Shown here: positions 1 to 64,000 of the stretch, one piece after another | Layout: every line of letters starts with the position of its first letter | Numbering within the stretch: the first letter of the stretch is position 1 | DNA from: Sphingomonadaceae bacterium | GTDB taxonomy: Bacteria; Pseudomonadota; Alphaproteobacteria; Sphingomonadales; Sphingomonadaceae | Length of the DNA stretch: 64,000 nt | Assembly (NCBI GenBank): GCA_021732525.1 | Contig: JAKFUU010000018.1 | Coordinates: 1 to 64,000, forward strand | Reading direction: 5' to 3' | Program-made: the position numbers and the translations under genes | Notes under the pieces: model-generated | Told to the model about the DNA's origin: nothing | The model's database searches: none | What the model saw: only the letters and a program-made list of their open reading frames with translations

Positions 1-1084
1 TGGCTTCGACCAGCTTGACGATATGTCCGATCATATCGTCATCCTGCACATGATGGTCGGTGACGCCGGACAGGTAGACCATATGCTTGCCCGCGCCGCC
101 GCCGGTGATGCCGATATCGGTTTCGCGCGCTTCGCCGGGGCCGTTGACGACGCAGCCGAGGACGGAGAGCGACAAGGGCGTTTTGATATGCCCCAGCGCC
201 TCTTCCAATTTCTGCACCGTGCGGATCACGTCAAAGCCTTGGCGTGCGCAGGATGGGCAGGAAACAACGCGCACGCCGCGGGTGCGCAGGCCAAGGCTTT
301 TGAGAATTTCATAGCCCACGCGCACTTCTTCTTCGGGTTCGGCCGATAGGCTGACGCGGATGGTATCGCCAATCCCCGCCCACAGCAGATTGCCCATGCC
401 GATCGCGCTTTTCACCGTGCCGCCGATCAGCCCGCCCGCCTCGGTAATCCCCAGATGCAGCGGGCAATCGGTCGCCTCGGCAAGGCCCATATAGGCGGCG
501 ACGGCGAGGAATACGTCCGACGCTTTAACCGCGACCTTATATTCGTGAAAATCGTGATCCTGTAACAATTTGATATGGTCAAGCGCGCTTTCAATCAGCG
601 CTTCGGGGCAAGGTTCGCCATATTTTTCGAGTAGGTCTTTTTCAAGTGACCCGGCATTCACGCCGATGCGGATCGCGCAGCCATTGGCTTTGGCGGCATC
701 GACCACTTGTTTCACCCGCGCCGCGCTGCCGATATTGCCGGGGTTGATGCGCAGGCAGGCCGCGCCCGCGTCGGCCGCCTCCAGCGCGCGTTTATAGTGG
801 AAATGGATATCGGCGACGATCGGCACGCGCGATGCGCGCACGATTTGTTTCAGCGCGGCGGTGCTTTCTACATCGGGGCAGGACACCCGGATGATATCCA
901 CGCCCGCATCTTCACACCGGCGGATTTGATCGATCGTGGCGCGCGCGTCGCTGGTTAGCGTATTGGTCATGGTCTGCACCGCGATCGGCGCATCTCCGCC
1001 GATGGGAATATTGCCAACCATAATCTGGCGGGATGGGCGGCGCGCTATATCGCGCCAGGGGCGTATCGAAGGCATGGCAGTCAT
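1..1084 (-). CDS. ispG: 4-hydroxy-3-methylbut-2-enyl diphosphate synthase, 3'-truncated by window edge
   Basis: IspG/GcpE makes HMBPP in the non-mevalonate (MEP) isoprenoid pathway, using a [4Fe-4S] cluster. Reading the minus strand from the ATG at 1084 gives [12 protein letters not shown], followed by a typical TIM-barrel start ([19 protein letters not shown]). Near the left edge are the cluster cysteines in SCPSC and CVVNGPGE, so almost the whole protein (about 361 codons) is present and only the extreme C-terminus lies outside the window. A second in-frame ATG (1075) is possible. The gene diverges from the S1/P1 nuclease across a 228-bp spacer. Identification is firm because both cluster motifs are visible. 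Confidence 0.95.
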
Positions 1085-1312
1085 ATAAACGGCGCGGGGC
1101 GCGGGGGCAATGATGTTGTTACCGCGGCGCTATAATTTGCCGCAGAACTATAATTTGCCGCGGCACCATAGTTTGCTGCGGCATCATGATTTTTGGGCCG
1201 CGAGCCGACTTGTCCCTTTCCTACACCGGCTGCTGTGGTCTATGGGTGGCCTGGCTTGGAGGGATAAAGCCGGCGGCACGAAAATGGTCGCGATTTATGG
1301 AGACGAGAAGCG
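1085..1312. other. Divergent spacer ispG/nuclease
   Basis: This 228-bp spacer must hold the promoters of both divergent genes. I see no clear sigma70 pair. It contains an 18-bp imperfect tandem repeat (listed separately) and, close to the nuclease start, the purine-rich GGAGACGAG ribosome binding site. A 68-codon frame (1110-1316) runs through it and overlaps the nuclease start by ATGA, but it has no recognisable protein features beyond the repeat. Confidence 0.5.
1130..1183. repeat. Three tandem 18-bp imperfect repeats
   Basis: Units at 1130-1147, 1148-1165 and 1166-1183 share the core CTATAATTTGCCGC, with the third unit diverged (CCATAGTTTGCTGC). A fourth decayed unit may follow. The 18-bp period is a multiple of three and would encode a YNLPxx hexapeptide repeat in one frame. 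TATAAT occurs in the first two units, so promoter duplication is possible, but no -35 partner is obvious. Confidence 0.75.
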
Positions 1313-2167
1313 ATGAAACCACCGCGATTTTTTTGGGCGATTCTCCTTGCCATATTGCTGTTGCCCACACCCGCCCGCGCTTGGGGCGAATATGGGCATA
1401 AAACGGTCGCCGATATCGCGCAGGTCAATGTCTCGGCGCGCAGCAGGTTGGCGATGCAAAAATTGTTCAAGGCGCAGGCTTTGCTGGGCACTCCGGCTTG
1501 CGGCTTGGCCAATATCCGCGATGCCAGCATTTGGGCCGATTGCATCCGGCGCGACCGGCTGCGCTGGGGCTATACCGCGCCGTGGCATTATCAAAATGTG
1601 AATATTTGCAAGGGCTTTGACCTGTCCGCTTGCCGCGATGGCAATTGCGTTTCGGCGCAGATTGACCGCAATTTTGCGCTGCTCAAGAATAAAGCACTGC
1701 CCGATCATGTGCGGTTGGAGGCGCTGGCCTTCCTGGTCCATTTTGTTGGCGATTTGCATCAGCCGCTCCACGCTGGTGACCGCGCCGACCGTGGCGGCAA
1801 TGATGTGAAGGTCGATTTTGGAATCATTCCGGGCGCGAATCTGCATTGGGTATGGGACGGTCTGCTCGCCGAACGGCCAATCAGCGCGAAGCCAGAGCTT
1901 ATCCGCCGCTATTCGGTTGCGGAACGCGGCGCAACGAATGGCGGGACCAGCGAAGATTGGAGCCGGGAGGCATGGGCGCTGTCGCGCTATGTTGCTTATA
2001 CGCGCGCGCTGGACGGTGATCCCTGCGCTCTGGGTTCCGTGCAGGCCCCGACCCGGCCGGTCAATATCGATGAAGCCGATGTCGCCGCCAGCCGCGATGC
2101 CTTGCGCTTGCAAATCCAGCGCGCCGGACTGCGGCTTGCCAGGTTGCTGGAGGAAGCGCTTGGATAG
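1313..2167 (+). CDS. S1/P1-type nuclease, secreted
   Basis: This is a zinc-dependent S1/P1 (phospholipase C-like) nuclease that would degrade single-stranded nucleic acid outside the cytoplasm. The 284-aa product starts with a signal peptide ending PARA and then WGEYGHKTV, which fits the family rule that the mature N-terminal Trp ligates zinc. The diagnostic block HFVGDLHQPLHAGDRADRGG, near residue 140, supplies further zinc ligands. Length is normal for bacterial members. GGAGACGAG lies just upstream of the ATG. The gene stands alone, with 145 bp to the next one. Confidence 0.93.
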   Translation: MKPPRFFWAILLAILLLPTPARAWGEYGHKTVADIAQVNVSARSRLAMQKLFKAQALLGTPACGLANIRDASIWADCIRRDRLRWGYTAPWHYQNVNICKGFDLSACRDGNCVSAQIDRNFALLKNKALPDHVRLEALAFLVHFVGDLHQPLHAGDRADRGGNDVKVDFGIIPGANLHWVWDGLLAERPISAKPELIRRYSVAERGATNGGTSEDWSREAWALSRYVAYTRALDGDPCALGSVQAPTRPVNIDEADVAASRDALRLQIQRAGLRLARLLEEALG

Positions 2168-2312
2168 GAAACGGCCGATTTAATGGTTCCTGAGCCTAAC
2201 ATATCGGCTTGTTGCTTTGTGCTTCGATAAACTATCAATAGCATAGACAGAATATTATTTCATGTTACGTCTCAATAAGGTCTGAGATTCGATATAATGG
2301 AGATAGCGGCGT

Positions 2313-3905
2313 ATGAAGCTCATTTTCTATCCGGCCTTTATTGTGATTGGTCTGTGGCTATCGGTTCAGACAGCATTCGCCAAATGGTATGAAGCATCCA
2401 GCGATCATTTCGTCATCTATGCCGATGATAGCGAGGATGATGTTCGTGAATTTGCCAATAATCTGGAACGCTTTCATGCCGCGTTGAAGAATGTCTCGTC
2501 AAGTGGTGACAAGCCGCCACCAAGCCCATCCAATCGCGTGACGATTTACGTGACGAGCGGCAATAATATAACCAAGCTTGCGGGGGAAAAGACGCAGCAA
2601 ATCGCGGGATTCTATCGCCCACAAGCGGGTGGATCGATTGCCTTTACACCGCCTGTTGAAAAATCGCGTCCTAATGAAGCCGATTTCAGCCAGACAGTGT
2701 TGCTTCATGAATATGCGCATCATTTTGCTATATCCCAAAGTCAGCTATCCCTGCCGCTTTGGTATAGCGAGGGTTTTGGGGAATATGTTGGCACAACGAC
2801 TTTTCCAAAGAATGGTTCTGTCGGGCTTGGCCGACCGGCGCAGCACCGCGCGGCAGAGCTGCGGCAGAGCCGACAAGTACCCTGGAACCTACTGTTTGAT
2901 ACCAGAGCTTATAAAAAATATAAGGCAAAGAATAAGGGTTTCAATGCTTTTTACGGCCAAAGCTGGGCCGCTTTTCATTATTTGCAGTCTACCGATGAAA
3001 CCCGCAAGCTTCAGGCTGATTACCTTAAACGTATATCGATAGGCGAGAGCGACATCGAAGCGGCACGAGCGGCCTTTGGTGACCTCGACAAATTTGGCAA
3101 AAAAGTTATCCGTTATGCTTTTGGCAGAATTTTCTACCTTTCATTACCAGCTAGTTTGATATCGTTTAAACCCGTCACTTTGCGTGGATTGAGCGCAGGC
3201 GAAGCAGCGATCATGCCGGTGGTTATGCAGTCACGCCGCGGGGTTAACCGCGAACAAGCGGCTCAGCTGGTTCCCGAGGCACGAACAATCGCTGCGAAGT
3301 TTCCCGGCGATGCGGCGGTGCTTGCGGCGCTGGCGGAGGCCGAATATGACGCCGGCAATGATGATGCGGCAATTACCGCCGCTGATCAGGCAACCGCTAT
3401 TCAACCGGCCAATATCAACGCCATGTTACAAAAGGGATATGCGCTGTTTCGCAAAGCGCGCGATGCCGAAGGTAAAGATGCCGATGATAAAAAGGCTGCA
3501 TTTTCTGCCGTGCGCAAACATTTCACCGCTATAAACAAGATCGAAAAAGATCATCCGATACCGCTCATTTATTTTTATCGAACTTATTTCGATCAGGGTG
3601 TTGAGCCCACTGAAAATGCGAAAAATGCATTGGATTATGCTTTGCAGCTTTCCCCCTTTGACAAAGGCCTGCGCCTTAACGTCGCCAGGCAGGATATGAA
3701 GGACAAACGCTACGCAGAGGCGCGAGATCATTTGTGGATATTGGCAAATGACCCGCACCGAACAGAGCCGAGTGACGGTCGCCCCGATCCTATAACTGCC
3801 ATGCTGAAAGAGGCTGAAGAAAAGCTTGGCATCGCGCAAGATGATGGCGACGATACGGATACTCAGGGCAGCGATGAAGAGGGTAATGTCGCTACAAATT
3901 CCTGA
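2313..3905 (+). CDS. Secreted HExxH gluzincin-like protein with TPR region
   Basis: The 530-aa product has a signal peptide (cleavage probably after QTAFA), then a domain beginning WYEASSDHFVIYADD, reminiscent of DUF1570-type proteins. HEYAHH near residue 133, followed by SEGFGEY, matches an HExxH zinc site with a downstream glutamate, so metallopeptidase activity is plausible but not proven. The second half (about 310-500) is alpha-helical and Ala-rich with TPR-like spacing (AALAEAEYDAGNDDAAI). The C-terminus is acidic. The region is visibly more AT-rich than its neighbours. It lies 131 bp upstream of the M16 peptidase and may share periplasmic proteolysis roles with it (inference). Confidence 0.7.
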   Translation: MKLIFYPAFIVIGLWLSVQTAFAKWYEASSDHFVIYADDSEDDVREFANNLERFHAALKNVSSSGDKPPPSPSNRVTIYVTSGNNITKLAGEKTQQIAGFYRPQAGGSIAFTPPVEKSRPNEADFSQTVLLHEYAHHFAISQSQLSLPLWYSEGFGEYVGTTTFPKNGSVGLGRPAQHRAAELRQSRQVPWNLLFDTRAYKKYKAKNKGFNAFYGQSWAAFHYLQSTDETRKLQADYLKRISIGESDIEAARAAFGDLDKFGKKVIRYAFGRIFYLSLPASLISFKPVTLRGLSAGEAAIMPVVMQSRRGVNREQAAQLVPEARTIAAKFPGDAAVLAALAEAEYDAGNDDAAITAADQATAIQPANINAMLQKGYALFRKARDAEGKDADDKKAAFSAVRKHFTAINKIEKDHPIPLIYFYRTYFDQGVEPTENAKNALDYALQLSPFDKGLRLNVARQDMKDKRYAEARDHLWILANDPHRTEPSDGRPDPITAMLKEAEEKLGIAQDDGDDTDTQGSDEEGNVATNS

Positions 3906-4036
3906 ACTTCATGGGCCTTTGGATCGCCGCCAATGCTATTCGTCGAAAATTTTGGCTCGCTAACGCATTGTTCGGTGCGGCGTTGACGCTTTGTCGTTAC
4001 CATACGGCATTATTTTCGTTTTTCGGGGAGCTTAAT

Positions 4037-6916
4037 ATGTTGCGCAAAATTTCTATCGCTTTGTTGCTATCCACGTCTGCCATTGTTGCTCCGGCGATCG
4101 CGCAAGATTCGAAGCCGGCCGCCATATCCGAACTGGTCAAACAAGTGGATATTCCGTTTGAGGAATTTGAGCTGGACAATGGCTTGACCGTCATTGTCCA
4201 TGAAGACCGCAAAGCGCCGATCGTCGCGGTCTCCATCTGGTATGATGTCGGGTCAAAACATGAACCCAAAGGCAAAACCGGCTATGCGCATTTATTCGAA
4301 CATATCATGTTTAACGGCAGCGAAAATGCGCCGGGCGATTATTTTGAATATCTGAAACGGATTGGTGCGACCGATTTGAACGGCACGACCTGGTTTGACC
4401 GGACCAATTATTTTCAGACAGTGCCGACCAGCGCGCTGGAATCCGCACTGTTTCTCGAAAGCGACCGCATGGGGTATCTGCTGAATGCGGTCACCCAGGA
4501 AAAGCTGACCAATCAGATTGGCGTCGTGTCCAACGAAAAACGGCAGGGGGATAATGAACCCTATGGCCTGGTCGAATATGTTCAGATTGAAGCCATGATT
4601 CCGGCCGGTCACCCCTATGGCCATAGCACCATTGGCAGTCTGGCGGATTTGAAGGCGGCATCGCTCGATGACATGAAGCAATGGTTCATCGATAATTATG
4701 GCCCGAATAATGCGGTGCTGGTTTTGGCGGGCGACATTAACGCGGCGCAGGCCAAGCCCTTGGTGCAAAAATGGTTCGGCGATATCAAGCGCGGTAAAGA
4801 AGTCGCGCCGATAACGCAGCCTATTCCGCCATTGACCGCGCCCAAAAAGATTGTGCTCAAGGACAAAGTGCCGGTGACGCGCATCTATCGTAGCTGGGTC
4901 GTGGCGGGCCGCTATGATGCCGATTTTGTCGCGCTCGATGTCGGCGCCAGCGTGCTGGGCGGGCTGTCCAGCTCGCGGCTCGACAATATATTGGTGCGCC
5001 AAGAACAGAGCGCGGTTCGCGTGTCGGCGGATATCTTGCCCTTTGTCGGCGGCAGTTTTTTCAACATAGAAGCCGATGTTAAACCGGGGGTCGATGCGGA
5101 TAAAGTGGCCAAGCGATTGGATGAAATTATGGCCGATTATCTGGCAACCGGCCCGACCGCCGACGAGGTGCAGCGCGTTGCCGCCAGCAGCATCGGCGGG
5201 CGGATAAGGGGATTTGAACAGGTCGGCGGCTTCAACGGAAAGGCTGTCGCGCTGGCCGAAGGCGAGCTTTACACCGGCGATGCCGGCCGGTTCAAAAAAC
5301 AGATGAATGATCTGGCGACGATGGTGCCCAAGACGGTGCAGGCGGCGATGAACAAATGGCTGTCGCGCCCTGTCGTTGAAATTCGGGTCGTGCCGGGCGA
5401 GCGCGAAGCTTATGATGAAGTGGACGGTGCAAAATCCGGCGCGCGGACGGGCGCATTGAGCGCGCCGGCCTTTTACAGCCCACCGGGCAGCGAAACTGCA
5501 GCGCATAGCGCCCGCGCATTTGACGGCGACCGGAGCAAATTTCCAGGCGCGGGCGCCACCCCCGATCTCGATTTTCCGGCCGTCGAAGAAGCCACGCTCG
5601 ACAATGGCATCAAGCTGTTTTTTGCGCGGCGCAGCGCGGTGCCCGTCGTGCGCGTCGCGGTGAGCTTTGATGCGGGCTATGCCGCCGATCCGATTGCCAA
5701 ACGCGGCCTTGCCAGCATGGTCGGCGCGTTGATGGATGAAGGCACGGCAACGCGAAATTCGACCCAATTGGCCGAACAGCAAGAGCGGCTGGGCGCGGCG
5801 GTTTTCGTAAATTCGTCGCTCGACCGGACAACGGTGGGCGCGCAGGCGCTCAATGCCAATTTGGGCGCAACGCTTGATCTGCTGGCCGATATTATCAAAA
5901 ATCCGGCCTTTGCACCTTCGGAAATTGAGCGGCTGCGTATTCAGCAAATCACCCGGATTCGCGGCGAAAATAGCCAACCGCAAGGCATTGCGCTGCGCAA
6001 TTTGCCGCCGCTGATCTATGGCGCTGACCATCCCTATGGCGGACCATTAACGGGCAGCGGCACCGAAGCGGTGGTGGCGAAATTGACCCGCGATGACATT
6101 GTCAATTTTCATGCCGCCTATATTCATCCGCAAAAGGCCGAGATTTTTGTCGTCGGTGACACCAATCTGGCGGCGGTCAAAGCGGAATTGAACCGCCGCT
6201 TTGGCAATTGGCAGGGAACCGCCCCGGCGGCCCCCAAAAAAGCCTTTACCAGCAAATTGCCCGAACAGAAAAATCGAATCATCCTGATCGACCGGCCCAA
6301 TTCGCCCCAATCGCTGATCATTGCGGGTCATGTGCTCGGCGCCACGGGCACCGACGATCTGTTGACATTGACCGCGGCGAATGAGGTGCTTGGCGGCGAT
6401 TTTCTGTCGCGGATCAACACCGATCTGCGCGAGACCAAAGGCTGGTCCTATGGATCATCCTCCTTCATTCTGGGCGCGAAGGACCAGCGGCCCTTTATGA
6501 TTTTTGCGCCGGTCCAAACCAATCAAACCGGCCCATCGGTGCAGGCTATTTTGGATCAAATGGCCGCCTTTTCCGGTGAAAAAGGTGTTACCGCCGAAGA
6601 ATTGGAGCGCACGGTCAAGGGCAACACGCTCGAACTTCCCGGTAATTTTGAACAATCGGCCAGCGTTCTGGGCCAAATGCAGGCCGACCGCCTGGCCGAG
6701 CGCAGCTTTGATTATGCCGAAAGTTTGAAGCCGCGTTATGAAGCCTTAACGCCGGCGGCGATGAATGATGAATTGCGCAAATATGTCAGCGCCGACAAAT
6801 TGGTCTGGCTGGTCGTCGGGGATGCCGCAGCGGTCAAGCCGCAGCTTGAAAAATTGGGATTGCCAATTGAATTGGCTCCAAAAGCTGCTACCGATGCGGG
6901 CGCGGATAATAAATAA
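4037..6916 (+). CDS. M16 family zinc peptidase, two-domain, periplasmic
   Basis: This is a pitrilysin/insulinase-type peptidase of 959 aa. The start at 4037 is preferred over the upstream in-frame codon at 3911 because it is preceded by GGGGAG and begins a clean signal peptide (MLRKISIALLLSTSAIVAPA). The inverted zinc motif HxxEH is HLFEH at residues 85-89, and the distal glutamate is probably in VVSNEKRQ. A second, catalytically inert M16 half begins near residue 515 (FPAVEEATLDNGIKLFFARR). Sphingomonads commonly carry such tandem M16 proteins. The downstream small gene is 34 bp away. Confidence 0.93.
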   Translation: MLRKISIALLLSTSAIVAPAIAQDSKPAAISELVKQVDIPFEEFELDNGLTVIVHEDRKAPIVAVSIWYDVGSKHEPKGKTGYAHLFEHIMFNGSENAPGDYFEYLKRIGATDLNGTTWFDRTNYFQTVPTSALESALFLESDRMGYLLNAVTQEKLTNQIGVVSNEKRQGDNEPYGLVEYVQIEAMIPAGHPYGHSTIGSLADLKAASLDDMKQWFIDNYGPNNAVLVLAGDINAAQAKPLVQKWFGDIKRGKEVAPITQPIPPLTAPKKIVLKDKVPVTRIYRSWVVAGRYDADFVALDVGASVLGGLSSSRLDNILVRQEQSAVRVSADILPFVGGSFFNIEADVKPGVDADKVAKRLDEIMADYLATGPTADEVQRVAASSIGGRIRGFEQVGGFNGKAVALAEGELYTGDAGRFKKQMNDLATMVPKTVQAAMNKWLSRPVVEIRVVPGEREAYDEVDGAKSGARTGALSAPAFYSPPGSETAAHSARAFDGDRSKFPGAGATPDLDFPAVEEATLDNGIKLFFARRSAVPVVRVAVSFDAGYAADPIAKRGLASMVGALMDEGTATRNSTQLAEQQERLGAAVFVNSSLDRTTVGAQALNANLGATLDLLADIIKNPAFAPSEIERLRIQQITRIRGENSQPQGIALRNLPPLIYGADHPYGGPLTGSGTEAVVAKLTRDDIVNFHAAYIHPQKAEIFVVGDTNLAAVKAELNRRFGNWQGTAPAAPKKAFTSKLPEQKNRIILIDRPNSPQSLIIAGHVLGATGTDDLLTLTAANEVLGGDFLSRINTDLRETKGWSYGSSSFILGAKDQRPFMIFAPVQTNQTGPSVQAILDQMAAFSGEKGVTAEELERTVKGNTLELPGNFEQSASVLGQMQADRLAERSFDYAESLKPRYEALTPAAMNDELRKYVSADKLVWLVVGDAAAVKPQLEKLGLPIELAPKAATDAGADNK

Positions 6917-6950
6917 TCCACGCAACCAATTTTGATCCAGGAGAAGAATA

Positions 6951-7253
6951 ATGGCAGCAGTCGACGGCGCATATGACGTGACCATCAAAAGCCCAATGGG
7001 CGATCAATCAGCGGTATTGACGGTGAATAGCGATGGCAGCAGCTTTAGCGGCAATATGGCGGGCGGATTGGGATCAATGGACATCACCGGCGGCAGCGTT
7101 GATGGCAATATGCTGAGCTGGAAAATGGATATGACGGTGCCCATGCCCATGTCGCTCGATTGCAAGGCAACGGTCGACGGCGATATGATCAGCGGCGAAG
7201 TCGTTGCCGGCGCTTTCGGTTCGATGGGCCTGAGCGGAACGCGCAAGGCATAA
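6951..7253 (+). CDS. Conserved small protein of unknown function (100 aa)
   Basis: I do not recognise a characterised family. The product is rich in Gly, Met, Asp and Ser, lacks a signal peptide, and reads as repeated beta strands with DG turns (VNSDGSSFSGNM, VDGNMLSW, VDGDMISG), suggesting a small beta-barrel or sandwich. AGGAGAAGAATA directly precedes the ATG, a strong ribosome binding site, so it is probably translated. It sits 34 bp behind the M16 peptidase and could be co-transcribed. A 105-bp repeat follows its stop codon. Confidence 0.7.
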   Translation: MAAVDGAYDVTIKSPMGDQSAVLTVNSDGSSFSGNMAGGLGSMDITGGSVDGNMLSWKMDMTVPMPMSLDCKATVDGDMISGEVVAGAFGSMGLSGTRKA

Positions 7254-7547
7254 ATTTGCGCATGGCCGCCTGCATTCACACGTTAGAGCATCGCGCGAAA
7301 ATATGGGTACCGGTTTTTCGCATCAAGCGATGCGACAACAAATAGACAGAGCGGGCGGTGTGATTCCTATTTCACGTTGTCCGCTCTAAATCCGACTTTC
7401 GCAAAAATATCATAAATTTCCAATAAGGTCGCCTTGCGCAAGTGAGGCGGCCTTGTCGTTTCGGTTGCGAATGTTTAAGGGAAAGCATTGGAATGGTCGG
7501 GTGATTCCGCTGCGGCCTTTATCGATCTATTGGGAAAATGAATCCAC
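7254..7547. other. Intergenic: 105-bp repeat plus hairpin
   Basis: This 294-bp spacer holds a 105-bp repeat (7284-7388) and, at 7424-7453, a hairpin whose arms AAGGTCGCCT and AGGCGGCCTT pair with one wobble. The rest precedes tspO and has no obvious sigma70 promoter. GATTC occurs once more near 7502. Confidence 0.6.
7284..7388 (+). repeat. 105-bp TAG...CTA intergenic element, copy A
   Basis: This is the first of five copies of identical length. Its structure is hairpin 1 (GCATCGCGCGAAAA ... TTTTTCGCATCAAGCGATGC), a short linker GACAACAAATAGA, then hairpin 2 starting AGAGCGGGC and ending GTCCGCTCT. GATTC starts at element position 79, in the apical part of hairpin 2. It lies 30 bp behind the small hypothetical gene. 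Confidence 0.9.
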
Positions 7548-8099
7548 ATGAATCAGCTTGCCTCCGCATCCCAATTGCGCATGTCGCTGCTGCGATGGTC
7601 GTTATTCATTGTGCCTTTGGTGCTGTTTTTAGGCCTTTTTTCGGGCACGATATCGGGGTCGGGCGAAGATAATGCCTGGTTCGCTGAATTGATCAAACCA
7701 GCGGCGCAGCCGCCCGGCTGGTTATTTGGCGTGATATGGCCGATATTATATTTGATGATCGCTTTTGCCTTTGCGATGATTTTAAATGCGCGGGGGGCCA
7801 AGGGCCGCGGACCTGCAATAGCCTTATTTGTGCTGCAACTGCTGTTGAATTTTGCTTGGTCGCCGTTGTTTTTTGGTCAGCATCAGGTGACGAGTGCTTT
7901 CTATCTTATCGTTATTATCCTGATTCTAGCGGTGGCAACGACATTCGCCTTTGGCCGCGTGCGCAAGGCGTCTGCCTGGCTTATGGTGCCGTATCTGGCG
8001 TGGCTGTGCTTTGCCGCGATCCTTAATTTTCAGATTGACCGGCTTAATCCCGATGCAGAAAGTCTTTACGTTCCGGCGGCAAGCGCCCAAATAGGATAA
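7548..8099 (+). CDS. tspO: TspO/MBR family membrane protein
   Basis: TspO (translocator protein) is a five-helix membrane protein that binds porphyrins and, in bacteria, is tied to tetrapyrrole or stress signalling. The 183-aa product has five hydrophobic segments and the family hallmarks WFAELIKPAAQPPGWLFG, LLNFAWSPLFF and AWLMVPYLAWLCFAAILNF. The N-terminal segment before the first helix is about 15 residues. It lies 32 bp upstream of the UbiK-like gene on the same strand. No obvious ribosome binding site precedes the ATG. Confidence 0.93.
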   Translation: MNQLASASQLRMSLLRWSLFIVPLVLFLGLFSGTISGSGEDNAWFAELIKPAAQPPGWLFGVIWPILYLMIAFAFAMILNARGAKGRGPAIALFVLQLLLNFAWSPLFFGQHQVTSAFYLIVIILILAVATTFAFGRVRKASAWLMVPYLAWLCFAAILNFQIDRLNPDAESLYVPAASAQIG

Positions 8100-8131
8100 T
8101 CGCGCCACCCATGGCGCCTAGGAGATTAGGC

Positions 8132-8482
8132 ATGCAAAGCGAAAATCGAATGTTCGACGATCTGGCGAAATTGTTTAACGGCTTGGCCGGCACGGTGGCG
8201 GGTATGGGCCGCGAGGCACAGGACAATGCGCGCGCGCGCGCACGCGAATGGGCAGGCGGGCTGGATTTGGTTAGCCGGGAGGAATTTGATGCGGTCAAGC
8301 AAATGGCGGCCAAAGCCAGAGCGGAAGCCGAATTGTTGACCGAGCGGGTGGAAAAATTGGAAGCGGCGCTCGGCCTTGCCAAAAAACCGGCCGCCAAAAC
8401 AGCGGTCAAACCCACCGCAAAGCCACGAGCGAAAAAGACCGCGCCGAGCGTCTCCAAAAAACCCGCCGCGAAAAAGGCATGA
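8132..8482 (+). CDS. Accessory factor UbiK family / BMFP-type protein
   Basis: The 116-aa product begins MQSENRMFDDLAKLFNGLAG and contains an amphipathic N-terminal helix and a coiled coil (about residues 45-85, REEFDAVKQMAAKARAEAELL). This is the organisation of UbiK/YqiC (BMFP) proteins, which help the Ubi complex in ubiquinone synthesis. The start at 8132 follows AGGAGATTAGGC; the in-frame codon at 8111 lacks a site. The C-terminal 35 residues are a Lys/Ala/Pro tail that could bind nucleic acid or membranes and is not part of the core family. Whether it really serves ubiquinone synthesis here is inferred. Confidence 0.8.
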   Translation: MQSENRMFDDLAKLFNGLAGTVAGMGREAQDNARARAREWAGGLDLVSREEFDAVKQMAAKARAEAELLTERVEKLEAALGLAKKPAAKTAVKPTAKPRAKKTAPSVSKKPAAKKA

Positions 8483-8592
8483 ATAGTTTTCCACAGGGCA
8501 CCCACAGGCTTATTTGCCGAAGCGCATGATCGCGCTTGCGCCGATTTCGGGCGCGATGCACAAGGCGGTCATGATCAATCAACGCCCCCGCC

Positions 8593-9105
8593 ATGCATGA
8601 TTCCGACGAAGATTTCGGCGGCATAGAGCGCGACGAATCGGCACCGATGGATATGCTGGCCGCCTTGTTCGAGGCGCGCGGCTGGTCGTTCGAAACCAAC
8701 AGCGACGAAGAAGTGAGCGCCGAATTTAAGGGCAGCTGGACCAGCTATCAAATTCGTGCGGTGTGGCGCGATGAAGACAACAGCTTGCAGGTTATTGTCT
8801 TGCCCGACGTTACGGTTCCCGATGATAAGCGCAATGATGTCTATCGCGCATTGGGGTTAATCAACGAACAATTATGGATCGGCCATTTCGACATTTGGTC
8901 GAGCAACGGAATTTTGCTGTTTCGGCACGGATCGCTGTTGCCGCCCAGCGGCATGTTGGGCATCGATCAGGCGCAGACGATCATCGATGTTGCGATTGAC
9001 GAATGCGAACGTTTTTATCCCGTATTCCAATTTATCATCTGGGGCGACAAAAGCCCGGAAGATGCCATCGCCAGCGCCTTGGTCGAAACCCACGGCGAGG
9101 CGTGA
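8593..9105 (+). CDS. YbjN domain-containing protein
   Basis: The 170-aa acidic cytosolic protein matches the YbjN/type III secretion chaperone-like fold: MDMLAALFEARGWSFE at the start, an Asp-rich middle, then ALGLINEQLWIGHFDIWSSNG and the C-terminal helix with FYPVFQFIIWGDKSPEDAI. YbjN proteins are a conserved alphaproteobacterial family of unclear function, sometimes linked to motility or stress. In sphingomonads it often neighbours proC. Here proC is 2.7 kb downstream on the other strand. Its stop is separated from a 105-bp repeat by two bases. Confidence 0.85.
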   Translation: MHDSDEDFGGIERDESAPMDMLAALFEARGWSFETNSDEEVSAEFKGSWTSYQIRAVWRDEDNSLQVIVLPDVTVPDDKRNDVYRALGLINEQLWIGHFDIWSSNGILLFRHGSLLPPSGMLGIDQAQTIIDVAIDECERFYPVFQFIIWGDKSPEDAIASALVETHGEA

Positions 9106-9107
9106 AT

Positions 9108-9212
9108 TAGAGCATCGTGCGAAAAAGTGGGAACCGGTTTTTCGCATAAAGTGATGCGACAACAAAGTGATAGAGCGGGCAGCGTGATTCCTATTTAACG
9201 CTGCCTGCTCTA
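9108..9212 (+). repeat. 105-bp TAG...CTA intergenic element, copy B
   Basis: This element fills the whole convergent spacer between ybjN-like and the thioesterase. The terminal CTA (9210-9212) is the TAG stop codon of the minus-strand thioesterase. Hairpin 1 core is CGAAAAAGTGGGAACCGG. GATTC is at 9186-9190, element position 79. Two strong hairpins between convergent genes would work as a bidirectional terminator. Confidence 0.9.
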
Positions 9213-9632
9213 ACCCCCCTGAGCGGATTTAATCAGATAGTGCATTTGTGCGGTGGCGATCGGTTTTTCGGGGTCGCCCTGCCACGCGCGGGCATTGACA
9301 TTGGCCATGCTGCGCCCCATTCGCGCGATCGTGCCGGCGGCATAACTGGTCTGGGGTAAACCGCCGCGCATAAAATCAATCGTGACATTGACCTGACGGA
9401 TCGGCGCATCGCCGTGGCGTGCGATCAAAGCCTGGTGAATTGCGGCAATGGCCGCCATTTCCAGCAAGCCGGAGATAGCGCCGCCATGCAGAAATCCGGG
9501 ACGGCCCTGAATTTTTTGATCAAATGGCATTTCGATGACGGGACCGGTGCCGTCCATATGGCGGACGAACATGCCCAGCGACTGCGCATAAGGTGGCAGC
9601 AGCGCGGTAAGATCATCGCGAAAATGATTCAT
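9210..9632 (-). CDS. PaaI-type hotdog thioesterase
   Basis: This hotdog-fold acyl-CoA thioesterase of 140 aa shows HGGAISGLLEMAAIAAIHQ, where the GG and the downstream acidic residue form the usual PaaI-type active site, followed by TIDFMRGG. The start at 9632 is chosen because GGAAGG lies 9 bases upstream and the ATGA overlaps the stop of the preceding gene. The alternative ATG at 9641 would touch that site. It is translationally coupled to a paralogous hotdog gene, and the pair may form a heteromeric thioesterase (inference). The substrate is unknown. Confidence 0.85.
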   Translation of the reverse strand: MNHFRDDLTALLPPYAQSLGMFVRHMDGTGPVIEMPFDQKIQGRPGFLHGGAISGLLEMAAIAAIHQALIARHGDAPIRQVNVTIDFMRGGLPQTSYAAGTIARMGRSMANVNARAWQGDPEKPIATAQMHYLIKSAQGG

Positions 9633-10096
9633 GATTGCCATCCTTCCAAACGGATGAAGGTTCCGCTGGCATAAGCAAGCGGGTCTTCCAAATCGCCATT
9701 ATGCGCGATCCCCCGGACAAATCCGATCTTGCGGCTAATGTGGTAGCAGATGCCGCGGCCGTAAACCCGTTTGCCGGCGGGGGAGGGGCGGAGATAATCC
9801 AGCCGCAGATCCATCGTGACTTGCGGAACAAAGGCGCCGCGTTTTTGCCAGATCGACATGCTGGTCGCATTATCGAGCAAGCTGATCACCACCGCGGATG
9901 CCATTACACCGGTGCCGGGGTCGCCGACCAAATCATCGCGCCAATCGATCGCTAGTTCGACCCAATCTTCGCCATGCTGGGAATATTCCATATTGAGGAA
10001 GCCGCCGTGGCCAAATTTGCTCATGAAACGATTCACCAGTTCGGGGTCGAAGGGTGTGCCTTCGGTAAAGGTGGAGACCGGGTTTTCTATATCCAT
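9629..10096 (-). CDS. Hotdog-fold thioesterase-like protein
   Basis: The 155-aa PaaI-like hotdog protein starts MDIENPVSTFTEGTPFD. A longer in-frame reading back to 10180 would run into a repeat element and is rejected; AAGGAAAATC supports 10096. The block GTGVMASAVVISLLDNATSM corresponds to the HGG..a.lfD region of PaaI enzymes, with the usual His-Gly-Gly replaced by GVMAS, so catalysis may depend on the acidic LLDNA residue or on its partner subunit. It shares an ATGA overlap with the second hotdog gene. Confidence 0.78.
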   Translation of the reverse strand: MDIENPVSTFTEGTPFDPELVNRFMSKFGHGGFLNMEYSQHGEDWVELAIDWRDDLVGDPGTGVMASAVVISLLDNATSMSIWQKRGAFVPQVTMDLRLDYLRPSPAGKRVYGRGICYHISRKIGFVRGIAHNGDLEDPLAYASGTFIRLEGWQS

Positions 10097-10107
10097 GATT
10101 TTCCTTC

Positions 10108-10252
10108 TAGAGCCTGATGACGTTAAGTCGATTCTCCTCGTCATTGCGAGCGAAGCGCGGCAATCCAGTGTCACCCGCACACAGTTTGGATTGCTTCATC
10201 GCCTCGCTCCTCGCAATGACGCAGTTCATCAATCTAATATCATCAAACTCTA
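10108..10252. repeat. Nested palindromic repeat, composite copy 1
   Basis: Outer ends TAGAGCCTGATGACG and CATCAAACTCTA enclose an inner palindrome with arms CGTCATTGCGAGCGAAGC and CTCGCAATGACG, plus a second paired block GGCAATCCAG and GGATTGCTTC. A second copy with the same outer and inner parts lies at 43641-43780. The distal CTA is the amidase stop codon. GATTC occurs near 10130. Confidence 0.88.
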
Positions 10253-11854
10253 ATCCGCGCCAATGCTGGCGATGTAAGCCGGTGTAACCCGTGCGCGCGA
10301 TGCTTGTTCATAAGCATAGCCCGCTTGCAACACGGCATAATCATGCCAGCGCGCGCCGGTAAAGCTGATGCCAACCGGAAGCCCGCGCAGCGCGCCCATC
10401 GGCACGGTCAAATGCGGCGCACCTGCAATGGCGGCCAGGCTGCTGGCGCTGGGGCCGCTGAAATTGTCGCCTTTGCCCAATGCGGACAGCCAGGTGCGTC
10501 CATTGGTGGGTTGTACCAATAATGTGACATTATGCTGGGTGAGCAGGCGGGCGATGTGTGCATTGGTCCGCTGCGTCATATTTTTGGCCAATATCGCCAG
10601 TTGATCCTGGGTCAATTTTGTGGCCTCGGCGCGGTCAAAACCCGATTGATCGAAATATTGCAATTCGCGCTCGGCATTGGCTTTGTTGAAAGCGATCAAA
10701 TCGGCCAGCATCTTATGCGGCACCAATCCGGCGGGCAGATTTTGCAGATAGGCCGCCATGTCATATTTCAGCTCCCCAAACAGCAAGGTGCCTTCATCCT
10801 CGCCGATGCCGTCCAATCCAGACCGGCTGTCGGCAATATCTATAATTATCGCGCCCGCCGCCGTCATCTGCGTCAATGCCTTTTCAAACAAAACCATCAA
10901 ATCGGCATCATCACCAATGGTATCGCGCAGCACGCCGATACGAACGCCCCTTAATCCATCATCGCGCAAGCCAGCGGCATAATTGCCGCGCCATTTATCC
11001 GCCTCCTGCGTTGCGGGGTCTAAGGGATCGCTTCCCGCCATTGCGGTCAACATAATCGCGGCGTCGCGCACGCTTTTGGTCATGGGGCCGGCGGTATCCT
11101 GCGTATGGCTGATCGGCACAATGTGACGGCGGGAAATCAGCCCGACCGTGGGCTTAAATCCGACAATTCCGTTGATTGAGGATGGGCAGACGATGGAGCC
11201 ATTGGTTTCGGTGCCAATGGTGCCCGCCGCCAGCCCGGCCGCCATCGCCGCGCCGCTGCCCGCCGATGAGCCGCAGGTGTTTCGGTCCAGCGCATGCGGA
11301 TTTTTGGTCAAGCCGCCGATCGCGCTCCATCCGCTGGTCGAATTGTCCGACCGGATATTGGCCCATTCGGACAGATTGGTCTTGCCCAGGATAATCGCCC
11401 CCGCCTCGCGCAATTTTGCCACCAAGGGCGCATCGCGGCCGGTGATATTATCCTTGAGCGCGAGCGACCCTGCCGTGGTGGGCAGCGCGCCTTTGGCTTC
11501 GATATTATCCTTGATAAGGATGGGAATGCCATGCATCGGGCCGCGATATCGCCCCGCCTTGCGCTCCGCATCGGCCGCGCGCGCTTGTTCGATTGCATCG
11601 GGGAATGTGGCGATGACGGCGTTCAGCGCCGGGCCACTGTCATCAATTTCGGCGATCCGCAACAGATAGGCGGTGACGATCGCCTCGCTGCTATATTGGC
11701 CGTTAGCAATGGCATCCGCTAGTTCGGCGAGCGAAAGATGTTCGATATCGGCAATGCGCGCCGCTTCGGTGCTGCCATGCGCGATTGATGGCTGCGCGGC
11801 GGCGGGCGCCGAAATCAGGGCGAAGGCCGCCATCCAGATTGGCCAATTCCTCAT
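10250..11854 (-). CDS. Secreted amidase (amidase signature family)
   Basis: The 534-aa amidase has a signal peptide ending APAAAQ, so it probably acts in the periplasm. The Ser-cisSer-Lys triad is recognisable: Lys in HGIPILIKDNIEAKG, the first Ser in CGSSAGSGAAMAAG, and the nucleophile in GTETNGSIVCPSS. The C-terminal half is typical of secreted amidases annotated as GatA-like, but it is not a tRNA amidotransferase since the gene has a signal peptide and no gatB/C neighbours. Its ATG overlaps the proC stop (ATGA), so it is the last gene of the argH-lysA-proC run. The substrate is unknown. Confidence 0.88.
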   Translation of the reverse strand: MRNWPIWMAAFALISAPAAAQPSIAHGSTEAARIADIEHLSLAELADAIANGQYSSEAIVTAYLLRIAEIDDSGPALNAVIATFPDAIEQARAADAERKAGRYRGPMHGIPILIKDNIEAKGALPTTAGSLALKDNITGRDAPLVAKLREAGAIILGKTNLSEWANIRSDNSTSGWSAIGGLTKNPHALDRNTCGSSAGSGAAMAAGLAAGTIGTETNGSIVCPSSINGIVGFKPTVGLISRRHIVPISHTQDTAGPMTKSVRDAAIMLTAMAGSDPLDPATQEADKWRGNYAAGLRDDGLRGVRIGVLRDTIGDDADLMVLFEKALTQMTAAGAIIIDIADSRSGLDGIGEDEGTLLFGELKYDMAAYLQNLPAGLVPHKMLADLIAFNKANAERELQYFDQSGFDRAEATKLTQDQLAILAKNMTQRTNAHIARLLTQHNVTLLVQPTNGRTWLSALGKGDNFSGPSASSLAAIAGAPHLTVPMGALRGLPVGISFTGARWHDYAVLQAGYAYEQASRARVTPAYIASIGAD

Positions 11855-12672
11855 TCGGCTTCCTTTCCCTGCTCAATGGAGCGATCCCGCGCGGCGCGCA
11901 GGGTGACCGCGATCAGATTGTTCAATGCCTCGTCCCGGTCCAGCATGGCAAGCCCAGCGGCGGTCGACCCGCCCTTGGAGGCGACACGCGCCGCAAGTTC
12001 GCCCGGCGTATCGCTGCTCCGCGCCGCCAGCAGCGCCGCTCCCTCGATCATTTCCCTGGCGAGCCGCGCGGCTGGCACCGGCTCAATGCCCATCTGTTCC
12101 GCCGCCTGCGCCATGGCATCGATAAAGCGGTAGAGATAGGCCGGGCCGCATCCGGCAAGAGCCGTAAACGCATGCATATCCGCCTCCTGCACCAACCAAT
12201 AAGGCGTGCCGAGCGGCGCGAGCCAGCTTTCGGCGGTTCGCTGATCTGCGTCGTCCAAGCCGCGCGCAAACAGGCCCAGGGGGGATTTGCCAAGCGCCAC
12301 CGCCAAATTGGGCATCACCCGCAAGATCCGCGCATCGGGGAAATGCCGCATCAAACTATCGGTAGCGACCCCGCCGAGGATCGAAATAACCAGCGCGCCG
12401 GGCGACAATAACGCCCGGATATCATCCGCCATAGCGGCCAGATTCTGGGGTTTAATCCCGATCAAAATCGTTTCATATTTGCCGGGCACTTGCCCCGCGT
12501 CGCTGAAATACCGCGCGCCGGGGGGCAGATTGCGGTCCGTTGGCTTGACGATATGAAAAGATGCGGCAGGCACGCCCGCCGCCATCCAACCCTGCACCAT
12601 CGCGCCGGCCATATTGCCGCATCCAAACAACAGCATGGGTGAAGGAAAGGGGATGGGCGGACCGCCTGTCAT
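11851..12672 (-). CDS. proC: Pyrroline-5-carboxylate reductase
   Basis: ProC reduces 1-pyrroline-5-carboxylate to proline with NAD(P)H. The 273-aa product shows the Rossmann motif LLFGCGNMAGAMVQGW near residue 14, GIKPQNL, and the C-terminal signature region from about 235 (ASKGGSTAAGLAMLD). Length is normal. The ATG overlaps the upstream siroheme-synthase-like stop (GCATGA), and the gene overlaps the amidase by four bases, so three genes are translationally coupled. Confidence 0.95.
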   Translation of the reverse strand: MTGGPPIPFPSPMLLFGCGNMAGAMVQGWMAAGVPAASFHIVKPTDRNLPPGARYFSDAGQVPGKYETILIGIKPQNLAAMADDIRALLSPGALVISILGGVATDSLMRHFPDARILRVMPNLAVALGKSPLGLFARGLDDADQRTAESWLAPLGTPYWLVQEADMHAFTALAGCGPAYLYRFIDAMAQAAEQMGIEPVPAARLAREMIEGAALLAARSSDTPGELAARVASKGGSTAAGLAMLDRDEALNNLIAVTLRAARDRSIEQGKEAE

Positions 12673-13466
12673 GCGTCATTTTCCGGTGAAAGCGCCAAAT
12701 ATAGGCAAAGGCCATCGGGGTGTGCAAGCGGCGGTGCGGCGGCGATATGGCGCCCCGCATCGGCGCGCGCGCGCGCCAATATTGCTGGCGCGACGGCGGC
12801 GGCGTGGAAAATATGATCAGCCTCGCCCAGCAACCGGGCTGCGCGCAGCGTCAGATCATCGGGATCGTTGGAGGTGAGGTGGACGATGATCAAGCCCTGC
12901 GCCGCGTGGCCATCATCCGCCGCGAGCCAATCGGAAACCGCGCCGCTGGATTGATCGGCAAAAGGATCCAGCGCGCCGCCGCGTTGGAACGCCCTATCCA
13001 GCGCTCGCCTACGTGCCGCTGCGTCCGGCCACCGGGCGCGGATGGCGTCGCGCGCGCCATGAACCGCCTTGGCCAGCGCGCCCAAATTTTGCGGCAGCAT
13101 GGCTTCGATACGCTGCCGAATCGCCTTGGCCATCCCGGCGGACGCGCCGCCGGTTCCCACTGCGATTAATATTGGCGCACGGTCTACGATCGCGGGCGTG
13201 GTAAAATCGCAGTGGTCGGGGCGGTCGACAATATTCACCAACATGCCTTTGCCGCGCAGCCGGGTGGCGGCGGCAACCGCCGCCGCTTCATCCTCCATGG
13301 CGACAAAGGCAACGCGCGCGCAGCGGCAGATGGGCTGAGGACAATCGGGCACACAAAACCCGCCGGCGCGTTCGATCAGCCGTCTTTTCGCTTCGGCTGC
13401 TTCTCCTTGTCCGGCCAAAACAACATTGCGGCCTTTCAAATTTAGAAAGAGAGGCAATTGTTCCAT
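12669..13466 (-). CDS. Siroheme synthase N-domain protein with eroded methyltransferase remnant
   Basis: The 265-aa product starts like the CysG/Met8 NAD-dependent precorrin-2 dehydrogenase/ferrochelatase (MEQLPLFLNLKGRNVVLAG, NIVDRPDHCDFTTPAIVDRAP, GTGGASAGMAKAIRQRIE). The serine of the usual SSGG/STGG turn is replaced (VGTGG). From about residue 190 the segment LTLRAARLLGEADHIF...APAILARARADA resembles the first 60 residues of the uroporphyrinogen-III methyltransferase domain, but the SAM loop GAGPGD reads HLTSNDPD and the remaining roughly 180 residues are absent. It lies between lysA (6 bp) and proC (ATGA overlap). It is probably a dehydrogenase/chelatase with a domain stub. Confidence 0.78.
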   Translation of the reverse strand: MEQLPLFLNLKGRNVVLAGQGEAAEAKRRLIERAGGFCVPDCPQPICRCARVAFVAMEDEAAAVAAATRLRGKGMLVNIVDRPDHCDFTTPAIVDRAPILIAVGTGGASAGMAKAIRQRIEAMLPQNLGALAKAVHGARDAIRARWPDAAARRRALDRAFQRGGALDPFADQSSGAVSDWLAADDGHAAQGLIIVHLTSNDPDDLTLRAARLLGEADHIFHAAAVAPAILARARADAGRHIAAAPPLAHPDGLCLYLALSPENDA

Positions 13467-13472
13467 CCGCGG

Positions 13473-14735
13473 TCAATCGAGCCAGTCGGGCACATGTTCG
13501 GCGGCCAAAATAGCCGCGGGCTTGATTCGCTCGGCAACGACCGCATATCGCGCGCCATCTACCAGCACTTCGGGAACCAGGCTGCGGCTGTTGTAAGTGC
13601 TCGCCATGGTCGCGCCATAAGCGCCCGCGGTGCGAAATATCGCCAGATCGTTGGCCGCGACATGATCGGTATCGCGGTGCATGGCGAAGGTATCACCCGT
13701 CTCGCAAACCGGCCCGACGATATGCGCGGTCATCCGCTTACCGCTGGGCTCTACGGCGGAAAAATCATGGTAGGCATCATACATGGCGGGACGGGCCAGA
13801 TCATTCATCGCGGCATCGACCACGACAAAGGGAACATTGCCGCCGCCCGGTTTCACGCGGATGACGCGGGTGAGCAAGATGCCGGCATTGCCCGCGATCA
13901 CCCGGCCGGGTTCGAACATCAAACGGACATTCCACCCCTTGGTGACGCGGGCAACCATCGCGCCATATGCGGCGGGGCTGGGCGGGTCATCTTCGGCGCG
14001 ATAGGCAACGCCAAGGCCGCCGCCCAGATCAATATGGGTCAGCTCTGCGCCGCTGCTGCGGATCGAATCGATCAAGCCGCCGACTTTGGTAAAAGCAGCC
14101 TCCAAGGGATCAAGACTGGTTAGCTGACTGCCAATATGCAGTGCCAGTCCGCGCATTTTTAGACCCGACAGACCGTTCAACCGCATATAAATACCCTTGG
14201 CCCGGCCAAAAGGCACGCCAAATTTATTTTCCGCTTTGCCCGTTGAAATTTTTTCATGCGTTCCTGCATCAACGTCGGGGTTGATGCGCAGCGCGGCATG
14301 AGCGGTTTTTCCCATAACCTCGGCAACAATGGCGAGTTCGCGGCCTTCCTCTTCGGATTCGACATTAAATTGGCCAATATCCTTTTCCAAGGCATGCGCC
14401 ATTTCTTCGGGCGTTTTGCCGACACCGGAAAAGACGATATCTTCAGGCCGCATTCCCGCCGCCAGCGCCCGGTCAAGCTCGCCCGCCGAAACGACATCCG
14501 CGCCGTAACCCTCGCGTGCTAAAATTCGCAATATCGCCAGATTGGGATTGGCCTTGATCGCAAAGGCGATATGCGGATTATCCAGCGCGGATAAGGCATC
14601 TTTGAAAACTTGCGCATGGCGAATGAAGGTCGCGCGCGAATAGACATAGACCGGGGTTTCAACCTGCGCCGCAATTAAGGGCAACGGCACGTCTTCGGCA
14701 TGCATTATGCCATCTTTCAAGGTAAAATGATCCAT
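13473..14735 (-). CDS. lysA: Diaminopimelate decarboxylase
   Basis: LysA is the PLP enzyme for the final step of lysine synthesis (meso-DAP to lysine). The 420-aa product begins MDHFTLKDGIMHAEDVPL. The longer frame to 14852 would overlap the lipoprotein gene and is rejected. The PLP lysine is in IAFAIKANPNLAIL (near residue 58), the glycine-rich HIDLGGGLGVAY follows, and CETGDTFA marks the C-terminal substrate cysteine. The linkage argH > lipoprotein > lysA is a common proteobacterial arrangement. Confidence 0.96.
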   Translation of the reverse strand: MDHFTLKDGIMHAEDVPLPLIAAQVETPVYVYSRATFIRHAQVFKDALSALDNPHIAFAIKANPNLAILRILAREGYGADVVSAGELDRALAAGMRPEDIVFSGVGKTPEEMAHALEKDIGQFNVESEEEGRELAIVAEVMGKTAHAALRINPDVDAGTHEKISTGKAENKFGVPFGRAKGIYMRLNGLSGLKMRGLALHIGSQLTSLDPLEAAFTKVGGLIDSIRSSGAELTHIDLGGGLGVAYRAEDDPPSPAAYGAMVARVTKGWNVRLMFEPGRVIAGNAGILLTRVIRVKPGGGNVPFVVVDAAMNDLARPAMYDAYHDFSAVEPSGKRMTAHIVGPVCETGDTFAMHRDTDHVAANDLAIFRTAGAYGATMASTYNSRSLVPEVLVDGARYAVVAERIKPAAILAAEHVPDWLD

Positions 14736-14745
14736 GGAATGCAGG

Positions 14746-15081
14746 CTATTCTTTCGGTAATGCGCTGTTGCTCGATAAGGGGTCGGCGGACTCCTTCGGG
14801 TCGCTATCATCCAATATCGGCTGGGTTCCCGGCGGCAGATCAAATTCGTCATCTTCGCGGCGTTGTGAACGGCGCAGCAATTCGACGCTGCGGCCGGGGC
14901 GGGCCTGCACCGCTGGTTTCAGCAATTGGCTGGGGCTATCTGGTTTTTCCTGACCATAAGCGGCGGTTACGCCCGTTGACCCCGACTCGGGTTGCAGTTC
15001 ACCGATTTTGCCGCATGCGCCAAGCAGCGCCAAAGCGGCCAGCGGCCATAATTTCCGGTTGGTAATTGTATCTTTTTTCAT
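14746..15081 (-). CDS. Small outer-membrane lipoprotein (LptM/YifL-like)
   Basis: The 111-aa product has a basic N-terminus, a hydrophobic stretch and a lipobox (LLGAC, cysteine at residue 23), so it is a diacylglyceryl lipoprotein. The cysteine is followed by GKIGEL, resembling the CGxxGxL start of LptM/YifL-type peptides that assist LPS transport, but the long acidic tail is species-specific. Position between argH and lysA is the usual place for this small lipoprotein. It overlaps argH by 4 bp (ATGA). Confidence 0.78.
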
Positions 15082-16481
15082 CGATGATTCGCTTGTTTGA
15101 TAACGGCCAACTGCTGTCTTACCCGCTCCGGCGCGGTTCCGCCATAGCTGGTACGGCTGCTGACCGATCCTTCTACGCTTAAATCGGGAAGTTTGCGCCC
15201 GGCAATGCGCGGGTCGATCGCCGCCAGATCATTCGCGCCAAGTTTGGCCAGGCCGCACCCGCGCGCTTCGCATAATTTGACGGCGCTGCCCGTGATATGA
15301 TGCGCCTCGCGAAAGGGAATATTGCAATCGCGCACCAGCCAGTCGGCAAGGTCGGTTGCCGTGGAAAAACCGCTGTCTGCCGCCGCGCGCATTTTTGGCG
15401 GGACAAAATCTATGCTTTCGATCATGCCGGTCATCGCGGTCAAGCACAGGCCAAGCAGATCATGCGCTTCAAAAACCGGTGGCTTGTCATTTTGCATATC
15501 TTTTGAATAAGCCAGCGGCAGGCCCTTCATCGTCATCATCAGCGCATTCAGGCACCCGGTGATCCGTCCGGTGTGACCGCGAATCAGCTCCGCCGCATCG
15601 GGATTGCGCTTTTGCGGCATGATCGAGCTACCCGTTGACCATGCGTCGGGCAAGGTCACAAAACCAAAGGGTTGCGATGCCCAGATGACAATCTCTTCGG
15701 CCAAACGTGACAAATGCAGCGCGCAGGCCGCCGCTGCCATAAGATAATCCAGCGCAAAATCACGGTCGGATACGCTGTCGATCGAATTGGCGGTGGGAGC
15801 GTCAAAACCCAGCGCTTTGGCCGTCATCTGTCGGTCAATAGGAAAGCCGGTTCCGGCGAGCGCCGCCGCACCCAATGGGCATTCATTCAGCCTATGGCGC
15901 GCGGCATCGAATCGCGCGGCATCGCGGGCAAACATTTCATAATAAGCCAGCAGATGATGGCCAAGCGTCACCGGCTGCGCCACTTGCAAATGGGTAAAGC
16001 CGGGCATGATGGTGCCGGCATATTCGTCGGCGCGCGCGATCAAGGCCGTTTGCAAGGCGGTCAAAGCGCCGCTGACCTCATCAATGGCATCGCGCACCCA
16101 TAGGCGGAAAGCGGTTGCCACTTGATCATTGCGTGAGCGCGCCGTGTGCAATCGCCCGGCGGCCGGCCCGATTAATTCGGTCAACCGCGCCTCTATGGTC
16201 ATGTGAATATCTTCGTTGGACAGATTTACCGGAACGCCGTTTTCGCCATATTCGGTGCTTATCTGCTCCAGCCCGGCGGAAATTTGGGCGGCGTCGGCGG
16301 CATCGATTATGCCGGTTTGGCCCAACATCGCGGCATGGGCAATCGATGCCGCAATATCTTGCCGCCAAAGACGCTTGTCGAATGGGATGGAGGCATTTAT
16401 CTCTGCCATGACGGCGGCTGGTCCTGCGGCAAAACGCCCGCCCCATATTTTGTTGTTATTTTGGTTACTGCTATCTGACAT
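15078..16481 (-). CDS. argH: Argininosuccinate lyase
   Basis: ArgH cleaves argininosuccinate to arginine and fumarate. The 467-aa protein carries NKIWGGRFA at the start, [16 protein letters not shown], and the fumarase/lyase signature [12 protein letters not shown] near residue 285. Length is normal. The start codon shares two bases with the start codon of the divergent tlpA-like gene (CATG at 16479-16482), so there is no intergenic space for promoters. It is the first gene of a minus-strand run to 10250. Confidence 0.96.
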
Positions 16482-17109
16482 GCGATTTTTTCAAACCTTT
16501 CTGATTGCCCGGCCAGTGATGTTGCCTTTTATGGTATCACTGTTGCTGATCGCGGGTTGCGATAAGCCGTCCGGTCCGCAAGAGCAAGCAGAGTCCGCCG
16601 ATCGCAATCGCGATGGCGCGATTGAGGCGCGCGGCAAAATAACCTTAAAAAGCGCCAATGGCATGATGGCGACGCTCAGCTATGAATATGCGGGACAGCC
16701 CGCGCCGGATGATTTTTTTAACGGTGCCGATGGCCGGGATGTCTCGCTGCGTGATTTTGCGGGCCGGCCATTGCTGGTCAACATTTGGGCCACTTGGTGC
16801 GTGCCGTGCAGGGTGGAGATGCCAACGATCGATGCGCTCGCCAAGCTTGAGGAAGGCCGGATATCGGTGATCGCGGTTAATCAGGATTTGCAGGGTGCTC
16901 GTCCGGCCATGGATTTTTTCCGCCGTATCGGTATCCGCAATCTGGAACCTTATAGCGATCCGGATAATGCGCTTTCCGCCGCTTATGACGCGATTCCGTT
17001 GCCCACGACCATTTTGTATGACAGCGAAGGGAAGGAAGTTTGGCGCGTTCAAGGTGGGTTCGAATGGAATGATAAAGAAGTTTCCAAACTGCTGCGCGAG
17101 GCGCTCTAA
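16480..17109 (+). CDS. TlpA-family thioredoxin-like lipoprotein
   Basis: This 209-aa periplasmic thiol-disulfide protein has an N-terminal hydrophobic segment ending in a lipobox (LLIAGC, cysteine near 28) and a thioredoxin fold with active site [13 protein letters not shown] near residue 106, followed by cis-Pro in [10 protein letters not shown]. It probably keeps cytochrome c or other substrates reduced. Three in-frame starts exist (16480, 16519, 16531) and none has a strong ribosome binding site. The last two still encode the lipobox. With the first, its ATG interlocks with the argH ATG. It converges on ung with a 4-bp overlap. Confidence 0.85.
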
Positions 17110-17801
17110 CCGCCGTTGGTAAGCGCGGGCAGCGCCCAATCAATTGGCGCTCGGCCATTTTGCGCAAGAAAGCCATTTGCCTTTGAAAAATGCCGGCATC
17201 CGAAAAAGCCATTATGCGCGGCAAGCGGGGAGGGATGCGCCGCGCGCAGGACCCGGTGGCGGTTTTCATCGACAAAGGCCGCTTTCTTCTGCGCATAGGC
17301 CCCCCACAGGAGGAAGGCGGTGGGCGCGGCGTTTTCATTGACCGCGGCGATAGCAGCGTCGGTAAATCGCTCCCACCCGCGCTTTTGGTGCGATGCGGCC
17401 TGATGCGCCTCGACCGTCAACACGCTGTTGAGCAATAGCACGCCTTGCCGTGCCCAATGTTCCAGAAAGCCGTGTTTGGCGGGCGCAATGTTTAGGTCGG
17501 CTTGCAATTCCTTATAGATATTCTGCAAGCTGGGCGGCGGGCGCACGCCGGGCATTACCGAAAAACACAGACCATGCGCCTGACCGGGGCCATGATAGGG
17601 ATCCTGCCCCAAAATGACGAGCTTCACCGCATCCAGCGGGGTGAGTTCGAGCGCGCGGAACCAGTTTTTGCTATGCGGGAAAATCTGTTTGCCCGCCGCC
17701 TTTTCCGCTTTCAGAAATGCGCGCAAACCGGCCATATAGTCGCTGTCAAACTCGGCATTTAGCGCGGCTTTCCAGCTTTCATGTAGGGCGGCTTGGGCCA
17801 T
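17106..17801 (-). CDS. ung: Uracil-DNA glycosylase
   Basis: Family 1 UDG removes uracil from DNA to start base excision repair. In the 231-aa product the water-activating motif [17 protein letters not shown] (catalytic Asp) is near residue 66 and the minor-groove loop [14 protein letters not shown] near residue 190. Length matches bacterial Ung. The stop overlaps that of the convergent tlpA-like gene. No partner genes are evident. Confidence 0.96.
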
Positions 17802-17818
17802 CGCGTTTATCCTGATTT

Positions 17819-17851
17819 TGTAAAAAAGGCGGGAAGAAAATAAGCAAGAAG
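17819..17851 (+). repeat. Left terminal inverted repeat of GxxExxY cassette
   Basis: The 33-bp sequence starting TGTAAAAAAGGCGGGAAG is the inverted partner of 18259-18292. The first 26 positions match with one difference (G versus A at position 11). It sits between the ung start and the GxxExxY stop. Confidence 0.85.
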
Positions 17852-17855
17852 AACA

Positions 17856-18254
17856 TCACTCTCGCCAATGATTGTTGGTGATACGGCGAATGCCTTGTTT
17901 GAATAAATCGCTTCCAAAATTCAGCAGTAATCCGATTGGTAGATTCATCAGCCGAATATAGGTTAGCGTTTGTTTCACATGTATCGGCCCTAACTTATCC
18001 ATGGATTTCAGTTCGATAAGCAACAAGTCATCAACCAACAAATCATAGCGAAAAGCACCGGGATAGGCCTTACCATCAATATTTATGGTGACCGGCTTTT
18101 GCCGGTCAATCTGCAGTCCCAGTGCGCTCAGTCTGTCCGCAAGCACCTGTTCATAAACCGATTCAATCAGCCCCGGGCCGATTTCGCTATGCAATTTCAG
18201 GCCGCAATGGATAACGGCGCTGGCAAGTTCATCGGCGCGTTTGATTTTATCCAT
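17856..18254 (-). CDS. GxxExxY family protein (PD-(D/E)xK-like)
   Basis: The 132-aa product has the eponymous motif GLIESVYEQVLADRL near residue 28 and a predicted nuclease-like core DLLVDDLLLIELKS (acidic residue followed by ExK). These small proteins are widespread, often multicopy, and of unknown function. The gene is bounded 5 bp downstream and 4 bp upstream by 33/34-bp inverted repeats, forming a compact 474-bp unit wedged between ung and the gltX stop codon. No transposase is present. A role as nuclease is inferred from the core motif only. Confidence 0.88.
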   Translation of the reverse strand: MDKIKRADELASAVIHCGLKLHSEIGPGLIESVYEQVLADRLSALGLQIDRQKPVTINIDGKAYPGAFRYDLLVDDLLLIELKSMDKLGPIHVKQTLTYIRLMNLPIGLLLNFGSDLFKQGIRRITNNHWRE

Positions 18255-18258
18255 CGAT

Positions 18259-18292
18259 CTTCCCGTCTTATTTTCTTCCCGTCTTTTTTACA
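18259..18292 (-). repeat. Right terminal inverted repeat of GxxExxY cassette
   Basis: The reverse complement starts TGTAAAAAAGACGGGAAG, pairing with 17819-17851. It contains an internal direct repeat of GACGGGAAG. It abuts the gltX stop codon (18293-18295) with no spacer. No convincing target-site duplication is visible on the outer sides. Confidence 0.85.
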
Positions 18293-19804
18293 TCATTCGG
18301 CCGCAGAAGGTGAAGCGAGCAAATCGTTCCATTCTTTAACTTCCTTGGCCGATGCAGGCCCCAGCAATTCCATCGCATGGCGCATCCTTTCGCGGATGAT
18401 GTCACGGCCCAGATGGGTGATGGCGTCAAATAGCGGTACGCCCTGCGCCGCGCCGGTGATCGCCAGATACATCGGGCGGATCACGTCTTTAAGTTTCACA
18501 TCGAGAATTTCGGCGGTGCGGCGCAGCGCGGCCTCCACCCCGTCGCGGTTCCATTCGGTCAGCGCGTCCAATTGGGTCAGGATCAGATGATAGGCTTGGC
18601 GCTGCTGCGTCTCATCAAGCTTCACCCCGTCGCTTAGCCGCTCGGCGCTTTGTCCGTCGATGCGGTTCATAAAGAACATCGCGGTGAGCGCGCCAAGATC
18701 CGACAATTTCGTGATCCGCGCCTGCGCCATTTCGGCAATCGGCATCAGATAGGCGTCGTTCAAAGCCCAATCGCGCACGGCGGCCAAGAAATCCTGTGTG
18801 TCCATCGTTTCGCGCAGATACCGGCCGTTGAGCCATTCGAGCTTTGCGGTGTCAAATACCGGTCCGCCCAGCGAAATATTATGCACATCAAAGCCGGCAA
18901 TCAATGCATCGAGCGAGGTCATTTCATCCGCTTCGCTGGCGCTTTTTATAAACAGTCCCAAAAAATTCTGCATCGCTTGCGGCAGATATCCAGCGCGCTG
19001 AAAAAATAGGATGCTCGTTGGGTTTTTGCGTTTTGACAGTTTGGATTTGTCCGCATTGCGCAGCAGCGGCAGATGCGTCAGCACCGGCGGCTGCCAGCCG
19101 AAATATTGATAAAGGAGCAGGTGTTTGGGCGCGGAACTGATCCATTCCTCGCCGCGCATCACATGGGTAATGCCCATCAAATGATCGTCGACGACATTGG
19201 CAAGATGATAGGTGGGCAGACCGTCCGATTTCATCAACACCTGCATATCGACGGTTTGATAATCAATCTCGATCATGCCGCGCAATGTATCGTCAAAACG
19301 GCAACTGCCGCTTTCGGGGATGACCATCCGTACCACATGGGCTGCGCCCGCCGCTTGACGCTCCGCCGCGACGCGATCGTTAACCGCGCGGTAGCTCGCG
19401 TCATATTTGGGCGGTTTTTTGGCGGCGGTTTGCTGCGCGCGCAGACTGCTCAGTTCTTCGGGCGTCAGGTAACATTGGAAGGCATGACCCGCATTCAGCA
19501 GCGCGTCGCAATATTGCTGATAGATGGCGCTGCGTTCCGATTGGCGGTATGGCCCGTGCGGTCCGCCGATATCGGGGCCCTCATCCCAGCTCAAGCCAAG
19601 CCATTTCAGGCTGTCGAGGATCATTTTTTCCGATTGCGGCGTTGAGCGCGCCTGATCGGTATCCTCAATCCGCAAGATAAACTCGCCGCCATGTTTTTTG
19701 GCAAAGCAATAGTTGATCAGCGCGATATAAGCCGTGCCGACATGCGGATCGCCGGTAGGCGAGGGCGCAACACGGGTGCGGACGGGGCGGGTTGTTGCGT
19801 TCAT
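18293..19804 (-). CDS. gltX: Glutamate--tRNA ligase
   Basis: GluRS charges tRNA-Glu for translation. The 503-aa protein starts MNATTRPVRTRVAPSPTGD; an in-frame extension to 19873 is not supported by family alignment. The class I HIGH-equivalent is PSPTGDPHVGTAY and the KMSKS-equivalent is KSKLSKRKNP near residue 240. The C-terminal anticodon-binding region is complete and ends in an Ala/Ser-rich tail (LLASPSAAE), whose stop touches the right inverted repeat of the GxxExxY cassette. Confidence 0.96.
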   Translation of the reverse strand: MNATTRPVRTRVAPSPTGDPHVGTAYIALINYCFAKKHGGEFILRIEDTDQARSTPQSEKMILDSLKWLGLSWDEGPDIGGPHGPYRQSERSAIYQQYCDALLNAGHAFQCYLTPEELSSLRAQQTAAKKPPKYDASYRAVNDRVAAERQAAGAAHVVRMVIPESGSCRFDDTLRGMIEIDYQTVDMQVLMKSDGLPTYHLANVVDDHLMGITHVMRGEEWISSAPKHLLLYQYFGWQPPVLTHLPLLRNADKSKLSKRKNPTSILFFQRAGYLPQAMQNFLGLFIKSASEADEMTSLDALIAGFDVHNISLGGPVFDTAKLEWLNGRYLRETMDTQDFLAAVRDWALNDAYLMPIAEMAQARITKLSDLGALTAMFFMNRIDGQSAERLSDGVKLDETQQRQAYHLILTQLDALTEWNRDGVEAALRRTAEILDVKLKDVIRPMYLAITGAAQGVPLFDAITHLGRDIIRERMRHAMELLGPASAKEVKEWNDLLASPSAAE

Positions 19805-19986
19805 GGATCGCTTTTGCCTTTGCAGGAAGTTGTGGATTTGGCCGCCCTTACCAGCGATGCGTTCTGTCGCCAAGGGGCGTTGGCGGGCAGTAGCTCGCCA
19901 GGTTTAGCCGCGCGGCGATGTGGCCGAAATTTCGATGCGCAATTTTGCTGGCGCTATTGGGCGGTCGCGGGTAACGGTTTTGGCTG

Positions 19987-21042
19987 ATGACATGGAAATC
20001 CGGGATGCCAACGCTTCTTTCCATCGGTTCGGCTGTTCCGGATCACGGCATCAGCCAAAGCCAAGTGCTCTCGATCCTCGAAGGCGCGAAGGGGCGCGAA
20101 TTGCCGGCGCGGATGGCCGATATTTTGCGCAATACGGGCATCGCGCAGCGTTACATTGCGATGCCGCCGGAATATTATCTGCGCGCGCGCAGCTGGCCGG
20201 ACCGGGCGGCGGTTTATGAGCAGGCGGCGATGACGCTTTTTGCCAAAGCCGCCGCGATTGCGCTTGAACGCGCCGGGTTGACGCCGCGCGATATTGGCCA
20301 GATTGTCTGTGTATCAACCACCGGCACGATGACACCCAGCCTGCCGAGCCAGATGATTGAGGCGATGGGTTTTCGCAGCGATACCCGGGTGGTGCCGTTA
20401 TTCGGCTATGGCTGCGCGGGCGGTGTGATCGGGCTGGGGCTGGCGGCAGATTTGGCCCGCGCTGCGCCGGACCGGCCGGTGCTGCTGGTGTCGCTGGAGC
20501 TGTGCAGCATGGCCTATGATCATAGCCGAATGGACAAGAAGGATATGGTGGCGCTGGCGCTCTTTGCCGATGGCTGCGCGGCGGCGGTGATTGGGCCGGC
20601 GGGCGGGCCGGGCATAGCGTGCGGGCCAAAACTATCCGCCTTTGCGCAAAATACCTGGCCGAATACGCTCGATATGATGGGATGGGATATTGGCGATACC
20701 GGATTTGATCTGGTGCTGGCCCGTGATATCCCCGCCTTTGTCGCAAGCGATTTCGCGCCAATATGCGATGCTTTTCTGGCGCAGCAGGGATTGACCAAAT
20801 CTGATATTGCCGAGCCGATCTGCCACCCCGGCGGCGGGCGGGTGGTCGATGCGCTGGCGGATTATTTCGGGCAGGATTTGACCGCAACGCGCAAGATATT
20901 GGCCGCCTGTGGCAATATGAGCAGCCCCACGGTGCTCTTCGTGCTGGAGGAGATATTGCGCGGCAGCCCGCTGACCCGCCCCGCGATTATGACCGCGCTG
21001 GGGCCGGGTTTTGTCGGCGCGATGGGGCTGTTAACGCCATGA
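19987..21042 (+). CDS. Type III polyketide synthase (chalcone synthase-like)
   Basis: This 351-aa homodimeric ketosynthase is predicted to extend a fatty acyl starter with malonyl units. The catalytic triad is visible: Cys in PLFGYGCAGGVIG (near residue 145), His in PICHPGGGRVVDAL, and Asn in CGNMSSPTVLF. The second in-frame ATG (20005, MPTLLSIGSAVPDHG) is an equally good start; neither has a strong ribosome binding site. The next gene is an ICMT-like methyltransferase, the same pair known from alkylpyrone synthesis in Bacillus (BpsA/BpsB), so an alkylpyrone or alkylresorcinol lipid product is likely (inference). Confidence 0.9.
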   Translation: MTWKSGMPTLLSIGSAVPDHGISQSQVLSILEGAKGRELPARMADILRNTGIAQRYIAMPPEYYLRARSWPDRAAVYEQAAMTLFAKAAAIALERAGLTPRDIGQIVCVSTTGTMTPSLPSQMIEAMGFRSDTRVVPLFGYGCAGGVIGLGLAADLARAAPDRPVLLVSLELCSMAYDHSRMDKKDMVALALFADGCAAAVIGPAGGPGIACGPKLSAFAQNTWPNTLDMMGWDIGDTGFDLVLARDIPAFVASDFAPICDAFLAQQGLTKSDIAEPICHPGGGRVVDALADYFGQDLTATRKILAACGNMSSPTVLFVLEEILRGSPLTRPAIMTALGPGFVGAMGLLTP

Positions 21043-21057
21043 CATTCATTGCAGCGA

Positions 21058-21083
21058 TAGGCAAAAGTGGGAACCGGTTTTGC
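21058..21083 (+). repeat. Short hairpin related to the 105-bp family
   Basis: TAG followed by GCAAAAGTGGGAACCGGTTT is a minimal version of hairpin 1 of the 105-bp elements (core AGTGGGAACCGG). It lies between the polyketide synthase stop and the methyltransferase start. Confidence 0.65.
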
Positions 21084-21115
21084 GGCTCGGTCATGGCAGC
21101 TATAAGGATATTGCC

Positions 21116-21628
21116 ATGATTGTTGATTGGCCGCTCTGGGCGCTTGCGATATTGGCTTATGTGATCATCCAGCGGCTTGGCGAACTGGTTTACGCCCGCG
21201 CGAATACGCGGCGATTGCTGGCGAAGGGCGGCGTGGAGCATGGGGCGGGGCATTATCCCTTCTTTATCCTGCTGCATGGCGGATGGTTGATTGCGATTAT
21301 CCTGCTGGCCCGGCCCGCCGCTGTGCCTGATCCGTTGCTGCTTGCGGGCTTTCTGTTCAGCCAAGCGTTGCGCTATTGGACGCTCGCCAGCATTGGCCGC
21401 TGGTGGACCACGCGGATTATCAGCGCACCGCATTTCCCACGGGTAAAGCGCGGGCCATACCGCTTTATTCCGCATCCCAATTATACCGTGGTGGTGATGG
21501 AGATTGCGTTGTTGCCGCTGTTGCTCGGCGCTTGGCCGGTGGCGCTGGTATTCTCTGCGCTGAATGCGGTGCTGCTATGGCGGCGGATTGGGGTGGAGGC
21601 GAAGGTGCTGGTGGAGCGTGTGGGTTGA
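21116..21628 (+). CDS. Isoprenylcysteine carboxyl methyltransferase-like membrane protein
   Basis: The 170-aa ICMT/PEMT-type integral membrane methyltransferase has about five hydrophobic segments and the conserved block RVKRGPYRFIPHPNYTVVVMEI near residue 110, containing the SAM-binding RGPYRxxxHPNY signature. The start at 21116 is supported by AAGGA 7 bases upstream; the in-frame codon at 21080 falls in the hairpin. With the upstream type III polyketide synthase it probably O-methylates an alkylpyrone-like product (inference from the Bacillus bps pair). Confidence 0.88.
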   Translation: MIVDWPLWALAILAYVIIQRLGELVYARANTRRLLAKGGVEHGAGHYPFFILLHGGWLIAIILLARPAAVPDPLLLAGFLFSQALRYWTLASIGRWWTTRIISAPHFPRVKRGPYRFIPHPNYTVVVMEIALLPLLLGAWPVALVFSALNAVLLWRRIGVEAKVLVERVG

Positions 21629-21685
21629 ACCGCAGGCATATGACTGCGGCGTTGCGATGGAAAAATGGTTCGACCGCACCTGCCC

Positions 21686-21714
21686 TTGACGTTTCGCGGG
21701 CCTGCCGCTAATGG
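21686..21714 (+). promoter_or_regulatory. Candidate sigma70 promoter of the str operon
   Basis: TTGACG, 17 bases, TAATGG lies 160 bp upstream of rpsL in a 246-bp spacer otherwise empty of genes. Alphaproteobacterial promoters tolerate a weak -10, so this is the best candidate I can see for rpsL transcription. It would leave a leader of roughly 150 nt. Confidence 0.4.
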
Positions 21715-21874
21715 CCGCGCTTCCGCAAGGAGTGTCTTGATTCGTTGATGGCGCAATCGCGCGGGAAAAACATAGCAGCAAATTGCATAATCGGCCGGGT
21801 GGGCCAAAGGCTGAGCCTCCACCGCAGTAACGGCTGATCCTGCAAAGTAACCGTCTCATTATTAAGGTGAAGAT

Positions 21875-22246
21875 ATGCCAACGATTAACCAATTGGTCCG
21901 CAAGGGCCGGACGCCGCAAAAGGCGAAGTCCAAGGTGCCCGCAATGGACGCCAACCCGCAAAAGCGCGGTGTTTGCACCCGCGTTTATACCACAACCCCA
22001 AAAAAGCCGAACTCGGCGTTGCGCAAAGTGGCCAAGATCAGGCTGACCAACCAACGCGAGGTCATTTCCTATATTCCCGGCGAAGGCCACAATCTTCAGG
22101 AACATAGCGTTGTCCTGATCCGCGGGGGCCGCGTGCGCGATCTTCCCGGTGTGCGCTACCATGTGCTGCGCGGTGTGCTCGATACGCAAGGCGTAAAAGA
22201 CCGCAAGCAATCGCGCTCCAAATATGGCGCGAAGCGTCCTAAATAA
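21875..22246 (+). CDS. rpsL: 30S ribosomal protein S12
   Basis: S12 sits in the decoding centre and sets accuracy and streptomycin response. The 123-aa protein is of standard length and has wild-type-looking streptomycin-site segments [12 protein letters not shown] and [21 protein letters not shown] precedes the start. First gene of the str operon, 17 bp before rpsG. Confidence 0.98.
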
Positions 22247-22263
22247 ATTCGGGAGAATAGAAT

Positions 22264-22734
22264 ATGTCACGTCGTCGTCGTCCCGAAAAACGGGTCATCC
22301 TGCCCGATCCCAAATTTGGTGATCTGGTCTTATCAAAATTCATGAATAACCTGATGCTCGATGGTAAGAAATCGGCCGCAGAGCGCATCGTCTATGGGGC
22401 TTTGACCACTGTGGAAGATCGCGCGAAGAAAAATCCGGTTGAGCTGTTCCATGAAGCGCTCAACAATGTAAAGCCGGGTATCGAAGTGCGTTCGCGCCGC
22501 GTTGGCGGTGCCACATATCAGGTGCCATGCGAAGTGCGTCCTGAGCGCGCGCAGGCGCTCGCCATCCGCTGGTTGATCGGTGCGGCGCGCAACCGCAGTG
22601 AAACTACGATGGCCGCTCGGCTGTCGGGTGAATTGATGGATGCCGCCAACAACCGCGGCAATGCCGTCAAAAAGCGCGAAGATACACACCGGATGGCCGA
22701 GGCAAACCGAGCATTTGCACACTATCGCTGGTAA
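22264..22734 (+). CDS. rpsG: 30S ribosomal protein S7
   Basis: S7 nucleates assembly of the 30S head. The 156-aa product begins [10 protein letters not shown] and contains the conserved [14 protein letters not shown]. Length is normal. In most bacteria fusA follows within about 100 bp; here 264 bp of repeat DNA intervene. Confidence 0.98.
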
Positions 22735-22780
22735 TTTTCACGCATCGTCATCCTGGTAAAGGCCGGGGCAAAATTTAAAC

Positions 22781-22870
22781 GTCATCCCGGCGAAAGCCGG
22801 GATCTCTCAAAGTTAAAATACTACAGGGCGGCAATCGCCTTCTAGAGATTCCGGCTTTCGCCGGAATGAC
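22781..22870. repeat. REPIN-like inverted pair, copy 1
   Basis: Two 26-bp arms (left starting GTCATCCCGGCGAAAGCC, right ending TTTCGCCGGAATGAC) pair with two mismatches. Each arm is itself a small hairpin; the left one is CCCGGC-GAAA-GCCGGG with a GNRA tetraloop. The same element recurs at 35986-36066. GATTC occurs in the right arm. Confidence 0.88.
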
Positions 22871-22924
22871 GATATTTTTTTATGTCCCAGTCTTTCGACG
22901 GAATGACGAAAAAAAATCCAAATA

Positions 22925-22947
22925 GAGGGGCTGGCCAAAACCAGCCC
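22925..22947. terminator. Hairpin before fusA
   Basis: AGGGGCTGG and CCAGCCCC(T) pair perfectly over nine bases around a CCAAAA loop, followed by only a short T run. It could attenuate rpsG-fusA read-through. Confidence 0.5.
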
Positions 22948-22998
22948 CTTTCCCTATAGGGCGGCGCATCACGCAGCCCCTTCCACGGAGTATAGACC

Positions 22999-25092
22999 AT
23001 GGCACGCAGCCATCCACTCGATAGATATCGCAATATTGGTATTATGGCGCATATTGACGCCGGAAAAACCACGACCACCGAACGCATCCTTTATTATACC
23101 GGCAAGAGCTACAAAATCGGCGAAGTGCATGATGGCGCAGCGACGATGGATTGGATGGAGCAAGAACAAGAGCGCGGCATCACCATCACTTCGGCCGCGA
23201 CCACCTGTTTTTGGGCGGTGAAGGATGATGATGGCCCCGAACACCGGATCAACATTATCGATACGCCCGGTCACGTGGACTTTACGATTGAGGTGGAGCG
23301 CTCGCTGCGCGTGCTCGATGGAGCGGTTGCTTGTTTTGACGGCGTCGCCGGGGTTGAGCCGCAGTCGGAAACCGTATGGCGTCAGGCGGATAAATATAAA
23401 GTGCCGCGTATGTGCTTCATCAACAAGCTGGACCGGACGGGCGCGAATTTCGAATATTGCGTGCAATCGATCATCGACCGTTTGGGCGCAAAGCCCGCGG
23501 TGCTCTATATCCCCATCGGTATCGAAGGCGGCCTGAAAGGTCTGGTCGATCTGGTGAAGAACCGCGCAATCATCTGGAAAGATGAAAGCTTGGGCGCGGA
23601 ATTTTCTTACGAAGAAATCCCCGCCGATCTGGTGGAAAGCGCCGCAAAATATCGCAGCGAGCTGATTGAACTCGCCGTCGAGCAAGATGATGAGGCGATG
23701 GAAGCCTATTTGGATGGCAATGAGCCCGATGCCGCCACGCTGAAAAAACTGATCCGCAAGGGAACGCTGGCGCATGCCTTTGTGCCGGTATGTTGCGGCA
23801 GCGCGTTTAAGAATAAGGGCGTTCAGCCTTTGCTCGACGCGGTGGTTGATTATCTGCCTTCGCCGCTCGATATCGAAGATGTGCAAGGCGTCAAGATGGA
23901 TAGCGACGAAGCCGACAGCCGCCCGGCCCGCGACGATGCGCCGTTTAGCGCGCTGGCATTCAAGATCATGAATGATCCCTTCGTCGGCTCGCTGACCTTC
24001 GCGCGGATATATTCTGGGTCGCTTTCCAAAGGCACCTATCTTAATTCGGTGAAGGATAAGAAAGAGAAGGTCGGGCGTATCCTCGAAATGCACTCGAATG
24101 AGCGCAAGGATATCGATGAAGCTTTTGCCGGCGATATTATCGCGCTGGCCGGGATGAAGGAAACCACCACGGGCGATACGCTGTGTGCGGCCAATGCGCC
24201 GATCGTGCTCGAACGGATGGAATTTCCTGAGCCTGTTATCGAACTGTCCGTGGAGCCAAAGACCAAGGCGGACCAAGAAAAGATGGGCATCGCGCTCAAC
24301 CGTTTGGCCGCCGAAGATCCGTCTTTCCGGGTATCGACCGATCACGAATCGGGCCAAACCATCATCAAGGGAATGGGCGAGCTTCACCTCGACATTCTGG
24401 TGGACCGGATGCGCCGTGAATTTAAAGTCGAGGCCAATGTCGGCGCGCCGCAAGTGGCGTACCGCGAATATATCGCCCGCCCAGTCGATATTGATTATAC
24501 CCATAAGAAACAATCGGGCGGTTCGGGGCAATTTGGCCGGATCAAATTCACCATCACGCCAGGTGAGCGCGGCAGCGGCATTATCTTCCATGATGAAGTG
24601 AAGGGCGGTAACATTCCGAAAGAATATATTCCTTCGGTGGAAAAAGGCATGCGCGAAACGGCAGAAGGCGGATCGCTCATCGGCTTTCCGATCATCGATT
24701 TCGAAATTAAGCTCTATGACGGCGCGTATCATGATGTCGACTCCTCGGCATTGGCGTTTGAAATTGCTGGCCGCGCCGGTATGCGCGAAGCTGCGCAAAA
24801 ATCGGGCATCAAGCTGTTGGAGCCGATCATGAAGGTTGAGGTAGTAACCCCCGACGATTATCTCGGTGACGTTATCGGTGATATGAATTCGCGTCGCGGC
24901 CAAATTCAAGGCACCGACAGCCGCGGCAATGCCCAGGTTGTCGAATCCATGGTGCCGCTGGCCAATATGTTTGGCTATGTGAATCAGCTGCGGTCTTTCA
25001 CGCAGGGCCGCGCCAACTATTCGATGTTCTTCTCGCATTATGATGAAGTGCCGTCGAATGTTGCAACTGAGTTGAAAGAGAAGCTGGCGTAA
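22999..25092 (+). CDS. fusA: Elongation factor G
   Basis: EF-G is the GTPase that drives translocation. The 697-aa protein contains G1 [28 protein letters not shown] and NKLD, and the domain IV/V ending with [18 protein letters not shown]. Length is canonical. It is separated from rpsG by repeats and from tuf by 166 bp, so it may also have its own promoter. Confidence 0.98.
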
Positions 25093-25258
25093 GCAAACGA
25101 AACAGGCTAACCGCGCTCCACGATTCTTAAAGACGGGCTTTTCACGGCCGCGCTTGGAGCCGATGGCTTGAAAGGCTTGACATTGGAACGCATCCTCGCC
25201 AAGGCGCGCGCGGACTGTTCCTCAACAGAACATTATTTGGAACCAAAGGTAGGATAAA

Positions 25259-26449
25259 ATGGCAAAAGCAAAGTTTGAGCGGACAAAACCGCATTGCAAC
25301 ATCGGCACGATCGGTCACGTTGACCATGGCAAGACGACATTGACGGCGGCGATCACCAAAGTGATGGCGGAATTGAATGGCGGCGCAGCGGTCGATTTTG
25401 CAAATATCGATAAGGCTCCCGAAGAGCGCGAGCGCGGCATTACTATTTCAACCGCTCACGTTGAGTATGAATCGGCAAACCGCCATTATGCCCATGTCGA
25501 TTGCCCCGGACACGCCGACTATGTGAAAAATATGATCACCGGCGCGGCGCAGATGGATGGCGCTATCTTGGTGGTGAATGCCGCTGATGGCCCGATGCCG
25601 CAAACACGCGAGCATATCCTGCTGGCGCGTCAGGTTGGCGTTCCTGCCCTGGTTGTTTACATGAACAAGGTTGACCAAGTGGACGATGAAGAAATTCTCG
25701 AACTGGTTGAATTGGAAATTCGCGAATTGCTGTCAAAATATGATTTCCCAGGCGATGATATCCCCGTGATCCGTGGTTCGGCTCTGGCCGCGCTCGAAGG
25801 CCGCGATGACAATATCGGCAAAGATTCGGTTGTTGCTTTGATTGAAGCCGTTGACCAAGCCATTCCTCAGCCCGCGCGTCCCGTGGACAAGCCGTTCCTG
25901 ATGCCCGTGGAAGACGTATTTTCGATCTCGGGCCGCGGCACCGTGGTTACTGGCCGTGTTGAAACCGGCATCGTCAAGGTGGGCGAAGAAGTTGAAATCG
26001 TCGGCATCAAAGACACCAAGAAAACCACCGTTACCGGCGTTGAAATGTTCCGTAAGCTGCTCGATCAAGGCGAGGCAGGCGACAATATCGGCGCGCTGGT
26101 GCGCGGCGTTGGCCGTGAAGAAGTTGAACGTGGACAGGTTCTTTGCAAGCCCGGTTCGGTAACCCCGCACACCGAATTTAGCGCCGAAGTTTACGTATTG
26201 TCGAAAGACGAAGGTGGCCGTCACACGCCATTCTTTGCCAATTATCGTCCGCAATTTTACTTTCGCACGACCGATGTGACCGGCGAAGTTGTCCTGCCCG
26301 AAGGCACCGAAATGGTCATGCCTGGCGACAACGTAACCATCAACGTTAAGTTGATCGCGCCCATCGCGATGGATCCAGGTTTGCGCTTCGCGATCCGCGA
26401 AGGTGGCCGCACCGTCGGTTCAGGGGTTGTAGGAACGATCACAAAGTAA
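25259..26449 (+). CDS. tuf: Elongation factor Tu
   Basis: EF-Tu delivers aminoacyl-tRNA. The 396-aa protein has [31 protein letters not shown] and the C-terminal [22 protein letters not shown] lies upstream. A perfect 9-bp hairpin follows the stop codon, so the transcript probably ends or is attenuated before rpsJ. Confidence 0.98.
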
Positions 26450-26454
26450 TATAG

Positions 26455-26493
26455 GCGGCGCTCCCCGAACGGATTTGATTCGTTCGGGGCCGC
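26455..26493 (+). terminator. Terminator-like hairpin after tuf
   Basis: CCCCGAACG and CGTTCGGGG pair perfectly over nine bases (26463-26471 with 26481-26489) with a GATTTGATT loop; GCGG/CCGC extends the stem after a bulge. An AT-rich ATTATAAAATTTTT tail follows. The loop/arm junction contains GATTC. Confidence 0.65.
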
Positions 26494-26592
26494 ATTATAA
26501 AATTTTTAAGCAGCTATACTGGCTTGAATGTTAAGTCAGTATGGCTGTTTTCGGCTCTTTGATATTGATAGAAATTGGAATTGGTAATCCCC

Positions 26593-26904
26593 ATGGAAAC
26601 GCAGAATATTCGTATCCGTCTTAAGGCTTTTGACCACCGCGTGCTTGATCAAGCCACGGGCGATATTGCCGATACTGCGCGGCGCACTGGCGCTTTGATC
26701 CGTGGTCCTATTCCGCTTCCTACCAAGATCGAGAAATTTACCGTGAACCGCGGCCCGCATGTCGACAAAAAGTCGCGCGAGCAGTTTGAGGTTCGCACAT
26801 ATAAACGGATGCTCGATATCGTGCAGCCGACACCGCAGACCGTCGACGCGCTGATGAAGCTCGATCTGGCTGCTGGTGTAAATGTAGAAATTAAGCTGGC
26901 CTAG
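26593..26904 (+). CDS. rpsJ: 30S ribosomal protein S10
   Basis: S10 is an assembly protein of the 30S head that also acts as NusE in antitermination. The 103-aa product starts [19 protein letters not shown]; an upstream in-frame TTG (26575) is less likely. First gene of the S10 operon. The following 239-bp gap before rplC is unusually long. Confidence 0.98.
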
Positions 26905-27143
26905 GCCCGCTTTACAGTTCCCGTTTTGACGGGAGCGAAATGGAGAATACCGCCGGGCGCGTTCCTTTAGAGGAAATTTGGCCCGGGCCGCGTTCCCCGT
27001 CTTGCTTGATCCTCTTGCCATGGGGGGAGGTCAGCATTCAGCCCGGACGGGGCATGCTTAACATTCAGGGCCGAAAATTAGGCGTCACGCCCTCCTGGCA
27101 ATCCTGCCAGCCGGGCCTCTGACATGAATATGGAGTATGGATC
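26905..27143 (+). other. Structured spacer rpsJ-rplC
   Basis: This 239-bp region holds several self-complementary blocks: CCCGTTTTGACGGG, GGCCCGGGCC, CCCCGTC...GGGG around 27000-27025, and CTGGCA-ATC-C-TGCCAG near 27096. A 60-codon frame inside it has no homology signal I recognise. It may be an RNA leader regulating rplC onward (inference), or a decayed repeat. Confidence 0.4.
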
Positions 27144-27941
27144 ATGCGCACTGGCGTGATCGCGAAAAAGATGGGTATGATGCGTCTCTTCAATGAAGAT
27201 GGCCGCCATGTTCCCGTCACCGTATTGGCTCTTGAGGGATGCCAAGTGGTCGGAGCTCGCAATGAAGAGCGTGATGGCTATTATGCTGTCCGCCTTGGTG
27301 CAGGCGCCCGTAAAGCGAAAAATGTAAACAAACCGCAACGCGAAGAATTTGCAAAAGCTTCGGTCGAGCCAAAGGCGCGCGTTGCCGAATTTCGCGTGGA
27401 GAATCAAGATGGCCTGCTGCCCGTGGGCGCGGCGATCTCCGCCGATCACTTTGTTGATGGTCAACTGGTTGATATTACTGGTCACACGCAAGGTAAGGGC
27501 TTTGCCGGTGCTATGAAGCGGTGGGGCTTTGGCGGTATGCGCGCATCGCATGGCGTTTCGATCTCTCACCGTGCCCATGGTTCGACGGGCCAGCGTCAGG
27601 ATCCGGGCAAGGTGTTTAAGAATAAAAAGATGGCCGGCCATATGGGCGACCGTCAACGCACGCAGCAGAATTTGGAAATTGTCCGCACCGATGCGGCGCG
27701 CGGCCTGATCTTCGTAAAAGGATCTGTTCCGGGCGCAAAGAATGGCTGGCTCTTGGTGCGCGATGCGGTGAAGCATCCTGCGCCTGAAGGTGCGCCGTAT
27801 CCGGGCTCGCTGAAGAATGACAACGAAGCACCCGCAGAAGTAGAAGAGGTCGTTGTTGCAACCGAAGCTGCCGATGCTCCGGCTGACACTCCCGCCGCAG
27901 AGGCACCTGCTGCCGAAGCCACGCAAGAGAAGGAGGGTTAA
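27144..27941 (+). CDS. rplC: 50S ribosomal protein L3 with acidic C-terminal tail
   Basis: L3 reaches the peptidyl-transferase centre. The core (to about 215) contains [20 protein letters not shown] and GHMGDRQRT. The last 45 residues are an Ala/Glu/Pro-rich acidic extension absent from the 209-aa E. coli protein and typical of some sphingomonads. Stop is 3 bp before rplD. Confidence 0.97.
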
Positions 27942-27944
27942 TCG

Positions 27945-28589
27945 ATGAAACTCAAAGTTCAAACCCTTGATGGCAAAGCAGCGAAGGCCGATATCGATCT
28001 GAATGACGCGGTGTTCGGTCTGGAGCCACGTGCGGATATTCTGCACCGTGTTGTCACATGGCAGCGGGAGAAGGCCCGCGGCACGGCTCGCGCGACCCGC
28101 GAACGCGGTGATGTCGCGCGCACCGGCAAGAAATTTGGCAATCAAAAAGGCGGCGGCACGGCCCGCCACGGCAACCGCCGCGCACCGATTTTTATCGGCG
28201 GTGGTAAGGCCCACGGCGCCCGTCTTCGTGACTTTAACCCGTCACTGAACAAGAAAATCCGCGCGCTGGGCCTGAAAATGGCTTTGTCGAGCAAGGCGAA
28301 AGCCGGTTCATTGTTCGTGCTTGAAAATGTCGATCTGCAAGAAGCCAAAACACAGGCGCTGAAAGGCCATATTGGCAAGCTCGGCCTCGGCAAGAAAATC
28401 CTCGTGATCGATGGTGAAGCCGTGAATGACAATTTCCGCAAAGCATCGGCCAATCTGGTCGGCATCAATATGCTCCCCGCTGTCGGTGCGAATGTTTATG
28501 ACATTCTGAATGCCGATAGCTTGGTTCTAACCCGCGCTGCGGTTGAGAAGCTGGAGGCGCGGTTTGCTCTTACGGGAGGGGTCAAATAA
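27945..28589 (+). CDS. rplD: 50S ribosomal protein L4
   Basis: L4 binds 23S rRNA and lines the exit tunnel. The 214-aa protein shows [20 protein letters not shown] and the tunnel loop [15 protein letters not shown]. Length is normal. Its TAA overlaps the rplW ATG by one base. Confidence 0.98.
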
Positions 28590-28897
28590 TGGCTAAATCA
28601 GACACCATCGATGCCCGTCATTATGACGTGATCGTCGCGCCGCATATTACCGAAAAAGCGACGTTGCTCTCGGAAAATAACGCGGTCGTATTCAAAGTCG
28701 CAAAAACCGCGACCAAGCCGCAAATCAAGGCCGCAGTTGAGGCTTTGTTCGACGTGAAAGTAACCGCCGTAAATACGCTGGTTCAAAAAGGTAAGGTTAA
28801 GCGCTGGAAAGGCGCTCCTTACCGCCGCAGCGACGTAAAGAAAGCAGTTGTGACTTTGGCTGAAGGCCAGATGATCGACGTGACCACGGGGGTTTAA
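28589..28897 (+). CDS. rplW: 50S ribosomal protein L23
   Basis: L23 sits at the tunnel exit and docks trigger factor and SRP. The 102-aa product contains [17 protein letters not shown] and [15 protein letters not shown]. One-base overlap with rplD. Confidence 0.98.
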
Positions 28898-28907
28898 CGG
28901 ATAGATC

Positions 28908-29744
28908 ATGGCATTAAAAAGCTACAAACCGACCAGCCCCGCTCGCCGGGGACTCGTGCTCGTCGACCGGTCAAGCCTCTATAAGGGCCGCCCCGTCAAG
29001 GCATTGACCGAAGGCAAGAAGAAAACCGGCGGACGCAATAACAAGGGCCATGTTACCTCGCGCGGTATTGGCGGTGGTCATAAGCAGAAATATCGCGTCA
29101 TCGATTTCAAACGCCGCAAATGGGACATGCCCGCAACCGTCGAGCGTTTGGAATATGACCCCAACCGGACGGCTTTTATCGCGCTGGTCAAATATGAAGA
29201 TGGGCAGCAAGCCTATATCATCGCGCCGCAGCGTCTGGCCGTGGGCGATGTGATTGTGGCGGGGGAGAAAACCGACGTAAAGCCCGGCAATGCGATGTTA
29301 CTCGGCCAAATGCCGGTGGGCACGATTTGCCACAATATCGAAATGAAGCCCGGCAAGGGCGCTCAGATCGCACGTTCGGCGGGCACTTATGTGCAGCTGG
29401 TTGGCCGCGATGGCGGCCGCGTGATCGTGCGGTTGAATTCGGGCGAGCAGCGCTACATTCTGGGCACTTGCATGGGCACGGTTGGCGCGGTTTCCAACCC
29501 CGACAATTCGAACACCACGCTCGCCAAGGCTGGCCGCAACCGCTGGCGCGGTATTCGCCCGCTGACCCGCGGTGTTGCGAAGAACCCAGTCGACCACCCG
29601 CATGGCGGCGGCGAAGGCCGGACCTCGGGTGGCCGGCACCCGGTAACCCCATGGGGCAAGCCAACCAAGGGTGCGCGCACCCGCAGCAACAAGTCCACCG
29701 ACCGGATGATCATCCGGTCACGGCATGCCAAGAAGAAGAGGTAA
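28908..29744 (+). CDS. rplB: 50S ribosomal protein L2
   Basis: L2 is needed for subunit association and peptidyl transfer. The 278-aa protein keeps the conserved [20 protein letters not shown] near residue 225, with the functionally important histidine. Standard length; 3 bp to rpsS. Confidence 0.98.
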
Positions 29745-29747
29745 CTT

Positions 29748-30023
29748 ATGTCTCGTTCCGTCTGGAAAGGTCCGTTTGTTGACCTCTATCTGCTGAAAAA
29801 AGCAGAAACCGCTCAGGAAGCCACCAAGGCTGCACCGATCAAAACCTGGTCGCGCCGCTCCACCATTTTACCGCAATTCGTCGGTTTGACGTTCAGCGTT
29901 TATAACGGCCATAAATTCATCCCGGTTTCGGTGAATGAAGATATGGTCGGCCATAAGCTGGGTGAGTTCGCACCGACGCGCACTTATTATGGTCATGGCG
30001 CAGATAAGAAGGGCAAACGCTAA
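29748..30023 (+). CDS. rpsS: 30S ribosomal protein S19
   Basis: S19 pairs with S13 in the 30S head. The 91-aa protein has [20 protein letters not shown] and [20 protein letters not shown] overlap with rplV. Confidence 0.98.
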
Positions 30024-30403
30024 TGGGTAAGCAATCCGCCCCCCGCCGTGTCGGCGACAATGAAGCTTTGGCTGTTGGCACCACGATCCGTGGCAGCGCG
30101 CAAAAGCTCAATCTGCTGGCCGCGCTCATCCGTGGCCGCAAGGCAGAAGAAGCGATGAATATCCTGAAATTCTCCAAAAAGGGAATGGCGGAAGATGTTC
30201 GTAAAGTGCTGGCTTCGGCCATCGCCAATGCCGAAAATAACCATAATCTTGATGTCGATGCTTTGGTTATCAAAGAAGCCAGCGTTGGCAAGGCGCTGAG
30301 CATGAAGCGCTTTATGGCGCGCGGCCGCGGCAAATCCAGCCGCATCGTGAAACCTTTCAGCCGTTTGCGCATCGTTGTTCGCGAACAAGAAGAAGAGGCG
30401 TAA
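30023..30403 (+). CDS. rplV: 50S ribosomal protein L22
   Basis: L22 lines the exit tunnel. The 126-aa protein has the conserved RGKAEEAMNILKFSKK-like helix and the tunnel loop with MKRFMARGRGKSSRIVKP. The N-terminus and tail are standard; 3 bp to rpsC. Confidence 0.98.
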   Translation: MGKQSAPRRVGDNEALAVGTTIRGSAQKLNLLAALIRGRKAEEAMNILKFSKKGMAEDVRKVLASAIANAENNHNLDVDALVIKEASVGKALSMKRFMARGRGKSSRIVKPFSRLRIVVREQEEEA

Positions 30404-30406
30404 ACC

Positions 30407-31111
30407 ATGGGTCAAAAAAGCAATCCAATCGGGCTTCGCCTGCAAGTGAACCGCACCTGGGACAGCCGCTGGTTCGGCGAAGGTCATGATTATGGCCGGA
30501 TGCTGATTGAAGATATCAAAATCCGCAAATTCATCTTCGACACTTTGCCGCAAGCTGCCATTTCGAAAGTGGTGATCGAGCGTCCGGCGAAAAATTGCCG
30601 GGTTTCGATTTATGCCGCGCGTCCCGGCGTGATCATCGGCAAAAAGGGTGCGGATATCGAAAAGCTGAAAAAGCAAATTGGTCAGCATACCAAGGCGGAA
30701 ATCTCGCTGAATATCGTTGAAATTCGCAAACCCGAAGTCGATGCGCGGTTGGTGGCCCAAGGCATAGCCGATCAGCTCATCCGCCGGATCGCATTCCGCC
30801 GCGCGATGAAGCGCGCGGTGCAATCGGCGCTGCGGCTGGGCGCGGAAGGCATCAAGATTACCTGCGGCGGCCGTTTGGGCGGCGCTGAAATCGCGCGGGT
30901 CGAATGGTACCGCGAAGGCCGCGTGCCATTGCATACTTTGCGGGCGAATATCGATTATGCCGAAGCCGAAGCGCTGACCGCTTATGGCATCATCGGCATC
31001 AAATGCTGGATCTTCAAGGGCGAGATATTGGCCCATGATCCGATGGCGACGGACCGGTTGATGATGGAGGCCCAGACATCGGGCGTCCGTCCGCAATCTG
31101 ATCGCCGTTGA
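30407..31111 (+). CDS. rpsC: 30S ribosomal protein S3
   Basis: S3 forms part of the mRNA entry channel and helicase. The 234-aa product starts [20 protein letters not shown] and has the KH-domain GxxG loop in [17 protein letters not shown]. Length normal. Confidence 0.98.
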
Positions 31112-31129
31112 TTTGGATAGGGTAGAATA

Positions 31130-31564
31130 ATGCTACAACCTAAAAAACATAAATTCCGCAAGCAGTTTAAGGGCCGGATCAAGGGCGCGGCCAAGGGCGG
31201 CACCGATTTGAATTTCGGGTCTTACGGGCTGAAGGCTTTGGAGCCAGAGCGGATCACCGCGCGGCAAATCGAAGCGGCGCGCCGGGCGATTACGCGCCAC
31301 ATTAAGCGTCAAGGACGTTTGTGGATCCGTATCTTCCCAGACGTGCCTGTCACCAAGAAGCCTGCCGAAGTTCGTCAGGGTAAAGGTAAAGGTTCGGTCG
31401 AATATTGGGCAGCCAAGGTTAAGCCAGGCCGTATCATGTTCGAACTGGACGGCGTTCCTGGTCCCATCGCAGCTGTTGCATTTCAGCGCGCCGCGATGAA
31501 ACTGCCGATTAAAACTAAAGTAGTTGCCCGTCTGGGCGATACTTCGCATTTGGGAGCATCGTAA
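31130..31564 (+). CDS. rplP: 50S ribosomal protein L16
   Basis: L16 orients tRNA in the A site. The 144-aa protein starts [19 protein letters not shown] and carries [22 protein letters not shown]. Stop is one base before the rpmC ATG. Confidence 0.98.
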
Positions 31565-31565
31565 G

Positions 31566-31778
31566 ATGAGCAAAACCGAAGACCTGCGCGTCAAGAGTGA
31601 CGATCAGCTTTCTACGCAGCTAACCGAGCTGAAGCGGGAAGCGTTTAACCTGCGTTTTCAATCGGCCACAGGTCAGTTGGAAAAGCCCGCGCGTATCCGC
31701 ACGGTGCGCCGCGATATCGCCCGTATTAAAACCTTGCAAAGCGAGCGTGCAAACGCCGCAGCAAAAGCAACGGCATAA
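31566..31778 (+). CDS. rpmC: 50S ribosomal protein L29
   Basis: L29 lies beside L23 at the tunnel exit. The 70-aa product starts [15 protein letters not shown] and contains [23 protein letters not shown]. An upstream in-frame TTG lies inside rplP and is rejected. Confidence 0.97.
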
Positions 31779-31790
31779 GGAGCCTATCAG

Positions 31791-32069
31791 ATGCCAAAAC
31801 GTATTCTTACCGGCACGGTAGTCTCCGACAAGAGCGACAAGACGATTGTCGTTTTGGTCGAGCGCAAAGTGAAGCACCCGCTTTACGGCAAGATCATCCG
31901 GCTTTCGAAGAAATATCATGCCCATGATGAGGCCAATGAATTTAAGGCAGGCGAAACCGTCCGTATCGAAGAAACAAGGCCGATTTCGAAGAAGAAAACC
32001 TGGACCGTGTTGGCGCGGGGCGAAGCCGCCGCAAAAACACCGGTCCCAGCAGAGGCGGCGGCTGAATAA
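31791..32069 (+). CDS. rpsQ: 30S ribosomal protein S17
   Basis: S17 is a primary 16S rRNA binder. The 92-aa OB-fold protein has [20 protein letters not shown] and ends with an Ala-rich tail. TAAGGAG upstream. A 70-bp gap follows. Confidence 0.97.
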
Positions 32070-32139
32070 GACGTTCGTACAAAAGATTTAGGAACTACCA
32101 GGCAGATCCTGGCAAGCCCAAACGAAAGGAATTGGATCC

Positions 32140-32508
32140 ATGATCCAGATGCAATCAAATCTCGACGTCGCTGACAATAGCGGTGCGAAGCGCGTGCAGT
32201 GCATTAAGGTGCTGGGCGGGTCGAAGCGCCGTTTTGCCGGCGTCGGCGACATCATCGTGGTGTCGATCAAGGAAGCCGCTCCGCGCGGCAAGGTGAAGAA
32301 GGGTGACGTGCACAAGGCCGTTATCGTTCGCACCCGCAAGGATATTCGCCGCGCCGATGGCAGTGTGATCCGCTTTGACAGCAATGCAGCGGTTTTGATT
32401 GGCAATAATCAGGAGCCCATCGGTACCCGCATTTTTGGCCCCGTCGTTCGCGAATTGCGCGCCAAAAAACATATGAAAATCATCAGCCTTGCGCCGGAGG
32501 TGCTATAA
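32140..32508 (+). CDS. rplN: 50S ribosomal protein L14
   Basis: L14 bridges the subunits and is the docking site of RsfS. The 122-aa protein starts [33 protein letters not shown] upstream. Standard length. Confidence 0.98.
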
Positions 32509-32510
32509 TC

Positions 32511-32840
32511 ATGGGCTTAGCAAAGATCAAAAAAGGTGATACCGTCGTGTTGCTGGTTGGTCCAAAGGATCAACGCGGCCGCACCGGGGAAGTGCTGAAA
32601 GTCATGCCTAAGGAGCATAAGGTCGTCGTGAGCGGCCTTAAGCTCGCCAAGCGCCACCGCAAGCCGACACAGCAAAATCCGGAAGGCGGCATCGATACAT
32701 TCGAAGCGCCGATCCATATTTCCAACGTGGCGCTCGCCGATCCCAAGACCGGCAAAGCAACCCGCGTGAAAGTGGCGACCGATAAAGACGGCAAGAAAAC
32801 CCGCGTCGCCGTAAAATCAGGGGAGACGATCAGTGGCTGA
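32511..32840 (+). CDS. rplX: 50S ribosomal protein L24
   Basis: L24 starts 50S assembly. The 109-aa KOW protein has [24 protein letters not shown]. The last eight bases overlap rplE. Confidence 0.97.
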
Positions 32841-33417
32841 TACAAAATATACCCCCCGGATGAAGCAGCGCTATGATGATGTTGTCATCAAAGCGATGCA
32901 GGAAAAATTTGGTTATAAAAATCATATGGCCATTCCCAAAGTCCAAAAAATCACGCTTAATATGGGCGTGGGTGAGGGGTCGCAGGATAAGAAAAAAGTC
33001 ACCACCGCGCTGGCCGAAATGGAATTGATTGCCGGCCAAAAGCCGGTGATTACCAAGGCAAAAAAATCCATCGCGGGCTTTAAGCTGCGCGAGGGCATGC
33101 CCATTGGCGTGAAGGTTACGCTGCGCGGCGCGCAAATGTATGAATTTATGGACCGATTGGTGACCATCGCGATGCCGCGTATTCGCGATTTTCGGGGTCT
33201 TAATCCCAAAAGTTTTGATGGTCGGGGCAATTTCGCCATGGGTTTGAAAGAGCAGATTATTTTCCCCGAAATCAGCTATGACGCCATTGATACGGTGCGC
33301 GGCATGGATGTCATTGTAACCACTTCGGCAAATACGGATGATGAAGCGCGCGAATTGCTTAAGCAATTTGGCTTTCCGTTCCCAATCGAAGAATCTGAAG
33401 AGAAGGCAGCCGCTTAA
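32833..33417 (+). CDS. rplE: 50S ribosomal protein L5
   Basis: L5 carries 5S rRNA and contacts P-site tRNA. The 194-aa protein starts at a GTG ([14 protein letters not shown]) that overlaps the rplX end by eight bases, suggesting translational coupling. [12 protein letters not shown] and [16 protein letters not shown] are conserved. Confidence 0.97.
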
Positions 33418-33456
33418 AAAGCGCTGTCTCGTCAAGAAAGGACGAGAACTTAAGTC

Positions 33457-33762
33457 ATGGCGAAACTGAGTTCCATAAACAAAAACGAACGTCGCAAGAA
33501 GCTGGTGAAGAAATATTCCGGCCGTTATGCGAAATTGAAAGCAATGGCGAAGAATCAAGCCCTAGATGACAGCGAGCGTTTGATCGCGCGTCTCAAAATG
33601 GCTGAAATTCCGCGCAATGGCAATCCGGGCCGGGTGCGCAATCGCTGCGAAACCACGGGGCGTCCGCGCGGCTATTACCGTAAATTCCGGCTTTGCCGTA
33701 TCGAGCTGCGCGATCTGGCCAACAAGGGCCTGATCCCCGGCATCACAAAGTCAAGCTGGTAA
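33457..33762 (+). CDS. rpsN: 30S ribosomal protein S14 (long, zinc-free form)
   Basis: The 101-aa S14 lacks the CxxC zinc motifs, the usual C-minus type of proteobacteria. [21 protein letters not shown] is conserved. AAGGACGAGAACTTAAGTC precedes the ATG. Confidence 0.98.
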
Positions 33763-33774
33763 GGATAAGATAGT

Positions 33775-34179
33775 ATGGCATTGACCGATCCATTGGGTGA
33801 TATGCTCACCCGCATCCGCAACGGCCAACGGGCGAAGAAAGACTCTGTCGTTTCGCCGGCATCGACGTTGCGTGCAAATGTTCTCGATGTGTTGCAGCGC
33901 GAGGGATATATTCGCGGCTATAGCGACGAAACCTTTGGCCAAAAGGGCCAGCATAAGGGCATTCGCATCGAGCTGAAATATTTTGAAGGCGAACCGGCGA
34001 TATTGCATGTTGCCCGTGTTTCAAAGCCGGGTCGCCGGATCTATTCGGGTTCAAAAGACCTGCCGGTTGTGCGCAATGGTTTGGGTATCACCATCGTGTC
34101 GACCCCGCGCGGCGTGCTTTCCGATGCCGAGGCGCGCGCGCAAAATGTCGGCGGCGAGATTTTGGCGGAGGTATATTGA
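33775..34179 (+). CDS. rpsH: 30S ribosomal protein S8
   Basis: S8 binds helix 21 of 16S rRNA and represses the spc operon in E. coli. The 134-aa protein starts [20 protein letters not shown] after the Met and has [22 protein letters not shown]. The stop overlaps the rplF start by one base. Confidence 0.98.
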
Positions 34180-34712
34180 TGAGCCGCATTGGAAAAAAAC
34201 CGGTCGCCATTCCTGCGGGCGTTACCGCCAGTATGAATGATGGCGTCCTTGTCATGAAAGGCCCCAAGGGTGAGCTTTCCATGCCGATGGTCGACGAAGT
34301 GAGCTATGCGCTGCAAGATGGATCGCTGAGCATTTCGCCCGTGAACAAAAGCACGAAGGCGCGCTCATTTTGGGGCATGCAGCGCACGTTGGTGCAAAAT
34401 TTGGTTGACGGCGTATCGTCGGGCTTTTCGAAAGTTCTCGAAATTAACGGCGTAGGCTATCGTGCCGCGGTTCAGGGCAAAATATTGAAATTGCAGCTTG
34501 GCTATAGCCATGATGTCGATTTCGATATCCCCGAAGGCATTGAGATTAAAACGCCGGACAACACCACGGTCGAAATTTCGGGTATGGACAAGCAAAAGGT
34601 GGGGCAGGTTGCGGCCGAAATCCGCCGCTGGAGAAAGCCGGAGCCTTATAAGGGCAAGGGTATCAAATATCGCGGCGAGTATATTTTCCGCAAAGAAGGG
34701 AAGAAGAAATAA
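34179..34712 (+). CDS. rplF: 50S ribosomal protein L6
   Basis: L6 supports the GTPase-associated centre. The 177-aa product starts [15 protein letters not shown] at the ATG in TGATG; an in-frame TTG one codon upstream is not used. [19 protein letters not shown] ends the protein. Confidence 0.98.
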
Positions 34713-34715
34713 GCC

Positions 34716-35081
34716 ATGGCGCAATTATCTCTCTTTGAAAAGCGCCGCCAGCGCGTACGTTCGAAATTGCGGGCCCAATTACAGGGACAGCTTGCGGGCC
34801 GCCCGCGCTTATCAGTGCATCGCACGGGCCGTCATATTTATGCGCAAGTCATTGACGATAGCAAGGGTATTACGGTCGCCTCTGCCTCCACCAATGACAA
34901 AGACCTAAAGGCTAAACATGGCGGCAATATTGCTGCGGCAACCGAAGTGGGCAGCCGCGTTGCCGCTGCTGCGAAAAAGGCGGGGGTCACTAATGTCGTG
35001 TTCGACCGCGGTGGTTTTCTGTTTCATGGCCGCGTTAAAGCGCTGGCCGATGCCGCGCGCGCGGGCGGATTGGAGTTTTAA
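34716..35081 (+). CDS. rplR: 50S ribosomal protein L18
   Basis: L18 binds 5S rRNA. The 121-aa product has [20 protein letters not shown] and ends [20 protein letters not shown]-type sequence. 2 bp gap to rpsE. Confidence 0.98.
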
Positions 35082-35083
35082 TA

Positions 35084-35791
35084 ATGGCCGATGAAAATAA
35101 CAATGAAGCCGCTATTGCTGGACACGGCGGGGCCGATGCGAATGATGGCGGTCAGCGCCGGGGGCGCGGCGGCCGTGGGGGCGGTGATCGTGAAGGCGGC
35201 CGTGATGGCCGGGGACGCGGCCGCGGCGGGCGTGATAACAACCGCCCGGCGCAGGAAGAAGGCGATGAGCTGATTGAAAAGCTCGTCCATATCAACCGCG
35301 TGTCAAAAACGGTGAAGGGCGGTAAACGCTTTGGCTTTGCCGCGCTCGTCGTGGTGGGCGACGGCCAAGGCCGCGCGGGCTTTGGCCATGGTAAGGCACG
35401 CGAAGTGCCAGAGGCCATCAACAAGGCAACGGCAGCCGCCAAAAAGACGATGGTGCGTGTTCCTTTGAAAGAAGGCCGCACGCTGCATCATGATGGCAAG
35501 GGCAAATTTGGCGCAGGCGACGTGACCTTGCGTTCGGCGCCTCCAGGCACGGGTATCATTGCGGGCGGCCCGATGCGCGCCGTTTTTGAAAGCCTGGGCG
35601 TTGCCGATGTGGTGACCAAATCCAACGGCACATCGAACCCTTACAATATGATCCGGGCGACATTTGCTGCGCTTGGTGAGCAAACCAGCCCGAAATCGGT
35701 GGCGCAGCGCCGGGGCAAGAAAATCGCCGATCTTTTGGGCCGCGGTGGCAGCAAGATGGCCGAAGCGGACGCAGAAGCGATTACGGAGTAA
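35084..35791 (+). CDS. rpsE: 30S ribosomal protein S5 with RGG-rich N-terminal extension
   Basis: S5 affects decoding accuracy and mRNA unwinding. The canonical core begins near residue 60 ([20 protein letters not shown]) and contains [13 protein letters not shown] and [11 protein letters not shown]. Ahead of it is a roughly 55-residue Gly/Arg/Asp-rich segment ([20 protein letters not shown]), giving 235 aa against about 167 in E. coli. The extension is low-complexity and probably binds RNA; its function is unknown. Confidence 0.97.
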
Positions 35792-35796
35792 GACAG

Positions 35797-35976
35797 ATGG
35801 CTACCATTAAAATCAAACAAACCGGCTCGCCGATCCGCCGTCCTGCGAAGCAAATTGCGACCTTGAAGGGGCTTGGCCTCAACAAGATGCACCGCGTCCG
35901 CGAATTGGAAGACACGCCGGAAGTGCGCGGTATGATCCGTGCGGTGCGGCATATGGTCGAAATTGTTGAAGATTAA
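35797..35976 (+). CDS. rpmD: 50S ribosomal protein L30
   Basis: The 59-aa protein is encoded between rpsE and the second REPIN-like repeat. It reads [20 protein letters not shown], then [19 protein letters not shown] and ends in VEIVED. These are all L30 hallmarks. Five bases separate it from rpsE. Confidence 0.96.
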
Positions 35977-35985
35977 CTTTTAAAA

Positions 35986-36066
35986 GTCATCCCGGCGAAA
36001 GCCGGGATCTCTCTCAGTATTATGCTGTTCTGACCAAATGGAGATTCCGGCTTTCGCCGGAATGAC
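35986..36066. repeat. REPIN-like inverted pair, copy 2
   Basis: This copy has the same arms as 22781-22870 (left GTCATCCCGGCGAAAGCC, right TTTCGCCGGAATGAC) with a different, shorter spacer. It splits rpmD from rplO inside the spc operon. Confidence 0.88.
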
Positions 36067-36121
36067 TGTTTGAGATAATATATTAAAAAGTGCGATTTAA
36101 AGCGAAAGCGAGTGCAAAGAC

Positions 36122-36643
36122 ATGAAACTTACAGATATTAAAGATAACGAAGGCGCGCGCCACCGCCGGATGCGCGTGGGCCGCGGTATCGGTTCGGGCA
36201 AGGGCAAAACCAGCGGCCGCGGTGTTAAGGGTCAAACCAGCCGTTCGGGCGTTTCGATCAACGGATTTGAAGGCGGCCAGATGCCGCTTCACATGCGCAT
36301 TCCAAAGCGCGGCTTCAACAATATCTTCGCCAAAGATTATGCCGAAGTGAATTTGGGCATGATCCAAAAATTCATCGATGCCAAGAAAATCGATATTAAT
36401 GCCACCATTGACCATGCGGCGATGAAGGCCGCTGGTCTTGCGCGCGGCGGTAAAGATGGCGTTCGTTTGCTCGCCAAGGGCGAATTGACCGCGAAAGTGA
36501 ATTTTTCGGTTGCAGGCGCTTCCAAGGCCGCCGTTGCAGCGGTTGAAAAGGCCGGCGGCACGGTCGACCTGTTGAAAGTCGTCCCTGCCGCAGAAAAGGC
36601 CGCAGCGAAAAAAGGCGTTACGAAAGCGGCGGCAAAGAAATAA
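36122..36643 (+). CDS. rplO: 50S ribosomal protein L15
   Basis: The 173-aa L15 has the Gly/Arg-rich N-terminus [21 protein letters not shown] and [19 protein letters not shown] Lys/Ala tail extends the C-terminus beyond the 144 aa of E. coli. It is separated from rpmD by a REPIN and from secY by a 174-bp spacer. Confidence 0.97.
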
Positions 36644-36679
36644 GATTTGATCGGGGGCGGAATTCGCCCTTGTCATGTC

Positions 36680-36710
36680 AGCCCCGCTCTCCATATAGGA
36701 CGGCGGGGCT
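36680..36710 (+). terminator. Hairpin between rplO and secY
   Basis: AGCCCCGC and GCGGGGCT pair perfectly over eight bases around a 15-nt loop. No T run follows, so it may be an attenuator or mRNA-processing site rather than a full terminator. Confidence 0.4.
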
Positions 36711-36817
36711 TGGCATTTGCGGGGCGGAAATGGCGGACGGCCAGCAAGAATATTTTGGACCGAATGAAATGAGCTGTTAAGGCTCAATAAGCTTCGGAGA
36801 ACAAGGAACGCGAAAAT

Positions 36818-38194
36818 ATGGCTTCAAATGCCGAAAGGCTCGCAACGAATTTGAATTTGTCAAAATTCGGACAGGCGACCGATTTGAGAAAGCGCCTGTG
36901 GTTTACATTGGGCGCGCTGATTATTTTTCGTATGTTGAGCTTTGTGCCGCTACCCGGTGTTGATCCCGTGGCGCAGGCGCTGCTTTATCAAAATAACGCT
37001 GCTGGTGGTTTTCTGGACATATTCAACACTTTTTCGGGCGGTTCGCTCGAACGGATGAGCCTGATTGCGCTGGGCGTGATGCCTTACATTACGGCATCGA
37101 TTGTGGTGCAGCTCGGATCATCCTTGTCGCCCACATTGGCCGCGATAAAGAAAGAGGGCGAAACCGGGCGCAAAAAGCTCAACCAATATACCCGCTATGG
37201 CACCGTGGCGCTCACCGCGATACAGGGTTATTTTCTGGCCACGGGTCTGGAAACGCTGGCGGCGGCCAACGGAATCCAAGCGGTGGTCGAACCCGGCCTG
37301 ATGTTCCGCATTGTTGCGACCATCAGCTTGATTGGCGGCACCATGTTCCTCATGTGGCTGGGCGAACAGATCACGTCGCGCGGCATCGGCAACGGCATAT
37401 CGCTAATCATCATGTCGGGGATCATCGCGCAGATTCCGGGGCTGGTTGCCGGCCTGCTCGACGGCGTGCGCACGGGTTCGGTTGATGGTTTTCTGGTTTT
37501 GGCATTTGTGGCCATGTTTATTTCCATTGTATTACTTATCTGCTTTGTCGAGCGCGGCCAGCGCCGTGTTTTGATTCAGTATCCCAAACGCGCGACGCAG
37601 CGCGGGATGATGCAAGCCGACCGCAGCCACTTGCCGTTGAAAATTAACACTGCGGGGGTTATCCCCCCCATTTTTGCTTCCGCCTTGTTGTTAATGCCGG
37701 TTACGGTAACGCAATTGGTCGGAACGAATGTCGATACCGAAACAACCAGCGGCGCGATCCTGCAACAGGTTCTGCAATATCTGCAACATGGCCAGCCGCT
37801 TTATTTGTTGCTTTATGGCATTGGCATCGCCTTTTTCTGTTTCTTCTACACTGCAGTGGTGTTCAACCCAGAAGAAACGGCGGAAAATTTGAAGAAAGCG
37901 GGCGGTTTTATCCCCGGTATTCGCCCCGGCAAAAATACCGAAATTTATCTTGATTATGTGTTGACGCGGATCACGGTTTTGGGTGCGGCCTATATTGTTC
38001 TGGTCTGTTTATTACCCGACTATGTGATGGGATTGACCGGGCAGACACAATTTTTTGTGATCGGCGGTACTTCGCTACTGATTTTGGTGAATGTCACCGT
38101 GGATACGATAACGCAGATTCAAAGCCATCTGTTGGCGCATCAATATGGTGATTTGCTGAAAAAAGCGAAATTGAAGGGCAGCCGGGGCCGATAG
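36818..38194 (+). CDS. secY: Preprotein translocase subunit SecY
   Basis: SecY is the channel of the Sec translocon. The 458-aa protein shows about ten hydrophobic helices, the plug-region start FVPLPGVDP, GVMPYITASIVVQL, and the ribosome-facing loop with QRRVLIQYPKRATQRGM. Length is normal. Followed 41 bp later by adk. Confidence 0.98.
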   Translation: MASNAERLATNLNLSKFGQATDLRKRLWFTLGALIIFRMLSFVPLPGVDPVAQALLYQNNAAGGFLDIFNTFSGGSLERMSLIALGVMPYITASIVVQLGSSLSPTLAAIKKEGETGRKKLNQYTRYGTVALTAIQGYFLATGLETLAAANGIQAVVEPGLMFRIVATISLIGGTMFLMWLGEQITSRGIGNGISLIIMSGIIAQIPGLVAGLLDGVRTGSVDGFLVLAFVAMFISIVLLICFVERGQRRVLIQYPKRATQRGMMQADRSHLPLKINTAGVIPPIFASALLLMPVTVTQLVGTNVDTETTSGAILQQVLQYLQHGQPLYLLLYGIGIAFFCFFYTAVVFNPEETAENLKKAGGFIPGIRPGKNTEIYLDYVLTRITVLGAAYIVLVCLLPDYVMGLTGQTQFFVIGGTSLLILVNVTVDTITQIQSHLLAHQYGDLLKKAKLKGSRGR

Positions 38195-38235
38195 AGCAGA
38201 TTACCAACGCTTTCAAGACGGAGCGGAAACAGAAT

Positions 38236-38880
38236 ATGGACATCATTCTATTGGGCCCTCCGGGTGCTGGTAAGGGCACACAGGCAAGTTTGCTGGAAAC
38301 GGCCTATGGCATGGTGCAGCTTTCCACCGGTGATATGCTGCGCGCCGCTCGCACGGCGGATACCCCGCTCGGCAACGAAGTTCGCGAAGTGATGGATTCG
38401 GGTCAACTGGTGTCCGATGAAATTGTGTCGCGGTTGATCGATGATGCGCTGCGCGGTTTGGATGCAGGCACCGGCGTTATTTTTGATGGCTATCCCCGCA
38501 CGGCGGCGCAGGCGGTATCGCTGGACGCGATTTTGGCCGGGCATGGCCGCAAGCTTGACCATGTGATCGAACTTGCGGTGGAGGAAGATGCGTTGGTGGA
38601 CCGTATTACCGGCCGCTATACCTGCGCCAAATGCAACGCGGGCTATCATGACCGGCATAAGCTACCCACGGTAGCGGGCGTCTGCGATGCGTGCGGCAGC
38701 ACCGAATTTAAGCGCCGCCCCGATGATACGCAAGAAACCGTCCGCACCCGGATGGCGGAATATCGCGGCAAGACGGCACCGATCCTGCCGATCTATGACG
38801 AACGCGGCATTGTTACCCGCGTTGACGGCATGGCAGAAATTGACGATGTAACGGCCGCGATCAAGGCAGTTTTGGGTTGA
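38236..38880 (+). CDS. adk: Adenylate kinase with zinc-type LID
   Basis: Adk equilibrates ATP+AMP with 2 ADP. The 214-aa protein has P-loop GPPGAGKGTQA at residue 7 and DGYPRTAAQA. The LID contains CAKC and CDAC spaced by 16 residues (CX2C-X16-CX2C), the zinc-binding version usual in Gram-positives but found in several alphaproteobacteria. It closes the ribosomal block here. Confidence 0.97.
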   Translation: MDIILLGPPGAGKGTQASLLETAYGMVQLSTGDMLRAARTADTPLGNEVREVMDSGQLVSDEIVSRLIDDALRGLDAGTGVIFDGYPRTAAQAVSLDAILAGHGRKLDHVIELAVEEDALVDRITGRYTCAKCNAGYHDRHKLPTVAGVCDACGSTEFKRRPDDTQETVRTRMAEYRGKTAPILPIYDERGIVTRVDGMAEIDDVTAAIKAVLG

Positions 38881-38898
38881 ACCCATTGCGCAAAGCAA

Positions 38899-40218
38899 TT
38901 GTTCAATCTTACGCGGAAAAGCGATAGGCCGCATCGCGTGAAATCCTTCGACCAACTCGGCAAGCCAGAGGCTTTGCGCTATATACAGCGGCAACGGGAA
39001 TTGCGGCAAATGCGGATTGTTGCCACGTCGCTGCTGGTCGTTATGGCGATTGTCTTTGTGATCGCAAAATATCTGGAAACCCGCGTCCACATCCATTGGG
39101 GGTTCTTGCGTGCCTTTGCCGAGGCAGGGATGATCGGCGGCCTGGCCGATTGGTTCGCGGTGACCGCGCTGTTCCGTCATCCGCTGGGCATACCCATTCC
39201 GCACACCGCGATTATCCCCAATAACAAGGTTCGTATTGGCGTGACTTTGGCCAATTTTCTGCGCGGTAATTTTTTGACCACGAAGGTTGTGGCCAAGCGA
39301 ATCCGCAAGCTGGATGTGGCGGGCGCGATGGGCCGCTTCCTCGCCAACCCATCGGGCGGCGAGGGGCGTATGCGGTCCGGCGCGTCGCGGTTGATCGGCG
39401 ATATGTTGGCATCGCTCGACGACGAAAGATTGGGCGTTGAAGCGAAAAAGGCGCTGCGCGCGCAGCTTCAAAAGCTCGATATTGCGCCGCTACTCGGTCA
39501 AATGTTGCAGGCCGCGATTAAAGAAGGCCGGCACCGCGCCGTGCTCGATGGGATCATCGGTTGGAGCGCCAAAACGCTCGATGCCAATGAGCATTTGATC
39601 CATAAAATGATCGAAGAACGCGCCAGCACCATCATGCGCTGGACCGGGCTCGACACCCGTCTGGCCGATGCGGTTGTTAAAGGTCTGCATAAAATGCTCG
39701 CTGAAATGGCGGCGGACCCCAAACATCCTTTGCGCGCCAAGGGCGAAGAGGGCCTGGCAAAATTGGCCGCCGACCTGATCAGCGACGAAGAAACCCAGCG
39801 GCGGGTTAACGAATGGAAGATGGAATTGCTCGGCAACCCGGCCATCGGCAAATGGATCGACGGCCTTTGGCAGCAAGGGCGCGAAGGGCTGCTCAAAGCC
39901 GCGCGAAATCCCGATGCAACCATGGCTGGGCAGCTCGGCAACGCGCTGACCAAACTGGGCGGCAGCCTGCAAAGCGACGATAGGTTGAAACGGCAAATTA
40001 ACCGCTTCGCCCGCCGCGCGATTGTGGGCACCACCGAAAATTACGGCGACAATATTGTCAAGCTCGTATCGGACACCATTGAGGGTTGGGATGCGAGCAC
40101 GATCACGGACCGTGTCGAAAATGCCGTGGGCAGCGACTTGCAATTTATTCGGATCAACGGCACGCTGGTCGGCGGCATGGTCGGCTTAATCATCCACAGC
40201 GTTGGGTTGATGATTTAA
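38899..40218 (+). CDS. DUF445 family membrane-anchored protein
   Basis: The product of about 439 aa has one N-terminal hydrophobic helix (LLVVMAIVFVIAKYL), the conserved block GMIGGLADWFAVTALFRHPLGIPIPHTAIIP, and a long helical middle, and ends in another hydrophobic segment (GGMVGLIIHSVGLMI). This is DUF445, found near adk/hypothetical loci and of unknown function. The frame is open from the adk stop codon; the start is uncertain (TTG 38899, GTG 38938 or ATG 39010), none with a good ribosome binding site. Its TAA stop begins a palindrome shared with the convergent msrC stop. Confidence 0.88.
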   Translation: MFNLTRKSDRPHRVKSFDQLGKPEALRYIQRQRELRQMRIVATSLLVVMAIVFVIAKYLETRVHIHWGFLRAFAEAGMIGGLADWFAVTALFRHPLGIPIPHTAIIPNNKVRIGVTLANFLRGNFLTTKVVAKRIRKLDVAGAMGRFLANPSGGEGRMRSGASRLIGDMLASLDDERLGVEAKKALRAQLQKLDIAPLLGQMLQAAIKEGRHRAVLDGIIGWSAKTLDANEHLIHKMIEERASTIMRWTGLDTRLADAVVKGLHKMLAEMAADPKHPLRAKGEEGLAKLAADLISDEETQRRVNEWKMELLGNPAIGKWIDGLWQQGREGLLKAARNPDATMAGQLGNALTKLGGSLQSDDRLKRQINRFARRAIVGTTENYGDNIVKLVSDTIEGWDASTITDRVENAVGSDLQFIRINGTLVGGMVGLIIHSVGLMI

Positions 40219-40265
40219 AGCATCGCGCGAAAAGCCGGTGCCCACTTTTTCGCGCGATGCTCTAA
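40216..40265. repeat. 50-bp TAA...CTA palindrome between convergent genes
   Basis: The palindrome TAAAGCATCGCGCGAAAA ... TTTTCGCGCGATGCTCTA has the same core (CCGGTGCCCACT read on the minus strand) as hairpin 1 of the 105-bp family but in the opposite orientation. Its left end is the DUF445 TAA; its right end (40262-40264) is the TAG of msrC. It is probably a bidirectional terminator. Confidence 0.85.
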
Positions 40266-40759
40266 ATACGCTTAGCCAGCAAACGCGCCATTGCGTCGAG
40301 ACCGGCGCTGTCTTCGCGATCAAAGCGGCTTGGGATCGGGCTATCGAGGTCGATAACGGCGATCACCGCGCCGTCCCTTACAATCGGTGCGACCAATTCC
40401 GATCGGCTGTCGGCATCGCAGGCGATATGGCCGGGGAAAGCGTGGACATCATCAACGCATTGAATTTCGCCGGTTGATGCCGCCATGCCGCATACGCCCT
40501 TGTTCAGCGGGATACGGATACAAGCGGCTTTGCCCTGAAACGGGCCAAGGATCAACTCGTCGCCGCCCGCCGAATTGCGGCCCATCCGGTAAAAGCCGGC
40601 CCAGTTCAGGCCGGGCAAAAACTGCCAAAGCAGCGCGGATATGTTGGCCATGTTGGCGGTGCCATCGGGTTCGCCCGCCGTTAACGCATCGGCGGCGGTT
40701 AACAGCTCGGCATATAGTGCGGCCTTGGGCGCAGTAGGATCAATGTCAAAATTATCCAT
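40262..40759 (-). CDS. msrC: Free methionine-(R)-sulfoxide reductase (GAF domain)
   Basis: fRMsr reduces free Met-R-sulfoxide using a GAF-domain fold. The 165-aa product starts MDNFDIDPTAPKAALYAELL; the longer frame to 40906 lies in arfB and is rejected. All three redox cysteines are present in the family positions: GVCGMAAS, EIQCVDDVH, and FPGHIACDADSRSE. WAGFYRM is also conserved. It lies 13 bp downstream of arfB on the same strand. Confidence 0.92.
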   Translation of the reverse strand: MDNFDIDPTAPKAALYAELLTAADALTAGEPDGTANMANISALLWQFLPGLNWAGFYRMGRNSAGGDELILGPFQGKAACIRIPLNKGVCGMAASTGEIQCVDDVHAFPGHIACDADSRSELVAPIVRDGAVIAVIDLDSPIPSRFDREDSAGLDAMARLLAKRI

Positions 40760-40772
40760 GCCGCCATGATAA

Positions 40773-41174
40773 TCAGTCGGCGCTGGGTTTACCACGATTT
40801 TTCTTGATCGCACCGCGTTCCTTTTTGCCATCAACCCGGCGGGCCTTGGCGGCACGGCTGGGTTTGGTTTTAACGCGCGGGGCATCACGTTCATGCGCTT
40901 GATCAATCAGCGCGGTTACCCGCCGCCTTGCCTCTTCCCGGTTGGCCTCGCGGCTGCGATGGGTGCGCGCGGTAACGATCAACGCGCCGCCCGCGGTCAT
41001 CTTGCTACCCGCCAGCAGTTTCAGCTTGCGATAGACATAGGGAGGCAGGCCAAGCGCAAATATATCGACACGCAGCTGGCATGCGGCCGCCACCTTATTC
41101 ACATTTTGCCCGCCCGGCCCGGTGGAGGCCAGAAAGGTTTCTTCGATAGATTGTTCGGGCAGGAGGAAAGCCAT
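40773..41174 (-). CDS. arfB: Peptidyl-tRNA hydrolase ArfB (ribosome rescue)
   Basis: ArfB (YaeJ) hydrolyses peptidyl-tRNA on stalled ribosomes. In the 133-aa protein the GGQ loop is STGPGGQNVNKVAAACQLR near residue 20, and the basic C-terminal tail (KARRVDGKKERGAIKKNRGKP) that enters the mRNA channel is intact. AGGAGGAAAGCC is a strong ribosome binding site. Upstream of msrC. Confidence 0.94.
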   Translation of the reverse strand: MAFLLPEQSIEETFLASTGPGGQNVNKVAAACQLRVDIFALGLPPYVYRKLKLLAGSKMTAGGALIVTARTHRSREANREEARRRVTALIDQAHERDAPRVKTKPSRAAKARRVDGKKERGAIKKNRGKPSAD

Positions 41175-41223
41175 GGAGTAAAATCGGCTCCGTCACGGTG
41201 TGCAAATATGGTCGGTTTCGGGT

Positions 41224-42315
41224 CTAAGCCACCAAAGGTTTCAGCATTCGGATGCTGCCAGCGGCGGCGTCCATTTCTACCATACTGCCCATTGGCAGGC
41301 AATATTGGCCCGCGATATGGCCGAAATGGCCGCCAGTGAAGGCGGGGATACCGAGCGGCGCAATATGTTGTTGCAACACCGATGGCAGGTTAAATCCGGC
41401 CGGCGTATCGCTAATATCGCGGCGGCAATTGCGGCATTGGCCAAAGGCAAAGCCCGATATCTTGTCCAAAATACCCGCTTCGCTAAGCTGCGTCAGCATC
41501 CGGTCGATCCGATATTCCGCCTCATCAATATCTTCCAAAAACAGGATCGCGCCGGTCATATCGGGCATCCAGGGCGTGCCGATCAAGGCGGATAACACGG
41601 TGAGATTCCCGCCGAGCAGCTTGCCGCGCGCTTTGCCCGGTGCGATCATCATATGGCCGCGATAATCGTCTGGTAGCTGCTCTTCTGCGGTAATAATTGG
41701 GTCCACCTGCACCAGCTCGCCGTTCATTGCCATGCGGCGAAAGCTGCTCGTTGCTATCCCCTGCCACCCATGCGCCGCATTGGGGCCATGAATGGTGGAA
41801 AAGCCCGCCTTGGCCGCAAAGGCCAGGTGAAGCGCGGTGACATCGCTATAACCAATCAGCAATTTGGGGTTGGCGCGAATAATGTCCCAATCAAGATAAC
41901 GCAGCATCCGCGCGCTGCCCCAACCGCCGCGCATGGCAAACACGGCCTTGACTTGCGCATCGGCATACATGGCATTTACATCGGCGGCGCGGTCGCGGTC
42001 CTGGCCGGCGAGATAACCATATTGATCGAGCAGATGCCGGCCCTCGCGAATTTGGAAGCCAAGCGCAGTGATATTTTCGCGCGCGCGGATAAGGTTGCTT
42101 TCATCCGCCGCCGACGCACTGTTGATAAGGCCGATGGTATCGCCCGGCTTTAATCGAGCCAGGGTCTGCGGCGGGCGATGTGATACCTTTGCCGCTCGCT
42201 TTGTTCGTGCTAATTTTGTTCGTGCTAATAAGGCTATTGATGGCGCGGATGCCATCGCCGCTATGCCAGCGCCTATCATACCATTCAATGCCGTTCGGCG
42301 GGACAGTTTGATCAT
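41224..42315 (-). CDS. S66 family LD-carboxypeptidase, exported
   Basis: This murein tetrapeptide LD-carboxypeptidase (LdcA) family protein of 363 aa would trim stem peptides during peptidoglycan recycling. The N-terminus SRRTALNGMIGAGIAAM looks like a twin-arginine signal. The Ser nucleophile is in LLIGYSDVTALH, the Glu is in ILFLEDIDEAEYRIDRML, and the His probably in TGGHFGHIAG. The pre-mature region carries a small coding repeat (LARTKLARTK, 15-bp direct repeat near 42201). E. coli LdcA is cytoplasmic, so export here is noteworthy. Divergent from ctrA. Confidence 0.88.
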   Translation of the reverse strand: MIKLSRRTALNGMIGAGIAAMASAPSIALLARTKLARTKRAAKVSHRPPQTLARLKPGDTIGLINSASAADESNLIRARENITALGFQIREGRHLLDQYGYLAGQDRDRAADVNAMYADAQVKAVFAMRGGWGSARMLRYLDWDIIRANPKLLIGYSDVTALHLAFAAKAGFSTIHGPNAAHGWQGIATSSFRRMAMNGELVQVDPIITAEEQLPDDYRGHMMIAPGKARGKLLGGNLTVLSALIGTPWMPDMTGAILFLEDIDEAEYRIDRMLTQLSEAGILDKISGFAFGQCRNCRRDISDTPAGFNLPSVLQQHIAPLGIPAFTGGHFGHIAGQYCLPMGSMVEMDAAAGSIRMLKPLVA

Positions 42316-42610
42316 GAAATTTCCCTCGAGCAGTATTTGTTTGGGCTTATTCCTGTTAAAATCCTAACATTAGGCCTTCAGGATCGGCAAGCGGTGAATT
42401 TTTTACAATTGCCCCAAAGCGCTGCCAAGCCGCAGGAATGACTCGTTTATGGGCTGTTTGAGCCCTTGCGACTCGTGGAGATTCCTACGTTAATACGAAA
42501 TTAACCTTTCCAGTTCATTTGTCTTATGGTTAATAAACACCGATGTCGCTTTGGCACGAAATTCCAAAGCACTGCCGGTGACATGAAATAAGCATGAAGG
42601 GTTGTTCCAG
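42316..42610. promoter_or_regulatory. ctrA upstream region: three GANTC sites and CtrA box
   Basis: This 295-bp divergent spacer carries GACTC at 42440-42444, GACTC at 42470-42474 and GATTC at 42480-42484. A perfect CtrA recognition sequence TTAA-TACGAAA-TTAAC follows at 42490-42505. In Caulobacter the ctrA promoter is controlled by CcrM methylation of GANTC and by CtrA binding to TTAA-N7-TTAA(C), so autoregulated cell-cycle control is likely. A further half site GGTTAATAAAC lies at 42529. Confidence 0.85.
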
Positions 42611-43318
42611 ATGCGCGTATTATTGATTGAAGACGAGCCAACCACCGCGAAAGCCATCGAAATGATGCTCGCGACGGAAGGCTTCAATGTCTACACAACC
42701 GATCTTGGTGAAGAAGGCCTCGATCTGGGTAAGCTTTATGATTATGATATCATTCTGCTCGATCTCAATCTGCCCGATATGCATGGCTATGACGTTTTGA
42801 AAAAACTGCGCGTTGCCAAGGTGCAAACGCCGGTACTTATCCTTTCGGGCATCTCCGAAATGGATAGCAAAGTCCGCTCCTTTGGATTTGGCGCGGATGA
42901 TTATGTTACCAAACCATTCCACCGCGAAGAGTTGGTCGCACGCATCCACGCCGTTGTGCGCCGTTCAAAGGGCCATTCGCAATCGGTTATTCGCACTGGC
43001 AAGCTTTCGGTAAATCTGGACGCAAAAACGGTCGAAGTTGATGGTAGCCGCGTGCATTTGACGGGCAAGGAATATGCGATGCTCGAACTGCTCAGCCTGC
43101 GCAAAGGCACCACGCTGACCAAGGAAATGTTCCTCAACCATCTCTATGGCGGCATGGACGAGCCCGAACTTAAAATTATTGACGTGTTCATTTGCAAATT
43201 GCGCAAGAAGCTGGCGCTGGCATGCGGCGGAGAAAATTATATCGAAACCGTATGGGGCCGCGGCTATGTTCTGCGCGATATGGAAATGGAGGAAATGTTA
43301 CAGCCCAAAGTGGCTTAG
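42611..43318 (+). CDS. ctrA: Cell-cycle response regulator CtrA
   Basis: CtrA is the master OmpR-type transcription regulator of the alphaproteobacterial cell cycle and motility. The 235-aa product has the receiver Asp51 in LLDLNLPD, Lys in DDYVTKPF, and the near-invariant C-terminal DNA-binding region ([40 protein letters not shown]). MRVLLIEDE at 42611 is the start; the upstream in-frame TTG is not needed. The final TAG is the first triplet of a 105-bp repeat. Confidence 0.97.
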
Positions 43319-43420
43319 AGCGTGATGCGATTAAGTGGGTACCGGTTAATCGCTTAAAATCACGCGATCACAAAGAGATAAAGAGCATGATGCGATTCTA
43401 TCTGATCGCATCATGCTCTA
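43316..43420 (+). repeat. 105-bp TAG...CTA intergenic element, copy G (diverged)
   Basis: This copy has the same length and layout as the other four but is more diverged (core GTGGGTACCGGTTAATCGC). The first TAG is the ctrA stop codon. Hairpin 2 is GAGCATGATGCGA-TTCTATC-TGATCGCATCATGCTC. GATTC starts at 43394, again element position 79. Confidence 0.85.
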
Positions 43421-43777
43421 GAGCGATTTCGAGTGAGGTGGAAACACCGAACGGCTCGGAAATCGCGGAAAACAGGGTTTAAGGTTCCGGCCCGATCAAA
43501 TATAAACTCACCCACCGCAACAGAAGGGGCAGCGCATAACCGCGTTGCCTCTTTTTTTGCGCTGCCGCAAATTATGCTGGCTTGGGAAAATAAGTGCATA
43601 GCGCTGCGCGCTCATGGATTTAGGGCATCGCGCGATGCTTTAGATCCTGATGACGTTAAGTTGGTTCCCCTCGTCATTGCGAGCGAAGCGCGGCAATCCA
43701 GTGTCACCCGCATACAGCCTGGATTGCTTCGTCGCTGCGCGCCTCGCAATGACGGATCAGTCATATGTCATCACGCG
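43319..43777. other. Repeat-rich spacer ctrA / M28 peptidase
   Basis: This 459-bp convergent spacer holds the 105-bp element G, then a GCGATTTCGAG/CTCGGAAATCGC hairpin (43422-43468), a rho-independent terminator (43526-43558) and a nested palindromic composite (43641-43780). I see no coding sequence or RNA gene in it. Confidence 0.7.
43526..43558 (+). terminator. Rho-independent terminator downstream of ctrA
   Basis: A ten-pair stem (GGGGCAGCGC with GCGTTGCCTC-type right arm, two wobbles, six-base loop) is followed directly by seven T. It is the most canonical terminator in the window and probably ends the ctrA transcript 210 bp past its stop codon. Confidence 0.75.
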
Positions 43778-43780
43778 CTA
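43641..43780. repeat. Nested palindromic repeat, composite copy 2
   Basis: Outer ends TAGATCCTGATGACG and GTCATCACGCGCTA enclose the same inner palindrome as 10108-10252 (CGTCATTGCGAGCGAAGCGC ... CTCGCAATGACG). The terminal CTA is the M28 peptidase TAG. A GCATCGCGCGATGC palindrome lies just before it at 43626. Confidence 0.88.
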
Positions 43781-45106
43781 AGGCCGGGGCGGTAGGCCAG
43801 CGAAAGTGATCAGGCTGCCGCCTGAACCCGCTGCGCCCCGCGCGCTGACGCCGACAAAATGATCGTCAACGATAACTCCGGTCAGCGTGTGGGATGTGGC
43901 GGCGGGGTCATCAACCCTGATCACCTGTTGCCAATCTTTCTTATCATTGCGCCGAACATGAATATCGTAACCGGTGGCTCCTTTTACTGGGGTCCAGCGG
44001 ACGATGGTGTCGCTTGAAACCGCTCCGCCCAGCGTTGCTTGCTGCGGCGCGGGCGGTGCATCGGCGAGCGAGCCGACCGTCGCGACATTGAGCATGGTGA
44101 CCTTAGCCAGATAGTTAAAATCCATCTCATCGGCGGTATCCCCGAATTTGCGGCCATTTTCGGTGCGTAAATCTTGATGTTGGTGATCGTAATCTTCGAT
44201 GCCGACGGTAAAACGCACCGCGGGAAAGCCCAACTCCAACGCCGGCAAATGGTCACCGCCCCGGCCAAATCGATCGGGGCGCTGCACGGCGAACACATCC
44301 AGACCAATTTCCGCCTTGCTGGCTCCGCCGACATCTTTGATCCGGCGTGCCAAGGCGCGGCTTGGCCCGTCATCTTCGCCGCCGCTGCCGCGCCGTGCCA
44401 ATTGCGCTTCGATTGTTTCCGAAGCGCGAATACCCTCGCTAAAGACACGCACGATATTGTCCACCTTGCGCCCGTCGGTGCCCCGCGTCCCGCCAACAAT
44501 ATCATTGTTCAATAGCGCGCTGACTTTCCAGCCGCGTTCTTTTGCGGTTTCGGCGAGCAAACGCCCGCCCATCAGGCCTTGTTCCTCACCCGAAAGCAGC
44601 GCGAATATGATCGTCGCTTCCGTCTGCGGAAGCTGCGCGATGATCCGTGCCGCCTCGATGACCAAGGCGCTGCCCGATGCATTGTCGTTGGCACCGGGCG
44701 CATCGCCGGTGAAATTCATAATATCGGTAACCCGGCTATCGATATGGCCGGAGATAATGATAACATGATCAAAACCCATCTTGCCCGCTTTTATCGCCAG
44801 CACATTGACAATGTTAACGCCGTCCGGCGCGCGCGGACCGGACATTCGCCGTTCCAGATTTTCAATCGTCAGACAATTGTTGCAGCTTTTTGAAATGCTT
44901 TCAAATTCCGCTGCGGCCCAGCGCCGGGCCGCGCCGATTCCGCGTTTGGGGTCTTCGGCGGAAGATAGCGTATGCCGAGTGCCAAAGCTGACCAGCTTTT
45001 CGACATAGCCTTGCAATCGCTGCGGGTTTGCTTGCTGCTGTGCGGCGGCGGGCGCTGCGGTGAGAAGGGACGCAAACAGGGTTATTAATAGCGGGAATTT
45101 ATGCAT
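43778..45106 (-). CDS. M28 family zinc aminopeptidase, secreted, with C-terminal Fn3-like domain
   Basis: The 442-aa exported co-catalytic zinc peptidase has a signal peptide ending AAPAAA. Zinc ligands and the catalytic Glu are visible in order: SGHIDSR, GANDNASGSA, SGEEQGLMGG, NNDIVGG and DHQHQD. From about residue 350 an Fn3-like beta domain follows (WTPVKGATGYDIHVRRND). Upstream neighbour is a phosphatase gene 17 bp away. Substrate preference cannot be read. Confidence 0.9.
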   Translation of the reverse strand: MHKFPLLITLFASLLTAAPAAAQQQANPQRLQGYVEKLVSFGTRHTLSSAEDPKRGIGAARRWAAAEFESISKSCNNCLTIENLERRMSGPRAPDGVNIVNVLAIKAGKMGFDHVIIISGHIDSRVTDIMNFTGDAPGANDNASGSALVIEAARIIAQLPQTEATIIFALLSGEEQGLMGGRLLAETAKERGWKVSALLNNDIVGGTRGTDGRKVDNIVRVFSEGIRASETIEAQLARRGSGGEDDGPSRALARRIKDVGGASKAEIGLDVFAVQRPDRFGRGGDHLPALELGFPAVRFTVGIEDYDHQHQDLRTENGRKFGDTADEMDFNYLAKVTMLNVATVGSLADAPPAPQQATLGGAVSSDTIVRWTPVKGATGYDIHVRRNDKKDWQQVIRVDDPAATSHTLTGVIVDDHFVGVSARGAAGSGGSLITFAGLPPRP

Positions 45107-45123
45107 ATACTTTTGCTATCATA

Positions 45124-45888
45124 TCAACTTTGCAAATACCAGCGTTCGCCGCTCTCCAATCCAATCGCGGTTAACTTGCCGCTGTTGTAAGCGCCGGTAT
45201 CGATCCCGATGCGCGATCCGCTTTCGTTAACCTGGTCAAAAATCGTATGACCGAAAATAACGACCTTTTCCAAATCGCCGCGATGATCCAGAAATTCGCG
45301 GCGGATCCAGCGCAGGTCTTTGGCTTTTTGTTCGGCCAATGGCACGCCGGGGCGGATACCGGCGTGGACGAACAGATAATCGCCCATCACAATTTGATCT
45401 TCAAAGCTTTCCAGAAAGGCAACATGTTCCTGCGGAATATATTCAGGTAGCCGTGCGGCCAATTGTTCCATGTCCAATTTCAAATATTCGGCGCGCGGTA
45501 TCGGATAGGATAAAATAGTGCTTTCGCCGCCAATCCGGATAAAGAAGCGCAATGTTTCGGGATCCCTGCTTTTGATCGCATCAAGAAACACCTCTTCATG
45601 GTTGCCGCACAGAAACCGAGTGCTGGGCCGCTGTTTCTTTAGTGCTAATGCCGTATCGATCACTCCTGCACTGTCAAAGCCGCGATCAATCAAGTCGCCC
45701 AAAAAGATAATCTGCGTATCCGCCGGTCCGCGATCTGCATCATCGGCCGATATCATCTGCAATAGCCGCTTCAGCAAATCGTTGCAGCCATGCACATCGC
45801 CAATCGCATAGATTCGGTGTCCGGCGGGAACCCTTGCGGTATCAATTGGAGAAGGACTCGGCTTTTTTCTGAAAAAACCGGCCAGCAT
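45124..45888 (-). CDS. Calcineurin-like metallophosphoesterase (PrpA/ApaH-like)
   Basis: The 254-aa product has YAIGDVHGCNDLL, IFLGDLIDRGFDSAGVID, LCGNHEE and FGHTIFD, the four metal/phosphate motifs of the Ser/Thr phosphatase-diadenosine tetraphosphatase superfamily. The start at 45888 follows AGGAG; the longer frame to 45987 translates a 105-bp repeat and is rejected. Ends with a Trp-Tyr-Leu tail. A serine/threonine phosphatase role is more likely than ApaH by length, but this is not certain. Confidence 0.88.
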   Translation of the reverse strand: MLAGFFRKKPSPSPIDTARVPAGHRIYAIGDVHGCNDLLKRLLQMISADDADRGPADTQIIFLGDLIDRGFDSAGVIDTALALKKQRPSTRFLCGNHEEVFLDAIKSRDPETLRFFIRIGGESTILSYPIPRAEYLKLDMEQLAARLPEYIPQEHVAFLESFEDQIVMGDYLFVHAGIRPGVPLAEQKAKDLRWIRREFLDHRGDLEKVVIFGHTIFDQVNESGSRIGIDTGAYNSGKLTAIGLESGERWYLQS

Positions 45889-45902
45889 GATAACGCTTCT
45901 CC

Positions 45903-46007
45903 TAAAGCATCGTGCGAAAAAGTGGGCACCGGTTTTTCGCATAAAGCGATGCGACAACACATAGATAGAGCGGGCAGTGTGATTCATATTTCACGCAGCG
46001 CGCTCTA
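45903..46007 (+). repeat. 105-bp TAG...CTA-type element, copy C
   Basis: This element begins TAAAGCATCG and ends GCTCTA. Hairpin 1 core is AAAAAGTGGGCACCGG. GATTC starts at 45981, element position 79. It fills most of the gap between the saccharopine-dehydrogenase-like stop and the phosphatase start. Confidence 0.88.
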
Positions 46008-46028
46008 AAGGTTTGTTGGTGCCGCGTC

Positions 46029-47192
46029 CTAACTTTCCACCGTAAATGTCAATCCTGCGTTGGCCTCCAGCCTACGGACCAAATCAGCGCCTAAAGCCGA
46101 TGCCGGGGTCCATATGCCGCCTGGTGTATCGCTGGATAGCAGCGCAATGCCGGTTTCGGCGATCATCTTGCTAGTCGAGCCATAGCCGGGGTCTTTGTCG
46201 CCTTTTACCGACAGCATCGCCATTTGGCCGTCGGGATATTCGGCGATAAATAGCGCGTCGTAAAATCCATTGTCGCGCTCTTCCTTGCTTGGGCCATCGC
46301 CGGGTTTCGGATCGCTGTCACCGCCCATCATTGGGGTGCTCGCCATATGCTTGGCAATCGCCTCGCCTTTGTCGCCGGGGCCGGTGAAAACCATCTCATC
46401 ATAGACAAAATTGGTGCCATAGGCGTGACCCAGCAGCGCGTTTGAACGGTGGACATTTTTGGTGTTGATCGGGGCCATGATAAAGGGTGCGCACCAGCTA
46501 TTGAGCTTTTCGTCAAAGATCGGCTTGTTGCCTGCGGGTTGTTCCGGCCCTTCAAACCCGCCCGCCAGGCTGAAAGGGTTCATCAGATAGGCGATGATAT
46601 TTTTATCTGCGGCGGCGGCGGCCATGGTCGCTTTCAAGCTGGCTGCGGTGCCGCCCGACGCCGCGCCTTTCATCGCGCGCATCCGGCCTTTGATTCGCGG
46701 CGCAGGTTTCCCAAATTTCTCGCCGCAATGTTGCTGCAACATAAAGACGCCCAGATCAAAGGGGATCGAATCGAAACCCGCCGAAAACACAATGCGCGCG
46801 CCCGACGCCTTGGCGGCCTCTTCATGTTCATCGATCTTCTGCCGCATCCAGGCGGGTTCGCCCGATAGATCGGTATAGTCGGTGCCATTTTTGATGCAGG
46901 AGGCCAGCAGCTCATTGCCATAAAGCTGATAAGGGCCAACGGTGGTGATGATCACCCGCGCGCGCGCCGTCATCGCATCAAGCGACGCCGGGTCGGCGGC
47001 ATCGGCGACGATCAAAGGCGTGCCGGTCGGCGCGCCAATTTCATCGCGCACCGCCGTTAGCTTATCCAGACTGCGTCCCGCCATCGCCCATGTTGGCGCG
47101 TCTTTGCGGCCACACAAATATTCTGCGACCAAACGCCCGGTAAATCCAGTTGCACCATATACGATAATATCAAATTCGCGGGGGCCGCTCAT
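46029..47192 (-). CDS. Saccharopine dehydrogenase-like NAD(P)-binding protein
   Basis: The 387-aa product begins MSGPREFDIIVYGATGFTGRLVAE with a Rossmann GATGFTG motif and continues with the GPYQLYGNELLASCIKNGTDYTDLSGE block of the saccharopine-dehydrogenase/trans-acting enoyl reductase family. The start at 47192 is chosen because GGAGA is six bases upstream; the ATG at 47198 would abut it. It is not a lysine-pathway enzyme by context; membrane lipid or glycolipid metabolism is possible (inference). Confidence 0.85.
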   Translation of the reverse strand: MSGPREFDIIVYGATGFTGRLVAEYLCGRKDAPTWAMAGRSLDKLTAVRDEIGAPTGTPLIVADAADPASLDAMTARARVIITTVGPYQLYGNELLASCIKNGTDYTDLSGEPAWMRQKIDEHEEAAKASGARIVFSAGFDSIPFDLGVFMLQQHCGEKFGKPAPRIKGRMRAMKGAASGGTAASLKATMAAAAADKNIIAYLMNPFSLAGGFEGPEQPAGNKPIFDEKLNSWCAPFIMAPINTKNVHRSNALLGHAYGTNFVYDEMVFTGPGDKGEAIAKHMASTPMMGGDSDPKPGDGPSKEERDNGFYDALFIAEYPDGQMAMLSVKGDKDPGYGSTSKMIAETGIALLSSDTPGGIWTPASALGADLVRRLEANAGLTFTVES

Positions 47193-47234
47193 CGTCATTC
47201 TCCAAATTGGGTTGCCATGGCAAACAGCTTTGGA

Positions 47235-47789
47235 TCAAAGCTTGGGAAGAGTCACGCCTTTCTGCCGCATATATTTGCCCGAACGGTCGGCATAGCTGGT
47301 CTCACAAGGCTCGTTGCCTTTCAGGAATAGGAATTGGCAGGCCCCTTCGTTGGCATAGATTTTCGCGGGCAACGGTGTGGTGTTGGAAAATTCCAGCGTC
47401 ACATGCCCCTCCCATTCGGGTTCCAGCGGGGTGACATTGACGATAATGCCGCAGCGCGCATAGGTTGATTTACCCAGGCAAATGACGAGAACATCTCTGG
47501 GAATACGGAAATATTCGACCGTGCGGGCGAGCGCAAAGCTGTTGGGCGGGATGATGCAGCAATCGGTTTTGCGGTCGACAAAGCTGTTCGGATCAAATTC
47601 TTTGGGATCGACAATCGCGCTATTCACATTGGTGAAGATTTTGAACTCGTCGGATACCCGCGCGTCATAGCCATAGGAGGATAGGCCATAGCTGATACAG
47701 CCTTCGCGTTTCTGCGCTTCGACAAAGGGTTCGATCATACGGCTATTGCGCGCTTCGTTGCGGATCCACCGGTCGGATAAAATTGGCAT
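47235..47789 (-). CDS. dcd: dCTP deaminase
   Basis: Dcd converts dCTP to dUTP for dTMP synthesis. The 184-aa protein has [17 protein letters not shown], the catalytic region [24 protein letters not shown], and GKSTYARCG. Length is canonical. It pairs functionally with the cytidine deaminase gene 10 bp upstream. Confidence 0.97.
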
Positions 47790-47799
47790 GAATATGGTT

Positions 47800-48240
47800 C
47801 TACTCTAGGTTCGCCGGGCCAAAGGCATGCGGCAATAATTCGGATAGCAAATAAGTCACATGGCCCTTTGCGTGGACACAATGCACCGGAATGTCCAACG
47901 CGTTCAGATCGGCGACCTCTTTCAAAATCTGCCGGCACCGTCCGCAAGGCGTGATCGGATCCACGCCAATATCGGGTGACATATCGAATTTGGCCGGGCC
48001 GCCCGCGATGGCAATGGCGGTGATTTGGTTCAATTGCCCATCGCTATTCGCTTTCGCAATGGCGACCGTTTCGGCGCATAATGTCATGCCAAAGCTGGCA
48101 TTTTCAAAATTGGCTCCGGTGACAATTTGGCCGCTGTCCAATTGCAGCGCTGCACCAACGTGATAACCCGAATAGGGCGCATAGGCATTTTTCGCCGCAT
48201 CTTTGGCCGCCTTGATCAGCCGGGGCAGGTTGCCGCTCAA
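47800..48240 (-). CDS. cdd: Cytidine deaminase
   Basis: The 146-aa tetrameric type Cdd has zinc ligands LCAETVAI and TPCGRCRQ (three cysteines) and the start region [13 protein letters not shown]. The start appears to be TTG in a TTGA overlap with the GH25-like gene, since no ATG or GTG lies nearby in frame. It forms a pyrimidine-salvage pair with dcd. Confidence 0.93.
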
Positions 48241-48932
48241 TTGCGCACCACGGCCCAGCGCACCGGGCCTTTAACGCCGTCAATATGCCGCGCGCTATTG
48301 GCGGTCCATATGACCCAGGGCCGGGCGGAATAATTGGGCAGAAACCAATTGCTTTCGAGCCATATGTTTCGGTCAATCGATTTGCTCACCTGATATTCCT
48401 GTTCAAATTCCGAATCGAGCATCAACACGGCGGGCACGCCCATATGCACTTCGATTTTGCTCAAGAAAGTCGAAATTTCGGACAATATCAACCCCCGATT
48501 GGGCCGCCCCTTGCAAGTATCAGTAAAATCCAGTTGAACGGCGGGCGGAAGCGCGCTGTTGCTGCGCGGCACCGTGGTTATGAAAAAATCTGCTTGATCG
48601 GAAGCCAGCCGGCAAAGATCAAAATGATGCAGAGCGCCGACACGGATGCCAGCTTGCATCGCGCCTGCGGCATTGGATTGAAAAGTTTGGTCGCGTAGCC
48701 GCGTCCCCGCTGTTGCGGTTAGATAAGCAAAATCCACGCCGGTTGCACCCAATGTCGACCAATTTGGATTGCTATTTTCTTGATTTAGAACAATGCCCTG
48801 AACCTCATAGCTGCTGCGCGGTGGAGCCCAGGCGGCGGCATAGTTCCAAATTACAAATAGGCACAATAGCGCGGCGATGATGATCGCCATAAGGCGTATA
48901 TTGACGTTAAATTTGCCGGTCATGCTCCGCAT
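48237..48932 (-). CDS. GH25-fold muramidase-like protein, catalytic residues lost
   Basis: The 231-aa product has one N-terminal membrane helix (LMAIIIAALLCLFVIWNYA). It aligns with sphingomonad GH25 lysozymes along its length (GVDFAYLTATAG, IRVGALHHFDLCR, ITTVPRSNSALPPAVQLDF, KGRPNR). Each catalytic site is altered: family GIDVS reads GIVLN, KATEG reads TATAG, PPAVDLE reads PPAVQLD, and GPVDLN reads GPVRWA. Probably a noncatalytic murein-binding or remnant protein. Start 48932 has GGGGAATA upstream; longer frames enter a repeat. Coupled to cdd. Confidence 0.75.
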   Translation of the reverse strand: MRSMTGKFNVNIRLMAIIIAALLCLFVIWNYAAAWAPPRSSYEVQGIVLNQENSNPNWSTLGATGVDFAYLTATAGTRLRDQTFQSNAAGAMQAGIRVGALHHFDLCRLASDQADFFITTVPRSNSALPPAVQLDFTDTCKGRPNRGLILSEISTFLSKIEVHMGVPAVLMLDSEFEQEYQVSKSIDRNIWLESNWFLPNYSARPWVIWTANSARHIDGVKGPVRWAVVRN

Positions 48933-48982
48933 TATTCCCCAAAATTGCCCGCTTGCGAATCGCCAAATCGGCTTTGAACGCT

Positions 48983-49087
48983 TAGAGCATCGCGCGAAAA
49001 AGTGGGCACCGGTTTTTCGCTTAAAGCGATGCGACAACAAACAGATAGAGCGGGCAGTGTGATTCCTATTTCACGCTGCCTGCTCTA
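48983..49087 (+). repeat. 105-bp TAG...CTA intergenic element, copy D
   Basis: This element begins TAGAGCATCGCGCG and ends GCTGCCTGCTCTA. GATTC starts at 49061, element position 79. The terminal CTA (49085-49087) is the TAG stop of the UPF0262 gene. Confidence 0.9.
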
Positions 49088-49567
49088 GCCTTTGATATGC
49101 AGCACGCAAATAAGCGTGAACAAGCGGCGCGCGGTTGCAAAATCAACCTCCACCTTGCCGTCGAGCCGCTCCATTAACAATGCCGCCGCCTCATTATGCA
49201 CGCCGCGCCGGGCCATATCGATGGTTTCAATTTCGGCCGCCGTGGCCTTGCGGATCGCCTGATAATAGCTGTCGCAAATGGCAAAATAATCGCGCACCGG
49301 ACGGCGAAACCGCCCAAGACCCAGAATAATCATCTCATGCGGCGTGCCATCTTCGCGCCGGATATCGAGGATCAATCGGCCTTCCGCAACGCTAAGATGC
49401 AAAGCAAAAGGTCCGCCATAACCGCCCGGCACCGCGCGCAGCGGCAGAAACATATTTTCTTCAATAAGGTCGAAAATCGCCACGCGCCGTTCCTGCTCAA
49501 TATCGGCATTGCGCCATAATATCGTGGCTTCGTCGAGTTCAACTTTGATAATCCGCGGATCGCTCAT
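49085..49567 (-). CDS. UPF0262 family protein
   Basis: The 160-aa protein belongs to an alphaproteobacteria-specific family of unknown function. It contains [32 protein letters not shown] and [24 protein letters not shown], all characteristic. Divergent from dnaB across 134 bp. No motif suggests an activity. Confidence 0.92.
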
Positions 49568-49701
49568 GATGCCTTCGTTAGCCGCTCAACCATTGGGAAC
49601 AAAGGGCTAATGTATTTTTCCACAGATCGGCCCACAATATCGCCCCCAGCTTTCTGTCGCCAAACGCTTGCGCCTTGCCCGTTTATCGGTTGATATAGCC
49701 T

Positions 49702-51192
49702 ATGCCCGAACCGATCATCAGATTAGCTGCTTCAAACGAAGCGGAAACACATAAATTGCCGCGCAATGTGGAGGCCGAAGCCGCGTTTCTCGGTGCGATA
49801 TTGATCGACAACCGAATTATCGAGGATATTTCGATCAAGCTGCGCCCCGAACATTTTTTTGAACCTTTGCATGGCCGGATCTATGATCAAATATTGCGCG
49901 TGATTGACCGCAATCGGCTTGTCACGCCGGTTACGCTCAAGCCGTTTTTTGAAGCGGACGAATCAATGCTCGAACTGGGCGGGCCAAGCTATCTGGTGAA
50001 ATTGACCGCCGACGGTGCCGGTTTGCTGGGCGCACGTGATTTTGCGCAGCAGATATATGACCTCGCGTTGCTGCGCGAATTGGTTTCGGTGGGGCGCAGC
50101 TTGGTGGAAAATGCGCTCGACACCAGCGTCGATGTCGATCCCAAAGGGCAGATTGAGGAAGCCGAAAGCGCTCTCTATAAAGTCGCGGAGGGCGACGGCG
50201 AAAGCGGCGGCACCAAAAGCTTTTTGACCGCATCCACCGAAGCGATCAAAAATGTTGAAAAAGCGCTGCAATCGGGTGGGCATCTCTCCGGCATTACGAC
50301 GGGCCTTACCAGCGTGAATAGCAAGGTTGGCGGATTGCATAATAGCGATTTGGTGATTTTGGCTGGACGCCCCGGCATGGGCAAAACCTCGCTGGCCACC
50401 AACATCGCCTTTAACGCGGCGCAGCGTTGGATGCGCGAAGAGGAAGATGGCATCGAAGCCGACAAACGCGCTGGTGCCAAGGTGGCTTTTTTCAGCCTAG
50501 AAATGTCCGCTGACCAATTGGCCACACGGATTTTGGCCGAACAATCGCGGATCAGCTCGGAATTGCTGCGGATGGGTAAAATCAGCCGGGAGGATTTTCG
50601 CGAGCTCAGCCGCGCATCGCGCGAATTGCAAGATCTGCCCCTATATATCGATGATACTCCGGCGCTGAGCATTGCGGCTTTGCGCACGCGGGCCAGGCGG
50701 CTGCAGCGGCAGAAGGGCATTGGCCTGATTATTGTCGATTATCTGCAACTGCTGCAAGGTTCGGCGCGCGCCAATGACAACCGCGTGAATGAGATTTCGG
50801 AAATCAGCCGGGGCCTAAAAACGCTGGCCAAGGAGCTAAGTGTGCCGGTGATTGCTTTGTCGCAGCTTAGCCGCGCGGTGGAACAGCGTGAGGATAAACG
50901 CCCGGTGCTCTCCGACCTGCGCGAATCGGGGTCGATTGAGCAAGATGCCGATATGGTCTGGTTCATCTATCGCGGCGATTATTATGAAGCCAACAAGGAA
51001 CCCGAACATAGCGATGAGGGCGCCTATTCCGCATGGAAACAGAAAATGGAGCAAATACACGGCATTTCCGAATTGATCGTCGCCAAACAGCGCCATGGTT
51101 CCACCGGCAAAGTCCGGTTGAAATTTGAAGCGAAGATTACGCGTTTTAGCGACCTAGCCGACGATCAATATGCGGATGCGGGATTTGATTAG
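49702..51192 (+). CDS. dnaB: Replicative DNA helicase
   Basis: DnaB unwinds the fork. The 496-aa product has an N-terminal DnaG-interacting domain (NVEAEAAFLGAILIDNR), Walker A GRPGMGKTSLA near residue 225, and VDYLQLL plus QLSRAVEQREDKRPVLSDLRESGSIEQDADM. No intein is present. The TAG stop begins the palindromic composite that follows. Upstream of it a TTTTCCACA DnaA-box-like sequence lies at 49616. Confidence 0.97.
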   Translation: MPEPIIRLAASNEAETHKLPRNVEAEAAFLGAILIDNRIIEDISIKLRPEHFFEPLHGRIYDQILRVIDRNRLVTPVTLKPFFEADESMLELGGPSYLVKLTADGAGLLGARDFAQQIYDLALLRELVSVGRSLVENALDTSVDVDPKGQIEEAESALYKVAEGDGESGGTKSFLTASTEAIKNVEKALQSGGHLSGITTGLTSVNSKVGGLHNSDLVILAGRPGMGKTSLATNIAFNAAQRWMREEEDGIEADKRAGAKVAFFSLEMSADQLATRILAEQSRISSELLRMGKISREDFRELSRASRELQDLPLYIDDTPALSIAALRTRARRLQRQKGIGLIIVDYLQLLQGSARANDNRVNEISEISRGLKTLAKELSVPVIALSQLSRAVEQREDKRPVLSDLRESGSIEQDADMVWFIYRGDYYEANKEPEHSDEGAYSAWKQKMEQIHGISELIVAKQRHGSTGKVRLKFEAKITRFSDLADDQYADAGFD

Positions 51193-51383
51193 AGCATTTT
51201 GCGTTAAATGTGGATCGCTCAAATCCTCCCCGGAAGCGGGGAGGTGCCCGCAGGGCGGAGGGGTCCCAGGCTGCGTAAAGGGCAATGCAGGCGGGGAGCC
51301 GGGCCCCCTCCGCCGGCTTCGCCGCCACCTCCCCGCTTCCGGGGAGGATCGATACAGATTTATCGCAAAACGAACAGGGTCTA
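51190..51383. repeat. Nested palindrome: outer TAG...CTA arms with inner GC-rich palindrome
   Basis: Outer arms TTTTGCGTTAAATGTG (51199) and the reverse complement of CAGATTTATCGCAAAA (51355) match with two differences and end in TAG and CTA. The inner 127-bp palindrome (51223-51349) has arms ATCCTCCCCGGAAGCGGGG and CCCCGCTTCCGGGGAGGAT. The outer TAG is the dnaB stop. Confidence 0.85.
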
Positions 51384-51404
51384 GTCAGTTTTACGCTCTC
51401 TGCG

Positions 51405-52403
51405 CTATATTTCCAAAATAATCTTACCGACAAAATCGCCCGCCTCCATAAAGGCATGCGCCGCCGCCGCTTGCGTTAGCGCGAAGCTTTTCGCCATTTC
51501 GGGCCGCAACCGTCCGGCCATCACATCGTCCCAAACTTGCTGCTGAATCTCTTCGCAGAGCAGGGCCTTGAAAGTATCGCTGCGCGGCCGCAATGTTGAT
51601 CCGGTCATGGTCAGACGCCGCATCATTATTTGCGCCATATTCACCTCCGCCTGGATACCGCCTTGCAAGGCAATGGTAACATGGCGGCCATCGTCGGCCA
51701 GGCATTGCAGGTTGCGCGGCACATAGCCGCCGGCCACCATATCGAGGACGACATTCACGCCGCGCTCCTGTGTGATCCGCTTCACTTCGGCCACGAAATC
51801 GCTATTTTTATAGTTGATGGCGTGATCCGCACCGATTGCCCGCGCCGCCACGCATTTATCATCCGAACCGCAAGTGACGATTATTTCGATACCAAACAGC
51901 TTACAAAGCTTGATCGCCATGGTGCCGATACCGCTGGTTCCGCCATGAACCAATATGCTGTCGCCTTCGCTGGCATAGCCGCGTTCAAAGACATTATGCC
52001 ATACGGTGAATAAGGTTTCGGGCATCGCCGCCGCTTCGGCCATATTCAGCGCCTGAGGAACCGGAAGGCTTTGGTCTGCCTTTGCGATACAATATTCGGC
52101 ATAGCCGCCGCCTGCCACCAGCGCGCAGATTTTGCGCCCCATAAAATCGGGCGCTACGCCCGCGCCAACCGCAACCACTTCGCCTGATATTTCCAGCCCC
52201 GGAATATCGCTTGCGCCCGGTGGCGGCGGATAAAGCCCTTGGCGCTGGACAATATCGGGCCGGTTGATCCCGACGGCGACCACTTTGATCAGCAGGTCGC
52301 CATCGCCCGGCACCGGCACCGGGCGCGTGCAAGGAACAAGCACCTCGGGCGCGCCGGGCCTAGATATCTCTATTGCCGTCATGGTGGCGGGTATTTGGAT
52401 CAT
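51405..52403 (-). CDS. NAD(P)H quinone oxidoreductase (MDR, PIG3-like)
   Basis: The 332-aa zinc-free medium-chain reductase has GVNRPD-like GINRPDIVQRQGLYPPPPG, EISGEVVAVG, the coenzyme loop VHGGTSGIGTMAIKLCKLFG and HAAINYK-type DHAINYKNSDF. The GLYPPPPGASDIPGLE segment is typical of the TP53I3-like quinone reductase group. GGGGAG lies upstream of the ATG at 52403. Isolated gene. Confidence 0.92.
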   Translation of the reverse strand: MIQIPATMTAIEISRPGAPEVLVPCTRPVPVPGDGDLLIKVVAVGINRPDIVQRQGLYPPPPGASDIPGLEISGEVVAVGAGVAPDFMGRKICALVAGGGYAEYCIAKADQSLPVPQALNMAEAAAMPETLFTVWHNVFERGYASEGDSILVHGGTSGIGTMAIKLCKLFGIEIIVTCGSDDKCVAARAIGADHAINYKNSDFVAEVKRITQERGVNVVLDMVAGGYVPRNLQCLADDGRHVTIALQGGIQAEVNMAQIMMRRLTMTGSTLRPRSDTFKALLCEEIQQQVWDDVMAGRLRPEMAKSFALTQAAAAHAFMEAGDFVGKIILEI

Positions 52404-52483
52404 TGGATGCTCCCCATTTGATCATCCTATAAAAAGCAAGCCGCTTATTGACAGCACCGGCAAGTCCGTCAACAGTTAGAATT

Positions 52484-52693
52484 ATGGATGACGATAATTT
52501 ACCATTGCCGCATTCCGCTTTGCGCGATGATCCGTTAATCAAGCTCGCCCGGCAGGATCTCGATCCGCTATCAATCAGCGAGCTGGAAGAGCGCATATCA
52601 TTGCTGCGGCAGGAAATTGCGCGCTGTGAAAATAAAAAAATGGCGGCCGCACGTCATTTATCCGCCGCCGATGCGTTATTCAAAAAAATATAG
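52484..52693 (+). CDS. DUF1192 family protein
   Basis: The 69-aa acidic helical protein starts MDDDNLPLPHSALRDDPL. The family core KLARQDLDPLSISELEERISLLRQEIARCE predicts a coiled coil. It is an alphaproteobacterial small conserved family of unknown function. It sits 187 bp upstream of clpA. Confidence 0.88.
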   Translation: MDDDNLPLPHSALRDDPLIKLARQDLDPLSISELEERISLLRQEIARCENKKMAAARHLSAADALFKKI

Positions 52694-52743
52694 TTTTTGG
52701 CAAGTTAGGGTTAATAAATAAACGCGGATTAGGCCAGTTTTCA

Positions 52744-52772
52744 TTGACGGTTTGGTTTTTGAGATATTTTAT
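52744..52772 (+). promoter_or_regulatory. Candidate sigma70 promoter of clpA
   Basis: TTGACG, 17 bases, TTTTAT lies 107 bp upstream of the clpA ATG in an AT-rich spacer. No clear heat-shock (sigma32) elements are seen. Confidence 0.45.
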
Positions 52773-52879
52773 GCGTTGATGCAAGAAACGCCCATTGCGA
52801 TGTTGAAAAAGGCGCTATGCGTAACGATATTTCGATTTGATGCGGATATATTTTATATCTAGCTTTGGAGTCCACAAAT

Positions 52880-55216
52880 ATGCCCTCATTTGCAGAATCG
52901 CTCGAAGCGACCTTGCATAACGCGTTGAAGCATGCGGCGGACCGCGCGCATGAATATGCGACGCTGGAACATTTGTTGCTGGCGTTGATTGACGATAGCG
53001 ATGCCGTGAAGGTCATGCAGGCATGCGGCGTTGATACCGAAGAATTATCCGATATCATCATAACCTATCTCGACAATGAACTGGAAAGCCTGCGCGTGGG
53101 CGGCAAGGTTGATCCGTCCCCCACCAGCGGGTTTCAGCGCGTGGTGCAGCGAGCGATACTGCATGTGCAAAGTTCGGGCAAAGATATCGTCACTGGTGCC
53201 AATGTGCTGGTCGCGCTTTTTTCCGAGCGAGAAAGTTACGCGGTCTATTTCCTGCAGCAACAGGATATGAGCCGGCTCGATGCGGTGTCATTCATCAGCC
53301 ATGGTATCGGCAAGGATGGGCGGATGACCCCAACCGAAATCACCGGCGCGGATGATAGGAATGATGATACCGGCGAGCCGCCAGTCAAAGCCAAAAAAGA
53401 CAAAGAAAGTGCGCTCGACCAATTTACCGTCAACCTGAATCAAAAAGCCAAGCAGGGCCGGATTGATCCCTTGATCGGACGCGCGGCGGAGGTGGACCGC
53501 ACGGTGCAGATATTATGCCGCCGCTCCAAAAATAACCCGCTTTATGTGGGCGAGCCGGGGGTGGGGAAAACCGCGATCGCCGAGGGGCTTGCGCGGCGGA
53601 TTCATGAAGGCGATGTGCCCGAAGTGTTGTTGCCCGCGGTTATCTATTCGCTCGATATGGGATCGTTGCTCGCCGGCACGCGCTATCGCGGCGATTTTGA
53701 GGAACGGTTGAAGGCGGTGGTGACCGAGCTGGAAAAATTGCCCGATGCTATTCTTTTCATCGATGAAATTCACACGGTTATTGGCGCCGGCGCAACCAGC
53801 GGCGGGGCAATGGATGCCTCCAACCTGTTGAAACCTGCGCTGTCGGGCGGAACCATCCGCTGTATCGGATCGACCACTTATAAGGAATTTCGCAATCATT
53901 TTGAAAAGGACCGCGCGCTGCTGCGCCGCTTTCAAAAGATTGATGTTAATGAGCCGAGCATCGAGGATACCATCAAAATCCTCGCCGGTTTGCGCAGCGC
54001 CTTTGAAGAACATCATAAGGTGAAATATACCCCCGATGCCCTGAAAACCGCGGTCGAATTGTCGGCGCGTTATATCAACGACCGCAAGCTGCCCGATAAG
54101 GCGATTGACGTGATCGATGAGGTGGGCGCGATGCAGATGCTTTATCCGCCGTCAAAGCGCCGCAAGCTGATCACCGCAAAGGAAATCGAGGCGGTGATTG
54201 CCACCATCGCGCGCATCCCGCCAAAAAATGTCTCCACCGACGATAAAGCCGCGCTCGGCTCGCTCGAAGCCGATCTGAAACGGGTTGTTTTTGGTCAGGA
54301 TAAGGCGATTGAGCTATTGTCATCGGCGATCAAGCTTTCGCGTGCGGGCTTGCGCGAACCCGATAAGCCGATTGGCAATTATCTGTTCAGCGGGCCGACG
54401 GGCGTGGGCAAGACCGAGGTGGCGCGGCAATTGGCATCGATCCTTGCCATTCCGCTCAAGCGTTTTGACATGTCCGAATATATGGAGCGGCACAGCGTGT
54501 CGCGGTTGATCGGCGCGCCGCCGGGCTATGTCGGCTTTGATCAAGGCGGGCTGCTGACCGATGCCGTCGATCAAAATCCGCATTGCGTGTTGCTGCTCGA
54601 TGAGATTGAAAAGGCGCATCCTGATCTGTTTAACATTTTGCTGCAAGTGATGGACAATGGCCGCTTGACCGACCATCATGGCAAAACTATCGATTTTCGC
54701 AATGTCATCCTGATTATGACCACCAATGCCGGTGCGGCCAATATGGCCAAGGAAGGCATTGGTTTTGGCAATAATATCGACAAAGAAGATGCCAGCGACG
54801 AAGCGGTGAAGAAAATGTTCACCCCCGAATTTCGCAACCGGCTCGACGCGACGGTGCCCTTTGCCTATTTGCCCACCGAGGTTGTCGCCCGCGTGGTGGA
54901 CAAATTCATCCTGCAATTGGAATTGCAACTGGCCGATCAAAATGTGCATATCAAGCTGGATGACGATGCGCGCGCTTGGCTCACGACCCGCGGCTATGAC
55001 AAATTATATGGTGCAAGGCCGATGGCGCGGCTGATCCAGGAAAAGATCAAACAGCCGCTGGCCGAAGAGCTGCTTTTCGGCAAGCTGGTCAATGGCGGCG
55101 AGGTTGCCGTGCATTTGAAGGATGACGCGCCGGCATTCGAAATCACCCCTGCCCCGCCCAAAGCCGCCAAGCCCAAAAAACCGCGCAAGAATATCGAAGC
55201 GAAAAGCGTCAAATAA
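52880..55216 (+). CDS. clpA: ATP-dependent Clp protease ATP-binding subunit ClpA
   Basis: ClpA unfolds substrates for ClpP. The 778-aa protein starts MPSFAESLEATLHNALKHA; a TTG five codons upstream is not used, and GGAG precedes the ATG. It has the N-domain, Walker A sites GEPGVGKTAIA and GPTGVGKTEVA, FIDEIHTVIG and LLDEIEKAHPD, and the ClpP-binding IGFG loop near residue 620. The C-terminus is a Lys/Pro-rich tail. No clpS lies directly upstream, unlike many proteobacteria. It converges with recF (8-bp overlap). Confidence 0.97.
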   Translation: MPSFAESLEATLHNALKHAADRAHEYATLEHLLLALIDDSDAVKVMQACGVDTEELSDIIITYLDNELESLRVGGKVDPSPTSGFQRVVQRAILHVQSSGKDIVTGANVLVALFSERESYAVYFLQQQDMSRLDAVSFISHGIGKDGRMTPTEITGADDRNDDTGEPPVKAKKDKESALDQFTVNLNQKAKQGRIDPLIGRAAEVDRTVQILCRRSKNNPLYVGEPGVGKTAIAEGLARRIHEGDVPEVLLPAVIYSLDMGSLLAGTRYRGDFEERLKAVVTELEKLPDAILFIDEIHTVIGAGATSGGAMDASNLLKPALSGGTIRCIGSTTYKEFRNHFEKDRALLRRFQKIDVNEPSIEDTIKILAGLRSAFEEHHKVKYTPDALKTAVELSARYINDRKLPDKAIDVIDEVGAMQMLYPPSKRRKLITAKEIEAVIATIARIPPKNVSTDDKAALGSLEADLKRVVFGQDKAIELLSSAIKLSRAGLREPDKPIGNYLFSGPTGVGKTEVARQLASILAIPLKRFDMSEYMERHSVSRLIGAPPGYVGFDQGGLLTDAVDQNPHCVLLLDEIEKAHPDLFNILLQVMDNGRLTDHHGKTIDFRNVILIMTTNAGAANMAKEGIGFGNNIDKEDASDEAVKKMFTPEFRNRLDATVPFAYLPTEVVARVVDKFILQLELQLADQNVHIKLDDDARAWLTTRGYDKLYGARPMARLIQEKIKQPLAEELLFGKLVNGGEVAVHLKDDAPAFEITPAPPKAAKPKKPRKNIEAKSVK

Positions 55217-56279
55217 TCAGGCGGCCCTGCTGCACTTCAACAAATTGCGCTTGGGTATCAATGGTCTGAAATAATCCCGCTTCGGTGCCGGTCATCCAGA
55301 CTTGGCTGCCGGTGGCGGCGAGCCGTTCAAATAAGGCCGCCCGCCGCGCCGGGTCCAAATGCGCCGCCACCTCGTCGAGCAGGATAATCGGTGCTTCGCG
55401 GCGGATATCCGCCACCAACGCGGCATGCGCCAATATTATGGATAGCAGCAACGCCTTTTGCTCGCCGGTGGAACATAGCGCCGCTGCCTGCCCCGTGGCA
55501 GCGTGGGTGACGATGATGTCGGCGCGGTGCGGGCCATGGAGCGTTCGCCCCGCGGCTCGCTCGCGGCTGCGCGTCTGTCGCCATTGATCGCGAAGGTGGC
55601 CGGAATCCTCGCTCGCCGCGTGGTCGCGCGCGATCGCGGGAACGGCAAAGGGGCTGGGCGGTGCGGCTTGCAGACGGTGGCTGAGCTGCTCGACAAGGCG
55701 CGTGCGGCCTGCGTTAATCATCGCCGCGCTCTCGGCCATCGCTTTTTCCAGCCCATCCAGCCATTCAGAATCGGCGGGCCTGCTATCGGTCAGCAGCCGG
55801 TTGCGCTGACGAAGCGCGCGGTCATACCGGCTGGCGTGGCGCGCATGCGACGGCTCCAGCGCCAGCACGAGGCGATCGAGAAAATGCCGCCGCCCGCCCG
55901 CGCCGTCCGTGAATAGCCGGTCCATCGCCGGGGTCAACCACACCACCGCCAACCATTCAGAAAGGCTGGTGATCGCCGCACCGGCGCCGTTTATCCGCAC
56001 CTTGCGCCGCTGCGGGGCTGCTGCATCGGTTCCGGTGCCCAGGTGGATATCTTCGATCTCGGCTGCAATGCCAAAACCGCCGTCGCCGCCGTGACGGGGC
56101 ATGTCGGCTAACGGCGCGCGCCGCAAACCGCGACCGGGGACCAGCAAGGAAACCGCCTCCAATATATTCGTTTTGCCCGCGCCATTTTCGCCATGCAGCA
56201 CGATAAACGGCGCGCCGGGGCGAAAATGCGCCTCGGCATGATTGCGAAAATCGGTAAGCGAAAGCCGGGTTAAGGTCAT
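55209..56279 (-). CDS. recF: DNA replication/repair protein RecF
   Basis: RecF is an SMC-like ATPase of gap repair. The 356-aa product has LTDFRNHAEAHFRPGAPFIVLHGENGAGKTNILEAV (Walker A), GEQKALLLS-type signature STGEQKALLLSIIL, and ILLDEVAAHLD. It lies apart from the usual dnaA/dnaN neighbours. The Walker A Lys is intact. Confidence 0.95.
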   Translation of the reverse strand: MTLTRLSLTDFRNHAEAHFRPGAPFIVLHGENGAGKTNILEAVSLLVPGRGLRRAPLADMPRHGGDGGFGIAAEIEDIHLGTGTDAAAPQRRKVRINGAGAAITSLSEWLAVVWLTPAMDRLFTDGAGGRRHFLDRLVLALEPSHARHASRYDRALRQRNRLLTDSRPADSEWLDGLEKAMAESAAMINAGRTRLVEQLSHRLQAAPPSPFAVPAIARDHAASEDSGHLRDQWRQTRSRERAAGRTLHGPHRADIIVTHAATGQAAALCSTGEQKALLLSIILAHAALVADIRREAPIILLDEVAAHLDPARRAALFERLAATGSQVWMTGTEAGLFQTIDTQAQFVEVQQGRLII

Positions 56280-56348
56280 GAGCCCGGCTGCTATCTTGTT
56301 TCGGTTCGAATGAAAATAGGCTGGGGGTGATATTTGTGCGTTGGCGCG

Positions 56349-57203
56349 CTACGCCGCTTTTTGCCGCTCTTGCGCCAAGCCATTATCCAGGAAGCGGCGG
56401 ATTTCCATGATGCTTTCGTCGGTGTGGCTGAGCATGAAGAGATGGCCGCCATCTTCGATGACGAATAATTCGCTGTTGGGGATAAGCGCATTCAAAAATT
56501 TGCCATTGGCGAGCGGTACAATCTGATCATCGCCGCCCATCATGATCAGCGTTTCTTTGCGCATGAAGGGCAAAAACGGCGCGCTGGTCCAACCCAGCAT
56601 GGCGATCAGTTGATAAAAATAGCCGGCTTTGGATGGCGGGGTAATCCGGCTGATATGACCGCCCTTGCCATCCTCCGCGCCGCCATACAGCGTTTTGAAA
56701 TGTTTATTCATAAATTCAGGGTCGATGTAGCGCCGCGGATCGGCCATTTTGATAAGTGCGGCGGGATTACCCGGCACCATCAACATGCCCGCGCTGGTGG
56801 CCATCAAAATCAATCGGCCCACGCGCGCGCCATGTTGCAGCGCAAATTGCTGCGCCATCGCCCCGCCCCAGCTGACGCCGATGACATCGGCAACCGCCAT
56901 GTCCAATTTATCGAGCAGCAAAGCGGCAATCCGTGCCATCATGATTGAATTATAAGGAACAATGGGATCGGGCGATCCGCCGATGCCGGGCATGTCAAAG
57001 GTCACAAAATCGCGATCATCGAGCATCTGCGCCATCGGCTCCACCGCTTCGATATTCGCGCCAATGCCGTTGAAGAATAATATGGGGAGATACTTTGGAT
57101 CGCTCTTTGCAACCGCCCGCCAACGCGCAACGCGCAATGTGCGTCCGTCGAGGCATTCCATGGTATATTCGGCTTCGCGCTGTTTGCGGCCCACTTTGGT
57201 CAT
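56349..57203 (-). CDS. phaZ: Intracellular poly(3-hydroxyalkanoate) depolymerase
   Basis: This 284-aa alpha/beta hydrolase degrades PHA granules. The nucleophile elbow is VIGVSWGGAMAQQFA, the Asp MMGGDDQIVP, and the His DGGHLFML, matching PhaZ of medium-chain type. The start at 57203 (AGGGA upstream) is used; the longer frame is not needed. It is 68 bp behind phaC on the same strand, a PHA synthesis/mobilisation pair. Confidence 0.9.
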   Translation of the reverse strand: MTKVGRKQREAEYTMECLDGRTLRVARWRAVAKSDPKYLPILFFNGIGANIEAVEPMAQMLDDRDFVTFDMPGIGGSPDPIVPYNSIMMARIAALLLDKLDMAVADVIGVSWGGAMAQQFALQHGARVGRLILMATSAGMLMVPGNPAALIKMADPRRYIDPEFMNKHFKTLYGGAEDGKGGHISRITPPSKAGYFYQLIAMLGWTSAPFLPFMRKETLIMMGGDDQIVPLANGKFLNALIPNSELFVIEDGGHLFMLSHTDESIMEIRRFLDNGLAQERQKAA

Positions 57204-57271
57204 TGTCAAATCCCTGTTATGCGGAGGCAACTTAATGCTCGATTGGGGCATTGCAAGCTTATAACTGCGCC

Positions 57272-58966
57272 TCAATCCAGAACATAAAGCCCCGGCGCCG
57301 CTTCCATCGCCGGATTTTTCTTGCTGCCCGGCTCCTGCGGCGCGTCAATTTTCTTGCCCGACCGTTTGCTCAGCCATTCGATCCAATAGGGCCACCAGCT
57401 TCCGGCGATCTCTTCCGCGCCGCCCATCCATTCGTCGACATCGGCGGGGGTTTTGTCTTTTTTATGTTTGAAATATTTCGCTTTGGGATTGCCCGGCGGG
57501 TTTAGGATCGCTTGCATATGTCCCGCTTGGCTCAGGATAAATTCGACATTTTTGGAGCCAAAAAGCTGCGTCGAGCGATAGCAGGCGCGCCACGGCGTAA
57601 TATGATCGGTGGTGCCGCCCAGGATAAACAAATCGGCCTCAACCTTTTTCAAATTCACCTTGTGATCCGCAATTTCATATTTACCGGGATCGGCATAGGC
57701 ATTGGCCTCAAACAGCTCGAGGAAATCACCCATCAAGCTGGAGGACAGATTGGTGGCGTCGGCATTCCAGAATAAAATATCAAAAGCCGGCGGGTCTTCA
57801 CCCATCAGATAATTGTTGATCACATAATTCCAAATGAGATCATTGGGCCGCAGCCAGGCGAAACCGCGCGCCAGCGAACTGCCCTCGATCACGCCCTTTT
57901 TCGCCGCACGTTGCCGTGCCAGCGCGATGCCATTATGCGATACCATCGAGCTTGCCTCGGTGTCGCCGGTCTTGGGTTCGAGCACGCAAACCATCATTGT
58001 GATTGCATTGACGCGGGCATCGCCCATCGAAGCCAGTTTGGACAGCAGAACCGACATTGTTTGCCCGCCCGAACAGCCGCCGGAGACATTGACCTTGTCG
58101 CTGCCGGTAATTTCGCACACCGCATCCATGGCATCGATGCAGCTTTCCACATATTCTGCCATGCCCCATGCGCCATGTTCCTCCTGCGGGTTGCGCCAGC
58201 TGATCATGAAGGGTTGAATACCGTTATCGAGCTGCCATTTGACCACGCTTTTGTCGGGGGTCAGATCGTTAATATACATTTTGTTGATCTGCGGCGGGAT
58301 GGTCAGCATCGGGATGGCGTGGACCTTATCCGTCGTTGGCGCATATTGGATCAGCTCCATCATCTCATTGCGAAACACCACTGCGCCTCTCGATGTCGCC
58401 AGATTTTCGCCAATCTTAAACGGCGTTTTGTTCACCTGGCTGACCATCATGTCATTGTGAACCATGTCATTATAGGCATTTTTCAGACCCTTGATGAGCG
58501 ATAATCCGCCGCTATCGACCAGCCGTTTTTGCGCGGTGGGATTGCCGATCAAGCTGTTGGTGGGGGCCAGTGCATCGATGATAATCTGCGAGATAAAATT
58601 GGCGCGATCGCGTTCGTTCGCATCCAGCTCCAAATCCTCAATATAGCTTTTTACGCCTTTTTGCACGGCAAGGAAATATTGCGCGCCCGCCTTGAAGAAT
58701 GGGTTAAATTGCCATGCGGGATCCATGAAGCGCTTGTCTTTGCCATCGGGGGCGAGATCCGATTGGCCGGTCATGATTTTGACGACATCTTCGTTAAAAT
58801 CCGCCGTTGCTTTCCATGCCTTTTGCGGATTGGCCGCCGTTTCGCGGAGCAGCAGCGCCACCGCACCGGCAAAATCTTCACGCGCTATTCCGGCAAGCGG
58901 CCCCAGCGCCATGGTTGCGTCGTTGGCCGCATCAAATCCGCCAAACATCGTCTTCTTTTCCGCCAT
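57272..58966 (-). CDS. phaC: Class I poly(3-hydroxyalkanoate) synthase
   Basis: PhaC polymerises hydroxyacyl-CoA into storage polyester. The 564-aa protein has the modified lipase box GGCSGGQTM with the catalytic Cys, Asp in FWNADATNL and His in SQAGHMQ. GGAGGCGAGAG precedes the ATG at 58966; the longer open frame has no support. Together with phaZ, and without phaA/phaB here, it forms the granule module. Confidence 0.95.
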   Translation of the reverse strand: MAEKKTMFGGFDAANDATMALGPLAGIAREDFAGAVALLLRETAANPQKAWKATADFNEDVVKIMTGQSDLAPDGKDKRFMDPAWQFNPFFKAGAQYFLAVQKGVKSYIEDLELDANERDRANFISQIIIDALAPTNSLIGNPTAQKRLVDSGGLSLIKGLKNAYNDMVHNDMMVSQVNKTPFKIGENLATSRGAVVFRNEMMELIQYAPTTDKVHAIPMLTIPPQINKMYINDLTPDKSVVKWQLDNGIQPFMISWRNPQEEHGAWGMAEYVESCIDAMDAVCEITGSDKVNVSGGCSGGQTMSVLLSKLASMGDARVNAITMMVCVLEPKTGDTEASSMVSHNGIALARQRAAKKGVIEGSSLARGFAWLRPNDLIWNYVINNYLMGEDPPAFDILFWNADATNLSSSLMGDFLELFEANAYADPGKYEIADHKVNLKKVEADLFILGGTTDHITPWRACYRSTQLFGSKNVEFILSQAGHMQAILNPPGNPKAKYFKHKKDKTPADVDEWMGGAEEIAGSWWPYWIEWLSKRSGKKIDAPQEPGSKKNPAMEAAPGLYVLD

Positions 58967-59093
58967 TTTACTCTCGCCTCCGATGATCTCCTTTGAACAG
59001 ATTGCACGCGCGCGCGCCATGGTCAATGGCGGAATAACGGCAAGGGCAATCGGCGCTTTGCTTCGTTCATGACCCCTGCTAATGGCGCGGCCT

Positions 59094-60914
59094 ATGACCA
59101 CCGAACTTTCCCATATACGCAATTTTTCGATCATCGCACATATTGACCATGGCAAATCCACACTCGCCGACCGGTTGATCCAATATACTGGCGGGTTGAG
59201 CGCGCGCGAGATGACCGCACAGGTGCTCGACAATATGGATATCGAAAAAGAGCGCGGAATCACGATCAAGGCGCAGACCGTGCGGCTTGCTTATACCGCA
59301 GAGGACGGCATTTCTTACGAGCTCAACCTGATGGATACGCCGGGCCATGTCGACTTTGCCTATGAAGTGTCGCGCAGCTTGGCCGCCTGCGAAGGCGCGC
59401 TGCTCGTGGTCGATGCCGCGCAAGGGGTGGAGGCGCAAACGCTGGCCAACGTTTATCAATCGATCGAGCATGATCATGAAATCGTGCCCGTCATCAACAA
59501 AATCGATCTGCCCGCCGCCGATGTGGACAAGGTGAAGGCGGAGATTGAGGATATTATCGGGTTGCCAGCGGATAATGCCGTCCTGACATCGGCCAAATCG
59601 GGCATTGGCATTGCCGAAGTGCTGGAGGCAATTGTGACCCGCATTCCGCCCCCCAAAGGCGATGCCCATGCGCCGCTGAAAGCTATGCTGGTCGACTCAT
59701 GGTATGACCCCTATTTGGGCGTTGTCATCCTGATACGCGTGATCGACGGCGTGATCAAAAAGGGTCAGGAAATCCAGTTCATGGCGGCCGGCACCAAGCA
59801 TCTGGTCGACCGGGTGGGGTGTATGCGTCCCAAAATCGAAATCCTGCCCGCAATCGGCCCCGGTGAGGTTGGCTTTATCACCGCGCAAATCAAAGAAGTC
59901 GCGCAAACCCGTGTTGGCGACACGATCACCGATGCCAAAAGGCCCGCCGCCGCCGCGCTCCCCGGTTTCAAAGAAGTGCAACCCGTGGTTTTTTGCGGCC
60001 TGTTCCCCACCGACGCCGCCGATTTTGAAAAATTGCGCGAAAGCATTAGCAAGCTGCGGCTCAACGATGCCTCCTTCAGCTTCGAAACCGAAAGCAGCGC
60101 AGCGCTCGGCTTTGGCTTTCGCTGCGGATTTTTGGGTCTGCTCCATCTCGAAATTATTCAGGAGCGTTTGACCCGCGAGTTTGACCTCGACCTGATCACC
60201 ACCGCGCCGTCGGTGGTCTATAAGCTCAAACTCAGCCGCAGCAAAACCGAAGACGCGCGCGATATGGAGCTGCATAACCCCGCCGACATGCCCGATGTGA
60301 ACCGGATTGACGAAATTCAGGAACCTTGGATCGAGGCAACAATCTATTGCCCCGACGAATATCTGGGCAGCCTATTGAAGCTGTGTCAGGATCGGCGCGG
60401 TGTGCAAAAACAACTGACTTATGTGGGCGGCCGCGCGCAGCTCGTCTACGAATTGCCGCTGAACGAAGTGGTGTTCGATTTTTACGACCGGCTGAAAAGC
60501 ATATCGCGCGGCTATGCGTCGTTCGATTATCATCAAATTGGCCACCGCGCGGGCGACCTGGTTAAAATGAGCATTCTGGTCAACGCCGACCCGGTCGACG
60601 CGCTCAGCATGATCGTCCACCGCGGCACCGCGGAAGCACGCGGGCGCGGCATGTGCGAGCGGTTAAAAGATCTCATCCCGCGCCATCTGTTCAAAATCCC
60701 GATCCAAGCCGCGATCGGCGGCAAAGTCGTCGCCCGCGAAACCATCGCTGCCATGCGCAAGGATGTGACCGCAAAATGCTATGGCGGCGATATCAGCCGG
60801 AAGAAAAAACTGCTGGAGAAACAGAAAAAGGGCAAGGCGCGGATGCGCGAATATGGCAGCGTGAGCATCCCGCAAGAAGCGTTTATTGCGGCGCTTAGGA
60901 TGGGGGAGGAATAA
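59094..60914 (+). CDS. lepA: Elongation factor 4 (LepA)
   Basis: LepA is a ribosome-associated GTPase that back-translocates or assists initiation. The product of about 606 aa has [38 protein letters not shown] and NKIDLPAAD, and the C-terminal [10 protein letters not shown]-type end ([16 protein letters not shown]). An in-frame ATG at 59082 (four codons more) is the alternative; neither has a clear ribosome binding site. Convergent with glpX across 224 bp. Confidence 0.95.
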
Positions 60915-61138
60915 GCCGCTCCGCTGCACTGGTGTTGTAGCGGATTATCCCCTTCGCGCCGCAACCATGGCGCCCATGCCTGCGCGGTTGGGATAATCGA
61001 GGAAGCGTTGCTGCCCGGCGTGATACCGCCGGAAATGATCGCTGCGCGGAAATAGCGCGCGAACAACGGTGACAATGGACCTGCCGCTATGCCACCCAAA
61101 AAAGGCAGCATAAACAAGTCAGCCCCTTATTTCATCAT
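60915..61138. other. Convergent spacer lepA/glpX
   Basis: This 224-bp spacer contains no gene I can support. The minus strand has two overlapping open frames, one of them reading FRRYHAGQQRFLDYPNRAG up to a stop, which could be a decayed 3' end of something formerly downstream of glpX. A CGCTCCGCTGCAC-type short palindrome lies next to the lepA stop. Confidence 0.35.
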
Positions 61139-62113
61139 TCATCCGGGCCGGCGATGTTCGCTTTTTACCCAGCGGACGGTTCCCGATGAGGCGCGCATCA
61201 CGACGCTTTCGGTGGTAATTCGGCCGTCGCGGTGGCGTTTGACACCGCCCAGCAACGACCCGTGGGTCACGCCCGTGGCGGCAAAAATACAGTCGCCTTT
61301 CACCAAATCTTCGAGATTATAAATCTTGTCGAGATTATCCACGCCCCATTTTTTCGCGCGCCGCCGTTCATCGTCATTACGAAACAACAACCGGCTTTGA
61401 AATTGCCCGCCAACACAGCTCATGGCCGCTGCCGCGAGCACCCCTTCGGGTGCGCCGCCGGTGCCCATATAAATATCGATATTGGTGTCGGGATCGCTGG
61501 TTGCGATGGCCCCTGCCACATCTCCGTCGGGGATTAACATCACGCCGCATCCGGCCGCGCGCAGTTCGGAAATGATTTTTTCATGGCGTGGCCGGTCGAG
61601 CACGCAAACGATCAATTCTTCTGCGGCCACGCCCTTTTCGGCGGCCACGGCGCGCACATTGTCCGCCACCGTCCGATCCAACCCGACAACACCGGGGCGA
61701 TAACCCGGACCCACGGCAATTTTCTCCATATAAACATCGGGCGCGTTGAGCAGGTTGCCTTCTTCGGCGACGGCCAATACCGCGAGCGCATTTGGCCCCG
61801 CCTTTGCCGTGATGGTCGTGCCCTCTAACGGGTCGAGCGCGATATCTATTTTCGGCCCCTTGCCGATTGCTGCGCCCACTTTTTCGCCAATATACAGCAT
61901 CGGCGCTTCATCGCGTTCGCCTTCGCCGATCACCACGGTGCCGTCCATGTAGAGTTCATTCAGCGCGGCGCGCATGGCCTCCACGGCGGCGGCATCGGCC
62001 GCTTTTTCATCCCCCCGCCCGATCAGCCGTGCGGCGGATAAAGCGGCGGCTTCGGTGACGCGGACCATTTCCAAAACGAGGATACGGTCGAGAATTTGGC
62101 TTGCTAATGTCAA
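61139..62113 (-). CDS. glpX: Class II fructose-1,6-bisphosphatase
   Basis: GlpX dephosphorylates fructose-1,6-bisphosphate in gluconeogenesis. The 324-aa product has ILDRILVLEMVRVTEAAAL, the metal motif VIGEGERDEAPMLYIGE and DPLEGTTITAKAG. The start is a TTG, backed by AGGA seven bases upstream; there is no upstream ATG in frame. In many sphingomonads recJ follows glpX, which is not the case here. Confidence 0.95.
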   Translation of the reverse strand: MTLASQILDRILVLEMVRVTEAAALSAARLIGRGDEKAADAAAVEAMRAALNELYMDGTVVIGEGERDEAPMLYIGEKVGAAIGKGPKIDIALDPLEGTTITAKAGPNALAVLAVAEEGNLLNAPDVYMEKIAVGPGYRPGVVGLDRTVADNVRAVAAEKGVAAEELIVCVLDRPRHEKIISELRAAGCGVMLIPDGDVAGAIATSDPDTNIDIYMGTGGAPEGVLAAAAMSCVGGQFQSRLLFRNDDERRRAKKWGVDNLDKIYNLEDLVKGDCIFAATGVTHGSLLGGVKRHRDGRITTESVVMRASSGTVRWVKSEHRRPG

Positions 62114-62234
62114 TGTTGGTTCCTAACCTTTATCGGCAAAATCAGCGGCTTGGGGAAGCTTTTGAGTTGGCTCGGGGCATGATCAATCACGATAACGACG
62201 CTACGCGCCGTATCGATAAGGGAGACGGCGTGCG

Positions 62235-62720
62235 ATGTCGAGGCTGCTTTTGTGGTTTTTTGTGATGACATTGGGGCAAATATCACTGGCCAGCGCCGCC
62301 GCCGCACTGCAATTGAGCGAGGAAGAAGTGGCAGATTTGATCGCCGCGCAAAAGAAGCTGGTTACCATCGATCGCAACGGTTGTATCGTAGATCCCAATG
62401 ATGACGGAACAACGATCGTCGTTTGCGGGGATAGCGAGGAAGACCAACGAAACCGCATTCCCGGGTCCGGCCCGGTCGACAACGACCGTATCCGGCGCGG
62501 GGAGGCGATTTCGACGCGGCGCGCCGGACAAAAAGACAACCGCGCCTGCGGCGTCATTGGCACCGGATTGGGATGCACAGAGCTGCCCCAAAATTGGATC
62601 AAGGGGAATTATAGTCCGCCCTATCCGCCCGATTTCAAGGATGTGATCGCGGGCCTGCCCGAACCCGATCAAGTGGTGGCGGAAGGCAGCAATCAAGACC
62701 CAAAAGCACCGCCCGAATGA
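62235..62720 (+). CDS. Secreted hypothetical protein
   Basis: The 161-aa product has a signal peptide (MSRLLLWFFVMTLGQISLASAAA) and a short mature part with four cysteines (GCIVDPNDDGTTIVVCG and RACGVIGTGLGC), suggesting disulfides. Similar short secreted proteins with a C...DPND...IVVCG pattern occur in sphingomonads, with no known function. It diverges from glpX. Confidence 0.7.
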   Translation: MSRLLLWFFVMTLGQISLASAAAALQLSEEEVADLIAAQKKLVTIDRNGCIVDPNDDGTTIVVCGDSEEDQRNRIPGSGPVDNDRIRRGEAISTRRAGQKDNRACGVIGTGLGCTELPQNWIKGNYSPPYPPDFKDVIAGLPEPDQVVAEGSNQDPKAPPE

Positions 62721-62787
62721 CGGTATCGGACAAAAGATGATGCCAAATAGCCTATGACCGTTCGGCTGCAAATGCCGTGGGTATTGA

Positions 62788-63624
62788 TTATATTTCCAGC
62801 GCGGCGGAAATTTGCGTCAACAGCCAGGATTTGGCGTTTGCGTCGGCGAAACTATGCGACGCGCTATCCACACTGCTCAACGCGATATTTGGGCTTTTGC
62901 GCACAGTGTTAAAGGCCGCGTCATGCCAAGCAGACTTGAACGTTAATGCCGTATTGTCCCGCTCGGCCAGCATGATATGCACCGGTATCTTGGTATTTTC
63001 GAGCGCGGACGCTATTTTGCGGGCGAGGGGGGATGTATTCTCTTTTGCCGCTGCTTTGGCTATACCTACTGCCAATTTATACAAGTTTATTTTGCCCGTA
63101 AGCAGATCGATAATGCTGCGCGGATTTTTGATTCGCGCCCAATAACGGGCGCGAATGGCGGCCGTGCCGAGTGACGATGATGCCGCGTCGGCACCACGCT
63201 GCGTTGTTACGGCCGGTTCAATGACCCAGGGATTGGCGAGCAGAATAGCATCAAACTGATCCGCATGAAACAGCGCCAATGCGCTTGCTGCATCGCAATT
63301 GCCAAATGCGATGATGCGGGAAATTCCGCGCGTATGCTGGCGAAAGGCCTGCGCTGCGGCCGCGATATCGTCCTTCGAACCCGGGAAACCCCGGTTATCG
63401 CCCGCGCTGTCGCCAATGCCGCGCCGGTCATATCGGAATACCGGAACATTACGCGCGGCGAAATATTGGGCGATCGCCGCTTGCCCGCCATGCGCGCCGC
63501 TACGAATTTCGTTACCTCCGCTGACAATCAGCAGGCCTGTATCACCATTCTTACCATCGGCATTGTCCAGCGTCGCGGCGCAGCGATCACCGCCAATGTC
63601 AAACCACAAATGCTGGCGTTTCAC
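62788..63624 (-). CDS. Exosortase A system-associated hydrolase 1
   Basis: This alpha/beta hydrolase of about 278 aa belongs to the TIGR03100-type group linked to XrtA/PEP-CTERM loci. It has VFRYDRRGIGDSAGDNRGF near residue 70 and the Cys-type elbow FGNCDAASALAL in place of GxSxG, the usual family variant. The start is taken as the GTG in a GTGA overlap with hydrolase 2; a TTG at 63636 is an alternative. It probably acts in exopolysaccharide or lipid-intermediate metabolism of the exosortase locus (inference). Confidence 0.85.
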   Translation of the reverse strand: MKRQHLWFDIGGDRCAATLDNADGKNGDTGLLIVSGGNEIRSGAHGGQAAIAQYFAARNVPVFRYDRRGIGDSAGDNRGFPGSKDDIAAAAQAFRQHTRGISRIIAFGNCDAASALALFHADQFDAILLANPWVIEPAVTTQRGADAASSSLGTAAIRARYWARIKNPRSIIDLLTGKINLYKLAVGIAKAAAKENTSPLARKIASALENTKIPVHIMLAERDNTALTFKSAWHDAAFNTVRKSPNIALSSVDSASHSFADANAKSWLLTQISAALEI

Positions 63625-64000
63625 GCCGCGCTCCAACAGTCGATTTCATGCGCCAGCGCGCTCGCTATTTCGGGGTCATATTGCGGTTCAGCGCGGCGCC
63701 ATAGGGCCCAGCTTTTGTCGCCATCCGGTATGAATTCATGACCGCGACCGAACAAATCGGCGGGGACCGCATCCAAAAGATCGTGCCAAAGCGCCGCGCC
63801 GATGCTGTGTCCAGCAAGAAGGATCGGGCTATTTTGCACATCCCTTTCCAAGCTTTCCGCGCTGCTGATCATGCCTGCTTCTTTGTCGCCAGCAATCCGC
63901 GTGCGGATCATTGCTTTGAGGATCGAGGCACCTGCGACGGGCGCCAGCCGCATAACGGGCAAGTGGGCGGCATCGTCGATCAAACAGCCGCCGCGCACCG
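63621..64000 (-). CDS. Exosortase A system-associated hydrolase 2, 5'-truncated
   Basis: The frame is open to the window end and lacks an N-terminus, so the gene continues to the right. It ends with a TGA at 63621-63623 overlapping the hydrolase 1 start. The fragment shows an internal ILLAGHSIGAALW elbow (SxG) and a short C-terminal YDPEIASALAHEIDCW, fitting a TIGR03101-type second hydrolase of exosortase-A loci. Exact family cannot be fixed from the fragment alone. Confidence 0.7.
   Translation of the reverse strand, partial: VRGGCLIDDAAHLPVMRLAPVAGASILKAMIRTRIAGDKEAGMISSAESLERDVQNSPILLAGHSIGAALWHDLLDAVPADLFGRGHEFIPDGDKSWALWRRAEPQYDPEIASALAHEIDCWSAA

Follow-up and report, generated by a model that had tools for sequence, protein, structure and literature searches.

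Five 105-bp repeats in the window (the whole stretch of DNA analysed, 64,000 nucleotides of a Sphingomonadaceae bacterium) raise the question of whether they are kept by selection for a CcrM methylation site or are copies of a mobile element. The original prediction, which placed five elements of exactly this length at the positions below, each running from TA(A/G) to CTA, with two hairpins and GATTC at element positions 79-83, was reproduced in all these points.

7284..7388, plus strand: element of subfamily 1, 105 bp, flanks T-TA...TA-A
7362..7366, plus strand: GATTC at the hairpin-B stem/loop boundary, in the 7284 copy
9108..9212, plus strand: element of subfamily 1, 105 bp, flanks T-TA...TA-A
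9186..9190, plus strand: GATTC at the hairpin-B stem/loop boundary, in the 9108 copy
43316..43420, plus strand: element of subfamily 2 ('copy G'), 105 bp, flanks T-TA...TA-G
43394..43398, plus strand: GATTC at the top of hairpin B, in 'copy G'
45903..46007, plus strand: element of subfamily 1, 105 bp, flanks C-TA...TA-A
45981..45985, plus strand: GATTC at the hairpin-B stem/loop boundary, in the 45903 copy
48983..49087, plus strand: element of subfamily 1, best-scoring copy, 105 bp, flanks T-TA...TA-G
49061..49065, plus strand: GATTC at the hairpin-B stem/loop boundary, in the 48983 copy
40193..40264, minus strand: short related form with a solo hairpin, its ends (TAGAGC...GCTTTA) spanning the first 49 bp of the match

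The five copies align without gaps and form one family, and in DNA folding each of them beats 200 of 200 dinucleotide shuffles (z −4.4 to −9.0). Rfam RNA families gave no match at the gathering score in the window. A phage origin of the 25-38 kb stretch was considered and rejected: nine of ten proteins had no PHROGs match and the tenth was elongation-factor-like.

A model scan of this genome, in which 150 of 676 candidates were scored, gave at least 81 matches, 61 of them full-length, and each of 24 same-genus genomes gave 0-1 match. Copy numbers are lower bounds, because the scans scored part of the candidates (150/676 here, 13 per genome in the order and class scans). Matches under 79 bits (20/81; partial, tandem, solo-hairpin or degraded, tandem A-A-B forms among them) were excluded before the 61 copies were counted. 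The element has inverted-repeat ends (TAGAGC...GCTCTA) within 105 bp and no transposase of its own. The predicted fixed length proved near-fixed (52 of the 61 copies have 105 bp, six have 104 bp and the remaining ones 100, 106 and 107 bp); such uniformity is expected of copies of a single mobile element, and it needs only a recent transposition burst. Two subfamilies were distinguished, with mean pairwise distances of 0.12 (subfamily 1) and 0.08 (subfamily 2). 'Copy G', previously taken for a diverged outlier preserved by selection, belongs instead to the multi-copy subfamily 2, which comprises eight of the 52 105-bp copies. The common strand holds within the window (5/5 plus) and is lost genome-wide, where orientation is 34 plus to 27 minus (binomial p 0.44) and is not clustered by contig (permutation p 0.23; 68-contig draft assembly). 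The element is abundant in this genome and almost absent from its congeners. Judged from sequence, the five repeats are most probably (probability about 0.9) copies of a non-autonomous mobile element (MITE) of the CIR / RIME / Bru-RS type.

Order and class scans revealed relatives across Alphaproteobacteria, mostly 102-106 bp long, with the same fold and TA ends. Scan model R3 matched two Asticcacaulis (Caulobacteraceae) copies and one copy of an Ochrobactrum plasmid (Brucellaceae); both this model and the class-level sample are biased towards GATTC and the modelled fold. Of the matches listed we examined 107 (48 loci plus 59 of 60 further regions, the truncated L276 being left out), and 92 of them, 100-109 bp long and from 38 genomes, entered the junction-frame and class-cluster counts. 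A separate set of 93 sources was obtained by removing 15 of the 48 loci (partial or degraded ends), L255 and L274, and adding L165, L181 and L182; it gave 94 rows, one source having a second weak match. In an alignment fitted to the fold, 35 of 35 hairpin pairs changed on both sides, a level reached by 0 of 500 shuffles, and in a MAFFT alignment of 18 rows the figure was 19/35 pairs. This covariation backs the earlier suggestion that the repeats are folding-linked and not merely drifting REP sequences. An ordinary DDE transposon is not known to need covarying hairpins, and these may point to another mechanism or to an RNA-level function.

The flanking bases point to a specific target. Among the 49 copies of this genome with both TA ends (12 of the 61 having a degraded TA end), 42 lie in a Y-TA-R context, as do 48 of 57 copies in other genomes, against a background of 249 of 1970 TA sites in the window. 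For this genome the target rule rests on such flanking bases, and the clean empty sites come from Rhizobium relatives. On Rhizobium plasmids, L307 was compared with L308, L309 and L310, and L322 and L323 with L320 and L321; each comparison showed one TA in the empty and two in the filled site. The junctions were read from the letters, since MAFFT put one flank wrongly. At both loci the TA lies within a stop codon, the interrupted stop codon is replaced by the element's own TAR end, and gene length is equal before and after insertion. 'Silent' insertion covers protein length only, because at the phosphotriesterase locus the last residue is Gly in filled and Ala in empty strains. No clean junction was obtained for L304 against its relatives, nor a clean empty site for Sphingobium L182 against Sphingobium plasmids (indel-rich), and the flanks of L181, L184 and L306 gave no evident empty site among the matches listed. 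At the two clean Rhizobium loci, comparison of filled and empty sites shows that relatives of the element insert at Y-TA-R with the TA duplicated.

A reading frame interrupted in this way still ends where it did, since a stop codon is formed anew, either from TA and the first base of the element or from the reverse complement of its last three bases. Such element-supplied stop codons occur at three of the window copies:

9210..9212, minus strand: TAG from the last three bases, ending thioesterase ORF 9210-9641
43316..43318, plus strand: TAG from the first three bases, ending response-regulator ORF 42602-43318
49085..49087, minus strand: TAG from the last three bases, ending ORF 49085-49567 (NF002769, PRK02853 family)

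For the response regulator, 25 of the 32 orthologues terminate at the same residue, and for the PRK02853-family protein 18 of 21 do. A search at the 7284..7388 copy for a gene stop codon supplied by the element found none, and the minus-strand ORF 46029-47198 has its stop codon 21 bp away from the 45903..46007 copy. Frames with at least 100 open codons were distributed 30/3/2 over frames 0/1/2 (0 being the stop frame) at 109 junctions of this genome and 62/25/13 at 143 junctions of other genomes, open-frame lengths being limited from above by the 700 or 1500 bases of flank examined. Among non-coding YTAR insertions, 17/40 lie at a stop codon, compared with 100/620 background sites (p 7e-5), a background of 16% that depends on a home-made gene caller and on a 394-kb pool surrounding the copies and including them. 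In the depositors' own gene calls, 4 of 10 annotated plasmid copies overlap a gene by exactly 3 bp. The stop-codon excess could be due to selection alone, because only 5 of 49 pre-insertion sites lie inside called genes, compared with 1033 of 1653 YTAR sites (home-made caller). In the favoured reading, the element's frequency at stop codons would reflect removal of insertions elsewhere by purifying selection, with a possible contribution of target preference. That the family is a class-wide alphaproteobacterial transposable element with stop codons at both ends, which has stop codons as its preferred niche and installs structured, often CcrM-methylatable 3' ends, is a tentative proposal that we put at somewhat below even odds.

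After insertion the upstream gene would gain a strong hairpin directly 3' of its stop codon. In E. coli, according to the relevant part of PMC5082802, ribosomes can be stalled by a hairpin located no more than 15 nt from a stop codon. Selection might act on the hairpins as terminators for convergent genes or as stabilisers of their mRNA 3' ends, mobility being secondary. The strong covarying hairpins, the start of the stem at or near the stop codon and the convergent arrangement of 17/49 pre-insertion sites, compared with 7/69 adjacent gene pairs and 1620/7572 intergenic bases in the window, agree with this; however, no site needs the element, because it is next to absent from same-genus genomes, and the covariation is also expected if the fold serves mobility. 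We regard such a primary 3'-end role as unlikely, though deserving some weight.

By analogy with IS711, a MITE of this kind would be moved by a transposase supplied in trans, of the IS5/IS427 type, which duplicates TA at YTAR. Searches for the transposase families PF13358, PF01609 and PF13340 in the draft assembly, which is broken at such repeats, revealed no autonomous element whose ends match. The IS5-family copies of this genome end in GGTCACC, GGCTCAGG and GGTAGTG, unlike the element, and no terminal repeats matching it were detected around IS5-family genes. An insertion sequence carrying the element at its end in genome G404 was rejected as a candidate, the contigs breaking within near-identical copies. 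Spread by a RAYT (Y1 tyrosine) transposase, as for REP/BIME repeats, would fit small palindromic units and the tandem A-A-B and solo-hairpin forms. However, TA is duplicated at YTAR, which is not expected of single-strand Y1 transposition, and because of this target-site duplication we consider the REP/RAYT reading highly improbable.

By description, the MITE family resembles several known repeats. RIME (Rhizobium-specific intergenic mosaic elements), reportedly described by Osteras in 1995, are said to measure about 108 bp and to contain two palindromes, and the full-length 106-bp relatives in Rhizobium and Sinorhizobium plasmids are similar. CIR repeats (Chen and Shapiro, 2003) are characterized in the relevant part of PMC2229807 as about 110 bp long and built of two arms and a linker, one arm having GANTC at or within its terminal loop, which matches the mention in the original prediction of GANTC-bearing intergenic repeats in Caulobacter and other alphaproteobacteria. 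The likeness to CIR1-CIR4, based on that description, covers length (about 110 bp), a pair of inverted-repeat arms joined by a linker, a GANTC loop, intergenic position and alphaproteobacterial hosts; unlike them, the present family partly lacks GANTC, and YTAR, TA duplication and stop-codon insertion could be demonstrated for its relatives. As PMC2229807 put it in 2007, in the part concerned, the mechanism of CIR mobility needed more information. Bru-RS1 and Bru-RS2 of Brucella, reportedly described by Halling and Bricker in 1994, are palindromic, 103 and 106 bp long, and occur in association with IS711, an insertion sequence that has YTAR as its target and duplicates the TA (relevant parts of PMC10800456 and PMC2266754). 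The element shares, by description, their palindromic build and similar length, and at the tandem copy at C1:216 an IS5-family end adjoins its TA end; the Brucellaceae relative on the Ochrobactrum plasmid matches R3 but has GATTT in its loop, not GANTC. The ERIC, RUP and Correia MITEs are also short, repeated, mostly intergenic and bounded by inverted repeats, and RUP sits at TA target sites, but in PMC2229807 repeats other than CIR are without arms and linker; the corresponding passages of PMC2229807 and PMC10969869 mention no stop-codon niche for them. Among the parts of the literature searched on CIR, RIME and Bru-RS, no report of such a niche was found. As far as sequence comparison goes, the element is of a known kind and clearly mobile.

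As for the GATTC said to be locked at position 79, it is present in 5/5 copies in the window and in 47/52 copies of 105 bp genome-wide, but other pentamers are equally well kept: in subfamily 1, when the 101 pentamers are ranked by number of intact copies, the one at 79 comes 10th (tied), and when they are ranked by mean conservation it comes 26th. In the class alignment, column 80 (the methylated A) shows no higher conservation than column 81 (N). At class level, 6 of 20 clusters have GANTC in the hairpin-B loop of a majority of their copies, N being T, A or C, compared with a shuffle mean of 0.76 and maximum of 4, the control having used one member per cluster whereas the observed count used majorities. 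The five Rhizobium plasmid copies inspected for this all carry GAATC or GACTC; two Asticcacaulis copies, the Ochrobactrum copy and one Sinorhizobium copy have a loop without GANTC. Multi-copy subfamilies elsewhere have GTTTC, GCGTC or GATCC/GATCA in its place. CcrM-like (RAMA) genes occur in 14 of 16 genomes checked, including hosts of GANTC-less subfamilies; no such gene was found in two genomes with GATTC elements, both incomplete (92% and 81%). Dam times the transposition of Tn10, and in a similar manner selection could maintain GANTC at 79 because its methylation by CcrM sets the timing of transposition or of local gene expression. This would be in line with the 47/52 intact copies, with the class-level loop enrichment and its varying N, with the Rhizobium plasmid copies, with the CcrM-like RAMA protein encoded in this genome and with the rarity of GANTC in the window (84 sites, with 243 expected from base composition), 5/84 of which nevertheless lie in the elements. 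Against it stand the equally kept pentamers, the unexceptional column 80, the GANTC-less loops and the subfamilies that became multi-copy without GANTC beside CcrM-like genes; moreover, R3 (GATTC in 12/18 rows) biases matches towards GATTC. We judge such timing improbable. Of the proposed methylation link the loop enrichment stands, and the link itself is only weakly suggested. For the MITE we infer that the GANTC of the second loop is a common motif, passed on by inheritance, which CcrM could methylate and which is dispensable for spread.

The empty sites read cleanly in the relatives, together with their YTAR/TA rule, show that repeats of such build transpose. They also offer a simple account of how so small an element can fill a compact genome, since its ends rebuild the interrupted stop codon. 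GANTC, the reason CIR repeats were first noticed, proves frequent yet dispensable. Insertion sequences specific for YTAR, IS711 for example, may in turn land at the repeats, as suggested by the one case at C1:216, because each repeat would offer two ready YTAR ends. If the class-wide stop-codon reading is true, YTAR insertion into host stop codons leaves the protein intact.

All five window copies of the 105-bp element (starting at positions 7284, 9108, 43316, 45903 and 48983), each with GATTC at element position 79, were recovered on re-reading the sequence, as in the original prediction. A model built from these copies gave at least 81 matches in the host genome (3.01 Mb, 68 contigs), including 61 full-length copies at 79 bits or more, of which 52 are 105 bp, six 104 bp, and one each 100, 106 and 107 bp long. 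The 105-bp copies split into subfamily 1 (44 copies) and subfamily 2 (8 copies); the copy at 43316-43420, whose divergence had been taken as a sign of selection, belongs to the multi-copy subfamily 2. The common orientation of the window copies does not extend to the genome, where 34 full-length copies lie on the plus strand and 27 on the minus strand. Nor is GATTC locked at its position: it is intact in 40/44 copies of subfamily 1 and 7/8 of subfamily 2 (variants include GATTT, GTTTC and GATCC), and the position-79 pentamer of subfamily 1 ranks 10th of 101 (tied) by number of intact copies and 26th by mean conservation. Within this genome GATTC is thus preserved no better than the rest of a young repeat. 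The window contains two further repeats:

Window 10108-10221 and 43641-43754: second repeat, 114 bp, 90% identical, CGTCATTGCGAGCGAAGC core
Window 22774-22813 and 35979-36018: REP-like repeat, 40 bp, TCATCCCGGCGAAAGCCGGGATC

The fold predicted for the five window copies (as RNA or single-stranded DNA) comprises hairpin A (approximately positions 5-50) and hairpin B (approximately 64-105), with GATTC at the junction of the hairpin B 5' arm and its loop. In a fold-fitted alignment of 94 matches found outside the host genome, on plasmids and in other genomes, changes on both sides were found in 35 of 35 pairs (774 cells; shuffle mean 220, with 0/500 reaching 774), and a MAFFT alignment of 18 rows gave 19 of 35 pairs (53 cells), exceeding all 500 shuffles. 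The sequence varies widely except at the ends, the GTGG..ACCGG loop and the linker; since covarying pairs exceed the shuffles in both alignments, the fold is conserved despite this change. Shorter and longer forms were also distinguished (host contigs are designated C):

C12:17098-17147: solo-hairpin form, about 49 bp, TA ends
C1:198282-198345: solo-hairpin form, about 49 bp, TA ends
C6:24111-24190: solo-hairpin form, about 49 bp, TA ends
C39:12597-12645: solo-hairpin form, about 49 bp, TA ends
Window 40193-40264, minus strand: solo-hairpin form, about 49 bp, TA ends
C1:216-381: tandem form, 62-bp first module repeated once
C8:91969-92135: tandem form, 62-bp first module repeated once
C3:127267-127494: tandem form, 62-bp first module repeated twice

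The solo-hairpin forms have TA ends of the same kind, as if a single arm could move. The right half of the last copy in the C3 tandem form does not resemble hairpin B.

The nearest named relatives of one window protein come from Sphingopyxis, Sphingorhabdus and other Sphingomonadales (57-72% identity), and the host is therefore regarded as a sphingomonad. Among 24 same-genus genomes, four had one weak match each and 20 had none. A two-hairpin model of 18 rows matched, at E ≤ 1e-5, 41/296 genomes of the order and 26/289 of the class (both totals including the host genome), with a patchy spread of 1 to at least 13 matches per positive genome. Named relatives with matches on plasmids are Rhizobium, Sinorhizobium, Sphingobium, Rhizorhabdus, Asticcacaulis and Ochrobactrum.

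At the class level, GANTC is over-represented in the hairpin B loop, where 6 of 20 clusters have it in most of their copies (shuffle mean 0.76, maximum 4), and its N varies, a pattern suggestive of a methylation link. Against GANTC being required are the excess of T over A at column 80 of the class alignment (8.9 vs. 6.9 of 21 weighted genomes), the GCGTC pentamer of most sphingomonad relatives, and the distribution of CcrM-like RAMA proteins. The latter were found in 14 of 16 genomes tested, including hosts of GANTC-free subfamilies, and not in G514 (92% complete) or G425 (81% complete), two genomes carrying GATTC elements; among 14 control genomes only Caulobacter was positive. GANTC is depleted in the window (positions 1-64000), with 84 sites vs. 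243 expected from base composition.

A pyrimidine precedes and a purine follows the element in 42/49 host copies with both TA ends and in 48/57 such copies of other genomes, compared with 249/1970 TA sites in the window. Filled and empty sites were compared at two Rhizobium loci, with junctions taken from the sequence letters, as automatic alignments put one flank in the wrong place. The first is filled in R. leguminosarum OyaliB (locus L307), as ...GATGCG-C-TA-element-TA-G-AGCTTGACC; its empty counterparts read ...GATGCG-T-TA-A-AGCTTGACC (strains 22B and WSM1455) and ...GACACG-T-TA-A-AGCTTGACC (TP60). The second locus is filled in R. beringeri TP24 and R. leguminosarum Gr 12/7 (L322 and L323), and empty, as ...GGAG-C-TA-R-GCTCCGG, in R. 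ruizarguesonis TA1 and R. leguminosarum BT01. At both loci the TA is duplicated and lies in a stop codon; the genes concerned, both on the minus strand, encode a pyridoxamine 5'-phosphate oxidase family protein and a phosphotriesterase, respectively, and the end position of each protein is unchanged. The last 19 residues of the former are the same in L307 and its empty counterparts L308 and L309; the last residue of the latter is Gly in filled and Ala in empty strains. Two further loci compared gave no clean filled/empty junction. Of two near-identical host segments, that on C52 has an additional 183-bp TA-flanked segment relative to C39, beginning TAGAGC, at T-TA-G.

CIR elements are described as repeats of approximately 110 bp that occur in Caulobacter, Brucella and others but not within genes; they consist of two arms and a linker and expose a GANTC, and further information on their mobility was called for (PMC2229807). 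Bru-RS1 and Bru-RS2 are 103 and 106 bp long and are found in association with IS711, which targets YTAR and duplicates the TA (PMC10800456; PMC2266754). Our element shares the anatomy so described for CIR, and an IS5-family end directly adjoins the TA end of tandem copy C1:216, an association of the same kind as that of Bru-RS with IS711. It was therefore filed as a CIR-kind member by anatomy, the comparison with CIR, RIME and Bru-RS being by description only. An IS5-family insertion sequence is present at the ends of contigs C1, C10, C13, C16, C21 and C66, and its terminus GGTCACCGACTC was read on all of these except C21.

Three window copies (9108, 43316 and 48983) each provide the stop codon of a neighboring gene. 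For two of these genes most orthologues end at the same residue (25/32 and 18/21), so that insertion into the native stop codon is the most likely origin. Of 109 junctions in the host, 30 have 100 or more open codons in the frame ending at the element's TAR, and 3 and 2 in the two other frames; either end can supply the stop, and 30/61 copies do so altogether (18 left and 13 right ends, one of them TGA). Outside the host the corresponding values are 62 (stop frame), 25 and 13 of 143 junctions, the higher values of the latter two reflecting longer chance open frames in those genomes. Non-coding YTAR insertions fall at called stop codons in 17/40 cases, vs. 100/620 background sites. Among ten full-length copies on plasmids with annotated records (L181-L183, L303-L307, L316 and L317; L315, L322 and L323 were left out as the same insertions in other strains), an annotated gene overlaps the element by exactly 3 bases in four and not at all in six.

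The observed frequency is expected if TA insertion into TAR stops is near neutral and most other insertions are not; a true target preference for stop codons is possible. For expression, a hairpin this near the stop codon may not be neutral: in Escherichia coli, ribosomes stall at REPs that lie no more than 15 nt from a stop codon (PMC5082802).
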